Assembly (NCBI GenBank): GCA_947034885.2
Contig: OX344750.2
Coordinates: forward strand, 9,830,553 to 9,894,552
DNA from: Thuidium tamariscinum
Taxonomy: Eukaryota; Streptophyta; Bryopsida; Hypnales; Thuidiaceae
Direction of reading: 5' to 3'
DNA: 64,000 nt
Positions within the stretch are counted from its first letter, which is position 1; every line of letters begins with the position of its first letter. The notes under the pieces were generated by a model, which worked only from the letters and a program-made list of their open reading frames with translations, ran no database searches and was not told where the DNA came from. The translations under genes and the position numbers were made by a program. Positions 1-64,000 of this stretch are shown in pieces.

Positions 1-540
1 AAAGTAAATTCTTTGATTCAAAAATGACTTGAATGAAGCAATAAAATAAAAATCTTTGAAAACCACTATGAATAAAATGTATCATCTTCGATTTCATAGA
101 AAAAATTTATTGTAGAAAATCACAAATATTTAATTTACAATTGATTTTAGAAGAAATTTTCAATTTTTGACTTCAAATTTTATTAAAAAATATTGATTGG
201 CTTACTAGTTGATTTAACTACATGGATGTGATATGTTGATCATATTTACAACTCTTGTTTGAGAGCAAAATATAAATTACATTTTATGATACATCTTCAC
301 AATTTTAGAAATTTAGACTACACCTAGTCCTTAGGGGATAATGAACTAAAATTCACTGTAAACTCTCTGACATATCAGTATGTTCTTTTTGAATGGATAT
401 ATACCTCAAGATTTACAAAAAAAGAATTCGCCAAACCATGTAGTCTTTTTATTATGACATTTGGGATAACAAATGATATAGGGTAATAGACTATCATATA
501 ATACATGTCATATTTCCATTTTTTCTTAATCCATTTTATA
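1..540. other. AT-rich stretch, no feature seen
   Basis: Very AT-rich sequence with frequent stops in all frames. No terminal repeats, RNA gene or conserved domain could be recognised. A weak GTAACCCCTAGAAC motif at about 555 resembles the start of the TTAA element family but lacks the TTAA and a partner. Confidence 0.5.
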
Positions 541-709
541 ATTAGTGATAGCTGTAACCCCTAGAACTATACCCAAGGCTACACTTTTGTCCCAAAAAAA
601 ACTCAAAAATGCCATTTCTAGTACAATATAAATAATTTTTCAAAACAATAAAAATTTGCATATCTAACAATACAATCTTGCAATAAGCTAAGACCACCCA
701 TAAGCAATC

Positions 710-1800
710 AACACCCTATAACCAACTTGTCAATTGATGGATGTATTTCCAACCAAGGCTAGAATGTGTTTTTTTTCTCCTTTTCAAAGTTGGGACTAAG
801 AGTTCATGGCACATGTCCCAAAGTAGTGTACCAAAGTAGGAAAGACTGTGAAAAAGTAGTTTTTTGTATGATTGGAATTAGAAGAATCCATAGATTGGCA
901 ATGGGTCATTGCAAGAAACACTTGTACTATTTTGTGTCAAACGTTGTATGCTGATCAGTTTTTTGGCCATAACTTTTGTGTTTTAGCTCCAAATGACTCA
1001 AGATTTATAGAGAAGGTACTCATAACTATTATACACCTTTTTTGATTTTTTCATAATTTTCAAAAATAGTTTACTATCCAAAAATAGACCGCAATTGGAT
1101 GTCACACTTGGCAGTTTAGGGGTTTTTAGTACCTGAGCTATACCTTTTTTTTAATGATTTTGAAATGAAATTTGGATGAGATGGTATTCTAGTAGATTTC
1201 TATCTCTCCAGAGAAGGATTTAAAAAAAAAGTTAATTTTGTGAGGTGTGGAGGTCTACAAAGTGAGCTCCCTTCTGCTTGTATTTTGAAACATATAAAAT
1301 ATTATTTTGGTGGGTTTTTTTTTGTGAATGACCATCTCCATAAATTTGTTGAAAATGGTCACTTTTGATATTTTGAAAATACTTATTTTTACTATTTTTT
1401 CCTAATTTTTGAATCAAAGTACCTATTTTCTTGAGATTTGGCACTTTTCAAGTTCTCCTACTTAGAGAATTTTTCTATCAATTTCCTTCAGTAAAAACCT
1501 TCATTTTAGAGGTATATAAATTATTCATATTTTTTAAATTTTTTAAAAATTAGTTTTCTAATTTTATAGTATTATTGAAAAAATCATGAGTATTGTTGGG
1601 AAACGCAACAAATAGGACAGGTGTTTCTTGCAATGACCCCAATGGGTCCAATGCACCTTTTTCCTTTTAAAATTTACAATAATTTCAATTCTTGGAATAA
1701 AATTACCAAAGTTTTTGCAATCCTCATCATTTCTATCATTGCATCTCTAATCATATTTTTTTTGCCTTGCTTTACATTAGGTCATGTCTAAAATACCTTA
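710..1800 (+). repeat. Dispersed repeat copy split by a MITE
   Basis: The stretches 710-902 and 1640-1800 together match an uninterrupted repeat at about 35595-35880 and another at about 45440-45740 (shared landmarks: a CCTTTTCAAAGTTGGGAC-like motif, then TGATTGAAATTAGAAGA, then the CAAT junction, then a TAGTAATTT-like AT-rich tail). The 903-1639 MITE sits in the middle. The repeat has no recognised coding potential and its outer ends are not clear. A short open frame at 766-954 is a chance frame spanning the repeat and the MITE end. Confidence 0.6.
903..1639 (+). mobile_element. MITE, 4-bp duplication family, copy 1
   Basis: Terminal inverted repeats start GGGTCATTGCAAGAAACAC on the left and end GTGTTTCTTGCAATGACCC on the right. 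The element is flanked by a direct CAAT duplication (899-902 and 1640-1643). Related repeats at about 35768 show the same site unoccupied, with a single CAAT. It is 737 bp long and non-coding. The left half is homologous to both arms of the palindrome at 19252-20343, and the whole element to the inverted copy at 2656-3352. A 4-bp duplication is known for Sola1/2 and some Ginger and Academ elements; the family is not assigned. Confidence 0.85.
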
Positions 1801-2655
1801 AATGATTGGTTATAGGTGGTTCTACCTTAAGAATAGTGTGACCAATGTGTGGACAAAATTTCGGAAACTTTGACTACATAGATTCCAAGACATTTCAATT
1901 CAAAGTGTAAAAGACATAATTTCTTGGCATTGTGGCTAACTAATTTTTAAGAATTTGAATCTTTTTTACTTAAATATTTTTAATTTCAAATTTCAATTTA
2001 AAAAATATCATGAAGAATTGACTTCATTTTTAAAAAAATCTCTTGATTTTCATTTGTTATTAAAAAAATTGTTAAATAGAAGTATCTACAAGAAAAAGGA
2101 AAAAATTTAATAATTTATGGCTCTAAGATGGAATTGAAACACAACAAATTTGTCCCAATGATGAGATTTTCCAAAAAAATAAACTAAACATTGTGCAACT
2201 TTTTATTTTTGAAAATTTGAAAATTTGAATTGAAAAATGGATCTTATATCTTATTTTTCAAAAAGATGCTACAAGTACCCACAAAACAAAATGCTCCATA
2301 ACTTTCACATCACTTTTTGAAATAGAAGAAACTAAATCTTTCTATGTTTATAAAATATTATCTATTAAACTTGAAAAAAATTTATATATCAATTTTTTTT
2401 AAAAATTTCCTCCCCTTCTTGATTAATTGAGCTTTGAGTGGTATAATTTTGCCCCCATGTCCTAATTGAAATAAAGATCATATTTTCAAAAAGCTTATTT
2501 GTCCTTCTATCTTGAAAGAAAGTTTAAGAAAAACATCATGAAAGAATTGACTTCCCAAAAGCTTGTCCATATTGTCAAGTGTTTCTCTAGGGACACTTAG
2601 GTATTTAGAAGAAAATAAACCTATCAAAGGCAAAAGAAGCATTCCTAGGGGGGGA
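1800..2655. other. AT-rich interval, nothing recognised
   Basis: No terminal repeats, domains or RNA structures were recognised. The only open frame of note (2478-2681, minus) runs across the left end of the MITE at 2656 and has no family resemblance. Confidence 0.4.
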
Positions 2656-3352
2656 GGGTGATTGCAAGAAACACCTGCCAATTTTGTTGTGTTTGGCTGA
2701 TTTTTTCAGGAGTACTTTAAAATTAGAAAATTATTTTTTTTTAAATTTAAAAAATATGACTTATGTATACACCTTTAAGATGAAGGTACCCATGGAAGTA
2801 ATTGCATAGAAAAGTGCCAAGTCCCAAGAAAATACATACCTTGATGTTTTAATTAGGTAAAAATAGAAAAATTATATAAATTCACAAAATCAAAATTGGC
2901 CATTTGCAACAACTTTATAGAGATGGTCATTCATTAAAAAGAATCACTAAAATAATACTTTATAGGTTTCAAAATGCAAGCAGAAAGAAGCTCACTTTGT
3001 GGACTTCCACACAACATAAAAATAACTTTTTTCAAAATCCCTCGTGTAGAAAGCTGTAAGTCTACTAGAAGACCATCTCATCCAAATTTCATCTCAAAAT
3101 CATTCAAAAAAAGGTACTCCTTAGTGACTTAAAACCTCTAAACTGCGAAGTGTGACATTCAATTGGGGGCTGTTTTTGGATAGTAAACTATTTTTCAAAA
3201 ATATAAAAAAATTTGGAAAGGTGTATAATAGTTATGAGTACCTTTTCCATAAATCTTGAGTCATTTGGAACCAAAACATAGAAGTTATGGCCAAAAACCA
3301 AATCAGCACACTATGTGATAGAAAATAGGACAAGTGTTTTTTGCAATTGCCC
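2656..3352 (-). mobile_element. MITE, 4-bp duplication family, copy 2
   Basis: TIRs are GGGTGATTGCAAGAAACAC on the left and GTGTTTTTTGCAATTGCCC on the right, flanked by GGGA at 2652-2655 and 3353-3356. The 697-bp interior matches the 903-1639 copy in reverse orientation: for example its right part carries the reverse complement of the ATAACTTTTGTG and AAATGACTCAAGATTTAT blocks of that copy. It is non-coding. Confidence 0.85.
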
Positions 3353-3399
3353 GGGACACTCTCACTACATTTGGGGAACCCACTTGCAGCAGAGGGGTA

Positions 3400-3655
3400 T
3401 TTTTTGGGGGCCTATTTACCTCCTAGCAGGGTTGAAAAGACGCTCGGACGTCTAGCATCATTTCTAAACGTCCCATGGCAGCGTTCAGAGCCCCCCCGGA
3501 CGTCATTTGACATCCTCAAAATTGTACATCCGGTGGTTGGGTGGACAGGCAAATGTGCGGTCAGACGGGTGGACGATGTGTTGTCTGAGTGTCTATTGGA
3601 TTTTAGGATTATATTACAAGTCCATTTTATTTGGTCGGGGTGAACTGACCCCTTG
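3400..3655. repeat. GC-rich patch with CGGACG motifs ending in a GGTCGGGGTGAAC module
   Basis: This patch is much more GC-rich than its surroundings and carries recurrent CGGACG, GGGTGGAC and GACGGGTGGACG motifs. It ends at 3633-3652 in GGTCGGGGTGAACTGACCCC. Read on the minus strand, the order is a GGGG..TTCACCCC..CC block, a spacer of about 75 bases, then CGTCCACCCGTC. The same order occurs at 25150-25220. It looks like the terminal region of a DNA element family, but no partner end was established. Confidence 0.4.
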
Positions 3656-3883
3656 TTTGGCCATTTGGAAAAACGTAGGAATTTTTTATTATTGTAAATA
3701 ATTTTAATTGAAAATTTTGAATTCAGATTTGCAATGAGAGGTTCCAAATTAGGTAGGTAACGTAGTGCAATAAATTCAATTAGCACGAAAGAGGGGGGAT
3801 TTTTGTTTTACTTACACCCCTAGAATTATTTGGAGAGTTGGAGACTTCAAGTAGCAGAGTGAAGGGCCTAGTTCACCCCGACC
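3633..3883. mobile_element. Possible small TIR element (GGTCGGGGTGAACT termini)
   Basis: GGTCGGGGTGAACTGACCCC at 3633-3652 is matched in inverted orientation by GGGCCTAGTTCACCCCGACC at 3864-3883. The flanks share only TTT, so no duplication is diagnostic. It could be a 251-bp MITE or two ends of different elements lying near each other. Confidence 0.4.
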
Positions 3884-4167
3884 TTTTTGTGTGGAATGAT
3901 GGTGCCAAAGTTCACAATTTCTAAAAAATAGGCTACTACTTGCCATATCAAAGGAACCTTTTTATGTGATAAATTTTTCATTTTCCTTCCAAATATAGAT
4001 GAATGCACAAGATTTAGATGAAAAATTGTGTGGAAATGATTGAAACATGTTTCCAATTCAAAAAATGGATAGATGTACAAATAAAGAAGGATTTCATCAA
4101 GTGTACCACAAGAAAAATTAGTATAATGATTGAATTTATTAATCTTGAAGCAAATTCATAGAAAGCT

Positions 4168-5086
4168 TTAACCCCTACAAGTTGAGGACTATGTTTTCAC
4201 CAAAAATGCTCTTGAATTGCAATTTCTAACACAAGTGCAATTTCTAGGAAAAAAAGATAAATTTTGACACATGCAACCGTAGGATCTTGTAGTAAGGTGT
4301 TTTAAAAAGATGCCAAAAAAAATTCAGACATTTCCACCATTTTGACAGCAAGAAATGAACATTTGAATTGGCAAAAATCCTCTTTTTATCCCAACAAAAA
4401 CCCGGGCAGCTGCACTTCACGAGGTCACATTTGTATTAAAGAAAGTTCAAAATGGTGGTACTCTTTGAATTCATTCTTCAATGAAAATTGGCTACATGCT
4501 CAAAAAATTTCAAATCATTTGAAATTGTACAACATATAGGAAAAAAAATAGTATGCAGAAAGAAGTAAAAACTAAAAACTACTTGAAAAGAATGAATTGT
4601 GAAGAATTCTTTTATGAAAATGAAAAAAGGCAATTCTAATGGTTCAATCATTGTATTGAAAAATCTCCAACCAAAATTTCAAACATTTTAGTACAATAAA
4701 GGTTGTATGACTACCCACAAACTACCCCAAATTAAATTCTTCATAACTTTACTCTCATTCATAAAAATAGACTGATTCAAAGCTTGACATGTAGATATAA
4801 ATTTAATAAACCAATTTCATATTTTCTTACAAATAAGAAAATATTTTAAAAGAAATTTTTTTAGTTGCTTGGGTTGCCTAAATGCGTGCTAAGTGAAGAA
4901 ATCAACATACTATGTCATAAATTCTTCATTATGCAGTCAAATGTAATGAAAATTGCAAGGCCTTAGAGCTACTTTGTAGGAAAATGTTTTGTGAAAATTT
5001 CAAAAAACAAAAGAACAAACATTTGTCATGACTTGCTTGAAATTGCTCTATTGCCAAAAATGTAATTAAAGGCTTTATAGGTTTAA
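4168..5086 (+). mobile_element. TTAA-flanked MITE, subfamily A
   Basis: It starts TTAACCCCTACAAGTTGAGG and ends GGCTTTATAGGTTTAA. The interior matches the elements at 43829-44985 and 48298-49144: shared blocks are TGTTTTCACCAAAAATGCTC, GGGCAGCTGCACTT, and AAATTTCAAATCATTTGAAA. Length is about 0.92 kb. It is non-coding; short frames inside are not conserved between copies. Confidence 0.7.
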
Positions 5087-5499
5087 ACAGATCATTTGCT
5101 AATGGAACCATATTTGTTACTATTTACAACAAAATTTGAATATCTTTCTGAATTCAATTTCAATGACAAGCTTCATAAAATGTAGTCAATTTACAATGTT
5201 CTATTACATTCATACATGACAGATTATGCAATTTGTGAGACAATTTTGCCAATCCAACATCCATTTACAAGACACAATATCATGCTCTTTTCATCCAAAT
5301 AAAATATATCATGAGCAAGACCGAGATTTGTAATTTGTAGCAATTAAAAAACACCCAACAATTCAAAACATGTATTCAATTTTACACATATTGCAATACA
5401 TTGTAGATGTTTATCTATATACTATAGTACTATACTAAGCTAGTTATAGGAATGTTGGAAGTGTGCATCTGGTATAGGCCAATTGTGGACACCGTAAAA

Positions 5500-6918
5500 T
5501 CAATTGATCACATGAGGTAACCTATCAGGCTTTTTTTTCACAAGCCGCTTACAATACAAGTGAAACATCCATATAAGGTCTTCATGACTGAATATGGTCA
5601 TTCCTGCATTCTCTCGTTGCATCTTATGGTACCCTACTAACATGCATCCCTTATTGATCCTTTGAGCAATTTTACCAATCGCATAGTCCTTTGACACATG
5701 TGATAAATTTGGAATGATTTCTACATCCACATTTTTTGTGTGCACATATGCAATGCTTGGATCCACCTACCACCTCTTTGTCAACGCCTTGTCCTTCTCT
5801 TTTTCAGATGTAAACGTGTACAAGGATTGCAATGATTCAGTAGCTACAGTAGTCATGCCCCAATTACAAACTCCAATGTAAACGCATGATTCATCCTGGG
5901 AAAAATGAAACATGATGTTGTCTGGAGAAATATCATTGTGTAGATGTTCAGTAAGATGCACCGCATTCATGATGTGTAGCAATGACCATACAAGTTGAGT
6001 GCGTTTCTTCCTCCATCGACCGAGCTAATATGCCCAAATTTACTCCTTTTTCGATACAAAATCCGACATCAATCGAACATAGATGTTGTCTGAATAATCA
6101 TCATCTATAGCCAACATTTGCCTAAGTGTTCCGCCATTCCACCAGTACGAATATCCTTCATTCACCTTTGCATGGACTGCAATGAATTGTATTACTCCAA
6201 GATGTCCAATCCTTATAGCCATCGACTTGTTCTGGTGTTCCATCTATGTAAGTTTAGGTCATATGCCTTATTGGAGGGATTTCTTGGTTGCAAACTCCCA
6301 TGATTCTGATATCTCTGGACAACCTTGAATTCGGACTTTCCAAATTATTGCATACCCTCCCCTCATAATTTTGTCATCAACAGGAATGACGGATGCCGTC
6401 TCAGGAAGTGCTATGAGATGTTGCCTGTTTTGAGTTATTTGAATATGTCCTTTTTTGCTATTCCATCAATCCACTCATCCTTGCCTATTTTGCTTTTTGG
6501 TAAATGGAGGGCATCGATGATTGAATAAATTGCCTTCCATGATGACTTCCTCAAAGCCTTCATCCATTGCATGATAGTTCTTGCCATTTTTTTGTAGAAG
6601 TGATTTCACATTCCACAAAGCATCATGCACTTTACTCTCCAAGAAACAAGAGAAGCCATTTTTCTCTGTTTCATGAAACCACTACGGAACATGGAGGGCA
6701 TTTAACAATCTTTGCCTCATGTCCAGCTGGAATTTTTCTATACACTCCTCTTGATATTTGATGTATTTGATGTCCAAGGATGTGGAGGTTTCACACTCAT
6801 AAAACTTGACAATACATTCAATCACAAAATTCTTTATATATTTCTAAGGCATGTCCTTTGGTGATGGAGTGTTTTGCACCACTTGTTTTCCCTTCCCACC
6901 TTTCTTTGATTTTGACAT
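5500..6918 (-). pseudogene. Protein-kinase-like gene, decayed
   Basis: On the minus strand a start near 6918 opens with MSKSKKGGKGKQ, a basic stretch. The coding-like reading then continues for about 470 codons down to 5500, with several internal stops and at least two frame changes. An N-terminal region of about 150 residues has no recognised domain. Kinase-like landmarks follow in order: a glycine loop-like IMRGGYAIIWKVRI, a FATK candidate for the lysine strand, a hinge YSYWWNGGTLRQML, a catalytic loop HNDISPDNIMF (the HRD aspartate and the asparagine are kept, the arginine is not), and GVCNWGM at the DFG position, where the metal-binding aspartate is replaced by asparagine. A DYAIGKIAQRI segment fits helix F. 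The stops make it a pseudogene; the missing DFG aspartate hints that the ancestor was already a weak or dead kinase. The family beyond kinase-like is not recognised, and it may be a captured copy inside a transposon. Confidence 0.65.
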
Positions 6919-7079
6919 CTTGAATAATTTGAGGTATTTACAAACACTTCAATTCTTCTATGATAAGGTGTGGCACAATCCAATTTTGAATAAAAGTTTA
7001 ACACTGTCAGAAAAATTGGCAATAAAGGTGTCCCAATAATTTGACTCTTGCCTTCCAAATAGAGGAGCCAATGGAGGGT

Positions 7080-7440
7080 AAACCACCAAGCTCTCTGCTT
7101 CGCTCGCGCAAGGCAAAAGTAGAGGCGGACAACTCCGACATCCCCTCTTGTGCATGGTGGATGCTTTTATTGTGTCTGCATAGGCGGACGGGCGGATGCG
7201 CGACGGTCTACTTGGCGCTGACCGTTTGATCGAGCGGACGTGAGATTGTTCGCTTTATCTGGACCATCCAACTAAGTGGATGCCTCGAGGAGCGGATGGG
7301 CTCACGTCTGCCGGGTCGGACGGTTCAGATTAGGCGGATGGCCACGCGTCCACCCAATTCAAACCGTCCGACCCGGCGGACGCCTCGATAGGTAGGTGGG
7401 TGGTGGTGGGAGGCGGTTGACCGGTTGTGTTAAGAAGGCA
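7080..7440. repeat. GC-rich CGGACG-motif patch
   Basis: A patch rich in GGCGGACG and CGGACGG motifs in an AT-rich surround, immediately upstream of the kinase-like pseudogene. It is similar in motif content to patches at 3430-3580, 11440-11560, 16100-16150 and 25190-25260. No coding frame with family resemblance was found. It may be a subterminal region of a DNA element. Confidence 0.45.
7310..7377. other. GC-rich hairpin
   Basis: GCCGGGTCGGACGGTT (7310-7325) and its exact reverse complement AACCGTCCGACCCGGC (7362-7377) form a 16-bp perfect stem around a 36-base loop. Further pairing outside the stem (GCGGA and CCTCGA blocks) is imperfect. Confidence 0.75.
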
Positions 7441-9454
7441 ATAAACTAATCCTCAATCATTGAAGTTGGAGTTTTTTGAATGGAAATAGAGAGTTGTCAA
7501 TCCCTCTAGAGGCAATCTGGCTCCTTTAGAAAGTAGAAAGTCCACAGTTCAATCTCCCACGGCATGATGTAGGTTGGTTGTGATAGCCAACCTTTCCCCC
7601 ACCCCCACCCCTACGAGAAAGTGTCAAGTCAATTTCTTTAGGCGTGAAGGAGGAAAACATTTGATTTTAGGGCGTTTGGCTATCTAGGGCAATTGGAACC
7701 TAACCAAATTTAATAAAATCAAATTATTTTCCCTCTTATAGCTCTTAGAAAAAAATGACTTGACACTTTGATTTTTTGTGTTTTTTTTAGGAAACTTCAA
7801 AAATTGTGATCACATGTACAAAATAATTTCCATTGTACCCTTCAATGACACCATTGATCCTCTATAATTTTGGAACAAATTTAATTCTTATCTAATTTTT
7901 TTGTACATACATTTATAAAATAATAGTTGATTATTAAATTAATTAATTTGTCTTATGATAAAACTTATAAGATCCAAATTAGAATTACTCAACCTATAAA
8001 ATTGTAGTTTTTCCCCTTGTTATATACAAATATTACTTCTACGGAAGAGATACATGTCATAAAATATTTAAACTCCTTCACTATATTGCCAATAGAAAGT
8101 TTGAAAGTATTTGAAATTGTCATTTGTAGAATTGTGGTTTAAAAAATATAATTGACATTTTCCAACACTATTCTTCAGTTCTACTTACATCCAAGTAATA
8201 AGAGAATTTCGACTATTTTTTTGTTATATCTTAAACAATTTATTTTCATTTTAAGCCCTCCAAATTTTCATATTGATAGACAACAAGGTCCTTATATTGT
8301 CAAATATATTATGTTGTATGAAGTGTACAATGTTACAAAATTATTTCATATTTTCATTCCAAATGCAAACCACATTCTCAATCTTGTCCATTCCATTCCA
8401 ATATTTAGAATTATTCTTATCATAAAATCTAGATTGTGACAAAGAAACTAAAAATATAAAAAATATGTTGTTGCAACAATTGCAATGTTTAAAAAAAAAA
8501 ATTGGAATCCAAATCAATGAAGTAAACTTGATCAAGATATGTTTCTACTCCCATTAAAAAATTTCATACAATTTGAAATCCTTTATTGCAACTTGAACAT
8601 TGGATGTATTACTATAGTTTTTTATTTTTCAGCTTGTAGATTGACACAAATTTTGGTTCATGTTATATATTTCTCACTATAATGTATTTAAAAAAATCAA
8701 AATTCTTTGGAATCAAGAATTTAAAAAAAAATTAAAAATATGAATTTTTATTTTTCTTCAATAATCATAGTAAATTTTTTTCACCAATATATCTATTTTT
8801 TTTCTAAGAAAAAAAGATTTCATCTATAAAAAAAAATATTCTTACATAGTAGAAAAATAAAATATAATGTGTAAAAAGATTTTTGACAATTGATTGTATA
8901 ATCATAGACTTTTATATTTTATCCTAACAAAGTGAATTTTTAAACCTTAAATGTCTAAAGGGTCTTTTTTCCAAAATCACCTCCAAATTGCCGTTTTCAA
9001 ATTGAAAGTATATTATTTTTTTTGTAGAATCAATTGAGAAATTCTAATTGAAAAAAAATGACAGTGAATTTTCTAAGTTGATTGGGCATTTATGGATAAA
9101 TGAACAAATACTATCATGACTACTTGGCCAAACTTCAATATCTTTCACATTGTCTAGTGCATTATTGCAACTAAAATTGTATCAAGTATTATACACATAT
9201 TTTTTCAAAGATAAAATCAAAAATATTTTATTGGTCATAACTCATAAGGGTTTTAGAATTGTTTGTGAATTTTTTTTCAAATACAAAAGAAAGTTTTTAA
9301 ATATGATAATTTCTTAATAATTATATATTATGGCATATATTTCCATGTTATTCTATGATTAAAACTTCAATAGACCATGTAGATAGATCCAAAGTTCAAA
9401 TGGTGATTAAGTATTCAATGATGAAAATTTTCTAAATTTTCTAATTTTCTATTT
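7441..9454. other. AT-rich interval, no gene seen
   Basis: Long AT-rich stretch with many homopolymer runs. No terminal repeats, coding domain or RNA gene was recognised. Open frames at 8152-8439 and 8341-8535 have low-complexity composition and no family features. Confidence 0.45.
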
Positions 9455-9457
9455 ATA

Positions 9458-9806
9458 CACTAGAAGAAAACTATGTTGTATTTGATAAAAACTGTGTTGA
9501 AACTGTGTTGCATTCAACGTAACGTGTGGAGTGGATTGTGTTGAAGTTTTGCTTTGTCATGCGGAATTTTTCATTCTAACACAAAATTCTGCGTTTTCCT
9601 TGTTAAATTCTGTGTTTTTCTTATTCAATTTTGTGTTGACATATTGAAACACAGAATTTTGCGTTATGAAGGGAGAACTCAACACAATCTACTCCACACG
9701 TTACGTTGAACGCAACGTAGTCCCAATGCAGTCTTTGTTAAATAAAACGCAGGTTTGGCAAATTTAACACAGTTTTTGGTATGAATAGTGTAGTTTTCTT
9801 CTAGTG
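9458..9806. mobile_element. CACTA (EnSpm)-type MITE
   Basis: Termini are CACTAGAAGAAAACTA on the left and TAGTTTTCTTCTAGTG on the right, an exact 16-bp inverted pair. It is flanked by a 3-bp ATA duplication (9455-9457 and 9807-9809), as expected for CACTA elements. The 349-bp interior is a loose palindrome with repeated blocks such as CGTAACGTGTGGAGT and AACACAGAATTTTGCG. It is non-coding. The terminus differs slightly from the CACTACAAG form of the other three copies. Confidence 0.9.
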
Positions 9807-10404
9807 ATATTATGGAATAAAGATTAGGATTTTGTTCACATGTGGATTATAAAGCTCTCTTCCATTCTTGTTGGATTAATAATCATTTTTGAATGCTATT
9901 TCAAAAACTACAAATAAAACTATACTACATAGGGTTATATATCCTCTTGATAGAACGATATCATGCATTCAAATTACTGTGATTAATACAATTTCTAAAT
10001 TTTAAATTTGTGACTCTCTAAGTCCCTACTAGCCTATTGCTAATGTCTTGCAGAAAAAAACTCAAAAGTTACTTGATGGATTCTTGTAGTTACTAAAAGG
10101 GCACACTAAATATTTGACTTTTTGCTTTCTTCATTTTCAATTCAAATTCCAAACTACTTTAAATCCTAAGAATGGCATTAAAAAAATTTGAAATATACTT
10201 TGCTACATTGGTATACTATCAAAGTATTAAGTAATAATTCAAAACATCCTATGGTTTGTAATGACCAAAAATTGAAATTGAAAAGCTTCACACATGATAA
10301 TCAATAATACTTGCCTATACTTAATATTCTGTGCCTATTTCGTACAACATTATAATTGATTCCGTTATCTCTACTAACATTAGAAATATAATTAAATAAA
10401 AAGA

Positions 10405-11080
10405 TTAACCCCTAACTACCCAAGGCACGAGAATATAGTGTTTACAAAACTTTGAAGCTAAATTAATCCTAACCAAGTAGCTATTTTTTGTAGTTTGTAA
10501 TTTTGCATTTTTGGGAAAGTTTTTTTAGAAGTCTGCATTTACTGTTACAAATCTAATATGGAAAATGAATGACAATGATTTTCTGTGTAAGATTTTGTGC
10601 AAGCATACCCCTTTCAATCTTCACTTTCCGTGGTGTTGAGAGCTCTTAAAAATGAGCCTCAAATAAGGAGTATAATAGACGTTGGAGAAAAAATCGCATT
10701 GAAAATCCATTTACCAAAATTGTAGAGTAGATTTTCAGGTGATATAAATTGATTGGAGTTATACATGTTAGGCCCTTTCACCTCATATTTTGTTGGTCAC
10801 CAACTTCTTGGCTTTAACTTGTGAAAAGAGGATAGAAACACTTTACATCACTTTTACAGTTCTGACACCTTCATGCCTCATGGACAAACAGTATAATCTT
10901 TCACTCTATAAGTGTTATTGTTGTGTTTTCTTTTCCTATGCAATCTCTAACATATCTAGTTTGAATTCGTACGATTAAAATTTTTAAAAATTTGATACAA
11001 ACTATAAAAATGTTGGCATTTTATTCAACTTAGAGCAAATTCTAAGAAGCTCAAAATAGGCCTTGGATATTAGGGGTTAA
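10405..11080. mobile_element. TTAA-flanked MITE, subfamily B
   Basis: It starts TTAACCCCTAACTACCCAAGG and its right end reads inward as TTAACCCCTAATATCCAAGG, so the inverted repeats match at most positions. It is 676 bp, bounded by TTAA on both sides. The interior matches 36071-36689 along its length, with blocks such as TTTGCAAAACTTTGAAG-like, GTGTTGAG and TTCTAAGAAGCT. Non-coding. Confidence 0.85.
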
Positions 11081-11439
11081 GCTTTATGTACACATGAAGT
11101 ACATTGCAATTATATATTGAAGGGCAAATATGTTTTACAATTTACGAAACACAACTATGTTTTCTATATGGCATGCAAAGTTTCAACGTCTTTTCCATGA
11201 AGAATGTACAATTCTTACTTCTTAGGGTTTAATTTAGAAGTTAAGGGTTTAGGATTTAGGGTATAAGGTCAGGATTTACATATAAAAAGGTGGAACTGAA
11301 ATTACAGCTCATAGAATTGGAATACTTACTTTGGATACTGACCCATTGAATGTGATGCTTTTAAACAATTCGGAATCCAATGTTTTTCAACATAGTGAGG
11401 ATTGTGAAATCTTTAAATGACAAGAAAAGATTGTCCTCA

Positions 11440-11570
11440 ACGGACTGACGAATGGGTGGGTAGATGGCGGGGCGGCTTGGCTGGACGGCCAGGCTCGGGA
11501 TTGCTCCGCGCCATCTGGGATAGGTCCGCTGGCGGACGGGTATATTGGCGGACGGCCTTGGGCTTGGAAT
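11440..11570. repeat. GC-rich CGGACG-motif patch
   Basis: A short GC-rich patch with GGCGGACGGGTATAT, TGGCGGACGG and related motifs. It lies just left of the CACTA MITE and of the decayed gene pair at 12-24.6 kb. A patch with the inverted motif order lies to the right of that gene pair at 25190-25260, which raises the possibility that they are the two subterminal regions of one large element. Confidence 0.35.
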
Positions 11571-11609
11571 TCACTTCTTCTCTCCTTTAGTGCCAAATCA
11601 AACATGCTA

Positions 11610-11813
11610 CAACTACAAGAGAAAGGAGTGTTTTCAGTAGTGTCCTAGACATCACGTCTTTTAAATATTGTCTTTTAAGTAAGGTTTTAAGTAAAATTTT
11701 ATTAAAAAGACAGTCTTTTTAGTAAAATTTTATTTAAAACCTTACTTAAAAGACAATACTTAAAAGACATGATGTCTAGGACACTACTGAAAACACCCCT
11801 TTCTCTTGTAGTG
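11610..11813. mobile_element. CACTA-type foldback MITE
   Basis: The 204-bp sequence is palindromic almost throughout, with arms reading CTACAAGAGAAAGG...GTGTCCTAGACATCA and back. The right end is CTCTTGTAGTG, the canonical CACTA terminus inverted; the left end has one extra base (CAACTACAAGAG). A 3-bp duplication is not evident here. It shares its arms' outer block (GTCCTAGACATCA) with the copy at 44600-44821. Confidence 0.8.
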
Positions 11814-12032
11814 TATTATTGCTTCAAGCGCTAGTTGCGTCCTACGTGGTAGAGAGAAGGGATCATTATTTTGATGTTACATTATTATGTGATTGTGGTG
11901 GGACTCCGGAAGGTTGTGCAATTTACAATGTTCACTTATTGTGAGTTCAAAACAATTTTTCTTCAAGTTTTTACAACTTGAAATTGTCCATCATGGCCAC
12001 AGAAGGTAGTGCACATAGAGGTGGCAGAGATC

Positions 12033-15000
12033 ATGGTCAATAGAGGTTCAAGAAAAAGGAGGTTTGTGATGGGGCTTCACTATGAGATTTGGGATGATCT
12101 TAACATCAAAGTGGAGACCGGTTGGGAGAAGGAGGGAGCAAAATAATGGACTTGCAAAATGTGCAAAAAATATGTGAAAATGTACCACATTGACAAGTTG
12201 TGGCCTCGAAAGAGTCATGTAAGCCACACGTAGGATTTCTATTGTAAGCCACAAATTTGCAACAGTGCACATTTTATTCATCAATTGCAAGAAGTGTGGT
12301 GGGTTCTTTTTGGAAAGTAACCAATGAGTAAGGGCTATATAAACTACAGCTTAGTGTCCATGGTGTATGCAGAATTTGTATTGGCCCACAAGGTGGATTC
12401 AAACTCATTTCCAACCACTGTTCAATGTCCAATTTTACTGCCGAGCAATCAAAAAGATATTCGTGACTTGTACAAGTTGAAGGCACCAGTAAATGTGGCC
12501 AACGTGACATCAGTAGTCATGAATGTTAGAAGGGACACAATTCAATTGCATGTCATGCAGTCCCAATAGAAAGGAACAATGATTGTTCTAGAGGTGTTGA
12601 GGGAGAGGGGTTTTTAACTGTTCCTACAATTCTGATAACCATACCAAATGAATCAATTGTTGATGAACAAAGCATTGTTCAAAACCAACAAATGCATTTG
12701 GAAGAGGTTGGGGCACGTGAATCGGCACGACAATCGATGGGTGAACAAATTGCACAGGCCTATGATGTAATCAATAATCTAATTGATAGCAAGGTCTTAG
12801 AGAGCTTTACATACGCTGACTACAATGGGAAAGTGGCAACAATGTCAAGCCCAATATTCAGTCCAAGAACAGAAGTACCTTCATTTCCAAAAAATGAAGA
12901 GCAGTTGAACAACGTGGCAATAAATCAAATTACTACCAACGCAAAGAATGAGAGCAAGCATCCACATTTGTTTGCTCTTAATACACTCCAGTGAGACGCT
13001 TTCCAACAAATACCGAATGCCAATGAGCTCAAAGACTTGTTGAAGTGCTCTATTGAATTGAAAGCATTTGAAGAAGAGTAAGGGCAATGTGAGTCTGTAA
13101 ATGAGTCAAGCACCTCAACTCAACCTGATGAACAAAGTGGATTGGGGCACTTCATTCAAACTGCAGCAATGCTGTCATATGTGGCCCGATGTGTAGCTGA
13201 AATGACTTTTTCTATGATAGAAATGTCACAATATTTTGCCCTATTGTCACTTGACTTCTTGAAGGCTGCTTTGTCTTACCAAAAGTTTTCCTTGTATTTG
13301 TTGCCGTTTTTGGAGGATAAGACAGAAAACCTCAAACGTTTAGCAACTTTGGAAGAAGACAATAAGAAGTTGAAGGAAGAACACGACGACTTAAATCAAC
13401 ACTTCAAGAAGTAGAAAGAATGAACCAAAAATACAGTGGAGACCCAAGCTTACTTGAATTTAGATTTGGAGGACGATGTAGAGAGCTTGAAAACGGATAA
13501 ATCCCTTAAACAACGTAATAGAGTCCCATTTGTGAAGACATCGTAAGAGAGAAACTAACTTTTTTTTCTTTTGAGAAGGTCGAAGCAGTGGAAAAATTTA
13601 GCCAAGTGAGGTTGCATGAGGTTGAAGACAGTCCTAAACAGAAAGGGAAGGGACTTACCATCATCGTGTAGCCTAATCCAACATTTCAAGATGCTTTAAT
13701 GCAAACTGAAGGCAATGACGTTGTAGAGTAGAAACTCAAATTGGATGAGGCCATCCAAGAAAAAGTTTGCACCTATTTGGGGCTCAAACGACTGAAATAA
13801 GTGTGTGACATGCAATTACAATTCCCGGAGGGCAATTCAGACTTTTGCTGGTTGGTTTGGGTACAAAAACTTCAAGACAAACCTTCCATAGTATTTTGAG
13901 CAATGAAAGGGCTCTTTAAATTTGCATTGAAGTCGGATGAAGAATGCAATGTTGTAGAGATTTCTTTGAATCAGTTGAAGAACATGTTTGAGTTGCATCC
14001 AAAAGGGGACTACTGACATTACATGTTGGGGAAACATGGATGCAATGTTTGAGTGCCTAAACCATACAAAAAAGAAAGACCTTCCCTTCATCAATTGGGC
14101 CCTAGAAGTAGAGGAAGGATGGGTGCCTTACAACACCTTTTCAGCACACATAAAAGAAAATGTGAAGATAGTAGTGCATTCTTGTGATTCTCTTTTCGAA
14201 ATCTTAAAGGCTAAATGTAGCCTTTGTCAAGGCACATTTGGTCCCAAGGAAGCTTTGAGCCAATATTGCCACACTTTTTATATCATATGCATTGTGAAAG
14301 CATCCCTCATTCGTTCGATTTGTACTGAGTGTCACTCGCCAATGAGCCCTAAGTTTTATGAAATGCTTAGAATTGCGGAAAGTATGCCCCTTGGCCACGA
14401 ATACAATCGATGGATCCTTCCACTTGATCAAGGGCCATACAACTTTCAAAATTTCTTGCATTGGGGGAAACCTTTAATATGGAATTGTATTCAACAACAA
14501 CATGGACTATATAAGAATTCCAAAGAACCGAAAGATACCTTCATGTGGATGACTATGGATAGAGACGTGGAGTTGCAAGCCTATGGTATTGAAAACGATG
14601 AAAATCAAGAATTGTTTTGTCGTAGTATGGCTGTATGGGAGGGCATTGGAGCATGCAATACAGGAAAAAAAATTGATTTCCAGAAAAAGAGGTTCAAAAA
14701 GGGCTAGATGGTACTTGGGTGGAGGAAGAGCGGGTTCAAGAGTTCCATAAGCAATAAGATGCATACAATCACAATTTGATAGGGAGGGCCTTTTTTTTTT
14801 TTATTAAAATTGAAAGAAGCAGCACAAGTTTGTACTTCAATGGACATAGATGGGCAGTTGAGTATTATAGGACATGCATTGGTAGATGTGGAAAGGGCCT
14901 TTGATAGGAGGATGAGTGACATTATTACTTATTGAAAGACATTCCTATTGGGAGGAGAGGGACCGACATGATTATACATGAAAAATGATGACAAGGTAGT

Positions 15001-15190
15001 GAATATGATAGTAGAGCAAGTGGATGCTATTCTGAGAACCTTGAAGATAGAAGAAGTGGATTTGTCTCCCAAGCGGAAGTTAAAACGAAAGGTTGAAGAT
15101 AACAATGATTACTGCCCTCCACCTAAACAAACAACTTCACTAATAGATGTAGAAGTTGAATCTGGAAGACATCATTTGTAAGATAGTTCA
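12033..15190 (+). pseudogene. Decayed gene with BED-like finger, coiled coil and RING-like cluster
   Basis: A coding-like region of roughly 1000 codons broken by stops and frame changes. Near the start (about residues 35-65) lies WTCKMCKKYVKM...KLWPRKSHVSH, a C-x2-C...H-x3-H arrangement like a BED zinc finger of transposon proteins. A middle section (12692-12994) is polar and has no recognised domain. At about 13142-13412 a hydrophobic stretch is followed by a Lys/Glu-rich LATLEEDNKKLKEEHDDLN, a likely coiled coil. The longest intact piece (13988-14707) carries the cysteine cluster described separately. The tail (14978-15181) is basic with a KRKLKRK-type nuclear signal, PKRKLKRKVED. It lies just upstream of the hAT transposase fossil on the same strand, so it may be the second gene of the same large transposon. 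It could instead be a captured host gene. Confidence 0.5.
13988..14707 (+). CDS. Open piece with RING/PHD-like cysteine cluster (fragment)
   Basis: This 239-residue open segment is the best-preserved part of the decayed gene. Residues about 75-125 contain KCSLCQGTF, then YCHTFYIIC, then ICTEC. This gives C-x2-C, x13, C-H, x5, C, x10, C-x2-C, which resembles a RING or PHD finger although not all ligand positions are canonical. The first methionine is probably not the true start: coding-like sequence precedes it in another frame. The segment after the finger (HEYNRWILPLDQGPYNFQNF) is unrecognised. A role in ubiquitin transfer or DNA/protein binding is only a guess from the finger. Confidence 0.4.
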   Translation: MSCIQKGTTDITCWGNMDAMFECLNHTKKKDLPFINWALEVEEGWVPYNTFSAHIKENVKIVVHSCDSLFEILKAKCSLCQGTFGPKEALSQYCHTFYIICIVKASLIRSICTECHSPMSPKFYEMLRIAESMPLGHEYNRWILPLDQGPYNFQNFLHWGKPLIWNCIQQQHGLYKNSKEPKDTFMWMTMDRDVELQAYGIENDENQELFCRSMAVWEGIGACNTGKKIDFQKKRFKKG

Positions 15191-15394
15191 AGATCTCGAA
15201 CCCATCAATCAATTGCTAAACTTATGGCTATAGAAGGGCCATTACAAAGAGCTCATGATTCAAGAGAAGGTAGCAGTGAGAGAAATATATAGAAGTGAAC
15301 TTTATTTGTATTAAAATGGTAGGAATATATATCCATAAAGTAGACATACATAGTAATATAGTGTTATTTGGATTGTATGAGGCTTGAGTACTAC

Positions 15395-15940
15395 TTAACC
15401 CCTAAGCGCCCAAGCGACCATTTTTTGGTCGCTGCCCGAAGTCGGGCACCTTTTTCGGGCAGAAAAAAAACTTTTTATAATTTTTTTTTTCCAAATTTTG
15501 AAAAGATTGGATTGCCTTTCAACATTTATATTCCAAACTAAGATCGGTACGGTCAAACAAAAGATATAAGAAAAATAGAACAAAGTGTTTAATAATGCCT
15601 AATGTTGAAAAACATACTATTTAGGGAAAGTGTTGATGCTCTCATTACTAAATATTTTGCATTTTTTTACAAATCAATGAAAATCATAATTTTGACCAAT
15701 CAAAAAAAAATTCAAATCCTAAAAATAGAAATTATGATTTTAGTGAATTTTTGAAGTTATATCTTCAAAATTCATTTGAAGAAAATCTAAAAATAATTTT
15801 TTAATTTTGACTATACGGATACTTTTTACTTTTTGTGCTTTACATTATCTTCTTTGATGCTAACTTCAAAAAAATTATAAAGCTTGTATTTTATAGCACA
15901 TTTGTGTTTTGTTCTAACCCCTTGGGCTTTTAGGGGTTAA
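15395..15940. mobile_element. TTAA-flanked MITE
   Basis: It starts TTAACCCCTAAGCGCCCAAG and its right end reads inward TTAACCCCTAAAAGCCCAAG, a near-perfect 20-bp inverted repeat, with TTAA at both ends. The 546-bp interior has a GGTCGCTGCCCGAAGTCGGG hairpin near the left end and is otherwise AT-rich. It separates the two decayed genes. Confidence 0.85.
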
Positions 15941-17515
15941 TTAGAATACTGGAAATCAAGTGCAGTAATGATATGTTTTTATTTGCTTTCACAAAATATA
16001 TATAAATAAATAAGTAAAATATTTATTTTGACTTTCTTTTGCTGCATTGTATATTTCCCGTCATGTATTTCTCGAGTGTAAAGTGTAAAATGTAAACCAC
16101 TAAACTGACCTCCGACCTCCGACCCGTCTACCTGTTCGATCGGCCAACGGTGGAGCCCAATCAACGGTGATCAATACATTTGGGAAGACTATAAGTGTAA
16201 AAAAGTTGGCATTTTCAAGCACTCTTGAGAAACTGAATGCTAAGACTTTCAAGAATTTGGAACTGCAAACTTTTGTATTTCTTGCTTGATATTGCATAAT
16301 TCAGTGGACAAGGGGGCTCTGGTTTCCAAGGCTTTGTATACATATTATTTTTTATCTTTACGATACTATTTATCCTAAACCTATATAGATACAAGTGGAA
16401 TCCATTATCAACGAATCAAGTGGATTATGATGAGTAAGGATTCCTTTTGTTTGTATATCTCTAGGCTGAAAGACAATAAAGTGCAGTGTAGGGCTTGTAA
16501 CTTGGTGTTTACAAAGAGACATAGTCATATGTTGAACTTTTTAGGATATGAAGACAAATCAAGTTGTCGACTTGTCGTGATACAGGAGTTAGCCTTTGTT
16601 CAAGATTAATTGAATCAGTTCGGACTTAGTTTGTCCATTGCAAGGGACTCTTTTCACAAAGATCTCTTGAACAATGTAGATGGCGGTGACACACCTATGG
16701 TTGATAGTAATATTTCAAATGGAAGAAACACGCCTCATGCTACCATTGCTGCACAAAAGGGTTCATGTACACCGCGGGAAGAACTTACTATCGTAGCTTC
16801 CTGAATGAATCCAAGTACTGAAAGGTCTAGTGAACGTGAAACTTTGAGGGCATCAAGTAGTAGGCCTTAGATGCAAAGTAAGTTACGAGATGGATTTGAC
16901 GAAGCAAGTAAACGCAACTTGAATGCGGTGTGGGCTAATTTCTTTTATGCGACAAACATACCATTTTCTGTAGCACGGAATCTAGCATTCAAAGAAGTGG
17001 TGAAGAAAATAGCAGAGTTCAAGAAACTATACTTACCACCGTTGTATCACAAAATACACCATAAATTACTTGACCAAACGAAGGCAGATATCAAGGGAAA
17101 GCTCCACAAAAAGATGGATGACAACATTAAAAAATTTGGAGCAACATTGTCTATTGATGGATGGCATGCTTGTGTCTTGTGCGGGTGAACAATTAATAAA
17201 ATCAATAGATACAAGTGAAATCGACAAAAACTCACCATATTTGACGTCTGTTTTGGAGGACCTCTTTAAAATAGTAGGTCTTAAGAATGTGGTGCAAGTG
17301 ACTATAGATAATACAGCTGTAAATCCAATAGCTTAGAATTTAAATAGCCGCTAAATATTTTTCAGCAAAGTTGTGTGGTGTACATCGTAAACTTGTTGTT
17401 AAAAGATTGGGGGAAAAAAGAATCTAATTTCATTATGATTGAGCGTTTGTTGAAGGTCAAGGGTCCATTACAATAAAGTGTAATGGATCCACAATGGGAT
17501 CAATATGTGTAGAAG

Positions 17516-18404
17516 TTAACCTTTTAGTGCCCGGTTGACCACTTTTTTTTTTTTGTGTTTTTGGTCTAATATTGTTTAAAATACATTTGATCACAAAAAT
17601 CTCAAAAAACAACTCAATTAGAGTGTCTTCATGTGCTTCAAACAAAACCAATTTCAAGAGAATTGGAGCACTAATGCATTAGCTATGAGGTTGCAAACTC
17701 AAATGGACTAAACCTTCAAATGGGAAGTATGCAACAAAAATATGAAAAGATATCAACCAATTTGTGAGATTTTTTTGTATCTTGATGTTTTGACAAGGCA
17801 TAAGTGTTGCTTTGTACTCTCATGAATTCCCAAAGTAAACTTATGCATTGAAATTTATGTAGTGCTCACAAATTCTAAAGGGTCATTCAAGTAATTGATT
17901 TTTGAGTATTAAACAAAACAATTCAAATTCCAACAAGGCTCTAAAAGCAAACATGATTTAGAGGTACATTTTGCTTTCTTCAATGTACCAAATCTGCACA
18001 TTTCAGAAGGGTACTGCTTTTGATGACCACAAATGACCATTTTTTGTGAATTTCAAAATTTTGTATTTAATTTCAAAAAGCTTCAAAAAAATATGAAATG
18101 ACTTGGATTAGATGCATATTCTACTTGCCTCTCAAGAAAAATTTACTAAAAAATATTTAAAGATGTTCCACCTCCCCAAAATTCAATTCTAGCCCTTAAA
18201 AGGTTGATTTATGGACCTTTTACCTTATTTATAGCAATTTGTACCATTGGATGAGTTTGATTTTTTGTTAGGTTGAAGGATCTCCTTTAAAGAAATGCTT
18301 TATACAATTTGATCTAAAATAAGATCCTTAGAGTGGCCACAAAATTCACTTTCTTGAAGAACTACGCTCCCCCCCCAAATCAACCACGGGCACTAAAGGG
18401 TTAA
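17516..18404. mobile_element. TTAA-flanked MITE inside the hAT gene
   Basis: It starts TTAACCTTTTAGTGCCCG and its right end reads inward TTAACCCTTTAGTGCCCG; both ends are TTAA. It is 889 bp. The interior is partly repeated at about 45010-45315, which lacks clear ends. It lies within the transposase reading, between the DUF659 part and the hATC part, so it postdates the gene. Confidence 0.85.
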
Positions 18405-19251
18405 GGAGCAAGAACAAGTTAAAAGCTCGCCAATTGTCTTGAGACGTGAAGAAGACAATAATAGAGGACCATTTTTGGAAGTGCTGCAAGAATTTCAAAG
18501 ATTTGGTGGCTCTTATTTATACGGCGCTATGTGATTTGGATGCAAAGACACTATGTATGGGCAAGGTATATTATACACCCAAACGATTTCTTCATCTTCA
18601 TGTGAACGTAATTGGAGTAGCTATTTTTTTGTTCACAACAAATCTTGGAATCAAATGACGACAAAAAGAGCTAATGATTTGGTGTATGTATACACAAATT
18701 CCAAAGTCTTAGCTACATCAAAGAAAAATGATGAAAAGAAGTGGTACCACAACAACATGAATTTGGACGAGGTAGAGGATTCAGAGGACTCGAAAAAGCT
18801 GATTTTGGAAGATGAAGATGATGAAGATGGTGATTCAGTTTTTGATGATCCAAATCCTATGAATGATGACATTGATAATTTTGATAATGAAATGTTTGAG
18901 ATGCCCAACCAGACCGATGAAGATTTGGAAATCAATGATCGAGAGGCCAAAGACCACTTTGACTTTCATTTGGATGATAATAATTGTGCAAATGATGAAG
19001 GTATACCTTCAATAACCAAATATGTGGATGGAACTGGATATATAGCTATCCAAAACCTTCTAGCAAACAAAGATGATAGTCATACACAAATAAGAGAGAG
19101 AATGGGACAACCGTTACGAATGATGGGGTCTTGCAAATGAATGAAGTCATTCCGATTTTTGAATCTCCATCCATAACAATAGCAGAAGTGAGAGAAAATA
19201 TTGAACACAATGACAAGGGAGGATGTGGAATGAAGGTCCAAATTCAGACAA

Positions 19252-20343
19252 GGGTGAATGCAAGAAACACTTAAAGCCTTTTGTCACACCCTATTTTTTT
19301 CTTTTTCTTTTAGCTATAACTTTTGTGTTTTAGCTCCAAATGACTCAAAATTTATAGGGAAGATACTCATGGCTATTATGTATCTAAAATGAATTTTAGA
19401 GATTTTTCAAAAATAATTTATTATTTTTAAATAACCCCGAAAATTTCTCACAATACTTGATTTAAGGGTTTTTAGCACCATGTTTCTCCAAAAGAACGAA
19501 TTTTGATCTAAAATTTGGAGAGCATGGTCTCCTAGTAGACTTATACCTACTGTTTAAAGGAATTCTAAAAATACTTATTTTTCAATGTTGTAGAAGTCCA
19601 CAAAGAGAGCTTCATTCTGCATTTTTTTCCAAAGGTATAAAACATTATTTTGGTGATTTTTTTGGTTAAATCTCATCACCAAAAAGTTTTTTCAAGTTTT
19701 GGATTTTTATGTATTTTTCAAAAAAATAATACTATTTTTGACAAATTAAAATGTCACAAGTTGTATTTTCTTCACTAGAATTCTATGAGAATTCTATGTC
19801 CAAAGTTCCAGTGAAGAAAATACAACTTGTGACATTTTAATTTGTCAAAAATAGTATTATTTTTTTGAAAAATACATAAAAATCCAAAACTTGAAAAAAC
19901 TTTTTGGTGATGAGATTTAACCAAAAAAATCACCAAAATAATGTTTTATACCTTTGGAAAAAAATGCAGAATGAAGCTCTCTTTGTGGACTTCTACAACA
20001 TTGAAAAATAAGTATTTTTAGAATTCCTTTAAACAGTAGGTATAAGTCTACTAGGAGACCATGCTCTCCAAATTTTAGGTCAAAATTCGTTTTTTTGGAG
20101 AAACGGGGTGCTAAAAACCCTTAAATCAAGTACTGTGAGAAATTTTCGGGGCTATTTAAAAATGATAAATTATTTTTGAAAAATCTCCAAAATTCATTTT
20201 AGATACATAATATCCATGAGTACCTTCCCTATAAATTTTGAGTCATTTGGAGCTAAAACACAAAAGTTATGGCTAAAAGAAAAAGAAAAAAATAGGGTGT
20301 GACAAAACGCAACAAATAGTACAAGTGTTTCTTGCATTCACCC
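19252..20343. mobile_element. Palindromic (foldback) dimer of the 4-bp duplication family
   Basis: Two inverted arms of about 530 bp meet at about 19780-19815. They are nearly identical for hundreds of bases. The outer ends are GGGTGAATGCAAGAAACAC and GTGTTTCTTGCATTCACCC, flanked by ACAA at 19248-19251 and 20344-20347. Each arm matches the left half of the 903-1639 copy, so the element looks like two left halves joined head to head. It splits the C-terminal tail of the hAT gene. The high arm identity suggests recent formation or arm-to-arm conversion. Confidence 0.9.
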
Positions 20344-22347
20344 ACAAACAACACAAGGGTTGAGTCAATAGGGATATTGGTGACCAAGGAAAGTGGGTAA
20401 CCAAATAACCTAAATCCTAAACCACATGAAGGCAAGAAGAATGTACATTTTACTTTGATGGAATCCAAAAGCCCAATGTTGCTCCGCAATGGCAAAAGGA
20501 AAAAGGAGCTTATGCGAGACTTCTTCCTACCACCACATAGCGCTCCTCCACATGCATTTTTTATGGCTAATGATACAACTATTGGTAGTTTAGGAAGTTT
20601 GCATCTTGAAAAACAACATTTGAGCAATTTGAAATAAACACAGTTTGACATCAATCAAAAGAAAGCCCTTTCATCACATAGCAATGATGATAATGACGAG
20701 ACATTGGCTTCACTACCTCCTCGGCGATGTGCCACCATGAAATCGTCAAACTCTACACCGCAATCTTCAAATGCAAAGAAGATAACTTTGAATAGAGAGC
20801 TAGAAGCAACAAAGCTGTTGGTGAAAGAATCCACTAAAGTCAATTGGACAAGAGTAATAGAGCCTTTTGCAAAGTCCCCATCCAAAAAACAGAATGTGGA
20901 TAGAACTCCCCTTGATGCAAGTTTGTCTCTTTCAAAAAAAAAAGACGATCGCTTGTTGTGAGTCCCCGATTCGTCACTAGGGACTCACGGGTTCTTTTTT
21001 CGAATTCCTACATAATCTAAGGCCTAATTAGGCTCGTAAAACCCACAAAAGGGCATTAAACCGGTACGGGCATTATACATACCAATGTGCCATTTGGTCA
21101 TTTGAGAGGGTTTAGGATAGTTTGCATCCAAAACAGGCCTTGTCCTAGCTAAATAGACGCCAAACTGATAGTGATCTGCAAGATTAGGGTAAAAAGCCTA
21201 AAAAGGCCCTGTCTAGGCTAGGAAGTCCTCATGGGGGAATCTAGAAGGAATCCCCCACTCCCCATAGCATCGAAGAGAATACGGGCGGAATATTAACCTT
21301 GAAATGCAGGTATCGGGCAATTTCCTAATTCTAGGAGCACGCAGTGGGGATGCAGATTTGCATCCAAGTGGGGGATTCCATGGGTGGTCCCCTCTAAAGT
21401 TTGGGAATTTTCCGACATTGTTTGGATATTTTCACAGACGGTCAACCGCGGTGGACTTTGGGTGGGAATTCAAAAGAATATCCCAAAGTGCAGTAAAATC
21501 CCACTAAAAATCCGGTGAGGCGGTCTCATGCCAACGGAGCGCTTCCCCAAGTTTCAAGACAAATCAATAGTTGGAAGATCCCGAATCGGCGACATTCCTC
21601 CCCAACTGACAATTTAAATGACGGAAGCTGCAGTTGACCGGTGTACCGGGGCCATACGACATTGGATCGAGGCCTATTTTGGGTCTATTCCTACCCCCTT
21701 CTATCTATTTACGAGATTGGTGAAGGTTTGGGGTCCAAAATTGCCAAACTCCAAAAGTTGGGAATTTATCCCAACTTTGACCCCAGCTTACACTAAGATT
21801 TTTTGAGAATTGGGACATAGTTTAAGAGGTTCTGGGTATCCTCTTAGACTAATTACGGCCTTCCGGACCCAATGGCACAATCCGTTTGCCATTCGGAGCT
21901 AAACTCCAAAAGTTAGCCTTTTGGGGACAGCACATGGAGGAGAAAAAGGGGTTCAAGGCCCCCCAATGCTTTTTGGAGGGTTTTGGCCCCAATGGCCGTG
22001 GGAAACGTGTAAGGAACGCGTGGGGAACTCCAGGCACATGTGGGAGCAAGTACCACCTCAAAAAGTTGGTGGAGGTGGTTCCAAGTGCTTGGTGTAAGTA
22101 ATTTCAAATTAAGTAGGTGGGAACACATGGGAACTTCTCCCATGTGAGAACTTGTAGATTTTGGGGAAGGTAAATTAGGTGGTTTTGCAAGTTCTTGTGA
22201 AGTTAGATAAGATTTGAATTACTTAATTCAAATTGTGTAGATTTTAGGTGGATAGTTAGATTTGGGATTGGTAAACATATACGGACCTCCTAAATTCCCT
22301 CATCTAGTTATTCTTAGTAGATTAAGGGGGGGGTGCTTCCTTTTGAG

Positions 22348-22390
22348 TATAAAAGGGGCGGCATTCTCCTCTCATTCTCTCTCTTTTCTC
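22348..22390 (+). promoter_or_regulatory. TATA box and TC-rich initiator tract in the LTR-like insert
   Basis: TATAAAAGG at 22348-22356 is followed by a pyrimidine-rich tract (TCTCCTCTCATTCTCTCTC). This arrangement is typical of LTR promoters and plant promoters in general. Confidence 0.5.
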
Positions 22391-22679
22391 ACTCCTACCC
22401 ATTTAAGGAAGGAGGACTATTGGACCCGGGTTATGCCGGAATTCCTTTGGCTTTTGATGCCAAAGGAGCCTTTGATGGTCTTTTGGGGTTTTTACACCCT
22501 TGGTAAGTGTGGTTTGTACTTGGGGACTTGAGACCCCCCCAAGTTGGTGGAATTTTATGCAATTTGATCTTGGTTCACTCTTGTATTGGGTCACTATTGA
22601 GAGGTATTGTGGGAGAGAACTTGGGAGGAACCGAGGGGCTACTAGGGAGGTGACTTTGAGAGTATGTTGCATCTTGTGT

Positions 22680-22935
22680 TCACTCTCTTGTCCCTCTTCT
22701 CTTGGTCACGGGGTTAATCTAGTCCCATAGGGGACGGCGAAGCTTTAACTATTAGCATCTAAGAAGTGTGTGCTCACCCTCTTCTCCCTCTTCTCTTGTT
22801 CACAGGGTTAATCTAGTCCCATAGGGGACGGCGAAGCTTTGACTGTTAGCATTTGATAAATTGTGTGTTCACCCTCTTCTCCCTCTTCTCTTGGTCACGG
22901 GGTTAATCTAGTCCCATAGGGGACGGTGAAGCTAT
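22680..22935. repeat. Minisatellite, three units of 94-95 bp
   Basis: Three tandem units each contain CCTCTTCTCTTG, GGGTTAATCTAGTCCCATAG and GGGGACGGCGAAGCT. The GGTTAATCTAG landmark recurs at 22712, 22806 and 22901. The copies differ by only a few bases. Confidence 0.9.
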
Positions 22936-23364
22936 GAACCTCCACCATCCTTAGAAATTAAAAGTCTTAGCCACGTGTCAAAATGCCTCACACTCACGGC
23001 GAAGCTTTGAACCCCCTAAGTCTTAGCAGGGTGTCAAATGACCTTCTCCTTGAGTTAGAATCAACGTTTAGTGTCCAACACGGTTGGCACTAAGTCAACG
23101 TTTAACATCCAACAACCATTGGATTAAAACCCTTGGGCCACATTAACTTATTTTATTTAAAAAACTCCTAATTCTACTTGAAAACCCAAAACCCAAAGTT
23201 TGTTTCCAAACTCCAGCCAGCGTTGGAGCCCAACCAGCCAGCCAGCTAGCCAGCCCGTTGGAGCGCCCAGCTAGCCAGCTGGGTACCGCAACCGATCCGC
23301 AGCCAGGCCAGCAGGCCGCTTGGGGTTCGGGGGTTCGGGGGTCCAAGGGGTTCTTGGGTTAAAA

Positions 23365-23535
23365 ATTAGTAGAAGTTAGTTGGGTTAAAAGAATAGTTTA
23401 GAAATTAATTGGTTTAGGGGATAGTCTAGAAATTAGTTGGTTTAGGAGATAGTTTAGAGATTAGTTGGTTTAGGAAGTAGTAGAAATTAGTTGAGCTAGG
23501 AAATAGTTTAAACACTAGTAGGGTGGGGAGATAGT
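23365..23535. repeat. Minisatellite, about 28-bp units
   Basis: Repeated units of the type TTGGTTTAGGAGATAGTTTA plus AGATTAG, period about 28 bp, five to six imperfect copies, inside the LTR-like insert. Confidence 0.8.
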
Positions 23536-23884
23536 TTAAGAAAAAGACCTATTTGTAAAAAATACCTGGAAGGGGATAATTAAAAGAGCCGGGGCCAAGA
23601 CATGGCAATGATGGACGTGGCATGGAGTGAAGAGGATTGGACACGGGGGACGCACGGAACGGAGATGGGTCTCTAAAACTCTCTCTTTGTATTGATTAGT
23701 TGAGGCAATTAGGAGTTCACTAATAGGAAAAGATTGGCACTCCAAGTAGGATTAAGGGTGGGCGATTAGCCACCACAATTAGGAAGATAATCATAACTAA
23801 GGAGAGGGATAGAAGAATGAATACGCAACCATAGAATAGAATACGGAAAGGAGAAGTAGAAGGAACAAGACAATTACATAGAGT

Positions 23885-24125
23885 AGAATAAAGCGAAGAC
23901 AAATACGTAGATTATATTAAAACCAAGACAAATATGTAGAGTAGAATAAAGTAAAGACAAATACATAGATTAGATTAAAACCAAGACAAATACGTAGAGT
24001 AGAATAAAGCAAAGACGAATACCAAGACATAGATTGAATTAAAAGAATATAAATACGTAGAGTAGATTATAACAAAGAAGAATACGTAGAATAGATCAAC
24101 ACAAGGGCAAATACGTAGAGATGGG
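23885..24125. repeat. Minisatellite, about 29-bp units
   Basis: Units of the type ACAAATACGTAGAGTAGAAT followed by AAAGCAAAG alternate with units containing AGATTAGATTAAAACCAAG. The period is 29 bp with about eight copies, becoming irregular to the right. It lies inside the LTR-like insert. Confidence 0.8.
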
Positions 24126-25149
24126 GTAGAAAATGCCATGCATAGAGTAGAGTCAACCAAATGCAACACATGGGAGTAAAATAGGAAGAACAACCCCCTA
24201 GATTGGATAGAAGGAAGTAATTAGAAGTAGAACAAGAGAACGAAACAAGTACACACCTAGGATGGTTAGGAATAACCAACTCATGCGTTAGGATAATTAG
24301 AATAGCAAAAGATCCATTGCTTGGAAGGCACAGTGGGTTTGACGCTTAGACACCCGTAGGAGTAATTTTTCAAACAAAAGCCTGGTTGTGATTGCTTAAT
24401 TCCAAGGGTGGGAATGAAGCGCCCACACTTGCGTTGAAAAAGGTATTGGGAAGGCCCTATTAAGCACAAGAAAGAAGGAAAAAAGGCAAACCAAGAAGAT
24501 CATATAAGCAAGTATCAAAAGAAGGACGGGCAATTGTAGAATCTTCATTAGATGGTATGGAAGACACATCCGACGATGAAGACTTTGGATGGCAAAAAAC
24601 AGGTGAAAGTAGTGGGGCTGAGGTGAAAGGAGATAGTAATTACAATCTTTAAAAGCAAAAAGGATGTAAGCTTAGGTATTTAGGTGTTCATGCCTCATGA
24701 TGTGAAGATTATATGACATATTGGCAATTTGGCATATGCTTAATTGCTTAAATACTTATGTAATGGCAATTGATAGTTGCACCCTTTCATTATAATACAC
24801 GTTTATATTTTCAAATTGACATGATCCATTATAGAAGTTCAATTGTCTTTCTTTTGGAACTCAATCAAATAATCAATTTATTCTTTGAAGTATTTGTCTA
24901 CTTTGTCTATCCAAGGTGCACTCAACCACTCACCCTTCCTTCTTTGGCTAGTCTAGAAAATGCTAAATTTTTTTGTCTTGTAGACATTATAAAATCTACA
25001 AATTCTCAACTCATTTTTGCAACCAGAGGACCCAAAGTAACCAATTTAATTCATTAGGTAAGTTTCTTGGGCACAAAATAGGATGCTCCTATTTATACTT
25101 CCACCATTTTAAAAATGACTTATTCTGGTGGAGAGTAGACTGGAGAGAA

Positions 25150-25262
25150 GGGGCTACTTCACCCCAGCCTTCAATTGTCTTCTGTCCCCTATATAGCCCG
25201 TCCACCCGTCCACCCGTCCGCCGAGCCAACTGACATTGTGATCGACGGACGGCATCTGCTGT
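25150..25262. repeat. Terminus-like module with CGTCCACCCGTC patch
   Basis: GGGGCTACTTCACCCCAGCC (25150-25169) is followed after about 30 bases by a GC-rich run with three tandem GTCCACCC-type units and GACGGACGG. Block order and spacing resemble the minus strand of 3520-3655. A matching opposite end was not found. Confidence 0.4.
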
Positions 25263-27929
25263 TTGGTAGCCATTATGTTCGCTACGTTTGGACATCCGGA
25301 TTTTGGACATGATTTTGCTCCAGACGTTGCAATTCGTCAACCCTGTCTTCTAGGCAACATTAAGAGAACTCCTATCATTACCTTATGCCATTTTTTTTCT
25401 ATATCATTATTTATAATATATATATAGGTCAATGCAATTTTTTTAGCCTATATTTTTTGGAAGTAAAATAAATAAATAAATAATGAGATAGTAAAAGTGA
25501 CAAGGAAAAAGTTCATAGAAAAAAAGATTCAACTTCTAAACACCAATTAGCATGAATGAATCAAAGACAAAACATTAGAACTGAAAGCCGTACTTTGAAT
25601 TAGAAGCCATATGAAGAATGTCTTCAAAAACACAAAGCCGAAGTCAATAAAAGTTCAAAATGTACAAAGTATTGAAAAAGTGCCTCAATGTCAAAATTGG
25701 ATAAGAAGAAATGCCTACCAACAAGTGAGAAAACTATAACAACAATATCCTATGCATTTCTAATACACATTTAGAATCAGAAAAAAAGACATCCAATCTA
25801 CCATTTGCCACGCAAAACTCCTACGTTTAGAGTTTAGAAGCATGTAAGGAGTTCAGAAAAACGTTGAACCTAAAGCTACACAATAGAAAAAATAGAGCAG
25901 ACACGAAGCTTACCAAAAAAACATAATGAAGCCGCAAGTTCTTGATTTCTGCTTCATCTAAAAATCTTGTAGAATTCACCTCTAAACCTCGTAGAATTTG
26001 CTCCTACTTGAACACCTCCAAGTCTACCAAACTTCATTCTAATTGAAAACCGCCGTGACACATCACATGCACTCACACTTTCGAGAACTCAAAACACACA
26101 ACAACTACCTTCAAAAATCCTAAGTACCTAAACCCTAAAATCACACCTTCATATGTATTGAAATTGCACCTTTCATTTGTTTACTGTATTGTAACTTTGA
26201 CATATGAATATTGTATAGTTGGAACTTTGATATAATACAAACTAACCCTATTAAATAAAATTCTTTGGATTGAATTTACTTGCCCCTAAATTACATGTAC
26301 CTAAAAATTAAAGGACCATATTTTTTGGCTACCTACATTACTTATAAAAGACTTGTCACTTTTCATATCTCCTACTTTATATGTAATTTTTTTATAAATA
26401 TTTATAAATATTATCCAAAATGAATTAAATCCACCCTATATTTTGCTGCATGTGGATTGCTAAAACGTGGGAGGTGTCCCCCCTATGAGCATTCCAAAGA
26501 CCCATCAAAATTTTGCATCAACCAATAATATAATTTTTTTTTTATAAATGAGATTTGGGTATATTAGGTTAAGTTAGTGGCTACTCTCAATATCTCGGAT
26601 GATAATGATGATAAAGTGATTAGTGATTGCAATAAAAACATTTATTTTTTGAGTATAAATTCATCACACAAGGTGACTTCTTAGGCCTTCATATTGTAGC
26701 TATGTTAGGAAATATTTTGATCCCTTTAGGTGAGTGGGATGGCCATTATGAATGTGTTTTTTTTGTTGGTTTGGCAGTAGCCTAAAGACTCACTTAGTCA
26801 CTTGGGCCAATTGCACAACATACTCAAAAACTACTAATGCATTTTTTATTTTGTTAAATAAGTCAATAAATTCAGTTCTTTTCATTAGTTATCAAATTTG
26901 TCTTTATATAGGGAAAGAAATTTAATTTCTACAATGGCAATACAACAAAAAAGTCATTCTACTTATTATAGGCTAGTTTACCTTATAGGCTTATCTTGTG
27001 ACAAATTGATGACTATGACTAAGATAACAAATTGTTTTGCTACAACTCCATTGCTCCGTTAGTAATGTAATGTGATAGGAGAGTTAACAATAAAGTTTGT
27101 CCTATGTTTGTAAACATGTGTTAGAAGAGGATTTGACTAAAAATAGATGAACAAAAACACAACACTAAACTTCATCAAACTTTAATTTTGGTGCTCCAAG
27201 GAGTTTGGTCTTGTATTTAATTTCATCCTAGTTAACTTTTAATTTCTTCCTAGCTAACTTTGGCTTCTGGTCCTACATTGCACATACTTTATGACAACTC
27301 TTGAGACCAGGGAAAGTTGGAAAGAGGCTAGAAATTGATGTAAATTTCTAAATTAACTTTAAAAGAACACCAATTGACACTAAATGTAAAATGGATGATA
27401 GAAAATCTTTTTACATAGGACAGATAAAAGTGTGAATGTTCATCCTTGGAATTTTGTGTAGAAAAGAAAGGTCTTGCATGGTAGTTTGACATTCAATGAG
27501 TGCTCTTAGTGTTTTTAAGCGAGTGATTTACATGCTACCAAAAGATTGATTTCCACAACAAATGACTCATCCATATCAAGTTAATTTTGATGCTCAAAAT
27601 TTCTTACAAGTGTCATCTTGCTTGTTGCACAAACTATACTAAATCTTTTCTTTACTCTTGTCTTCAAGTGTGAAACATGCCTAATAAATGGATCATTTGT
27701 ACCATGATTATCCCTTAGATGAACAATGTAGTTTAGCCAAGTATTACTTTTGATTCTCATTATATATATATAATTCCTAAAGGACCAAGTATTTGTACAA
27801 TGTGCACAAGAAATCTTAGGTAGGCTTCTAAGAAATAAATTTTGGTTTAATGTTCAAGAGTGTAATTTCTACAAAGTGGTTTTAGTCTTCCCATTTACAA
27901 TTGAGAAAAAACAAACCCAATCTACTTGC
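25263..27929. other. AT-rich interval, no gene seen
   Basis: No conserved domain, terminal repeat or RNA gene was recognised. Part of 27760-27900 (CCTAAAGGACCAAG, TCTTAGGTAGG) loosely resembles the left part of the TTAA element at 33311, so a fragment of that subfamily may lie here. Confidence 0.4.
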
Positions 27930-28172
27930 TTAACCCTGAAACAATGTTGTGGCCATTTTTTGGTTGATGAATGACAAAAAAATCTTTATATGTAGGACAT
28001 AAGTGCAATTGTTCATCCTTGAAATCTTGTACAAAAAAGAGAGATCATATACAATAGCTTGACTTCCAATGAGTATTTTTGTTTCTTTTAAAGTCCTGTT
28101 TAAAGTAGATGATGTCACACAATATAAAAAGGGACAATTTTTACAATCACCAACCAAGTGTTAAAGGATTAA
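27930..28172. mobile_element. TTAA-flanked MITE, subfamily C (chain link 1)
   Basis: It runs from TTAACCCTGAAACAATGTTG to ...GTGTTAAAGGATTAA, 243 bp. The interior matches 30957-31185 in reverse orientation (GGTTGATGAATG, TGTAGGACATAA, TTCATCCTTG) and the outer parts of 36686-37123 (GATGATGTCACAC-like block). Its right TTAA (28169-28172) is also the left TTAA of the next element. Confidence 0.75.
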
Positions 28173-28399
28173 CCCTAGAAAAGCCCTTGGGGTTTTTCTA
28201 TACAACCCATACTTAGCCTCATAACTCTTCAATTTTGATTTAAAATATGAATTGTAATAGATTGCTATTATATACTATCATGACAATTAATTTGTTGTAT
28301 ATTGAAAAGTATGTAGTCAATGTTTTTTTAATCAAATAGCACCATATTCATAATATACTACATAGCCTCAAAGGGCTTTCAAAACCTTCTAAGGTTTAA
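28169..28399. mobile_element. TTAA-flanked MITE (chain link 2)
   Basis: It starts TTAACCCTAGAAAAGCCCTT and its right end reads inward TTAAACCTTAGAAGG...GAAAGCCCTT. It is 231 bp, AT-rich inside. Both TTAA joints are shared with neighbours. Confidence 0.75.
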
Positions 28400-29348
28400 C
28401 CCTTCATGACCTAAGGGGACAAAAAGTGTCCTCACAATTCAATTCAAAGTGCTATAACTTTTGCATCCAATGTCTAAATTCAATAAATTTTATTGGAAAA
28501 GTTGGGCATAAAAGTCTAGTTTGCATGTAAAAACTTCCACATGAATCCAAGATGTATAGATGTTTTGGAAGACAATCAAAGTTCATAAGTTCAATTTGAA
28601 TTCACCAAATTGCAGTTTATGGTTGCAACTTCAAAGGCTCGTATCTCCTTCATCCAATATTTGTTTTCGATTTTTTAAAATTGGATTATGTTCTTATAAA
28701 ATTCTAATGATTGTGGTCAAATTTTCATAGCAATCCAAATTGTTTGGAATGTTTGGAAGCAATTCTAAGTCCAAAAGCTAGACATTTTTGGATTACAATG
28801 AACTTCAACAACTTGCTTTTTCATCATATGGTGTCCATTTCTAATAAAAATTTCTGAAAAAGTTGTGCATTCTCAAGCACATCCTAGTCTAGTTTGTGTG
28901 GCTAAAATTTCATATTAATTGAAGAAGTTGTGAGTGATTGAAAAGCACTTTAGTAAAAGGAGGTGCAGTCATAGATGTGGTTTTCGTACCCTTTTTTTCT
29001 ATTTTTTTGACATTTCAATGCATTTGAATGGAATTTTTTTCACCAATGTGTTTGTATGTTGGTTTTGAATCACTTTTTAGTTTAAATTTTTTTCATTTGA
29101 GTAGCTTTAGAAATCAAATTTCACCTCCAAATGTATTTTTAGGAAAATTTCAGCATCTTTTTTCAACACTAATACATTATAATCTTGCAATCTATATAAT
29201 CAAATGACTCCAAATTTGATCCATGTCATCTACAATATGCACACCACAAGATTGTATAGTTGAGATCTTCATAACTTAGTGACATGTAGACTTATAAGGC
29301 TTGAAAAGCAATGATGCTTTTAGCTTTATTTGGAACCTAGGTGATTAA
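28396..29348. mobile_element. Probable TTAA-flanked element (chain link 3)
   Basis: It starts TTAACCCTTCATGACC and is bounded on the right by the TTAA of the next element. The right end (inward TTAATCACCTAGGTTCC) matches the left end only weakly, so the right boundary is less certain. Length is about 950 bp; non-coding. Confidence 0.5.
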
Positions 29349-30550
29349 CCCTCGACTACTGCCAACGCCATTTGGTGGTGTTTGGATGATAGTCCAAGGT
29401 CATTTGAAGAGGTTAACGATAGTTTTTCATCCATTTTTTTAATGACCTTTCATATTGAATTATAAAGCATGTCCAATTGAGTTTTTAGTCTAACTAATGT
29501 TTGTTTTCATGTTGGAGGTCCTTTTGAATTTTTTATGGAATGATTTATTCATAAACTTCATTAATTTCATCAAAATTGATTCTAAAAATTATTCAAAGTG
29601 TAATGACACATTCTATTCAAACATCATTAATTTCAATAGAAAAGATCCTAAATCTTCTATTTTAAAATTCAATAAAGGAATAAAAAACATTGGTTACATG
29701 TGCTTTTTTGTACTTGATGACATTATAACATGATGACATTATAAACCATAAAATGTTTAAACATGAAACTATGCACTACAAGGGAACACAGTCATTTTTT
29801 TCTATTTGGACATTTTTTCTATCAATCCGGACACTATTTGTCAGTTCGGACATTGTTTTCTTGTAGTGATAACATCTTGAGGCATGATTTTTTAGGACAA
29901 GTCTATTCAAATTTGAGCTTTACAATCATTAATGGTCCCTAAAAAGGAGTGGTTGTGGCTTGAGTGGCTCCTAATACCTTGCTTTGACCCTGAGAAGTAA
30001 ATAAAGAAAACGGATGGTAAAATATGACATTTTAGTGTATTTTGAAAAATTGAATAAATATGAAATTTCTCTACAAAAATGATATTTTTTGAGTTTGATC
30101 CCAACTAATGAATTGAAGGTCCTCTACTTTATTTTCTACTCCAACTAGAATTTTGTAAAAATTTGTAATATTTAATATTTTATTGCAATTTGAACTTTGA
30201 ATGTATTTTCAATGTCTATTGTATTCTATTTATAGAAGTACATGGAATTTGAATTAACACCATGACGTTTGTCACCATAATGTACACACATGGTACAATT
30301 TTCAGATTTTTGAGATAAATTTCTATTTGATATGATTTTTTTTCTTCACTCTCTTAAAAAATTCTTAGAAAAATCAATTTTCCTCAAAAAAAATTTAAAT
30401 TTTCTGTGAAGAAGAGAAAACATGTAATTCCATCTTTGGAAAATAAATTAAAAATTTTCATACATATCTACTTCCAAAATGGCAACAAATTGAGTGACGA
30501 CCAACCAGGCTTGAAATCAGATGTTATAGGTCCATCCTTAAAGGACTGGT
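29345..30550. mobile_element. TTAA-flanked element, subfamily D (chain link 4)
   Basis: It starts TTAACCCTCGACTACTGCC. Its first 170 bp and its last 570 bp match the shorter element at 59570-60300 (blocks TTGGTGGTGTTTGG versus TTTGCGGCGTTTGG, and AGTGTATTTTGAAAAATTGA). The right end is degenerate (TCCATCCTTAAAGG). The middle, about 29515-29980, is absent from the other copy and contains a small CACTA MITE. Confidence 0.65.
29774..29868. mobile_element. Small CACTA-type MITE
   Basis: Ends are CACTACAAGGGAACA and TGTTTTCTTGTAGTG, 95 bp apart outer to outer. The flanks ATG and ATA agree at two of three bases. The interior has two GGACA-containing direct repeats. It is nested inside the subfamily D element. 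Confidence 0.8.
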
Positions 30551-30956
30551 TGAATTGTCATGTTTTCCAAAGAATATGGATGGTGTGTTTGTAAGTTATT
30601 TGGGGAGATTATTTGGATGCTGCCTGTCTGCCTAGACAAGTCCTCAATTCAAGTGATCTGCGTCAATACCATGGGTCACAATTTTTGTTACAATTTTATT
30701 GCTAACTTATTTGTAAAATTGGGTAACTTAGAATCCTCATGAGTGGGTCCAAGTCCTTGATGCTCCATCATTTATCCAGTAAAGTCCTTGTGAGACAATT
30801 TTCATGAGATGTATACACAAAAGTACAGTACTTAAGACAAGGCCTGGGGAACCTCATGGGAACCTCATCCAATAGTTGTGAAATTTTCATCCTCAAAAGG
30901 AATGGTGGTTCCAGTCACTTGGATGATGTCCAAGTCCTTACAAATGGGGTGGTAAG
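30551..30956. other. Interval without recognised feature
   Basis: Unique-looking sequence between two TTAA elements. Short frames only, no domain or terminal repeat recognised. Confidence 0.35.
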
Positions 30957-31185
30957 TTAACCCCTAGACGACGAGCCGGTGGCCGTGGAATTGAGGAATT
31001 TTGATACCGTGGGAATCATTGGTTCAAAAAAATCTAAAAGCACTCGTTGGAAGTCAAAGCATTGTATCAGATCTTCCTTTTCCACCTCTAATTCCAAGGA
31101 TGAATGATTGCAATTATGTCCTACATAGAAAGATTCTCTCGTATTCATCAACCAGAAAATGGCTTTGGCGTCATTTAAGGGTTAA
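30957..31185. mobile_element. TTAA-flanked MITE, subfamily C
   Basis: Starts TTAACCCCTAGACGACG; right end reads inward TTAACCCTTAAATGACG. It is 229 bp with TTAA on both sides and homologous in reverse to 27930-28172. It sits at the left edge of a dispersed repeat that is also found at 40555. Confidence 0.8.
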
Positions 31186-31480
31186 AAGCATCACAGCTGG
31201 ACTCACCAAATGACTCAAAATCAGACCCTTTGGAGGAATTTGCCCCACAGCTAAACAGTGAAGGCAGCCCTCTAAAAGGGACAAACACTCCTACCAAAGT
31301 TTCCAATTTTTTTGCTTTAAATTTGAATACCAAGAAATCTGGTTTTCTATTGTTTGAGCTCTCTTTCTCTTACCATGAGAAGAACTCAAAATGATTTGAA
31401 TTTGCAATTGCACAAGGTTCCTTATATCCTCATGGGGTGGTGGAAGGAGCCCCAACCCATGTGGGATACATGATTTCCAA
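31186..31480 (+). repeat. Dispersed repeat (AGCATC...GGACTCACC type)
   Basis: Matches 40557-40815 over most of its length: landmarks GCTGGACTCACC / GTTGGACTGACC, CTAAAAGGGACAAA, AAAATGGTTTGAGTTTGCAA-like and GGAAG.GCCCCAACCC. The start TAGAGCATCCCTACAG at 40557 and TAGAGCATCCCCACA at 45332 resemble common plant MITE termini, but complete ends were not defined. Confidence 0.55.
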
Positions 31481-32547
31481 CAAGTTGGAACTAAGAATTC
31501 AAATTTTGAATTTGAAATTTTTTTGTACTACAAAGTTTTGAGATTTAAATTTTTATAGTAGAAAATTTAGTTGAGAGTTTAAGTAGAAATTCATAAAAGA
31601 TTAATTTCAAATTTTAGAAAAATTGTTAAGTAGAAGTAGGTGTGAGATAGAAGAAAATTTTAAATTGTTAATATCTTTAAGATTGAATTAAGATGCACTA
31701 AAAATAAATGGTGAGATTATTTTAGAAAGAAAATTAAACCATGTGAAACTTTTTTTTTTTTAAATTATAAAATTAAATTTAGAAATGAATCATCAGTATG
31801 TTTTAAAAAAATGCTAGATTGCATGAAAAACAAGATTCATTGTTCATAATTTTCACATGACTTATTCAAATGAAATGAATCAAAACTTTCCATGTAGACA
31901 AAAATATAATCCATGAGAAAAAAAAAATTTGCTACTTGGCCTCCACTATTTTGAGCTTATTTGCCTATAATTTTTGTTCTTAGGCACCAATTGTAAAAAG
32001 AAATGTTAATCCTTAGAAGCTATTTATTGTTTTGTCTTCAAAAAGTGTTTCAAAAAATCATAACATAAATTGAGAGTGTAGATACTTGTCAAATTCCAAT
32101 TGATGCCCCTAAACAACAAAGGATTGATATTGCAAAACATCATGGTCTTAATCAAATTTTTGATTCTTTCTATAATTACAAAATCAATGTGGGATATTGG
32201 AACAATGTTCCATATATATATATATATATATATATTTGTGTGTGTGTGTATGTGGAGTTGAATTTTTAATTGCTATTCAAAATTTTCTTACTTTAACATG
32301 GGATGGATTTTGGGCAATGTTTTTTGATTGGCTAAAAATCACCAAAATTCATCCACCGTTCATGTACTATAATTTTACTATAGGAATTTAAGGAGTAGAA
32401 ATTATATATTTTTTACCTCATTTCACTATCCACTAATTGTATTTAGCCATCTAGCCTTGTGCCAAAAGATAACATTGCCACTAAATTGGATAAGCACAAG
32501 TTTATAATCGTTAATAATCCTCACATTATGCCATACATTCCAAACCA
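31481..32547. other. AT-rich interval with (AT)n(GT)n microsatellite
   Basis: AT-rich, no gene seen. At about 32211-32252 there is an (AT)12-like run followed by (GT)n, a simple-sequence repeat. Confidence 0.6.
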
Positions 32548-32549
32548 TA

Positions 32550-32859
32550 AGAGGTTTTCTCACCATGTTAGGAGACTGTGAGTTCCTGGACTGTGGGAAC
32601 TCGTTGGAAACAATCCCAATAGCAGATCTGATGTGGCACAGAGACTGCCACATCAGATAATAATATTTTATTAAATTAAAAACAATTATTAAATTTATTT
32701 TTTTTATTTTTTTATTTTTTATTTTTTTATTTTTTAATATTTAAAAATTTTTAAATTTTTTAAATTTTTTAAATATTTTTTTATTCTGACCAGCAGTGGC
32801 TGGTTCACAAAATGGGGAACGAGGCTGAAACAGTCTCTCAATACCCCGAAAAAACCTCT
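32550..32859. mobile_element. TA-flanked TIR element, copy 1
   Basis: Ends AGAGGTTTTCTC and GAAAAAACCTCT, flanked by TA (32548-32549, 32860-32861). The left part contains a strong stem, CTGATGTGGC and GCCACATCAG, separated by 9 bases. The centre is a long A/T run. The same layout, including the stem, occurs at 54973-55268. TA flanks fit the Tc1/mariner (Stowaway) type, but the terminus is not the canonical Stowaway one. Confidence 0.7.
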
Positions 32860-33310
32860 TATGAAACTCACCAGATCTTAGTCATTAGATCACATTTTTA
32901 GTTCTTACTAGTATACATTTAGTACTACAAAGATGGATATGTTTCCATTCTCGCTTTCTCATCAAAATCTATGTATAGCCAAAATTCGCTAATGTTCATT
33001 TGTTTAGTGAAATTATTTTCTCCCTACAATGAACAGATGTAGCCACTTCATCGAAAGTTCATTGAAAATTATTGCAAGCACTTAGAAAAAGCTAAATCAC
33101 AAAAAGAAACTGGTTTTGGTTTCGGTGTGGGTGTAGTTCATTGCATGTGGCTGTGAACTAAGTGATCATTGTTTGAATTTTGGAGTTTGTTTTTGCAAAT
33201 TGTTCTATGATTTGTAAATTGCACTGTGGTGGTCACTTGGCAATATTTATTTGCCTAAAAAACCAAAGTGTTTGTGTACCATTTTGCAAATGTCCTTACA
33301 CATAATTCTT

Positions 33311-34227
33311 TTAACTCCTAAAGGACCAAAGAGCCTTTCTTGGCAACATAGAAATTTTAGGTAGGTATGTGTGACTAGAGATTTTCATGTTTTGGGACCA
33401 AACTTTAATAGAAGATGTGGACAAGGAATATCTTTAAAGTCCAAGAGTTTTTGTGACTTTTGACTCCATGGTTAAAAAGTTATTGCATGATATTTTTTTT
33501 TTCTCAACTCAGGCAGTTTGGGCAAATACAAAAATCACTTTTTTTCAAAACAGAAAAATTGAAATTGGTTTTATATATATGGGAAGCTTTGAATTGTTTC
33601 ATTTGGATTAATGAGTCAAAAGTTATGAAGAGTTTTAGTTTGCGGGTAGTTATGGATTCTCTATTTTAAAATAAACTTTGAATTCCTTTATTTTACTCAA
33701 TTTTCAATATTTTTGGAAAAAATCAAAACATTCAATATAGATTGTTCATTACAACATTTGAACTAGTGGGATGGCAAGCTTCAATTTCACAAATAAATTC
33801 TTAACAATTTAGTATCTTGAATCATTCTCTACTTCTTTCTATTTACTATTTTTTTTGTACATGCTACACAATTTCAAATGATTTGAAAATTTTCAAGCAT
33901 GTAACCAACTTGAATTGAAAAATGAATACAAAGAGTTACAACCATTTTGGACACTTTTTCATACAAATGTGGTCTTCTGAAGTGTAGCTGTCCGGATTTT
34001 CGCAATGGTAAAAAAAGGATTTTTGTAACTTCAAACATTAATATCTTGCAATCTACAAGGCAAAAATTCATGAAATTTTTTCTACATCTTTTCAAACTAG
34101 ATCACTAAAAGAACCTATGGTTACATTATTCTAGTTGATTTGTTTCCTAAAATTTGGTAGTTGTCCTAAAAATGACAGTTTTGGAGCGGTTTTGATGGAA
34201 ACATAGTTGCAATCCTTCAGGGGTTAT
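33311..34227 (-). mobile_element. TTAA-type MITE, subfamily A (degenerate)
   Basis: Starts TTAACTCCTAAAGGACCAAA; right end CCTTCAGGGGTTAT is one step from GGGGTTAA. The interior is homologous to 48298-49144 in the same direction (TTTTGACTCCATGGTTAAAAAGTTAT; GGCAG; ACAGTTTTGGAGC). About 0.92 kb, non-coding. Confidence 0.65.
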
Positions 34228-34920
34228 TCACCAAAATAAACTCAGGGCTGGTTAAAAAATCACTTAATAAAAAGTGCATACTTTTCTGAGATTGCCACTC
34301 AGAAACGGCCAACCAGCCACACAAGTCACTTCTTCAACTTCAACCACACAATGAATGTTGCATTTTTGTTCACTTCAAAAACAAAACAAAGCAACTAAGT
34401 TACTTCCCAAAGAGGTTCAAGCAGGCCATATTTGAAGTGCAATGGTGGAGATGCTCTAGTTTATTATTTTGTATGGAATCAAAAGGACACTGCAAAGTTT
34501 AAGTTTATGTATGTATTAGATAACCTTCAAGTTGCGGTAGCAGCGAGAAGGTTACTGGACATAACCGGTTGTTCACTTTTCAATCACAACCTTTGATCTT
34601 CAAGATCCACAGGTGTAGGAAGCAAGTTGAAAGCAAAGAAGGTTATGAGTTGCAACTTGTGATGACAATGGCGATGGTAGCCCATAGCATAGAGCCACAT
34701 TAGCTTTGAGAAGTCAACAACCGATTATGAATGCATCCCAATTGCAATCCATGACAGCGTCTGCCCAATCTGGTGCCAACTCTACTGAATCATCCCCCAA
34801 CTGAATGGGTGGCATGCTGTTCTTATTCTTGATTAGCTTAGCTTAGCACAGCACTAAGCTTAAGGTCAGTTAATCATCAGACGATTGATTTTTTTTTTAA
34901 ATTATTTTTGTATATATATT
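34228..34920. other. Interval without recognised feature
   Basis: Moderately less AT-rich than the surrounding sequence. No complete gene or terminal repeats recognised. A TATATATAT run at about 34910 precedes the open frame that starts at 34928. Confidence 0.35.
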
Positions 34921-34927
34921 TCTACAA

Positions 34928-35215
34928 ATGAAACATCATCAATCAGATGATTTTGTTGTAAGTTACTGCAGCAGCCCTGGGCACTATCATCAGTTCAGTT
35001 CAGTTAGCAGTGAATCCCACCATGATTCATCTTCTCTGACACCAGCGCCTTCAAGTTTTGCACCCTGGCCTCCAGTTCTGGGCCCCTGCAAGCATGCTCA
35101 ATTGCCTCCCCGCCAGTCTCCCACGATCAAGAAAAGCCCAGAGGGGGAGAGGTCAGCTCAGTCTGGGCTTCGGACAACTCAAGCCAGGAGACTCCACTGG
35201 ATGAATTCTCTCTAA
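34928..35215 (+). CDS. Possible small or partial gene, Ser/Pro-rich
   Basis: A 95-codon frame beginning MKHHQSDDFVVSYCSSPGHY and containing a serine-rich stretch (SSVSSESHHDSSSLTPAPSS) then a proline-rich and basic part. The local base composition is much more GC-rich than the surroundings and the frame ends just before a Tourist MITE. No family is recognised. It may be a first exon, a captured gene fragment or a chance frame. Confidence 0.2.
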   Translation: MKHHQSDDFVVSYCSSPGHYHQFSSVSSESHHDSSSLTPAPSSFAPWPPVLGPCKHAQLPPRQSPTIKKSPEGERSAQSGLRTTQARRLHWMNSL

Positions 35216-35220
35216 ATTAA

Positions 35221-35389
35221 GGGATGTTTCACACCATGGCCATCCAAGTTGAGAGGCCGTCGATTCCACCAATCAGATTTGAGAAACCATGATTTTCACC
35301 AATCAGATTTGAGAAACTATGATTTTCACCAATCAGATTTGAGAAAACCATGGCCTCTTGACTTGGACAGCCATAGTGTGAAACACCCC
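35221..35389. mobile_element. Tourist-like MITE (PIF/Harbinger type)
   Basis: TIRs GGGATGTTTCACACCATGGC and GCCATAGTGTGAAACACCCC, flanked by direct TAA (35218-35220 and 35390-35392). The TAA/TTA duplication and a GGGTGTTTC-like terminus are typical of Tourist elements. The 169-bp body contains three tandem copies of a unit with CACCAATCAGATTTGAGAAA. Confidence 0.85.
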
Positions 35390-35399
35390 TAAGGTAGCT

Positions 35400-36060
35400 T
35401 ACTGCAAGGCCATGTGGTGGTTGCACTACCACATCTGATTTGGCAATTGGTACCCAAATTGAAATTCCACGTCAAATACTTGGGAGTCCATATCACTTCA
35501 AACCAGTTACAAGATGACACATGCCACTTTTTTTGGCCTTTCAAAAATGACTTACCCCTTCAGGTAAGTATACCCATTGCCAACTCTACCCCATATCCAA
35601 CCTATAGGGGACATTGTTTCCAAGCAAGGTTAGATCAAACTTCCAACCAAAAGTTTGGAATGTGACTTCTTCCCCTCCTTTTCAAGGTTGGGACCAATAA
35701 AGTAGGAAGTATTGAGTGGGAAGGAGTTCTTCAATGATTGAAATTAGAAGAGTCTAAACATTGACAATGAGTTCCGAGCATTTTTTGGCTTTGAAAATTC
35801 ATAGTAATTTTAAAATCTAGAATAAAATTATTAAAATTTTTTTTGCAATCTTCATATTTCCTATCTTTCAAAATTTAAAAGATTTGCATGGCCTCATATC
35901 GCTTATGATCAGCTGAAAATTCCATCAAGTGATTGGATATAGGTACATTTACCTTAGTGGAGTTCATTTTATTGTTGATAATTACTTCAATTAACATGGT
36001 CAACTCCCAAATGCTCAATTGCTCATTCAAATCATAGTTTTTGTTTAGAAGAGGGTGGGA
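35400..36060 (+). repeat. Dispersed repeat, uninterrupted copy
   Basis: Matches the repeat at 710-902/1640-1800 and 45380-45790, and in reverse 42000-42240; the first part resembles 59140-59240 (AAATTGAAATTTCA...GGGGTCCATGTTACCTC). It contains the unoccupied site ATTGACAATGAGTTCC that corresponds to the insertion site of the MITE at 903. No coding function recognised. Confidence 0.6.
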
Positions 36061-36070
36061 CTAAGATATT

Positions 36071-36689
36071 TTAACCCCTAAATGTCCAAGGCACCAAAAT
36101 ATGGCATTTGCAAAACTTTGAAGATAAATAAAACTTATAGAAGTTGCTATTTTTAGTGGTTTATATTTCTGAAAACTTCTTTTTGAAGTATAGTTTAAGC
36201 ATCAAAAACTTGGTCTTGAAAATGATAGATTATGATTTTCTATTCAAAATGTTGTGCAAGGCTATTGGTTGCAATCTTGACTTTCCATAGTGTTGAGGGC
36301 TCTTGGAAATGAAACTCAAATACACTATATTTTGGAGAAAAAATACATTAGAAATCCATTTAAAAAAATTGATTGGGGTTATGCATGTTAGACTCCTTAA
36401 ACCCCATTATTTTTCTAGTGATCAACTTTTTAGATTTGACATGTGAAAAGAGGATCCAAAAACTTTGAATCACTTTCAAAATTTTAACACCTTCATGATC
36501 AAACATTATAATCTTTCAATCCATAAATGATGTTGTCGTGTTTTCTTTTCTTAAGTAATCTTTAACATGTCTAGTTTGAGTTTGTACAATTACATTTCTC
36601 TTAAATTGATAAAACTTATCAAAATGTTGACTTTTTGTTCAATTAGAGAAAATTCCAAGAAGCTTAAAAAAAAGTCTTGGACATTTTAA
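36071..36689. mobile_element. TTAA-type MITE, subfamily B
   Basis: Starts TTAACCCCTAAATGTCCAAGG and matches 10405-11080 throughout. Its right end reads CTTGGACATTTTAA, lacking the AGGGG seen in the sister copy, and runs directly into the TTAACCCTTGAATG start of the next element, so the two share one TTAA (36686-36689). Confidence 0.75.
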
Positions 36690-37123
36690 CCCTTGAATGT
36701 TGTTGTAGACGTTTGGTGCCCTTTTGAATGACAACAAATCTTTCTTTATAGGGTGTTAACCCCTGAGGGTCTAAGTGCCCCAAATATGGCCTCTCCATTT
36801 CAAAAAAAAATTCATGTTTGACTATTATAATCGTTTCAATAGTACGGTCAAAGGACACGTCCTTTTCCCCACACCTCAAGACTTGTCTCTACTACCCATT
36901 AGTACGGTTGAAACATGTGGATCTCAATTTAGGAGACAATTTGATTGGAATGAGTTGAGAAAGGTCTCAAATTCAACGCTCTAAGTATTCAAAATGGAAA
37001 AGAGAAATCTTCTACAATATTTTAACTTCCAATAAGTATGTGTGGCTTATTCAAAGTAGGTGATGTCACACGGTATCAAAATGCATGATTTCCACGGTCA
37101 CCAATCTGTCCTTCTAGGGATAA
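36686..37123. mobile_element. TTAA-type MITE, subfamily C, with internal insert
   Basis: Its first 65 bases (TTAACCCTTGAATGTTG...) and its last 130 (GAAATCTTCTACAATA...GATGTCACACGG...) match the two halves of 27930-28172. Between them, from a second TTAACCCCTGAGGG at 36756 to about 36985, lies extra sequence, apparently another TTAA-type element whose right end is unclear. The right terminus TAGGGATAAG is degenerate. Confidence 0.6.
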
Positions 37124-37762
37124 GTTATAAGGTTAAACTTGTCTCTCCTAACGGAGGAGATCCTAAACTAGACGAAAATCACTGGTGGTTCACATCCATG
37201 GGTCATCTTTGGGATGGGTGTGTACTTTGGAAGAAGTGTGCATAGGCCATAGGAAAAGGGCCCCCCACTCATTCCAACCACAAAGAGGTGGAGCAGTTTT
37301 TGGACCATTTGGTTGAGGTGCTACTACAAACATGGTCTGCTTATCATAACATTGTTTACCATCATAATAAGGGAGGGAGGGGTCCTTTGGCATCCTCGGA
37401 AGGGGACCCTGCCACAGTGAACAAAATCGTCTTATATGGCTCCTTGCATCAAGTGATAAGCCCCTCATAGTTATCTGATTAACTGCATGATGCCCTCCTA
37501 GTAGAGGGACAATCATTTCTCACTTATACTATCCACCTATCCACCTATCCATTGCAAAGATGGCATCACCCTCTAAGGTAGAAGGTTCAATAATCGCTCA
37601 CCTAAGAGCTGAGACTCGATTTGGGGGAGGTGAAACATCTTGAAATATTTTTCAGTGTATTTTCCTTGAAAGACAAGTGGAGTTAAAATTTAACCCAAGT
37701 CGTTTCATATTTTTTGGAGCTTTGTGGAATTGGTTATCAAATTTTGAAGTTGAAAGGATATA
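37124..37762. other. Interval without recognised gene
   Basis: Contains a minus-strand open frame of 108 codons (37190-37516) rich in Pro, Trp and His with no recognised family. No terminal repeats identified. Confidence 0.35.
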
Positions 37763-37879
37763 GGGCTCTAAAATGGTGCCCTAGCTAAAATGCACATTGT
37801 CACTACATTGCTGAAGGCTATGAAAAAGCAACATGTACAAAATACTATACATTTAAGGTAGGGCACCATTTTAGAACCC
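37763..37879. mobile_element. Small TIR element (GGG.TCTAAAATGGTGCCCTA)
   Basis: GGGCTCTAAAATGGTGCCCTA at the left is matched by TAGGGCACCATTTTAGAACCC at the right, 117 bp overall. No clear target duplication. It resembles in style the pair of ends at 45798-46061 but differs in sequence. Confidence 0.65.
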
Positions 37880-40370
37880 GCTCCATTTACGAACCTTCTA
37901 CCTTACCAAAACAACTCCCTCCTAAATTTCTTGCCCATAGATTTGAAATAAAAAATAATTTGACCCCCCAATGCTATTGATTTAACATTGAATACTCAAT
38001 ACGTACTAAACATTGGATGTATTCCATATTGATTATTAGAGAAACTACTCATCAAAAATACAAATATATATGTGTACACAGTTGGATGTAGGAAACTAAA
38101 TCATGTGTAATCATTTGGGTGGGTGGGTATTTAAATAAAAAAATCTACCTCATTGTCTTTTGGGTGGATACCTTTGCCTCACTATCCATCCATTTCTTAG
38201 TTACACAATGGTATGTATGTGAACTTAGCTTTAAGATTTACATTTGGTCTAATTCATCATAAAAAGACGAGTTTGATGAAGTACTAGTCTTGATGTTTAA
38301 TCTACATGGACTATATTTTCTATTAACATACTTGGATAGCAAGTTTGGTTTAAATTTTTTTAAAGAGCCAATTCTTTTTCTATTTTTAAGATCAAACATA
38401 CAAAGCTACCGATGATTTCCTAAAAACACATTGAATCAAATACCAATTTTTCATTTGACCATCTACCATCAAGATTTTTTTTTATGGTATAATGAAGGAA
38501 TTATTTTATTAGTTGACATTTAGTATAAATGATGGATGGAGAGGTTGTTTTTATAAAAAAATTCATTGTCCATCATGAATCCTCAAAGAGTATGAGATAA
38601 TTTGAAGATGAGAGCTTAACCACTCATTGTCAAAATGCAAATATTGTATTCAAAGTAGAATTTTACACCTCATTTTGTCATAAAAGAACGGCTTTTTTCA
38701 AAAAAATTGAACTCAAAAGAGTTGGAAAATCAAGTTAAATGTCAACTCAAAATGGTTTGTGCTTTTGAGCCTTTATATAAAATTTATTGACAAAATTCAA
38801 TGAAGATGTTTGAAAATGTCAAAAAAATGTTCCTTTTTAAAATCAGGGTAGAAAAGTAGCAAGTTATTTTGTCAACACTTGTGTGATATTGGATCATACT
38901 TATATCAAAGTAGTAGGTGATACCTAGGTAAGATTTGGTTATTTGGTCTTTAAAAGACAACCACAATTTGGCTATCTTGATTAGAAGACAACGGTGCTAG
39001 TATGTGATCATGGAAATGTGAGCAAGTGAGCCTTGAGTATATATATAAGTAGATATACAACCACCGTTGAAAGTGTTTTTAACAAAAACACCTTTATTAT
39101 AGGTGTCTACAATATAAGTACACTATTATCATAGAAGTTGTTTTTAATAAAGACACTTATACTATAGGCTTATAGGCTTATAGGCTAACACTTCTAAGCT
39201 CACATAATAGCAATCCTTCATTAGAAGATATGATTAAACAAACAAAACATCTTTAGATTGTAGCCAACTAGCCAAAATTTGTGCATTACAAAAACATAAT
39301 AAAAATTCTTGAGAATGGAGAGGCTTCTTGCTATTTTCTCATAGAGAGCAAGATTTTTATCTAGTGATTTGTTGCCAAATTCCAAGTCCTATTTGACAAT
39401 TCAACTAATGCATTTGTCTCCCTTGAAATATTCACCATTGCTAAAAGGGTACCTAAGGCTCTTCTATTGTTCTAATATAAGGTAAACCAACCTATGACAA
39501 GAAAAATGATTAGTTTACCTTGTTGATATCTTTGAAATTTTAAAAAGTTGTCTCTATATAAAGACAAACATAAAAAATAGATAGGACAATAAAAATTTTA
39601 TTCTATTTTGATCAAGTATGAATTTATTATGAATTTGTAATGAATTTTTGAAGTGTACCACCTACTTGGAACAAAACTAGACTACCCCAAAACCATCAAA
39701 AAAAGTATCTATAGTGGTCATCATACCACCTAAAATAGTCACAATATTTTTTAACATGGCTGTAATATTTTCTAATATGGCCATAAGATAAAGGAATAAA
39801 AAAAGTTAGTCTTTGTAATGAATTTACACTAGGAAGGTGGAAGTTCCTAAGGAAGTCACTAATATCAAGGCTACTTGTGGCTAGTTGGTTTGTGTTTTTT
39901 TCTTTTGCAGTAGAATTTTCATTTCATTAATTTGTTTCCAAAATAAATAAATAAAATAGTCACTAATAACTCCATTACCATCATCAAAAGCATTGATTTT
40001 GGCCACTAACCAACCTAATGAAGTTTTAATGTCATTTATTGAAGAAAGTTTCCCATGGTTTGATGTGAGACTATAATGGTTGTTTTTCTAGGCATTTGCA
40101 TTAGAGAATTAACCTCTCGTGGGTTGGTTTAACTTAGAGTTCTAAAAAGACATGCTAATAAGGTAGAAGCACTAGAAACTAATCAAATAAGCTAATTTAG
40201 TGTAGATGGTGAGAAATAAGAGTTGGTGGGATTTTTTCCCATATAGAAAGATAGGAAAAATGGGAATAGAGAATTTTCCAAAATTTTACTCTCAAAATTG
40301 AAATTACAATGAATTTTAGGAATCAAAAAGTATATTGCATCTTTTTTCAATATCTAGAAATTTCCAATTC
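37880..40370. other. AT-rich interval, no gene seen
   Basis: No coding domain or terminal repeats recognised. Around 39060-39200 there are short direct and inverted repeats based on CACCTTTATTATAGG and a triplicated AGGCTTAT, without a defined element. Confidence 0.4.
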
Positions 40371-42250
40371 CGATTAGTCGAGAACTACTCTCCCATTCAC
40401 TTTTTTTTGGACATGTATCATAATCCTATTAGTCCCAACCTTAAAAGGGCAAAAAAACCAATAAATAATAAAAACATTTCAAGCTTCATTTCTACCTTGA
40501 GGGTGAAAATACAAGTTGGATATTGCATTTAGTTTGTTATTGGTACTTCTACCTTAGAGCATCCCTACAGTTGGACTGACCATTGGACTCAAGATTAGGC
40601 CCTTTGTGGGACCTTTCAATTGTAGCCAGGCCATGTGACAATGATTTGTCCCACTGCAAAACAATGAAGGAAGACTTCTAAAAGGGACAAATTTTTGTAC
40701 CAAGGTTTTTAGTTTATTTTGCTTGAGGAGATCTCAAAATGGTTTGAGTTTGCAATGGAACAAGGCTTCTTATATCCACATAGGGTAGAAGGAAGTGCCC
40801 CAACCCGTGTGGATATAAAGCGCTTTGCTCCATTGCAAATTCACTTCTTCCTACATCCACATTAAGTAGATGCAAGAAACTCATCCTACATGGGTTTTTC
40901 AAATTAGAATTAGTTTTTTTCCCTTCAAGTTCATACTCTCCTTTGTCCTACATGGATTGGGATACCTCACTCCACCTCAAGAGGATATAATGACCTTTAC
41001 TACTCACTTGAAAATTCAAACCAAGATGAATTTCATCTTTCATCTTTTTTGAGACAAGAAAAATCTCATTTTCTGTATTTGAAATTGTTTGTAAGCTTTT
41101 CATTTTTTAAAAATAAATTGAAATTGGATAGTTAGTAGGGGGTTTGTACCTTGACATCGAGGTTGAAAGTACAACCACCCCCCCTTCCAAGCCTTAGCAT
41201 TTTCCCGTCTCCTCAATAAATTTTGGGAGTGTTTGACTCTTTCATGAGCCCTATCTTGTGTGCCATGGAGTACCGATTGTTGCCCTACTCAACCAAATAC
41301 TTAAGGGAGAAACACCCATTTCCGTCCCTGTACCTATTCTTGGGCCATAGAGTGTCACTAAATCTGTCCATATGCATAAATTAAGGCGTCCGACAGCTGT
41401 TTAATTCTAATTTGTTGACGCAGTTGTAAGACACATGTGTAGTTTTCATTCACTGACATCTGATTTCAGTAGGTGTTCGGTTTAAGGTACACCTATAGGA
41501 TGGTTCCAGTGGTCTAGGGAGCCAACACTTTGAAAATTTACAGAAATTACATACTGATTTCGAAAAATTTAATTTTTTTTTTGAATATTCATGATTTTCA
41601 CTCGCTAATGCTAGAAAAATATCAGTTTTAGAAAAAGCTGCCTCCAACTATGCTGAATCCCTTATTCGGACGGTTTTGGGTGTTTCCACTGTAGTTTGTG
41701 TCATATCTTACATTGCGATGGGATGCTCATAACTTAGATAGTGTTATGCCAAGCTCTCCTCAAAATTTAACAGAAATTCATTGGTTTGTGGTTTGCAACA
41801 AATCACATCAGTTTGTTGTTAAAAACAAGGTAGTTTCTGGCCTACCAGGTGTGCCATAGGAAAGTCAAAGATCTGGGCTTGGTTTATTGCTTAAAGGGGA
41901 AGTAGCCTGGTCTATGCAAATTAAGCTCCTGCATACCAAAAAGCGCATTTCACGCATAATCAATTTTAGAGTCTTCCAATTCTGATCAATTCGGAATTAT
42001 TTCCCTGCTCACTTCTTCATTATTACGAGACATGTGTCATAACCTTACAAGTCTCAATCTTGAAAGGGCCAAAAAAACACATTCCCAGCTTCAGTTGGAA
42101 ATCTCTTTCAGCCTTCATTGGAATTGTTGTACTTCTATAGGTTGGATGTTGGGTGTGGTTAACAATTGGTACATTTACCTTATTTAGTAGTCTTCTTTGG
42201 AGGTTTTCTAGGTCAATATTGGTAATGGCTTCCACCACTTCCACCAGTTA
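40371..42250 (-). repeat. Mosaic of dispersed repeats
   Basis: About 40380-40530 and 42000-42240 resemble the reverse complement of the repeat at 35640-35770 and 45440-45550. The stretch 40557-40815 matches 31186-31480. About 41280-41900 has GTCCCTGTACC- and AGGTACACCTATAGG-type motifs suggestive of another DNA element, but no ends could be paired. Confidence 0.45.
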
Positions 42251-42508
42251 GACTTGCTACAAGGTAGGAGGTTCTAAAAGTAAGCAGGTTCTAGAATGGA
42301 GCACCTCAGCAACCAATGACTATTCCAAAATAAAAGGTGGATATGTAGCCACCTCTTTTGTAAAATTGCTTATTTATAATTGCTTTCCATTTCAATTCCA
42401 AGGCTACATCTTAGGGTGTTGGAGGTGGGTATATTCTTGGACAAGATGGATATTACTTCAAGCCGGGTTGGCCATTGGGGGCTTGGAGTCTTTGGGTAAA
42501 GTAGGGAC

Positions 42509-42640
42509 CAGTGATCCCAAAACTGGCTAAATTTCGGTCAATTGCTAAATAATTTCTTCATGTCTTCAGTGTAAATTCAAAAAAAATCTTCCCAAAATGA
42601 ACATTTGGCTAAAAACTTAGAACATATTTTGGGATCACTA
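42509..42640. mobile_element. hAT-type MITE
   Basis: Ends CAGTGATCCCAAAA and TTTTGGGATCACTA form inverted repeats of the hAT YAGTG type. The element is flanked by a perfect 8-bp duplication GTAGGGAC (42501-42508 and 42641-42648), the length diagnostic of hAT. It is 132 bp, non-coding. The intact duplication suggests a young insertion. Confidence 0.93.
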
Positions 42641-42649
42641 GTAGGGACA

Positions 42650-43828
42650 TATATTGTTTTTCAATTGGTCATTGTGGCTGGACCTTATTTTTTTCATTTG
42701 AACCTATTGAATGTAATAAAATTTGGAGTTTAGTTTCAAAACTAGCATCTCTTTGAAAGAAAAGTGCTTGGTGACAATTTGATACTATTGAGGAAATGAA
42801 CTAGATGGAAGATTTTGATAAAGAAAGGACATAATGCAGTTGGTGCCTTTAGAAACTCTCCAACTTAACCTATAAAGAGGAAGCAAATTACAAGGGCAAC
42901 TTTGAAAATCTCCCAAATGCTCGCCTTCTAAGAAACCACAACCCCAAATGCACATCCAAATACACATTTAAAAGTCAATTTCTTTGATATGGTGATAGGT
43001 ACGAATTTTTGGTAAGAACATCACCAACAATGTATGTCAAAAGAAACACGTTAGTCTATAATTGGAGTGCATCAAGTGCATGGAAGGGCTCTACTTGTTG
43101 TTGTTCCCCTATCAACAACCTCTAGAGAAGGATGAGTGTATTAGAAACTCCCACTTATTGAGAAGCAACATTAATGAATTTCCAAAACCCAACAAGTAAA
43201 GAGAGTTGGAATCGGTAAGATAATCCAAAGTAGGAAATTTGAAGCTAAAACTTCAAAGTTTGAGGTGGGAAGATCATCTACTTATTTGTAGCGCATCAGA
43301 AGTCAAATCCTAGTGAGTTGAAGTCTAGCGATGGATTTTTCAAGTGGTCTATGTCAAATAACAACATTGGTTGCAATTATTGGGATACTACACAACTCCT
43401 TGGGCTCACCAAGTGATTTGGTGTAACAATGTGGTGTGGACCACTAGCTAGAAATGCTCTAAGTTAAATTTAGATTTGTTTGTAAAGAGAGCTTAAGGTA
43501 GCCAACTCATTTTCAATCACACACACACCATTTTGAGAATCTAGGTTGTTGTATTTCCATGCATAGGAGGTGGGAGTAACCATTCCATTGTGATGCAGTA
43601 TGAGCTATCGATTTCCTTAAAAAAAATTTGACTAGCCTAGGTTGGGATTAGATATACTTGTATATCAAGAGTAGGTTAAAAAAATCCTAACAAAACAAAT
43701 TACTAGTAATTTTTTTTTGGGTGAAAAAATGTTTAAAAATATACAAATTTGTTGAAAATCTATTTTCCCACACAGAATTCCCCCCACCCTACATACACAA
43801 AAGCCAACTAGGAGCTAAGTTGAATTCC
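42650..43828. other. Interval without recognised feature
   Basis: No gene, terminal repeat or RNA structure recognised. A short CACACACACC run lies at about 43520. Confidence 0.35.
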
Positions 43829-44985
43829 TTAACCCCTAAAGATTTTTGACTATGTTTTCACCAAAATTGCTCCAAAACTGTCATTTTTAGGATAACTATC
43901 AAATTTTAGAAAAAAAAACATTTTTAGAATAATGTAACCATAGTATCTTAGAGTACACTATTTTGAAAGCATGTACAAAAAATTTCAGAAAATTCCGCCA
44001 TGTAGATTGTAAGATAATAGAGTTTGAAGTTACAAAAATCCCTTTTTTATCACTCGGAAATCCGGGCAGCTGCACTTTAGAAGGCCACATTTGTATGAAA
44101 AAATATTCAAAATGGTTGTTACTCTTTGGATTCATTCTTCAATTCAAGTTGGCTACATGCTCAAAAAATTTCAAATCATTTCGAATTGTACAACATGTAC
44201 AAAAAAAATAGTAAGTAGAGAGAAGTAGAGAATGATTCAAAACACTAAATGTTTAACAATTTATTTATTGAATTGAAAAATGCCAATCTCAATGGTTCAA
44301 ATGTTGTAATAAACATTCTACACCCAATGTTTTTTGTGTTTTTCAAAAATATTGAAAATTGAGTAAAATAAAGGACTCCAAAGTTTATTTTAGAGTAGAG
44401 AATCCATAACTACCCGCAAACTAAAATTCTTCATAACTTTTGACTCATTAATCCAAATGGAATGATTCAAAGATTTCCACATATATATAAATCTATAAAA
44501 CCAATTTCAAATTTTGGTTTCCAAAAAAAGTGATTTTTTCTAATCTGCCCGAACTGCCCGAGTTGAGAAACAAACAACATATTATGCAATAACTTTTCAC
44601 ACTACAAGAGAAAGGGGTGTTTTAAGTGAGTTTTTAAGTATAGTCCTAGACATCAAATTATAAGTAATGACCTTTAAGGCGATTTTCAGCAAAAAATTAC
44701 TAGAAATACATGTATTTCTAATAATTTTTTGCTGAAAATCGCCTTAAAGGTCATTACTTATAATTTGATGTCTAGGACTATACTTAAAAACTCACTTAAA
44801 ACACCCCATTCTCTTGTAGTGTCAACCAAGTAGTCAAAAGTCATGAAAATTGTTGGGCTTGAAAGATACTCCTCGTCCACACCTTCTATTAAATTTTGGT
44901 TCCAAAATATAGAAATCTCTAGTCACACGTACCTGCCCAAAATCGCTATGTTGCCAAAAAAGCACTTTGGTCCTTTAGGGGTTAA
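43829..44985 (+). mobile_element. TTAA-flanked MITE, subfamily A, carrying a nested CACTA MITE
   Basis: Starts TTAACCCCTAAAGATTTTTG; right end reads inward TTAACCCCTAAAGGACCAAA. It matches 48298-49144 in reverse orientation. Without the nested element it is about 0.93 kb. Confidence 0.85.
44600..44821. mobile_element. CACTA-type foldback MITE, nested
   Basis: Ends CACTACAAGAGAAAGGGG and CCCCATTCTCTTGTAGTG, flanked by TCA (44597-44599 and 44822-44824). The 222-bp body is palindromic nearly throughout. The host element's sister copy at about 48455-48480 (minus strand) shows the same place without the insert. Confidence 0.93.
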
Positions 44986-44989
44986 GTGG

Positions 44990-45320
44990 TGGAATACGGA
45001 TTGTAGGGTAGGAGGTTCAAACTCCGACAAGACATTGAAAGCAAACATGACTTAGAGATACATTTTACTTTCTTCAATGTACCAAATCTTCACATTTTAG
45101 GAGGTGGTTGCTTTTGATGACCACAAATGAACACTTTTTTTCAACTTTAAATATTTGCAACTAGTTACGTGAAGCTCCAAAAAATATGAAACAACTTGTG
45201 CTAGATGCCTATTTCACTTGTCTTTCAAGAAAAATTCCCTAAAAAAATATTTCAAGATGTTTAACCTCCCCAAAATTTAGTTCTAGTCCTTAGATGGTCA
45301 GTTTAAGGACCTTCTACCTT
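44990..45320. repeat. Fragment related to the 17516-18404 element
   Basis: Shares CAAACATGA.TTAGAG.TACATTTT.CTTTCTTCAATGTACC-type sequence with 17940-18200 over about 300 bases. Termini are not recognised. Confidence 0.6.
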
Positions 45321-45329
45321 TAGAGCATC

Positions 45330-45790
45330 CCCACAACAACACAATGAAGCAACATGGCAAAGCAAATCAATGGAGGACCTTCCTTTGATATGGTAGAGGT
45401 ACCTGTTATTGACACCGCCTCCATTAACAACAAATAGGGTACTCTATTCCAAAGAAGATTAGAATGGATTTCTGTTTTCTCCTCCGAATGTGTGTCTTTG
45501 TCCTTTTTAAGGTTTGGACCAGTAAGTTAACGACAACACACAAGTGAGCATAAATGTAGGAAGTGATTAGTAGGAAAGTATTCTTGAATGATTGAAATTG
45601 GATGACTCTAGATGTTGGTTATAGGTTAAGCCCAAGTTTTGCCTTTCAAAATTCATAGTAATTTCAATTCAAGAGATAAAACTACCCAATTTTTTGCAAC
45701 CCCCATTATTTTTGTCAATGCATCTCTGAAAATATTTGCTTTCCCTTGCACTACCTTGGATTATATCCAAATGTGCTTATTTTATCAGTT
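45330..45790 (+). repeat. Dispersed repeat copy
   Basis: Begins TAGAGCATCCCCACA and continues into sequence matching 35600-35880 and 755-902/1640-1790. No coding function. Confidence 0.5.
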
Positions 45791-45797
45791 ATAAAGT

Positions 45798-46061
45798 GGG
45801 TACACCTAAAATTGCACCTCACCTAAAAGTGCCATCTATAGTTGCTGTACATTTCTGAATTCCGTTATGTAACTATTTGGCTGGAGCGCTTTTAGAAACA
45901 GACTTTGAACCTTAATAACTTTTGCATACTGTATCCAAATGCTGCATTTTTTGGTGCATTGGAACGTGCTTTCACTTGCCAAGAAGACTATATGAAAATT
46001 TGATCAGACCAGTGATAGTAACTAGGCACAGTACCAAAAAGTGGCACTTTTAGGTGTACCC
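45798..46061. mobile_element. TIR element (GGGTACACCTAAAA)
   Basis: GGGTACACCTAAAATTGCAC at the left and GTGGCACTTTTAGGTGTACCC at the right form an inverted repeat 264 bp apart. Internally the left end repeats the motif as ACCTAAAAGTGCC. No clear target duplication. Non-coding. Confidence 0.7.
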
Positions 46062-46079
46062 ACCTTAGATACTTCGACC

Positions 46080-48297
46080 ATATATAAGATCCAATGGTGT
46101 CGAACCTGTAGAGGGCAGTTATGGAGTGCTCCTGTGGGACTGCTCCACTGTAAGCTTCAGCTTCCAGCCATGACTTGCTGGGAAGTTGGGGAAACGGGAA
46201 GCCAGGACGGACAGAGAGCTTCAGTTGAATTGCAGCAGCTGAGCAGCAGCTCCGCTAGCCAGTCCGCTAGGGCACTTGGGTACACTGGGGAAGTGGGGGA
46301 GTGGGGGCTCCCCAGCCCAGAGCCAGAGCAGAGCTCAGCTCCGCTCAGCTGCGCAGGACATGAGCTTGGAAGGAAGAGCGGGGTGCCATGGAGTGGACCT
46401 TGGGAGACGCCCGGCCATTTGCGCTGCAGCAGGGGCTCTGCGGTCCTGCCCCAAGGACTGGCAGTGCACAGCCCAAGGGGACAAGGCGACAGAGAGCAGC
46501 AGGGCTCGCTTACGGTAATCAGGAGGTCAACTCCAGGATTACCAGCCACTTAATGGGGGCCCATCAACTTCAATTAATAAGAAGCTTAATCGTGCTCCTT
46601 CGAACCGGGGTCAGAGGTGGGGGAACTGGGCCACGGCCCCACTGCCCTCTGCCCACTGGGGCAGGGGTGGTTTAGGGCTGGACCCTCAATTATTAACGTG
46701 CGCTTAATGATGAGGAGAAGCTCCTGTACTGATTTGAGCTGGAAGTTACTACTGTACGCTCTGCGAGTCTACGGGCTTCACCAAGTGTTAAAAAAAAGAG
46801 AAGAAAAAGGTCCTGCCATCGAAGGTGGGCCCAGCAGGTGGATTTACCTCGGGAGAAAACGCAGGAATTTTTAAAATTTTTTTTCAGTTTTTTCTTTTAC
46901 CAACTTCGGAATTCATATTTGCAAACAGAGACCTCGAATTCATGTGGAAAGTTCTAGAACATAAGCTTACTTGAGACGCGGTCCAAAATAGGTTTTTTTT
47001 TTCCACTTTCACCCGGAGAACCCAACATTTACCTTCTGGGCCCACCTTTGATGGTAGGGTTTCACGTCCTGCAATCTAAAGGGGCCCACCGAGGTCAACA
47101 ATGTGTTTCCCCGAGGAAAGTTCTCGGCAGCTTCGGGGTGTCTGTAAATAGAAGTATGCCCCCTGGACTACTGGAGGCTAAGCCTAGGGGGCTATTTTTA
47201 TACTCTACCCTGCTCCCCGCACCTGTACGTACTTGGGACTCCCTCATCAGCCCCTGTTGTGAAGGGAAGGTCAATGGGCTGGCTTCCAGCTTCCCTCTCA
47301 ATCTCTGTCCGACCAAGAATATTACACTGAGAGTCCGGGCGGGAGGAGATGCTTTCAGCTACTTGTGCTGTGCGCAGAGCAGTAAAGCAGGGGCGTTCAA
47401 TTTGATGATATTAATTGAGGGGAGGAGGGGCACTGCTCATGGCACCACGGCACCCCAAAGTGGGTTATGTATAGAAAATTCGGCGTTCATGGATTTCTAA
47501 ATGGAAACCTTCGAAGGCGATTGGGTTTTTTTGTTTGTTATTTTACACAAGAAAAGGAATACCTTTACTGCACGGAAAGAATACAAAGCTCCCAGCCACA
47601 AGTGGTAAGGAGATTGGGTTTTTGGAAATTCTTAGTACGTTGGTTTCTGCCCCAAATATATCCATTCTTGGACTTCTGAAATTGATTGTTTGGTTGGGTC
47701 AGGGGATTGATGAATTGGGGATCCAAGAGACATGCATTTCGGTGGAAAAGACTGAGTCAGGGGAGTAGAAAAACACAAAGGACAAGTGGGGGGAGGGGGA
47801 AAGGGGGAAAGCGAACAAAATTGAAAAAGAGAGACTAACCTAGGCTTCCATTGGTCCTCATCTCGCCAGAGGGCATTTGATTTATTCGGGATGAAATGGT
47901 GTTTGTTGGGTAGCAATTATTTATGGGTTTCTAAAAGAGGAGGGTAATAAACGAGGAATCTGTTGGAATCAGTTTCCACATGGCCTTAGTTAGGAGACAT
48001 TCAATTACGACTACAACCAGTATTTGCTTTAACATAAAAATAAGAAAAACGAGATGAATTGAATCTACACAGTATCTGGGTACCCCTACTAAGCTTAAGC
48101 GCAGGGGGGCGTTCTTTCCCCCGGGCCCTGGCCCAGAAGTTTGTCTCGCTATTTTGTGGTAGCTATTAATTATGTACTTCTGATACCGGTAACTTATTGG
48201 AAGACTTTAATTTCAAAAAAATGAAATTCAAACTTTCAAACTTCAGTCCCTTGAGGATGAGGGGCACCCAATGGCAAAGGTCAGATTGGGCAGAAAA
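46080..48297. other. GC-rich island of about 2.2 kb, unrecognised
   Basis: Base composition changes sharply at about 46080 and returns to AT-rich near 48200. The island has several overlapping open frames on both strands (up to 170 codons at 46041-46553 plus and 150 at 47048-47500 plus), as expected when stop codons are rare. Their translations are low-complexity (Ser, Pro, Gly, Leu) and match no family I know. There is no similarity to the other repeats in the window. It could be a single-copy regulatory or conserved non-coding region, a decayed gene, or sequence of different origin. Confidence 0.5.
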
Positions 48298-49144
48298 TTA
48301 ACCCCTAAAGCCCTGAACAACGTTTTTTGAGATTATAAATTTTTGGGGTAGCTCACTACGGATAGAGTTTTTCTTTTTTTTCTTTGAAATTTTGATACAA
48401 TGTGTGCCCGAAGAGTAGCTTTAAGGCTTGACAATTTTCATAGCTTTTGACTTCACGGTTAAAAAGTTATGGCAGGATATGCTGTTTTCTTTACTCGGCG
48501 GGCAGCCTAGGCAGCTGAAAAAACTTTTTCAAAAAAACTTTATTTCTAAAAGTGAAATTTCAAATTGATTCTTTAGGTTTATACAGACATAGGAAGCTTT
48601 GAATCAATCCATTCCGATCAATGAGTCAAAAGTTATGAAGATTTTGAGTTTAAGGTAGTTTGCGGCCAGTTACAGAATCTCTACAATACAAAAAAAGTTT
48701 GAAATTCTTCATTTAATTCAATTTTTCAAATTTTTGAAAAAAAATAAAAACAAAAGGTGTAGATTGTTTATTACAACATTTTAACCATTGGGATTGAAAA
48801 TTTTCAATTCCATGAATAAAATGTTCACAATTTAGTATTTTGGTTCATTTTTTACTTCTTTCTACTTACTTATTTTTTCCTATATGTTGTACAATTCCAA
48901 ATGGTTTGAAATTCTTTGAGAATGTAGCCAACTTGCATTGAAGTATGAATTGAAAGAGTAACCACCAATCTACACGGTGGAAATTTCTGAAATTTTTTCC
49001 ACATGTTTACAAACCACCTTACTATAAGATCCTACAGTTACATGAGTCAAAAATGTGTTTTGAGAAAAAAATTGCACTTGTATTAGAAATGGCAGTTTTG
49101 GAGCATTTTTGGTGAAAGTATAGTCAAAAACCTTTAGGGGTTAA
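48298..49144 (-). mobile_element. TTAA-flanked MITE, subfamily A
   Basis: Starts TTAACCCCTAAAGCCCTG; right end reads inward TTAACCCCTAAAGGTTTTTG. It is 847 bp with TTAA at both ends and is the cleanest uninterrupted copy of the subfamily here. Non-coding. Confidence 0.88.
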
Positions 49145-49312
49145 GTCATTTTTGGAAGGAAAAAAAAGTGACACGTGTCAACTTGTAAGTAGTCCAAAAG
49201 TGATGTGGATAACCAAGATCTAGCATGGAAATTCAATTTTGGCATTCAAGTGCCAAATGAGACCTTCAACTGCAGTAGTCCAAATTTTTTCTAAAATTGT
49301 AAAGTCATATTT

Positions 49313-50180
49313 TTAACCCCTACAAGTTTTTGACTATGTAGATACCATAAACACTCCAAAATTGCCATTTCTAGTATACATACCAAATTTTAGGAGAAAA
49401 ATCATTTTTGAACATATGTAAGTATAGGACATTGTAGCATGTTGGTTTTAAGAAGATGCAAAAGAAATTCAGAAATTTTCATTGCATGGATTACAAGTTT
49501 TTAGCTCTTGAATTGACAAAAATCTTTCTTTTAGCCTTGCAAAAACAAGGCAGTTGCACTTCACAAGATCTTATTTGTATAAAATACTATCTATATTGGT
49601 GGTGCTTCTTAGGATTCATTCTTCAAACTAAGTTTGCTACATGTTTGAAAGTATTCAAATCATTTGGAATTGTACAACATCTAGGAAAAGTAGAAAGAAG
49701 TAGATTATAATCATTGGAATTGGTATTTTTCTCTTCAATAACTAAATTCTTAACAATTTTGTACTTTGAATCATCATAAACTTCTTTCTACTTACTATTT
49801 TTCCTACATATTGTACAATTCTAAATGATTTGAAATTTTAAAACATGTAGCAAACTAACATTTAAGAATGAATCCAAAGAAGCACTACCAACATAGATAA
49901 ATTTTTATGCACATGACCATGTGAAGTGTATGTACCTTATTTTCACAAGGCAAGATAAAAGAATTTTGTCAATTCAATTTCTAGAAAACTTACAATCTAC
50001 ATGGTAAAAATTTCTAATTTTTTTTCTATATCTCCTCAAACCAATGCACCACAAGATGCTTCCAGTCACATATGTTTAAAAATGTTGTTTTTTCCTAAAA
50101 TTTGTGTACTTAAACTAGAAATGGTAGTTTTGGAGCATTTTTGGTGAATAGATAATTACAAACCTTCATTTTAGAGTTAT
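49313..50180. mobile_element. TTAA-type MITE, subfamily A, foldback form
   Basis: Starts TTAACCCCTACAAGTTTTTG. Both halves carry the same end type in inverted orientation (CTCCAAAATTGCCATTTCTAG and CTAGAAATGGTAGTTTTGGAG), so it folds back on itself. The right end is degenerate (CCTTCATTTTAGAGTTATTG). It is flanked by two related direct stretches (about 49145-49310 and 50224-50345). Confidence 0.65.
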
Positions 50181-50363
50181 TGGGAAAACTCAAAGACTTT
50201 ATATGGAGGTCAAACTTGAAATAAATTAAGTCATTTTGGGAAGAAAAAAATGCCACATGTCATCTAGTGATTTATATGAGGTGTGGTGGATCCTTAAGAA
50301 TATGACAAGGAAATTCAATTTCAACACAACTTTGCCAAATTAGCCCTTCACATATTGTATTGT

Positions 50364-51609
50364 TTAACCGATAACTAAGCGCTAAATTTTTACAACATAG
50401 CAATTTTGGGCAACTCACTACAAATGGAGTTTTTAGTTTTTTTTTTCTTTAAAATTTTCACACAACAAATTTTTGAGGAGTGCTTTTAAGGCCCAACAAT
50501 TCTTATAATTGTTGACTACATTGTTTAAAAGTTATTGTATGATATGTAGTTTCCATTGCTTTGCAAGCAACTCAAGCAACAAAGAAAACATCTTCAAAAT
50601 TTATTCTTCTAGGAAATAAAATTTTGAAATTGGTTTTTTAGATTTATATCTAAGTAGAAAGATTTGGATCATTCTATTTTGATCAATGAGTCAAAAGTTA
50701 TGAAAATTTTTCATTTGGAGTAGTTTGAAGGGAATTATAGAATTGCTACTCTACACACAAAAAAAAGTTTGAAATCCTTTATTTAATTCAAATTTTAATA
50801 TTTTGGGATTAAGAGAACTAGTTGTAGATTATTTATTATAACATTTTAGCAATTGGAATTGGCATTTTTCAATCCCATAAATAATCTGTCAACAATTTTG
50901 TATTTTAAATCATTTTCTATTTTTTTTCTACTAACTAAGTATTTTTTCCTATAATATGCAATTCCAAATGATCTACAATTTTTCAAGCATATAGCCAACT
51001 TGTTTTGAAGAACAAATCTAAAGAATAATTACCATTTTGGACATTTTTCATATAAATGTGATCAACCCTTTTTTTACTTTTTGAGAAAGTGCCAAGATGG
51101 CAATCACTTCAAATTTGGTGAAGCATTGTATTTCTACATTCATCCATATTCTGGATTTAAAAACACTTTTCTGTCATATTCATACACTTTTTCATCCAAA
51201 TTTGGCAGCTTCATCCATATTTTAAAGAGAATTGAAAAATTTATGGTGAAAAAGAGACATTTATTTTCAAATAGTGCAATCTAACCACACAATGCAAAAA
51301 AAAAGGCTGAATGTAACCATTTGAATATGGTAGTTGCACTGAATGTGACCATTTGAAGTGCAACTGCCCTATTTTACATGGTCTACAGAAGAATATTTGT
51401 CAATTGAAATGCTCATATCTTACAATCTACATGATAGAAATTTGTGAAATTTTTTTAATATCTTCTCAAACCAATTTTCTACAAGATCCTATAGTTACAT
51501 GTGTCCAAAAATGTTATTGGTTTTCTTAAAAGTTGGTACTTCCACTAAAAATGACAATTTTGGAGCATTTTTTTGTGTGAAAACATTCTCAAAAACCTTG
51601 AGGGGTTGA
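50364..51609. mobile_element. TTAA-type element, subfamily A, enlarged
   Basis: Left end TTAACCGATAACTAAGCG, right end CCTTGAGGGGTTGA. The interior matches subfamily A in the minus orientation (CAATTTTGGGCAACTCACTAC; ACAATTTTGGAGC). About 200 bases near 51060-51360 are not present in the other copies, suggesting an internal insertion. Confidence 0.6.
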
Positions 51610-54600
51610 GTGTTCGATGTTCTCCTCCTCATAATATTACTCCTCCATTTTTTGTAGGTTACTACGTAATTTGCATGGAGGGGTCAATACTACACAGCCC
51701 ATGCAGAAACTGAAATAATTGTGGGCTACAGTAGGGCCTAATTGCCTATGATGCAGGGATTGCAACTTTGCATCATTTATTTAGTCAACTTGCTTTCTGG
51801 AGAAAAGTTTAATTTGGCCTGATTTGGGTTGCTTAAAGTTAAAGTGAAGAACTGCACATTAGAGGGGACTTAACTTTGGGTTGGGATGGAGATGGGGCTT
51901 GCTTGAGTGGCCTGAAAAATGGTTGCCTGCCACCATCACGTGCCCAAGTGGCGTAGTTGCCAGTTAACCCGGGTTAATTCCAGGAATTAAAAAGTAAAAG
52001 TAAATATTTTAATTTTCTTGTTCAAATAAATATAAGTGTAAATGTAATTTCTCTTCTTTTTTAAATTTATAAAAATTTATAAAAATTCATAATAAAAACT
52101 TTGAAACTCATCTATTATGTCATGAGTCGGAACACCATGAAATAAAATCTATGAACTCCTCACAAAGAGCTTTTTTCATGGTGCTAAGAACGCAAACCAA
52201 AGGATGTATGGTCCAAAAGATCTCTCCAAAATAAACAAAACAAACAACCTCATTCATAGTATAGATTTTTTAATATGTTTCAATATATATTCAACTAATC
52301 CATTCAAGTTGTAGCAATTAATCCTTAGCACTTGAATCTTTTTGTGAATTTAAATTTTTTTAAATTATTTAAAATTCATATCTTTATAAATGTATATTAT
52401 TTACCTAAATTTCATCAAATTTATCATACAAAAATTGTGGTTTTATGAAATTCAAGCATTAGTTGGGTTGGATGAAAAGTTCTATTGGAAAAAAAGAAGT
52501 CTTTAGAGCCTCATTGTTCATCGCCAAAAATTTAAACTTAAAGCTTCAAATGGCATTAACCCTTAAAAAGACAAACCAAGCTTGAAGGGCATGGTAAAAT
52601 TTCAAACCTTGATTTCACATAGTTATTGATTATAAATGTTTTTAAGCAAATCCAAGAAAATATAGAAGCAATAATCTATTTTTTTAATTTCATTTATATT
52701 TTTTTTAAATGGTCAAATTATAATTTTTGTAACATTTTGAAGTTAGCATCTTAAAAGCTTACAATATATTATATTTGGATTTGTATATTAAATCTATCTT
52801 AGTGTAAATTCAACAAGTATACCAATTACACCATAATGTTTATTGCTATCATCTCTATTTTTGACAAAAATTTCATTCTATTTTAAATATTTTTTTAATT
52901 ACTATGATTTTATAAAGCAATCATTTCTAAAATCGTATAAAAATATGAATTTCAATTCTGTATATAATTTAATACATGAAAAAATATCAAATATTTGAAA
53001 GGTTTGTTCTAACTCCTTAAAGGTCAAATGTTCTAGTTTTAAACAATAGATTACAACAAATACATCCCAAGTACATAGAATTTCATTTTTTCATCCATCA
53101 TATTTTTTAGATTTTCATAATACTCCTTTAAAAAATTTACAGTATACAATCTAATTTTTTATAAATATTAAACAATTCAAAAGCTTCTAATAGATTTGGC
53201 ATTAAAAAATAAAATTTTCAATTCAAGAAACGACCCCTTTAAAAATTAAATTGAAATAAGAAAAATAAAATAATTTAATTTATAAATAATTATTATTGTA
53301 AATTAACATTTTGAACCACACAAAAAATTCTTATGAAAATTACAAATATTCAATCTACAATTGATTTTAAATGGAACCATTGTACCTACACCTATTGCCA
53401 TGAATAATAGAAAAGTAATGATATTTTTTATTTTTTAAGTTAATAAAAACTTTGAAATTTAATACTTTTTTCTTTAATGAACTAAAACAACATAAGACAA
53501 ATATTGTGCACCCTTCTTTACAAAGGGCTTTCTGATAATACCAAGAACACAATTGGAGATTTATAGTACAAGAAATCTCATTGTAACAAAGATAAAATTT
53601 TAAAATTTAAAAGAAAAGGGGGGGGGGTAATCTTTCAAAGTATACATTTTCAATTTTGACTTAAAAATTAATGGAAAAATATTGGTCAAAGTATTAATTG
53701 ACCTAATTGTATGGATATGAATTATGGATTACATTATTCAACTATTTTTTTAATACATAGAAGGCATTTCTGATTCTTTTACTTCAAATTTTATGATAAA
53801 ATATTGTTTAGTATATTACTTAACCTAATTATATGGATCATTTTTTACAACAATTGTTTTAGTCACCATAAATAAATTTATTTTAAGTTGGATTTTGTAG
53901 TACATCTTCACAATCTTAGGAACTTGGACTATTGTAGATAGGATAATTAAATTCATGTTTGAAAATTTCAAATTATGTTCTTTTTTGAACTCTCAAACCA
54001 GTAGTAAGCCAAATAGGCGTATTATCAAGTCAAAAGTCAAAACACAATAATTTTCTAAATAGGGAGTTTATAAGTGTAAATTGTATTGGATAAGTAGGAG
54101 GAGTTGGTTGTTCGAGATGTAAAGAGCCTCAATTTGGAGTTGGTTGATAATGGATTTTTGGTGAGCTGGCACCTATTAGGAGAAAGGTGGTTTCATTGTT
54201 TGGCATCTATTGTAAGAGAGAGCTAGTGAACATCCTAGTCCAAGTTGGTTGTGTATTTTTCTTTTGTTTTAGTTTTGAGATGGTGTGTGAGTATTTGTGG
54301 TAAAGATGTAGAATTACAAGTAGGTGATGTTGTAGTGAGTGCAAAAGCTAGTTGGATGTAGTGCAAACAGATGATAATTTGTAAATGGTGATTTGTTCAT
54401 CAATTTGGAATAAAATAAAGAATTTTCTCAAATGAATTGGTTGTCCTTGTAATGAATATGAAAATGTAAATATATTTGATTAGTGCAAGTTGTTGAAATA
54501 TGAAAATATAAGTTTAAAATCTCATTTAAAGTCCTTGAGTGTGTTATATGAGTCCAAAATTGGAATAAATAATTGCAAGAGTGAAATAGGAGTGTGATAA

Positions 54601-54972
54601 GAGTTGGTTGCTAAATGATGAAATTTGGAAGAAGTGTAAATTGGATCTAAAGTGTCATTGTAGTCATGCTTCTTATAGTGAGAGCTAAATTGGAATATTG
54701 ATTCAAGCTAGAATATGAAAATGAGCTAATGAGAGTATTGATTAAAAATATAATATCGGTTTCAAGATGGATAAAATTAAAATTTCTAGTTTGTCTTCCT
54801 ACTTAAATGTTTCCTTTGGAACAAACTTATTATACTAAAAGAATAGCTTCAAATACAATTATTATTCTCCTTTGACAATTATCTCTTGGTCTTTAAGGGG
54901 TTAATATAGAAAACTAATGAAGTTTTTCCAAGTAAGAATATTGAATGTCTTTTAATGATTAACCTTAATATA
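51610..54972. other. AT-rich interval, no gene seen
   Basis: A less AT-rich segment (51650-51980) gives way to very AT-rich sequence. TTAACCCTTAAAAAGAC at 52555, TAACTCCTTAAAGG at 53010 and TCTTTAAGGGGTTAA at 54890 look like single ends of TTAA-type elements, but they could not be paired with confidence. No coding domain was recognised. Confidence 0.45.
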
Positions 54973-55268
54973 AGAGGATTTTCAGCTACTCTGGAAGACC
55001 GTGAGTTCTCAGGCCGTGGGAACTCTCTGAACGCTGCCACTGAGGCGATCTGATGTGGCCAAGAGACTGCCACATCAGATAATCATATTTAATTAATATT
55101 TTAATATTTTTTTTGAAAAAAAATTTTTTTTTTATTATTTTTAAATTTTTTTAATATAATTTTAATATAATTTTTTTTATAATTTTTTTTTATTATTAAA
55201 AAATCTGACGCGTTCGCAGACTGGGGAACAGGGCTGAAACGGTCTCCTGAAGCCCTGAAAAATCCTCT
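54973..55268. mobile_element. TA-flanked TIR element, copy 2
   Basis: Ends AGAGGATTTTCAG and CTGAAAAATCCTCT with TA at 54971-54972 and 55269-55270. It has the same layout as 32550-32859, including the CTGATGTGGC / GCCACATCAG stem and a central A/T run. The outer blocks GGGAAC and GGGGAACAGGGCTGAAAC are also shared. Confidence 0.75.
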
Positions 55269-55761
55269 TATGATAGAACCATGAATAGAGTAGACATCCA
55301 TTTGGTAGATTATGAATGTTTTGAAGTGTTTAATGTAGAAGTTATTGGAATGCAATATAGATGCAATATATTAATGTATATAACAAAAGAAAATGCATAA
55401 TATTTTATAGTGTAATTAGCTTGATTTCTCTTTGCTTCATGATTATTATGCAAAGTTGTAAATGAATTTGTTTGAAAGATGGACAAAAAAGATACACTTG
55501 GAAAAATTAAAATTTTGTGTTGAGGTTCTTTTTGCACCATTATTTTTATTTATTATTTACTTAAAAGAAACTCTAGATCTACATTCTCCTTCTCACCTAG
55601 CTTTTTTTTTTAGAGGAAAAGTATTTTGAATTGTTTATTATTTTTAAATATTCAAGTTTAAATTTTGAAGGATGAAATTGATAGGGATGAATTGATTTAT
55701 CCTTATTTTTGTTATTCAATTGTTATAAATCTTGTAATTGGTGTAATTTTTAAATTGAGAC
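55269..55761. other. AT-rich interval, nothing recognised
   Basis: Short low-complexity frames only; no terminal repeats or domains. Confidence 0.35.
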
Positions 55762-56441
55762 TTAAACCCTAAATGCCCAAACTCTATTTTTGACAGCATA
55801 GCAATTTTGGGTAGTTCACTATGAATGAATTTTTTTTTTCTTTGGAAATTTTCATACAACATGTGCCTAAGGAGTAGCTTTGAGGCTTTGCAAAAAATAG
55901 GGCAATTGCACTTCACAAGGTCATATTTGTATGAAAAAATGTCTAGGTTGTTGGAGCTTCTATAGGAAAAAATAGTGAGTAGAAAATAATAGAAAATGAT
56001 TCAAAATGCTTAGTTGTTGATAATTTAGTTGTAGAACTGAAAGATGCCAATCAAAATGGTTGTAATGTTAATATGAACAATCTAAATCCTACAATCTATT
56101 TTTTTCAAAAAAGACTAAAAATTGGGCTAAATAAGGGACTGCAAAGTTTATTTTAGAGTTGGGGATTGATAATTGTCTACAAACTAAACTTCCTCATAAT
56201 TTTCATCTAATGAATTGAAATAGAATGATTCAAGACTTTCCACATACGTAGAATCAAGAAAACCAATTTCAAATTTTTGTTTGTAAAAAGCCAAAAGCTA
56301 TGAAAATTATTGGGCCTTAAAGATATTCTTCATCTCCATGTTGTGTGAAAATTTCAAAAAAATAAAAATGAAAACTCCATTTGTGAGCTGCCCAAAATTT
56401 CTGTGTTGCCAAAAAACACAACTTGGTCCTATAGGGGTTAA
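55762..56441. mobile_element. TTAA-flanked MITE, subfamily A, rearranged
   Basis: Starts TTAAACCCTAAATGCCC; right end reads inward TTAACCCCTATAGGACCAAG. It is 680 bp. Both halves carry the same end type (GCAATTTTGGG at the left, CCCAAAATTTCTGTG at the right), so it is partly palindromic compared with 43829 and 48298. Confidence 0.75.
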
Positions 56442-59130
56442 ACAAATGATTTACTTAACATAAAAATAGATGATTTCTATAGTTAGTAGCTTGTCATTTC
56501 AAGGTTAAGACATGAATCTTTCATCCATATTTGGTCAAGTTTGAAGTTGTTTCTTTGGCATATTGGTACAATTAAACCTCGATACTTGTTACCTACCTCA
56601 ATAAGCAATGAAATCTTATATTTATTATATAATTTCATCCCCTTTTAGATCTTCAAACAAATGTATGAGATGTTAATTTTTTAAGTCCCAAGGCATTTTT
56701 TCATTAAGATCTATTCAAAAAAATTGTTGTTTCTATTGCAAAGAGAAAAAACTTCGATACTTATTTTTTAATATATCTAAGCATAATATCTTATACTATA
56801 ATGGTATAAGAATGTGTGGGAGAAATTTCAAAAACTTTGAACACATAGATTGCAAGATATATGTGTTCAAAGTAAACAAAACAAGTTTTTAATACCTTGT
56901 ATAATTAGATCACAAGACTTTGGTTTCTTAAAACTCACACACTTGGTTTTTATACTTTTAGAAATTATTCAAAAGAAATAGGTGTAAGATTAAAGGAAAA
57001 ACGACATCATTAGTAGCTTTAAGATGAAACTAAAACACATTAATTTCAAATGTGATAATGTTTTAGCAATTGCACTAAAACTTGTGGAACTTTTATGTTT
57101 TCAAAATTTTCAAAACTCAAACAAAAACTACAATTCATCATTAAAAAAACTTTAATTCTAGTTTAAGTTTTTGTAAGTTATATTTTTTGCCTCATGGCCT
57201 AAAATTTGAGTTTCTATTAGAAGAGATTTTGGGCCTAGAGAAGATTGCAAGTTCCCTAGAGTTTCCGTATTGTGCAAACTCACCACATCAACAATCTAAC
57301 ATGGTTGGGAGATTACCCCGTTAAATAATATTAATTAATTTGTTCATTGATATTTTTATAAATATCTTTTTGAACATTTTTTTAAGAAAATAAATTTATA
57401 AATTTTGAATTAGTTTTTTCTTAAAGTTAATTTTTTTTAAGTTGAAATAATTAAACTAGTATTAGTTAGTTTAGAGTATAGGAAACAACAAGGAAAAGAA
57501 CATTGAAACAACCTTTCTTTCTTGTTAATTCTCTTCTAATGTGGAGGCATATTTTTTCTCAATAACCTATTGAAATGGAATTTATATTTCTATATAGCTA
57601 TAGTTTTTCTACCTTTAAATTTTCTTTTAAGGAATTATACGAGAAATTAAAATCATATAAACTTACCTAAGCTTTCATTTGTCCTATGAAAGAACAACAT
57701 GACTTTAGGGGTTATTCATTACAAATTCTTCATGTCATACTTTGTAAATATACCTTGTTTTATTTGAAAGTAGTCAAAAAGTTGATAAATTAGAATATAT
57801 AGTATTCAAAAAATCCAAAAAATGAGATTGTATTTAATACAAAATATATATTATTTATCAATATTAAAATTAACTAATTATTATTCATTTTTGACATGTT
57901 ATATTGTTTCATGTGTTAAGAAATCTTCTACTCCCTACTTGCAACATACAACCTCCACCCAATTGTTATAGCCCTTTCTACTATTTTGATTTGTTCCCTT
58001 TACTTCAAACTTGTGAAGAGAATATATTGTTATTTTTTATGATAATTTTTCAAATGATCATAAGTTTGTTATTCACTTTACAAATAAAAAAATTATAAAA
58101 ATTAGATATTTTATTGCAATTTGAAGTTGACTAGGTCAAATACCAAAAGACATTGAACTTTTTATTAAATGTGTTGAATTTTAAGCCATTCTTGGACAAA
58201 TCTTAACACATAAAGAGAATATGGTAGTTGCATACAAAGTCTTCCCTCTTTGTAAAGACCATATTTATAAATGAGTGGCATTGTGTATCTATTGCAATTT
58301 CCTATTTTTTTTATTTTTCTTTGATTGCAATTACCTCTTAAATGGTTGAATGATCATTGAATGTACATGCATGATCTTGAGTAGGTGAATATGAAGTCAT
58401 TTCTTAATGGAAGTTCTTCAAATTTTGTATAAATATGTATAAACTTAGTGTGTATAACTTTTCTCCAATTAAATGCCCAAATTAAATTTATGATGCACTA
58501 AATATGTAGGGTAAGCCATACAACTTCAAGTAGCATGTACAAAACTCTTGTCATAATTTAAAATTTTGGTAGGTATATAATTTATATGATATAAGATGCA
58601 AACGTAAAAAATAATCCATTTGTATAGTATAAATATCTCACTTTAAGAGGAGTTAAATTGTCCCTATTGGACAAATAAATAAAAAATTCCTTCTAACTTC
58701 AATATTATAAATTTTCAATCTATGCAAAAATTTTGTCCACACACTCCTATAGTAGTCTAATATAGATCTATATATTTGAATTTCGAAAAAAGCACACTTT
58801 TCTTTTCATTTAAAAATAATTGCTTTGAAAATTGTGAGTTTTTTCACAATTTGTACCTTCAATAAGCCTCAATTGTTTTGCACTTGGAACCACACATTAA
58901 AGATTCACAATAGGATCATTTGATCAAAACATGCATTAAAAAATCATTGAAAAATCCATAATACTTTTAGTTCTATAAAATAAGACTAATAGTATAGAAC
59001 AAAGGTTGTATATAGAGGTTTGATCATGTGCATATTGAGCTATCATATTGTTGCAAGATAGTCTTATACCATTCACTTTGTAAAGCCCCAATTTTTGTTG
59101 AGCTTAGTTTGTAGGGCATGAAGGTCTAAT
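56442..59130. other. AT-rich interval, no gene seen
   Basis: No family-level similarity, terminal repeats or RNA genes recognised. Confidence 0.4.
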
Positions 59131-59569
59131 TTGGCACTCAAGTGCCAAAATTGAAATTTCATATCAATTTTTTAGGGGTCCATGTTACCTCACACCATTC
59201 ACAAGGCTTACATGAGGCACTTCCTTACAAACTTGAATTAACTTATGTTGAATTTCACATTCATGTAGGAAATGTTGATGGATATGTAAGCATGTGCACC
59301 ATCCATACCTTAAACTTAGGTTGCTTACTTTGTTTATTATGGTGGGATACCTCATAATGTCTATTCTTTGGTTGCACTCTTGGTACCATTGGAAAACTCT
59401 AGATGAGAAGGGGTGCATGGGCTTTGTTTCATGATGTTGAGATTTACAATATAAAAGTCATTGAATTTTTAATTTTTTATGAATTAAAAAAATAGAAGAT
59501 GACTTTTACTTTCAAGTTGACTATGGCACACTATCTAGTCAATAGATATAAATTTGCCTCAAAAACAAA

Positions 59570-60300
59570 ATAACCCTTAAGCAATGTTGGCGCTATTTTG
59601 CGGCGTTTGGTTGACTTCGCAGGGTCATAAGAAGACTTCAATAATAGTTTTTCCATTCACTTTTTTTCATGACCTTTCAAATTGAGTTGTGAAGACTCTC
59701 CAATTGAGTTTTTAGTCTAACTAATGTTTGTTTTCATGTAGTTGAGAAGTAATTAGAGAAAACAAATGGTAGAATTTGTTGTTTTAGTGTATTTTGAAAA
59801 ATTGACTAAATATGAAATTTCTCCTTGAAAATGACATTTTTTGACTTTAAGCCCAACTAATGAAATGAAGGTTCTCTACTCTAGTTTCTACTCCAATTGA
59901 TTTTGGAAATATTCATAAAATTGAATATTTTATTGCATTTTGAACTTTGGCTGCATTTTTAATGTCCATTGCATCCTATTTATAGAAGTATACGGAAATT
60001 GAGTTTCCACCATGATGTTTGTCACTATAATATACACACATGATGAAATTTTCAGATTTTTTGAGATAGTTTTCTATTTGATCAGATTTTTTCTTCATTT
60101 CTTCTTTAAAAAATTTCATAAAAATCAATTTTCCTCGGAAAAATCGAATTTTTTTGTGAAGTATAGAAGACATGTACTTTCATCTCTGAAAAATAAAATA
60201 AACAAATTTCATACATATCTGCTTCCAAAGTGGTAACAAACTGAGTGCCGGGCAAGGAGGCTTCAAACCAGTGGTGATAGGTCCGTCCTTTAAAGGTTAA
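59570..60300. mobile_element. TTAA-type MITE, subfamily D
   Basis: Left end ATAACCCTTAAGCAATG (one change from TTAA), right end reads inward TTAACCTTTAAAGGACGG. It is 731 bp and matches the outer parts of 29345-30550. Open frames inside are not conserved between the copies. Confidence 0.7.
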
Positions 60301-60858
60301 AAAATAAATGTACATACAGAACGACTGGTTGGGAAGTTTTCCTTTTGCACAATATTTCCATAGTTGCTGGTCGGTGGTTTTCTGTATTTTTACCATTTTT
60401 TGTGTAATTGAAACTCTGTTTTTTTTCTTGCAAATAATTAAATAAACGTATAAATAAATTCCGTGATTTGTGCAAACACATACTGACATCCTCTATATAC
60501 TGGAAAAAAATATTACTCTATTTAAGTCAAAGCTATATTTTGTGTCAAGGACAGCAAATACACAATTGTATATATTGACCATCACTATAGTTTCAATTTG
60601 ATGCTAATGTGTACACCTCTAATCCAATACTTTTTGCTCCTCTGCGTATTTACTAGTATTAGACCAATCAATTTTTCATATAATATTGTTGGCAAGTGAA
60701 AGGAGGTTCCAATGCACCATTGAATACAATATTTGGATACCATATGCAAAAGTTATGAAGGGTCAAAGATTTTTTGGTATAAGTTTTAAAATCATTTCTT
60801 TTACTTAAAGATATATTTTAGCAAGAATTTAAAATAATTTATTTTCATTGTCCAATGT

Positions 60859-62618
60859 GGGTGATTGCAAGAAACACTTGTCTTCTTTTTGTCCCCTTAC
60901 CTCCAACATGTAGTTTCTTGCATATAACTTTTGCATATTTTGTTCATTTGGCTTGAAATTTGGAATGAAGGTGCACACAAAAGTTTTAGATGTTGAGTAA
61001 TTTTTTCAAGATTCTTGAAATTAGTTTACTATTTTTAACTTGCCCCCAATTGGATGTCTACTTTGGCCATTTGGGGGAGTTTTAGTCCTATTTTTTACCC
61101 AAAAATCCAAATTTGAAGTCACAAATTCGACAAGTTGGAGGTCTACTAACATTACAAGGATTGATAATGAGTTTTTATGAAATTAGCAATATGTCTATTA
61201 CACACATGGGGTCAAAGCGATCTTCCTAGGTACAAAGGCTATGAAGAGGGAAAAAATTTCCTAAAGAATTTTTTTTATTGAAATGTTAGTACAATCTTGT
61301 TTAGAAAATTTAATTTTTTTTAAAATAATTTTTTGAATTTTTTTTGAATTACTAAAAATGAAAAGGTCCACAACCCCCTTTTTTGCTATTTTGTGCTACT
61401 AGTGGCCTTTGTAGTACTTTGTGGTAGTCTATAGTACTTTGTAGTAGTCTACAATACTACACAATATTGATAGATGGTCCAAATCTATAGGCGCCTTGAT
61501 TTGACAGTTAAGATTTGTAGGTGCAATGCTCACGTGCAATAATGGTAGTATTGCATTGTACAGTCAGGTCCTGCTCATTTACGAATTCTTGCATACATAG
61601 GGAACAAAACTTCACTGCTGCCAATTTTGATGCCCTCCCAAGGGCTGAAAATTTATTTTTTTAACATGAAATTTTTTTCACAAGATCCTCTCTATGTTAA
61701 TAACACATGTGACAAATTTCAAGGTCAAAAAATTTACCAAAAAAAGATATTTAGAATCTACTAACATGTGTAGTTAAGAAAAAAACTTCACTACAATCAA
61801 CTTTGACCCCCTCCCAAAAATTGAAAAAAATAAAATTTGGCCATGAAATTTTGGTCATGAGATCACCTCTATGTTAATTATATGTGTCTTAAATTTCAGG
61901 TTCAAAAAATTTATTCCAAAAAAGATATTCGAAATCTACTACCATGTGTCAATATAAGGGACAATTTCACTATTGCCAACTTCGATGTACATATTGGTAG
62001 ATTTCAAATATATTTTTTGTGTGAATATTTTGAACTTAAAATTTATCTTACATGTTATCAACACAAAGATGATCTCATGAAAAAAGTTTCATGGCCAAAA
62101 CTTTTTTTTTCAATTTTTAGGAGGGTGTCAAAGTTGGTAGTAGTGAAAGTTTTTTTCTTAACTACACATGTTTGTAGATTTTGAATATCTTTTTTTTGGT
62201 GAATCTTTTGGCCTTGAAATTTTCCACACATATAATCAATATAGAGATGATTTCATTCCAAAAATTTCATGCCAAAAGAAAAAGTTTTCAATCCTTGAGA
62301 CATTGGCAAAGTTGACAGCAGTGAAAGCTTACAACAACACATGTTGATAGATTTTGCATATCTTTTTTTGGGTGAATCTTTTGGCCTTGAAATTTGACAC
62401 ATATGTTATCAACTTAAAAATGATCTTGTACAAAAAATTTCATAGTAAAAAAACAATTTTTCAGCCCTTGAGAGGGTGTCAAAGTTGGCTGTAGTGAAAT
62501 TTTCTTTAACTGTGACTGCAAAAATTCGTAAATGAGCAAGACCTGATTGTACAACCAATCATGTGGCCAAAAACTTTGTTTTCGAGACAAAAACTTGAAG
62601 TGTTTCTTACAATCACCC
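60859..62618 (+). mobile_element. 4-bp duplication family, large member
   Basis: Ends GGGTGATTGCAAGAAACAC and GTGTTTCTTACAATCACCC, flanked by ATGT (60855-60858 and 62619-62622). At 1760 bp it is more than twice the length of the copies at 903 and 2656. Most of the excess is an internal mirrored repeat structure near the right end. The left 250 bases are recognisably related to the other copies (ATAACTTTTG, TAGTTTACTATTTTT, CCAATTGGATGTC). Non-coding. Confidence 0.85.
61557..62553. repeat. Mirrored tandem array, three plus three units of about 176 bp
   Basis: The outer blocks TGTACAGTCAGGTCCTGC (left) and GCAAGACCTGATTGTACA (right) are inverted copies and continue inward for about 35 bases. 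Inside, the motif TTCACT..TGCCAACTTTGA-like recurs at 61611, 61787 and 61965, and its reverse complement at about 62143, 62321 and 62494. Periods are 173-178 bp. It looks like a separate element nested in the 60859-62618 element. Confidence 0.75.
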
Positions 62619-62622
62619 ATGT

Positions 62623-64000
62623 CTAAATTGGAGTATTTCTTACATCTACTCAAAGTACTTCGGAATGTGTTTCCAATGGGAAAAATTCCAAGTTCTATAC
62701 TAAATAGAGATTTAAAGGAACCCATACTAAATAATTGACATTTCACACTATATAAATATCTACCTTTGTTGTACATCAATAGTTATTGAAGTATGTGTGT
62801 AGGGTGTATGTTTTGTATATATTTCAAACACCTTCAATTTTCCAAAATAAGTTCCTTTAATTTTTTGGTCCCCCTTAAATCCCTATTCAATGTAGTTATA
62901 TACAAGTCAAAAGTTAGAAATAAATTTATAGGGCCAATGTATCAATTGGACAAAGGATGCTCTTTACCAAGGCTTCCTTTAAGCATTATAGTGCCAAATT
63001 GCACTAGGTGAATATCTACATATTCACTATGGACCTTAGCTTGAACCCAATTCAATTCCTATCTATAGTGGTCTAACATCCCAAAAGCTAATTGTTGGAC
63101 AATTCTAGATAGGGACTAAATTGGGTCTAAGGTCCACAATGGGTATATTAACCCCATATAACATCCACTTCATTATAGTAGTGCATGACAAGTGGTCACT
63201 TCATAATACTCAATACAATATAATACTTTGTATATATTTGAGCCAAAAGGAGTTCATAGAGACTACACCTCGAGAGATCACACCCCATTACATTTGGTAA
63301 CCATGTGCGATAATGGAATATTTAATGGGGGGGAGGTATTTATCTCCTTACATTCTTTTTATTCCTCCCTATTTGTAGATAAAAATCTATTGGCATGTCT
63401 TTTTTTGGACCCTATTTTTTGTAAATGGATAAGGGGATTAATTTTTGGCACCTATTTTCTTGTACATTTTAAAACTATAGAACATTGAAAAAAGTATAAA
63501 CAGCTAGTAAATATGTGAGCAACAAATTTTCAATAGCATTTGAAGTAGAATTGGGCACAACTTACAATACCAATAGCATATCGTAGAAAGGGCCATTGAA
63601 AACAAACCAATAGCAAAAGCATACCACTGACAAGAAAACAAACTCTAGAATATGTAATCCATGAGCTATAGCATGCATCTAACAATCAATTCATGAAAAA
63701 TAGCACTTTGAAATACAAAAAATCTAAAAATATAGTAATTTAATAAATGGATGTGTTTTCAAACACATGTATGACTAGTCCCAATCTACAAACAAACCTA
63801 AAACTTAAAACTTCAAGGTTCATAGACAAAGATCATGCTCAAATTACAATTGTTAATTTTGATAGCTAGTACATTTTCACCATACAAGTATGATCCTTAA
63901 AGCATTTTCCACCAATCCATAGCCGCACTTAATTCAAATTCAAGACAACAATTACAACCACCTTTCTGAACCATTTATTAACAAACTAAACTTACTAAGC
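62623..64000. other. AT-rich interval, no gene seen
   Basis: Short frames only. No terminal repeats, domains or RNA genes recognised up to the window edge. Confidence 0.4.

Follow-up and report, generated by a model that had tools for sequence, protein, structure and literature searches.

The window that we analysed (the whole 64,000-base stretch of DNA, 33% G+C) contains a population of TTAA-bounded, CCC-ended elements that share their ends and have about eight unrelated interiors (types A-H, five of them repeated in the window and F, G and H single). The elements are old, diverged and non-coding, and judging from their ends they are probably non-autonomous cut-and-paste DNA transposons of the piggyBac type. 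The initial annotation had proposed a TTAA-bounded population with several unrelated interiors, and this stands on the enrichment of the terminus, on a test of homology edges, on 15 two-ended elements and on the number of interior types. It had also called the elements MITEs; we prefer "non-autonomous elements" because many copies are 0.5-1.2 kb long with short, imperfect inverted ends.

Elements and fragments

Together, elements and fragments cover 13,109 bases, or 20.5% of the window, a figure in which some ends are approximate and the insertions inside A3 and A6 are counted. They are listed here by type.

4168..5086, + strand: A1, type A; TTAA at both ends, right end set by homology, 5/14 ungapped end matches
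33311..34227, - strand: A2, type A reversed; TTAACTCC at 33311, other target-site duplication (TSD) TTAT on the + strand
43829..44985, + strand: A3, type A; TTAA at both ends, CACTA-type MITE inside at about 44598-44822
48298..49144, - strand: A4, type A reversed; TTAA at both ends
49313..50168, no strand assigned: A5, two type A left halves joined as an inverted dimer; no right TTAA remaining
50364..51609, - strand: A6, type A reversed; one TSD TTGA, interrupted at about 51063-51342 by some 280 bp of foreign sequence
55762..56441, + strand: A7, type A derivative; TTAA at both ends
10405..11080, + strand: B1, type B; TTAA at both ends
36071..36689, + strand: B2, type B; right TTAA common with D3, final bases ahead of it missing
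36756..36997, + strand: left end resembling type B, lying within D3; no right end located, coordinates approximate
29345..30548, + strand: C1, type C; TTAA kept on the left and lost on the right, right end approximate
59570..60300, + strand: C2, type C; ATAA on the left, TTAA on the right
27930..28172, + strand: D1, type D; TTAA at both ends, right TTAA common with G1
30957..31185, - strand: D2, type D reversed; TTAA at both ends
36686..37136, + strand: D3, type D with the nested B-like fragment; TTAA at both ends, right end by likeness to D1, 6/14 end matches
27391..27571, + strand: type D fragment without intact ends
17516..18404, + strand: E1, type E; TTAA at both ends, 13/14 end matches, inside a degraded hAT/DUF659-like region
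45016..45320, + strand: type E interior fragment
37571..37755, - strand: type E interior fragment
15395..15940, + strand: F1, single in the window; TTAA at both ends, 12/14 end matches
28169..28399, + strand: G1, single in the window; TTAA at both ends, shared with both neighbours, right end by eye, 6/14 ungapped
28396..28420, + strand: H1, left end only; matching right end not found
54880..54904, - strand: isolated end (TTAACCCCTTAAAGACCAAG on the - strand); partner not found

The initial annotation had given 18 positions for elements beginning TTAACCC or a close variant. Seventeen of these begin with TTAA and 13 with TTAACCC; the five that deviate from TTAACCC are 17516 (TTAACCT), 33311 (TTAACTC), 50364 (TTAACCG), 55762 (TTAAACC) and 59570 (ATAACCC). 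As element starts, 33311, 48298 and 50364 have to be revised to right ends of reversed type A copies, and 49313 proved to be the inverted dimer. The ends at 36756 and 54904 were absent from that list.

Two ends could be defined for 15 elements, 229-1246 bp in length; A5 and C1 fall outside this set, the right TTAA being lost in both. The exact flanking TTAA for which a check had been proposed is present at both ends of 12 of the 15 (with the right end of A1 set by homology), and the other three each deviate from it by a single base on one side (TTAT in A2, TTGA in A6 and ATAA in C2). In none of the 15 are the four bases outside the TTAA identical between the two ends, a count in which the right outer bases of B2, D1 and G1 belong to the adjoining element and hence are not free. 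The outer flanks of D2 have three adjacent bases in common (AAG), as chance allows. In these filled sites, the combination of a TTAA on either side and no repeat beyond it is most readily interpreted as a 4-bp TTAA duplication. Of the 30 ends, 28 retain the outer T or A, and C occupies positions 5, 6 and 7 in 30, 33 and 29 of 34 tabulated ends, counts that are descriptive, the ends having been chosen partly by TTAA or TTAACC and two tabulated rows being one base out of register.

Elements with different interiors share short inverted termini with the pattern CCCC (or CCCT)TAAAnG, oriented CC...GG; these can be described as TTAACCCCTAAA-type ends. The inverted ends are imperfect: across the 12 pairs checked, 5-13 of the 14 bases after TTAA match (13 in E1, 12 in F1, 10 in four pairs and at most 9 in six). 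Identities among type A copies, taken from self-alignments (HSPs), are about 65-85%. No ORF of at least 100 aa lies wholly within an element and, therefore, none of the elements is autonomous. One 128-aa ORF crosses the right end of C2.

Enrichment of the terminus and homology edges

On the + strand of the window, which has 545 TTAA sites, there are 18 copies of TTAACCC and 14 of GGGTTAA. Counted on both strands, TTAACCC was observed 32 times, against a mean of 5.5 and a maximum of 13 in 100 second-order Markov simulations. In 100 such simulations the longer TTAACCCCTA, also counted on both strands, reached a mean of 0.12 and a maximum of 2 (13 observed), and inverted TTAACC-ended pairs with at least 13/15 matches a mean of 0.01 and a maximum of 1 (4 observed). 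CCC follows TTAA at 32 of 1090 oriented sites (29.4 per 1000), roughly four times its rate after any of 11 control palindromic 4-mers (0-7.5 per 1000). Among the 4-mers that follow TTAA, CCCC ranked highest (18 against 1.35, maximum 7) and CCCT second (9 against 1.47), and the mirror GGGG stood at 3 against 1.7 (60 simulations in each case). TTAA was not set apart from the controls by a generic search for inverted 14-mers within paired sites (at least 12/14 matches), which gave 12 pairs for TTAA (545 sites), 20 for AATT (1047), 6 for TATA (478) and 0 for ATAT (523), and the majority of the TTAA pairs at this threshold sit in long palindromes. It is CCC-ended pairs, and not inverted TTAA pairs generally, that stand out.

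Three of the GGGTTAA matches fall in a 94-bp tandem repeat that is unrelated to the elements. For the TTAACCC matches at 37690, 51964, 52556 and 63148, no TTAA partner above 7/14 was found within 2 kb; the one at 52556 is end-like in look.

The edge test was independent of element calls: every self-alignment of the window contributed its ends (n = 346), and we scored those no more than 3 bp from a TTAACC left edge or a GGTTAA right edge. Twenty-eight ends lay on such edges; over 1000 circular shifts the two controls averaged 1.08 and 0.86 and did not exceed 7 and 5, respectively, and in the wrong orientation there were 0. Because HSP ends are not independent, the 12 distinct edges that the 28 represent are the safer figure. 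Copies tend to start exactly at TTAA.

Arrangement, empty sites and reading frames

Some of the elements are joined to one another. Those at 27930, 28169 and 28396 stand head to tail with one TTAA common to each step, and those at 36071 and 36686 share one TTAA, at which the former is without its last bases. Positions 48298, 49313 and 50364 belong to one array with a second repeat, R (about 130 bp), copies of which are found at 49145-49270, 50226-50350, 35434-35554 and 59119-59244; by eye, two or three of these four copies come after the left end of a type A element. In view of this placement, the A copies of the array should not be counted separately; they may have been copied together and not be independent insertions. 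The number of independent insertions is smaller than the 18 positions first listed. With regard to later events, the CACTA-ended MITE in A3 has its empty site visible in A1, A2, A4 and A6, and the extra insertion in A6 is flanked by AATGTGA; both insertions postdate the A copies in which they lie. The segment by which C1 and C2 differ in length does not have TTAA boundaries.

The initial annotation had suggested a search for an autonomous copy encoding a transposase. Such a copy did not emerge: Pfam scanning of 49 of the 124 window ORFs of at least 70 aa revealed no transposase of a TTAA superfamily, and among these ORFs no match reached a curated cut-off. The better matches below cut-off were to DUF659, a kinase fragment (E 0.0013) and a ZMIZ-like domain (E 0.0018), and further weak matches were to hAT, Tn3, RPW8 and IS66-type families. 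Rfam and tRNA scans of the window returned nothing. The element end patterns had 0 matches in viral and prokaryotic contig collections, and the DUF659 ORF had no relatives in the viral collection; absence from these collections says little.

To look for empty sites we compared the joined flanks of 17 elements, and of the pairs D1+G1 and B2+D3, with the window, and found no convincing empty site there. Aside from the CACTA insertion in A3, six matches spanned a junction. Five of them (A1, two for A5, A7 and D3) have E values of 0.008 to 0.41. The sixth, in which the A4 flanks match 50207-50350 (E 5e-14), owes its strength to the right-hand repeat; its left side is no better than shuffled sequence (190 of 500 shuffles reach the score), and we rejected it as an empty site. 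A second copy of the repeat was rejected on the same comparison, 138 of 500 shuffles reaching its left-side score.

E1 seems to sit in a dead hAT-like gene, as it lies between a DUF659 match (E 7e-07, below the family cut-off) and a weak hAT dimerisation match (E 0.043). By eye only, the reading frame continues across E1 with one TTAA kept. There was no Pfam match in the joined reading, and a hAT consensus aligned to the DUF659 part only and not to the E1 junction. We dropped this frame as support for TTAA duplication.

Assignment and comparison with known systems

There is a ready match for a TTAA target and a CCC terminus in piggyBac, the first candidate of the initial annotation, and the fit held for these two traits. 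In the available text of the sources, piggyBac elements are given a TTAA duplication, a CC[C/T]T terminus and 12-19 bp of inverted sequence on either side (PMC2872659), or a CCC in most cases as the first three bases and inverted ends of 4-24 bp (PMC10813416), and ATAA also occurs at piggyBac-type insertions (PMC8634313). Here: (i) the filled sites point to a TTAA duplication, exact in 12/15 and one base off in 3/15; (ii) CCC followed by C or T stands at most of the 34 ends, CCCC being one base from CC[C/T]T, and not strictly it, while fitting the CCC rule; and (iii) TTAA at both ends in 12/15 elements disagrees with the 3-bp TAA/TTA duplication of PIF/Harbinger (Tourist). Because no TTAA-type transposase was found among the 49 ORFs scanned, no convincing empty site was found in the window and the inverted ends are imperfect, piggyBac membership is something that we infer. 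A plausible scenario is that a transposase encoded at another genomic locus recognised the short CCC termini, excised the element and joined it into TTAA sites, duplicating those four bases. The interiors would have been free to change, giving several unrelated interiors with the same ends, and the copies would then have decayed, some undergoing rearrangement or being split by subsequent insertions.

Kolobok or Sola3, superfamilies that are also specific for TTAA, could instead have moved the elements along the same cut-and-paste outline, a possibility that we consider unlikely. TTAA is the target of Sola3. In the accessible portions of the literature, Sola3 appears among the MITE superfamilies of insects (PMC5199201) and Kolobok is described as duplicating TTAA (PMC9587614, PMC6004289), but Kolobok termini are 5'-RR...YY-3' (PMC9587614), in conflict with CC...GG here; the ends therefore favour piggyBac over Kolobok, but by themselves do not discriminate against Sola3 or an undescribed enzyme. 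It is similarly improbable that an undescribed TTAA-specific transposase lineage was at work and that the piggyBac-like ends are convergent. Consistent with such a lineage, no transposase appeared among the ORFs scanned, the land-plant TE review PMC9033089 contains neither "piggyBac" nor "Kolobok" in its available text, and the end common to different interiors, CCCC(T)TAAAnG, extends beyond a minimal CCC; against it, both the target and the end are already those of a known superfamily, and there is no positive evidence for a new enzyme. The broader idea that the population was mobilised by a transposase lineage undescribed in plants, whether a land-plant piggyBac or a new superfamily convergent on TTAA, is one that we hold to be rather doubtful.

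The remaining alternatives concern the duplication itself. A Tc1/mariner (Stowaway-like) element with a TA duplication and a terminal ACCCC, favouring TTAA contexts, would look much the same, as TTAA contains TA and the two readings are identical wherever the outer T and A are present; moreover, the outermost base is the deviating one in A2 and C2, two of the three deviating elements. A TA duplication leaves the outer bases free, however, and predicts more variation than the 28/30 ends retaining them display (ends that were partly chosen by TTAA), and we regard this reading as very unlikely. It is still harder to credit that TTAA belongs to the element, with some other duplication flanking it: outer repeats would be expected, and the outer four bases agree in 0/15 pairs.

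We return to the piggyBac reading and to the statement of the initial annotation that such elements are scarce in described plants. This agrees with the silence of the available land-plant review text cited above, but is at odds with other sources, in whose accessible parts PiggyBac is one of seven angiosperm MITE superfamilies (plant MITE review, PMC10004981), is among the plant class II superfamilies (plant TE review, PMC10794571) and accounts for 1230 annotated elements in a fern genome table (PMC6890710). In the open-licence literature we found no published work on TTAACCCC elements of plants. The kind of element is already known; the density here and the missing enzyme remain of interest. 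About one fifth of the window derives from one end-sharing, TTAA-bounded population. The DUF659/hAT remains and the CACTA MITEs point to a plant host; if this is a land plant, a past TTAA-specific transposase would be implied in a group where such enzymes are poorly documented in the literature consulted. Finding the enzyme would tell whether piggyBac colonised the lineage or another enzyme evolved the same target choice.

There is precedent for several of these traits in other systems, as portrayed in the available text of the sources. The coral CMITEs, which are piggyBac MITEs, have a TTAA duplication, a CCC-type end, short inverted ends, no coding content and tandem neighbours, as here, but they are about 100 bp long with conserved interiors, whereas our elements are 229-1246 bp and their interiors differ; one CMITE family shares its ends with a piggyBac-like element (PMC2872659), and here no such partner was found in the window. 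Wuneng and Microuli (PMC2872659) are alike in TTAA duplication and in being non-autonomous. Kolobok and the Xenopus T2-MITEs duplicate TTAA and form a large non-autonomous load, but their ends (RR...YY, and AGGRR in the T2-MITEs; PMC9587614, PMC6004289) differ from CC...GG. Tourist and Stowaway are likewise short, non-coding, inverted-end elements of plant genomes, with a 3-bp TAA/TTA (PMC10004981) and a 2-bp TA duplication, respectively, in contrast to the TTAA found here.

Insertions in and around the TTAA-bounded elements

Short elements with CACTACAAG-type ends were found at the following positions:

44598-44822, CACTA-type MITE, nested in A3 (43829-44985, +)
11610-11814, CACTA-type MITE, first end altered
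29774-29868, CACTA-type MITE

A3 belongs to type A, one interior type of the TTAA-bounded, CCC-ended non-autonomous elements. There is an apparent TCA duplication at the MITE inside it, and the empty site of this MITE is present in other type A copies (A1, A2, A4 and A6). The type A copy A6 (50364-51609, -) is itself interrupted at 51063-51342 by an insertion of ~280 bp with AATGTGA on its flanks; this is perhaps a hAT- or P-type element. A ~130 bp repeat, R, lies at 49145-49270, 50226-50350, 35434-35554 and 59119-59244; several of these copies adjoin type A left ends, and R may mark a larger composite unit.

In the case of E1, a type E element (17516-18404, +), it is the TTAA-bounded element that splits a degraded hAT transposase-like region (16379-17333 and 18443-19140; DUF659 match with E 7e-07, under the cut-off).

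Inverted repeats and a lone end

19252-20343 and 902-3347, two large elements of inverted-repeat structure whose ends resemble GCAAGAAACACTT (a 94% foldback in one case, arms of ~730 bp in the other)
61556-62554, palindromic region that includes 173 bp units arrayed in tandem

We also observed that TTAACCCTTAAAAAGACAAACCAAG at 52556 resembles an element end; its best inverted partner within 2 kb matches at no more than 7 of the 14 bases after TTAA.

Coding-like stretches and base composition

5503-6024 (-), kinase-like fragment with broken frames (Pkinase E 0.0013, under the cut-off)
12321-14704 (+), series of open frames

An island at 46000-48000 reaches 50% G+C vs 33% for the window; its longest open frames are 180 aa, and nothing among those scanned exceeded the Pfam cut-off. 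Within 12321-14704, a 242-aa open frame is without a Pfam match, and a possible zinc-knuckle stretch was recognized by eye.
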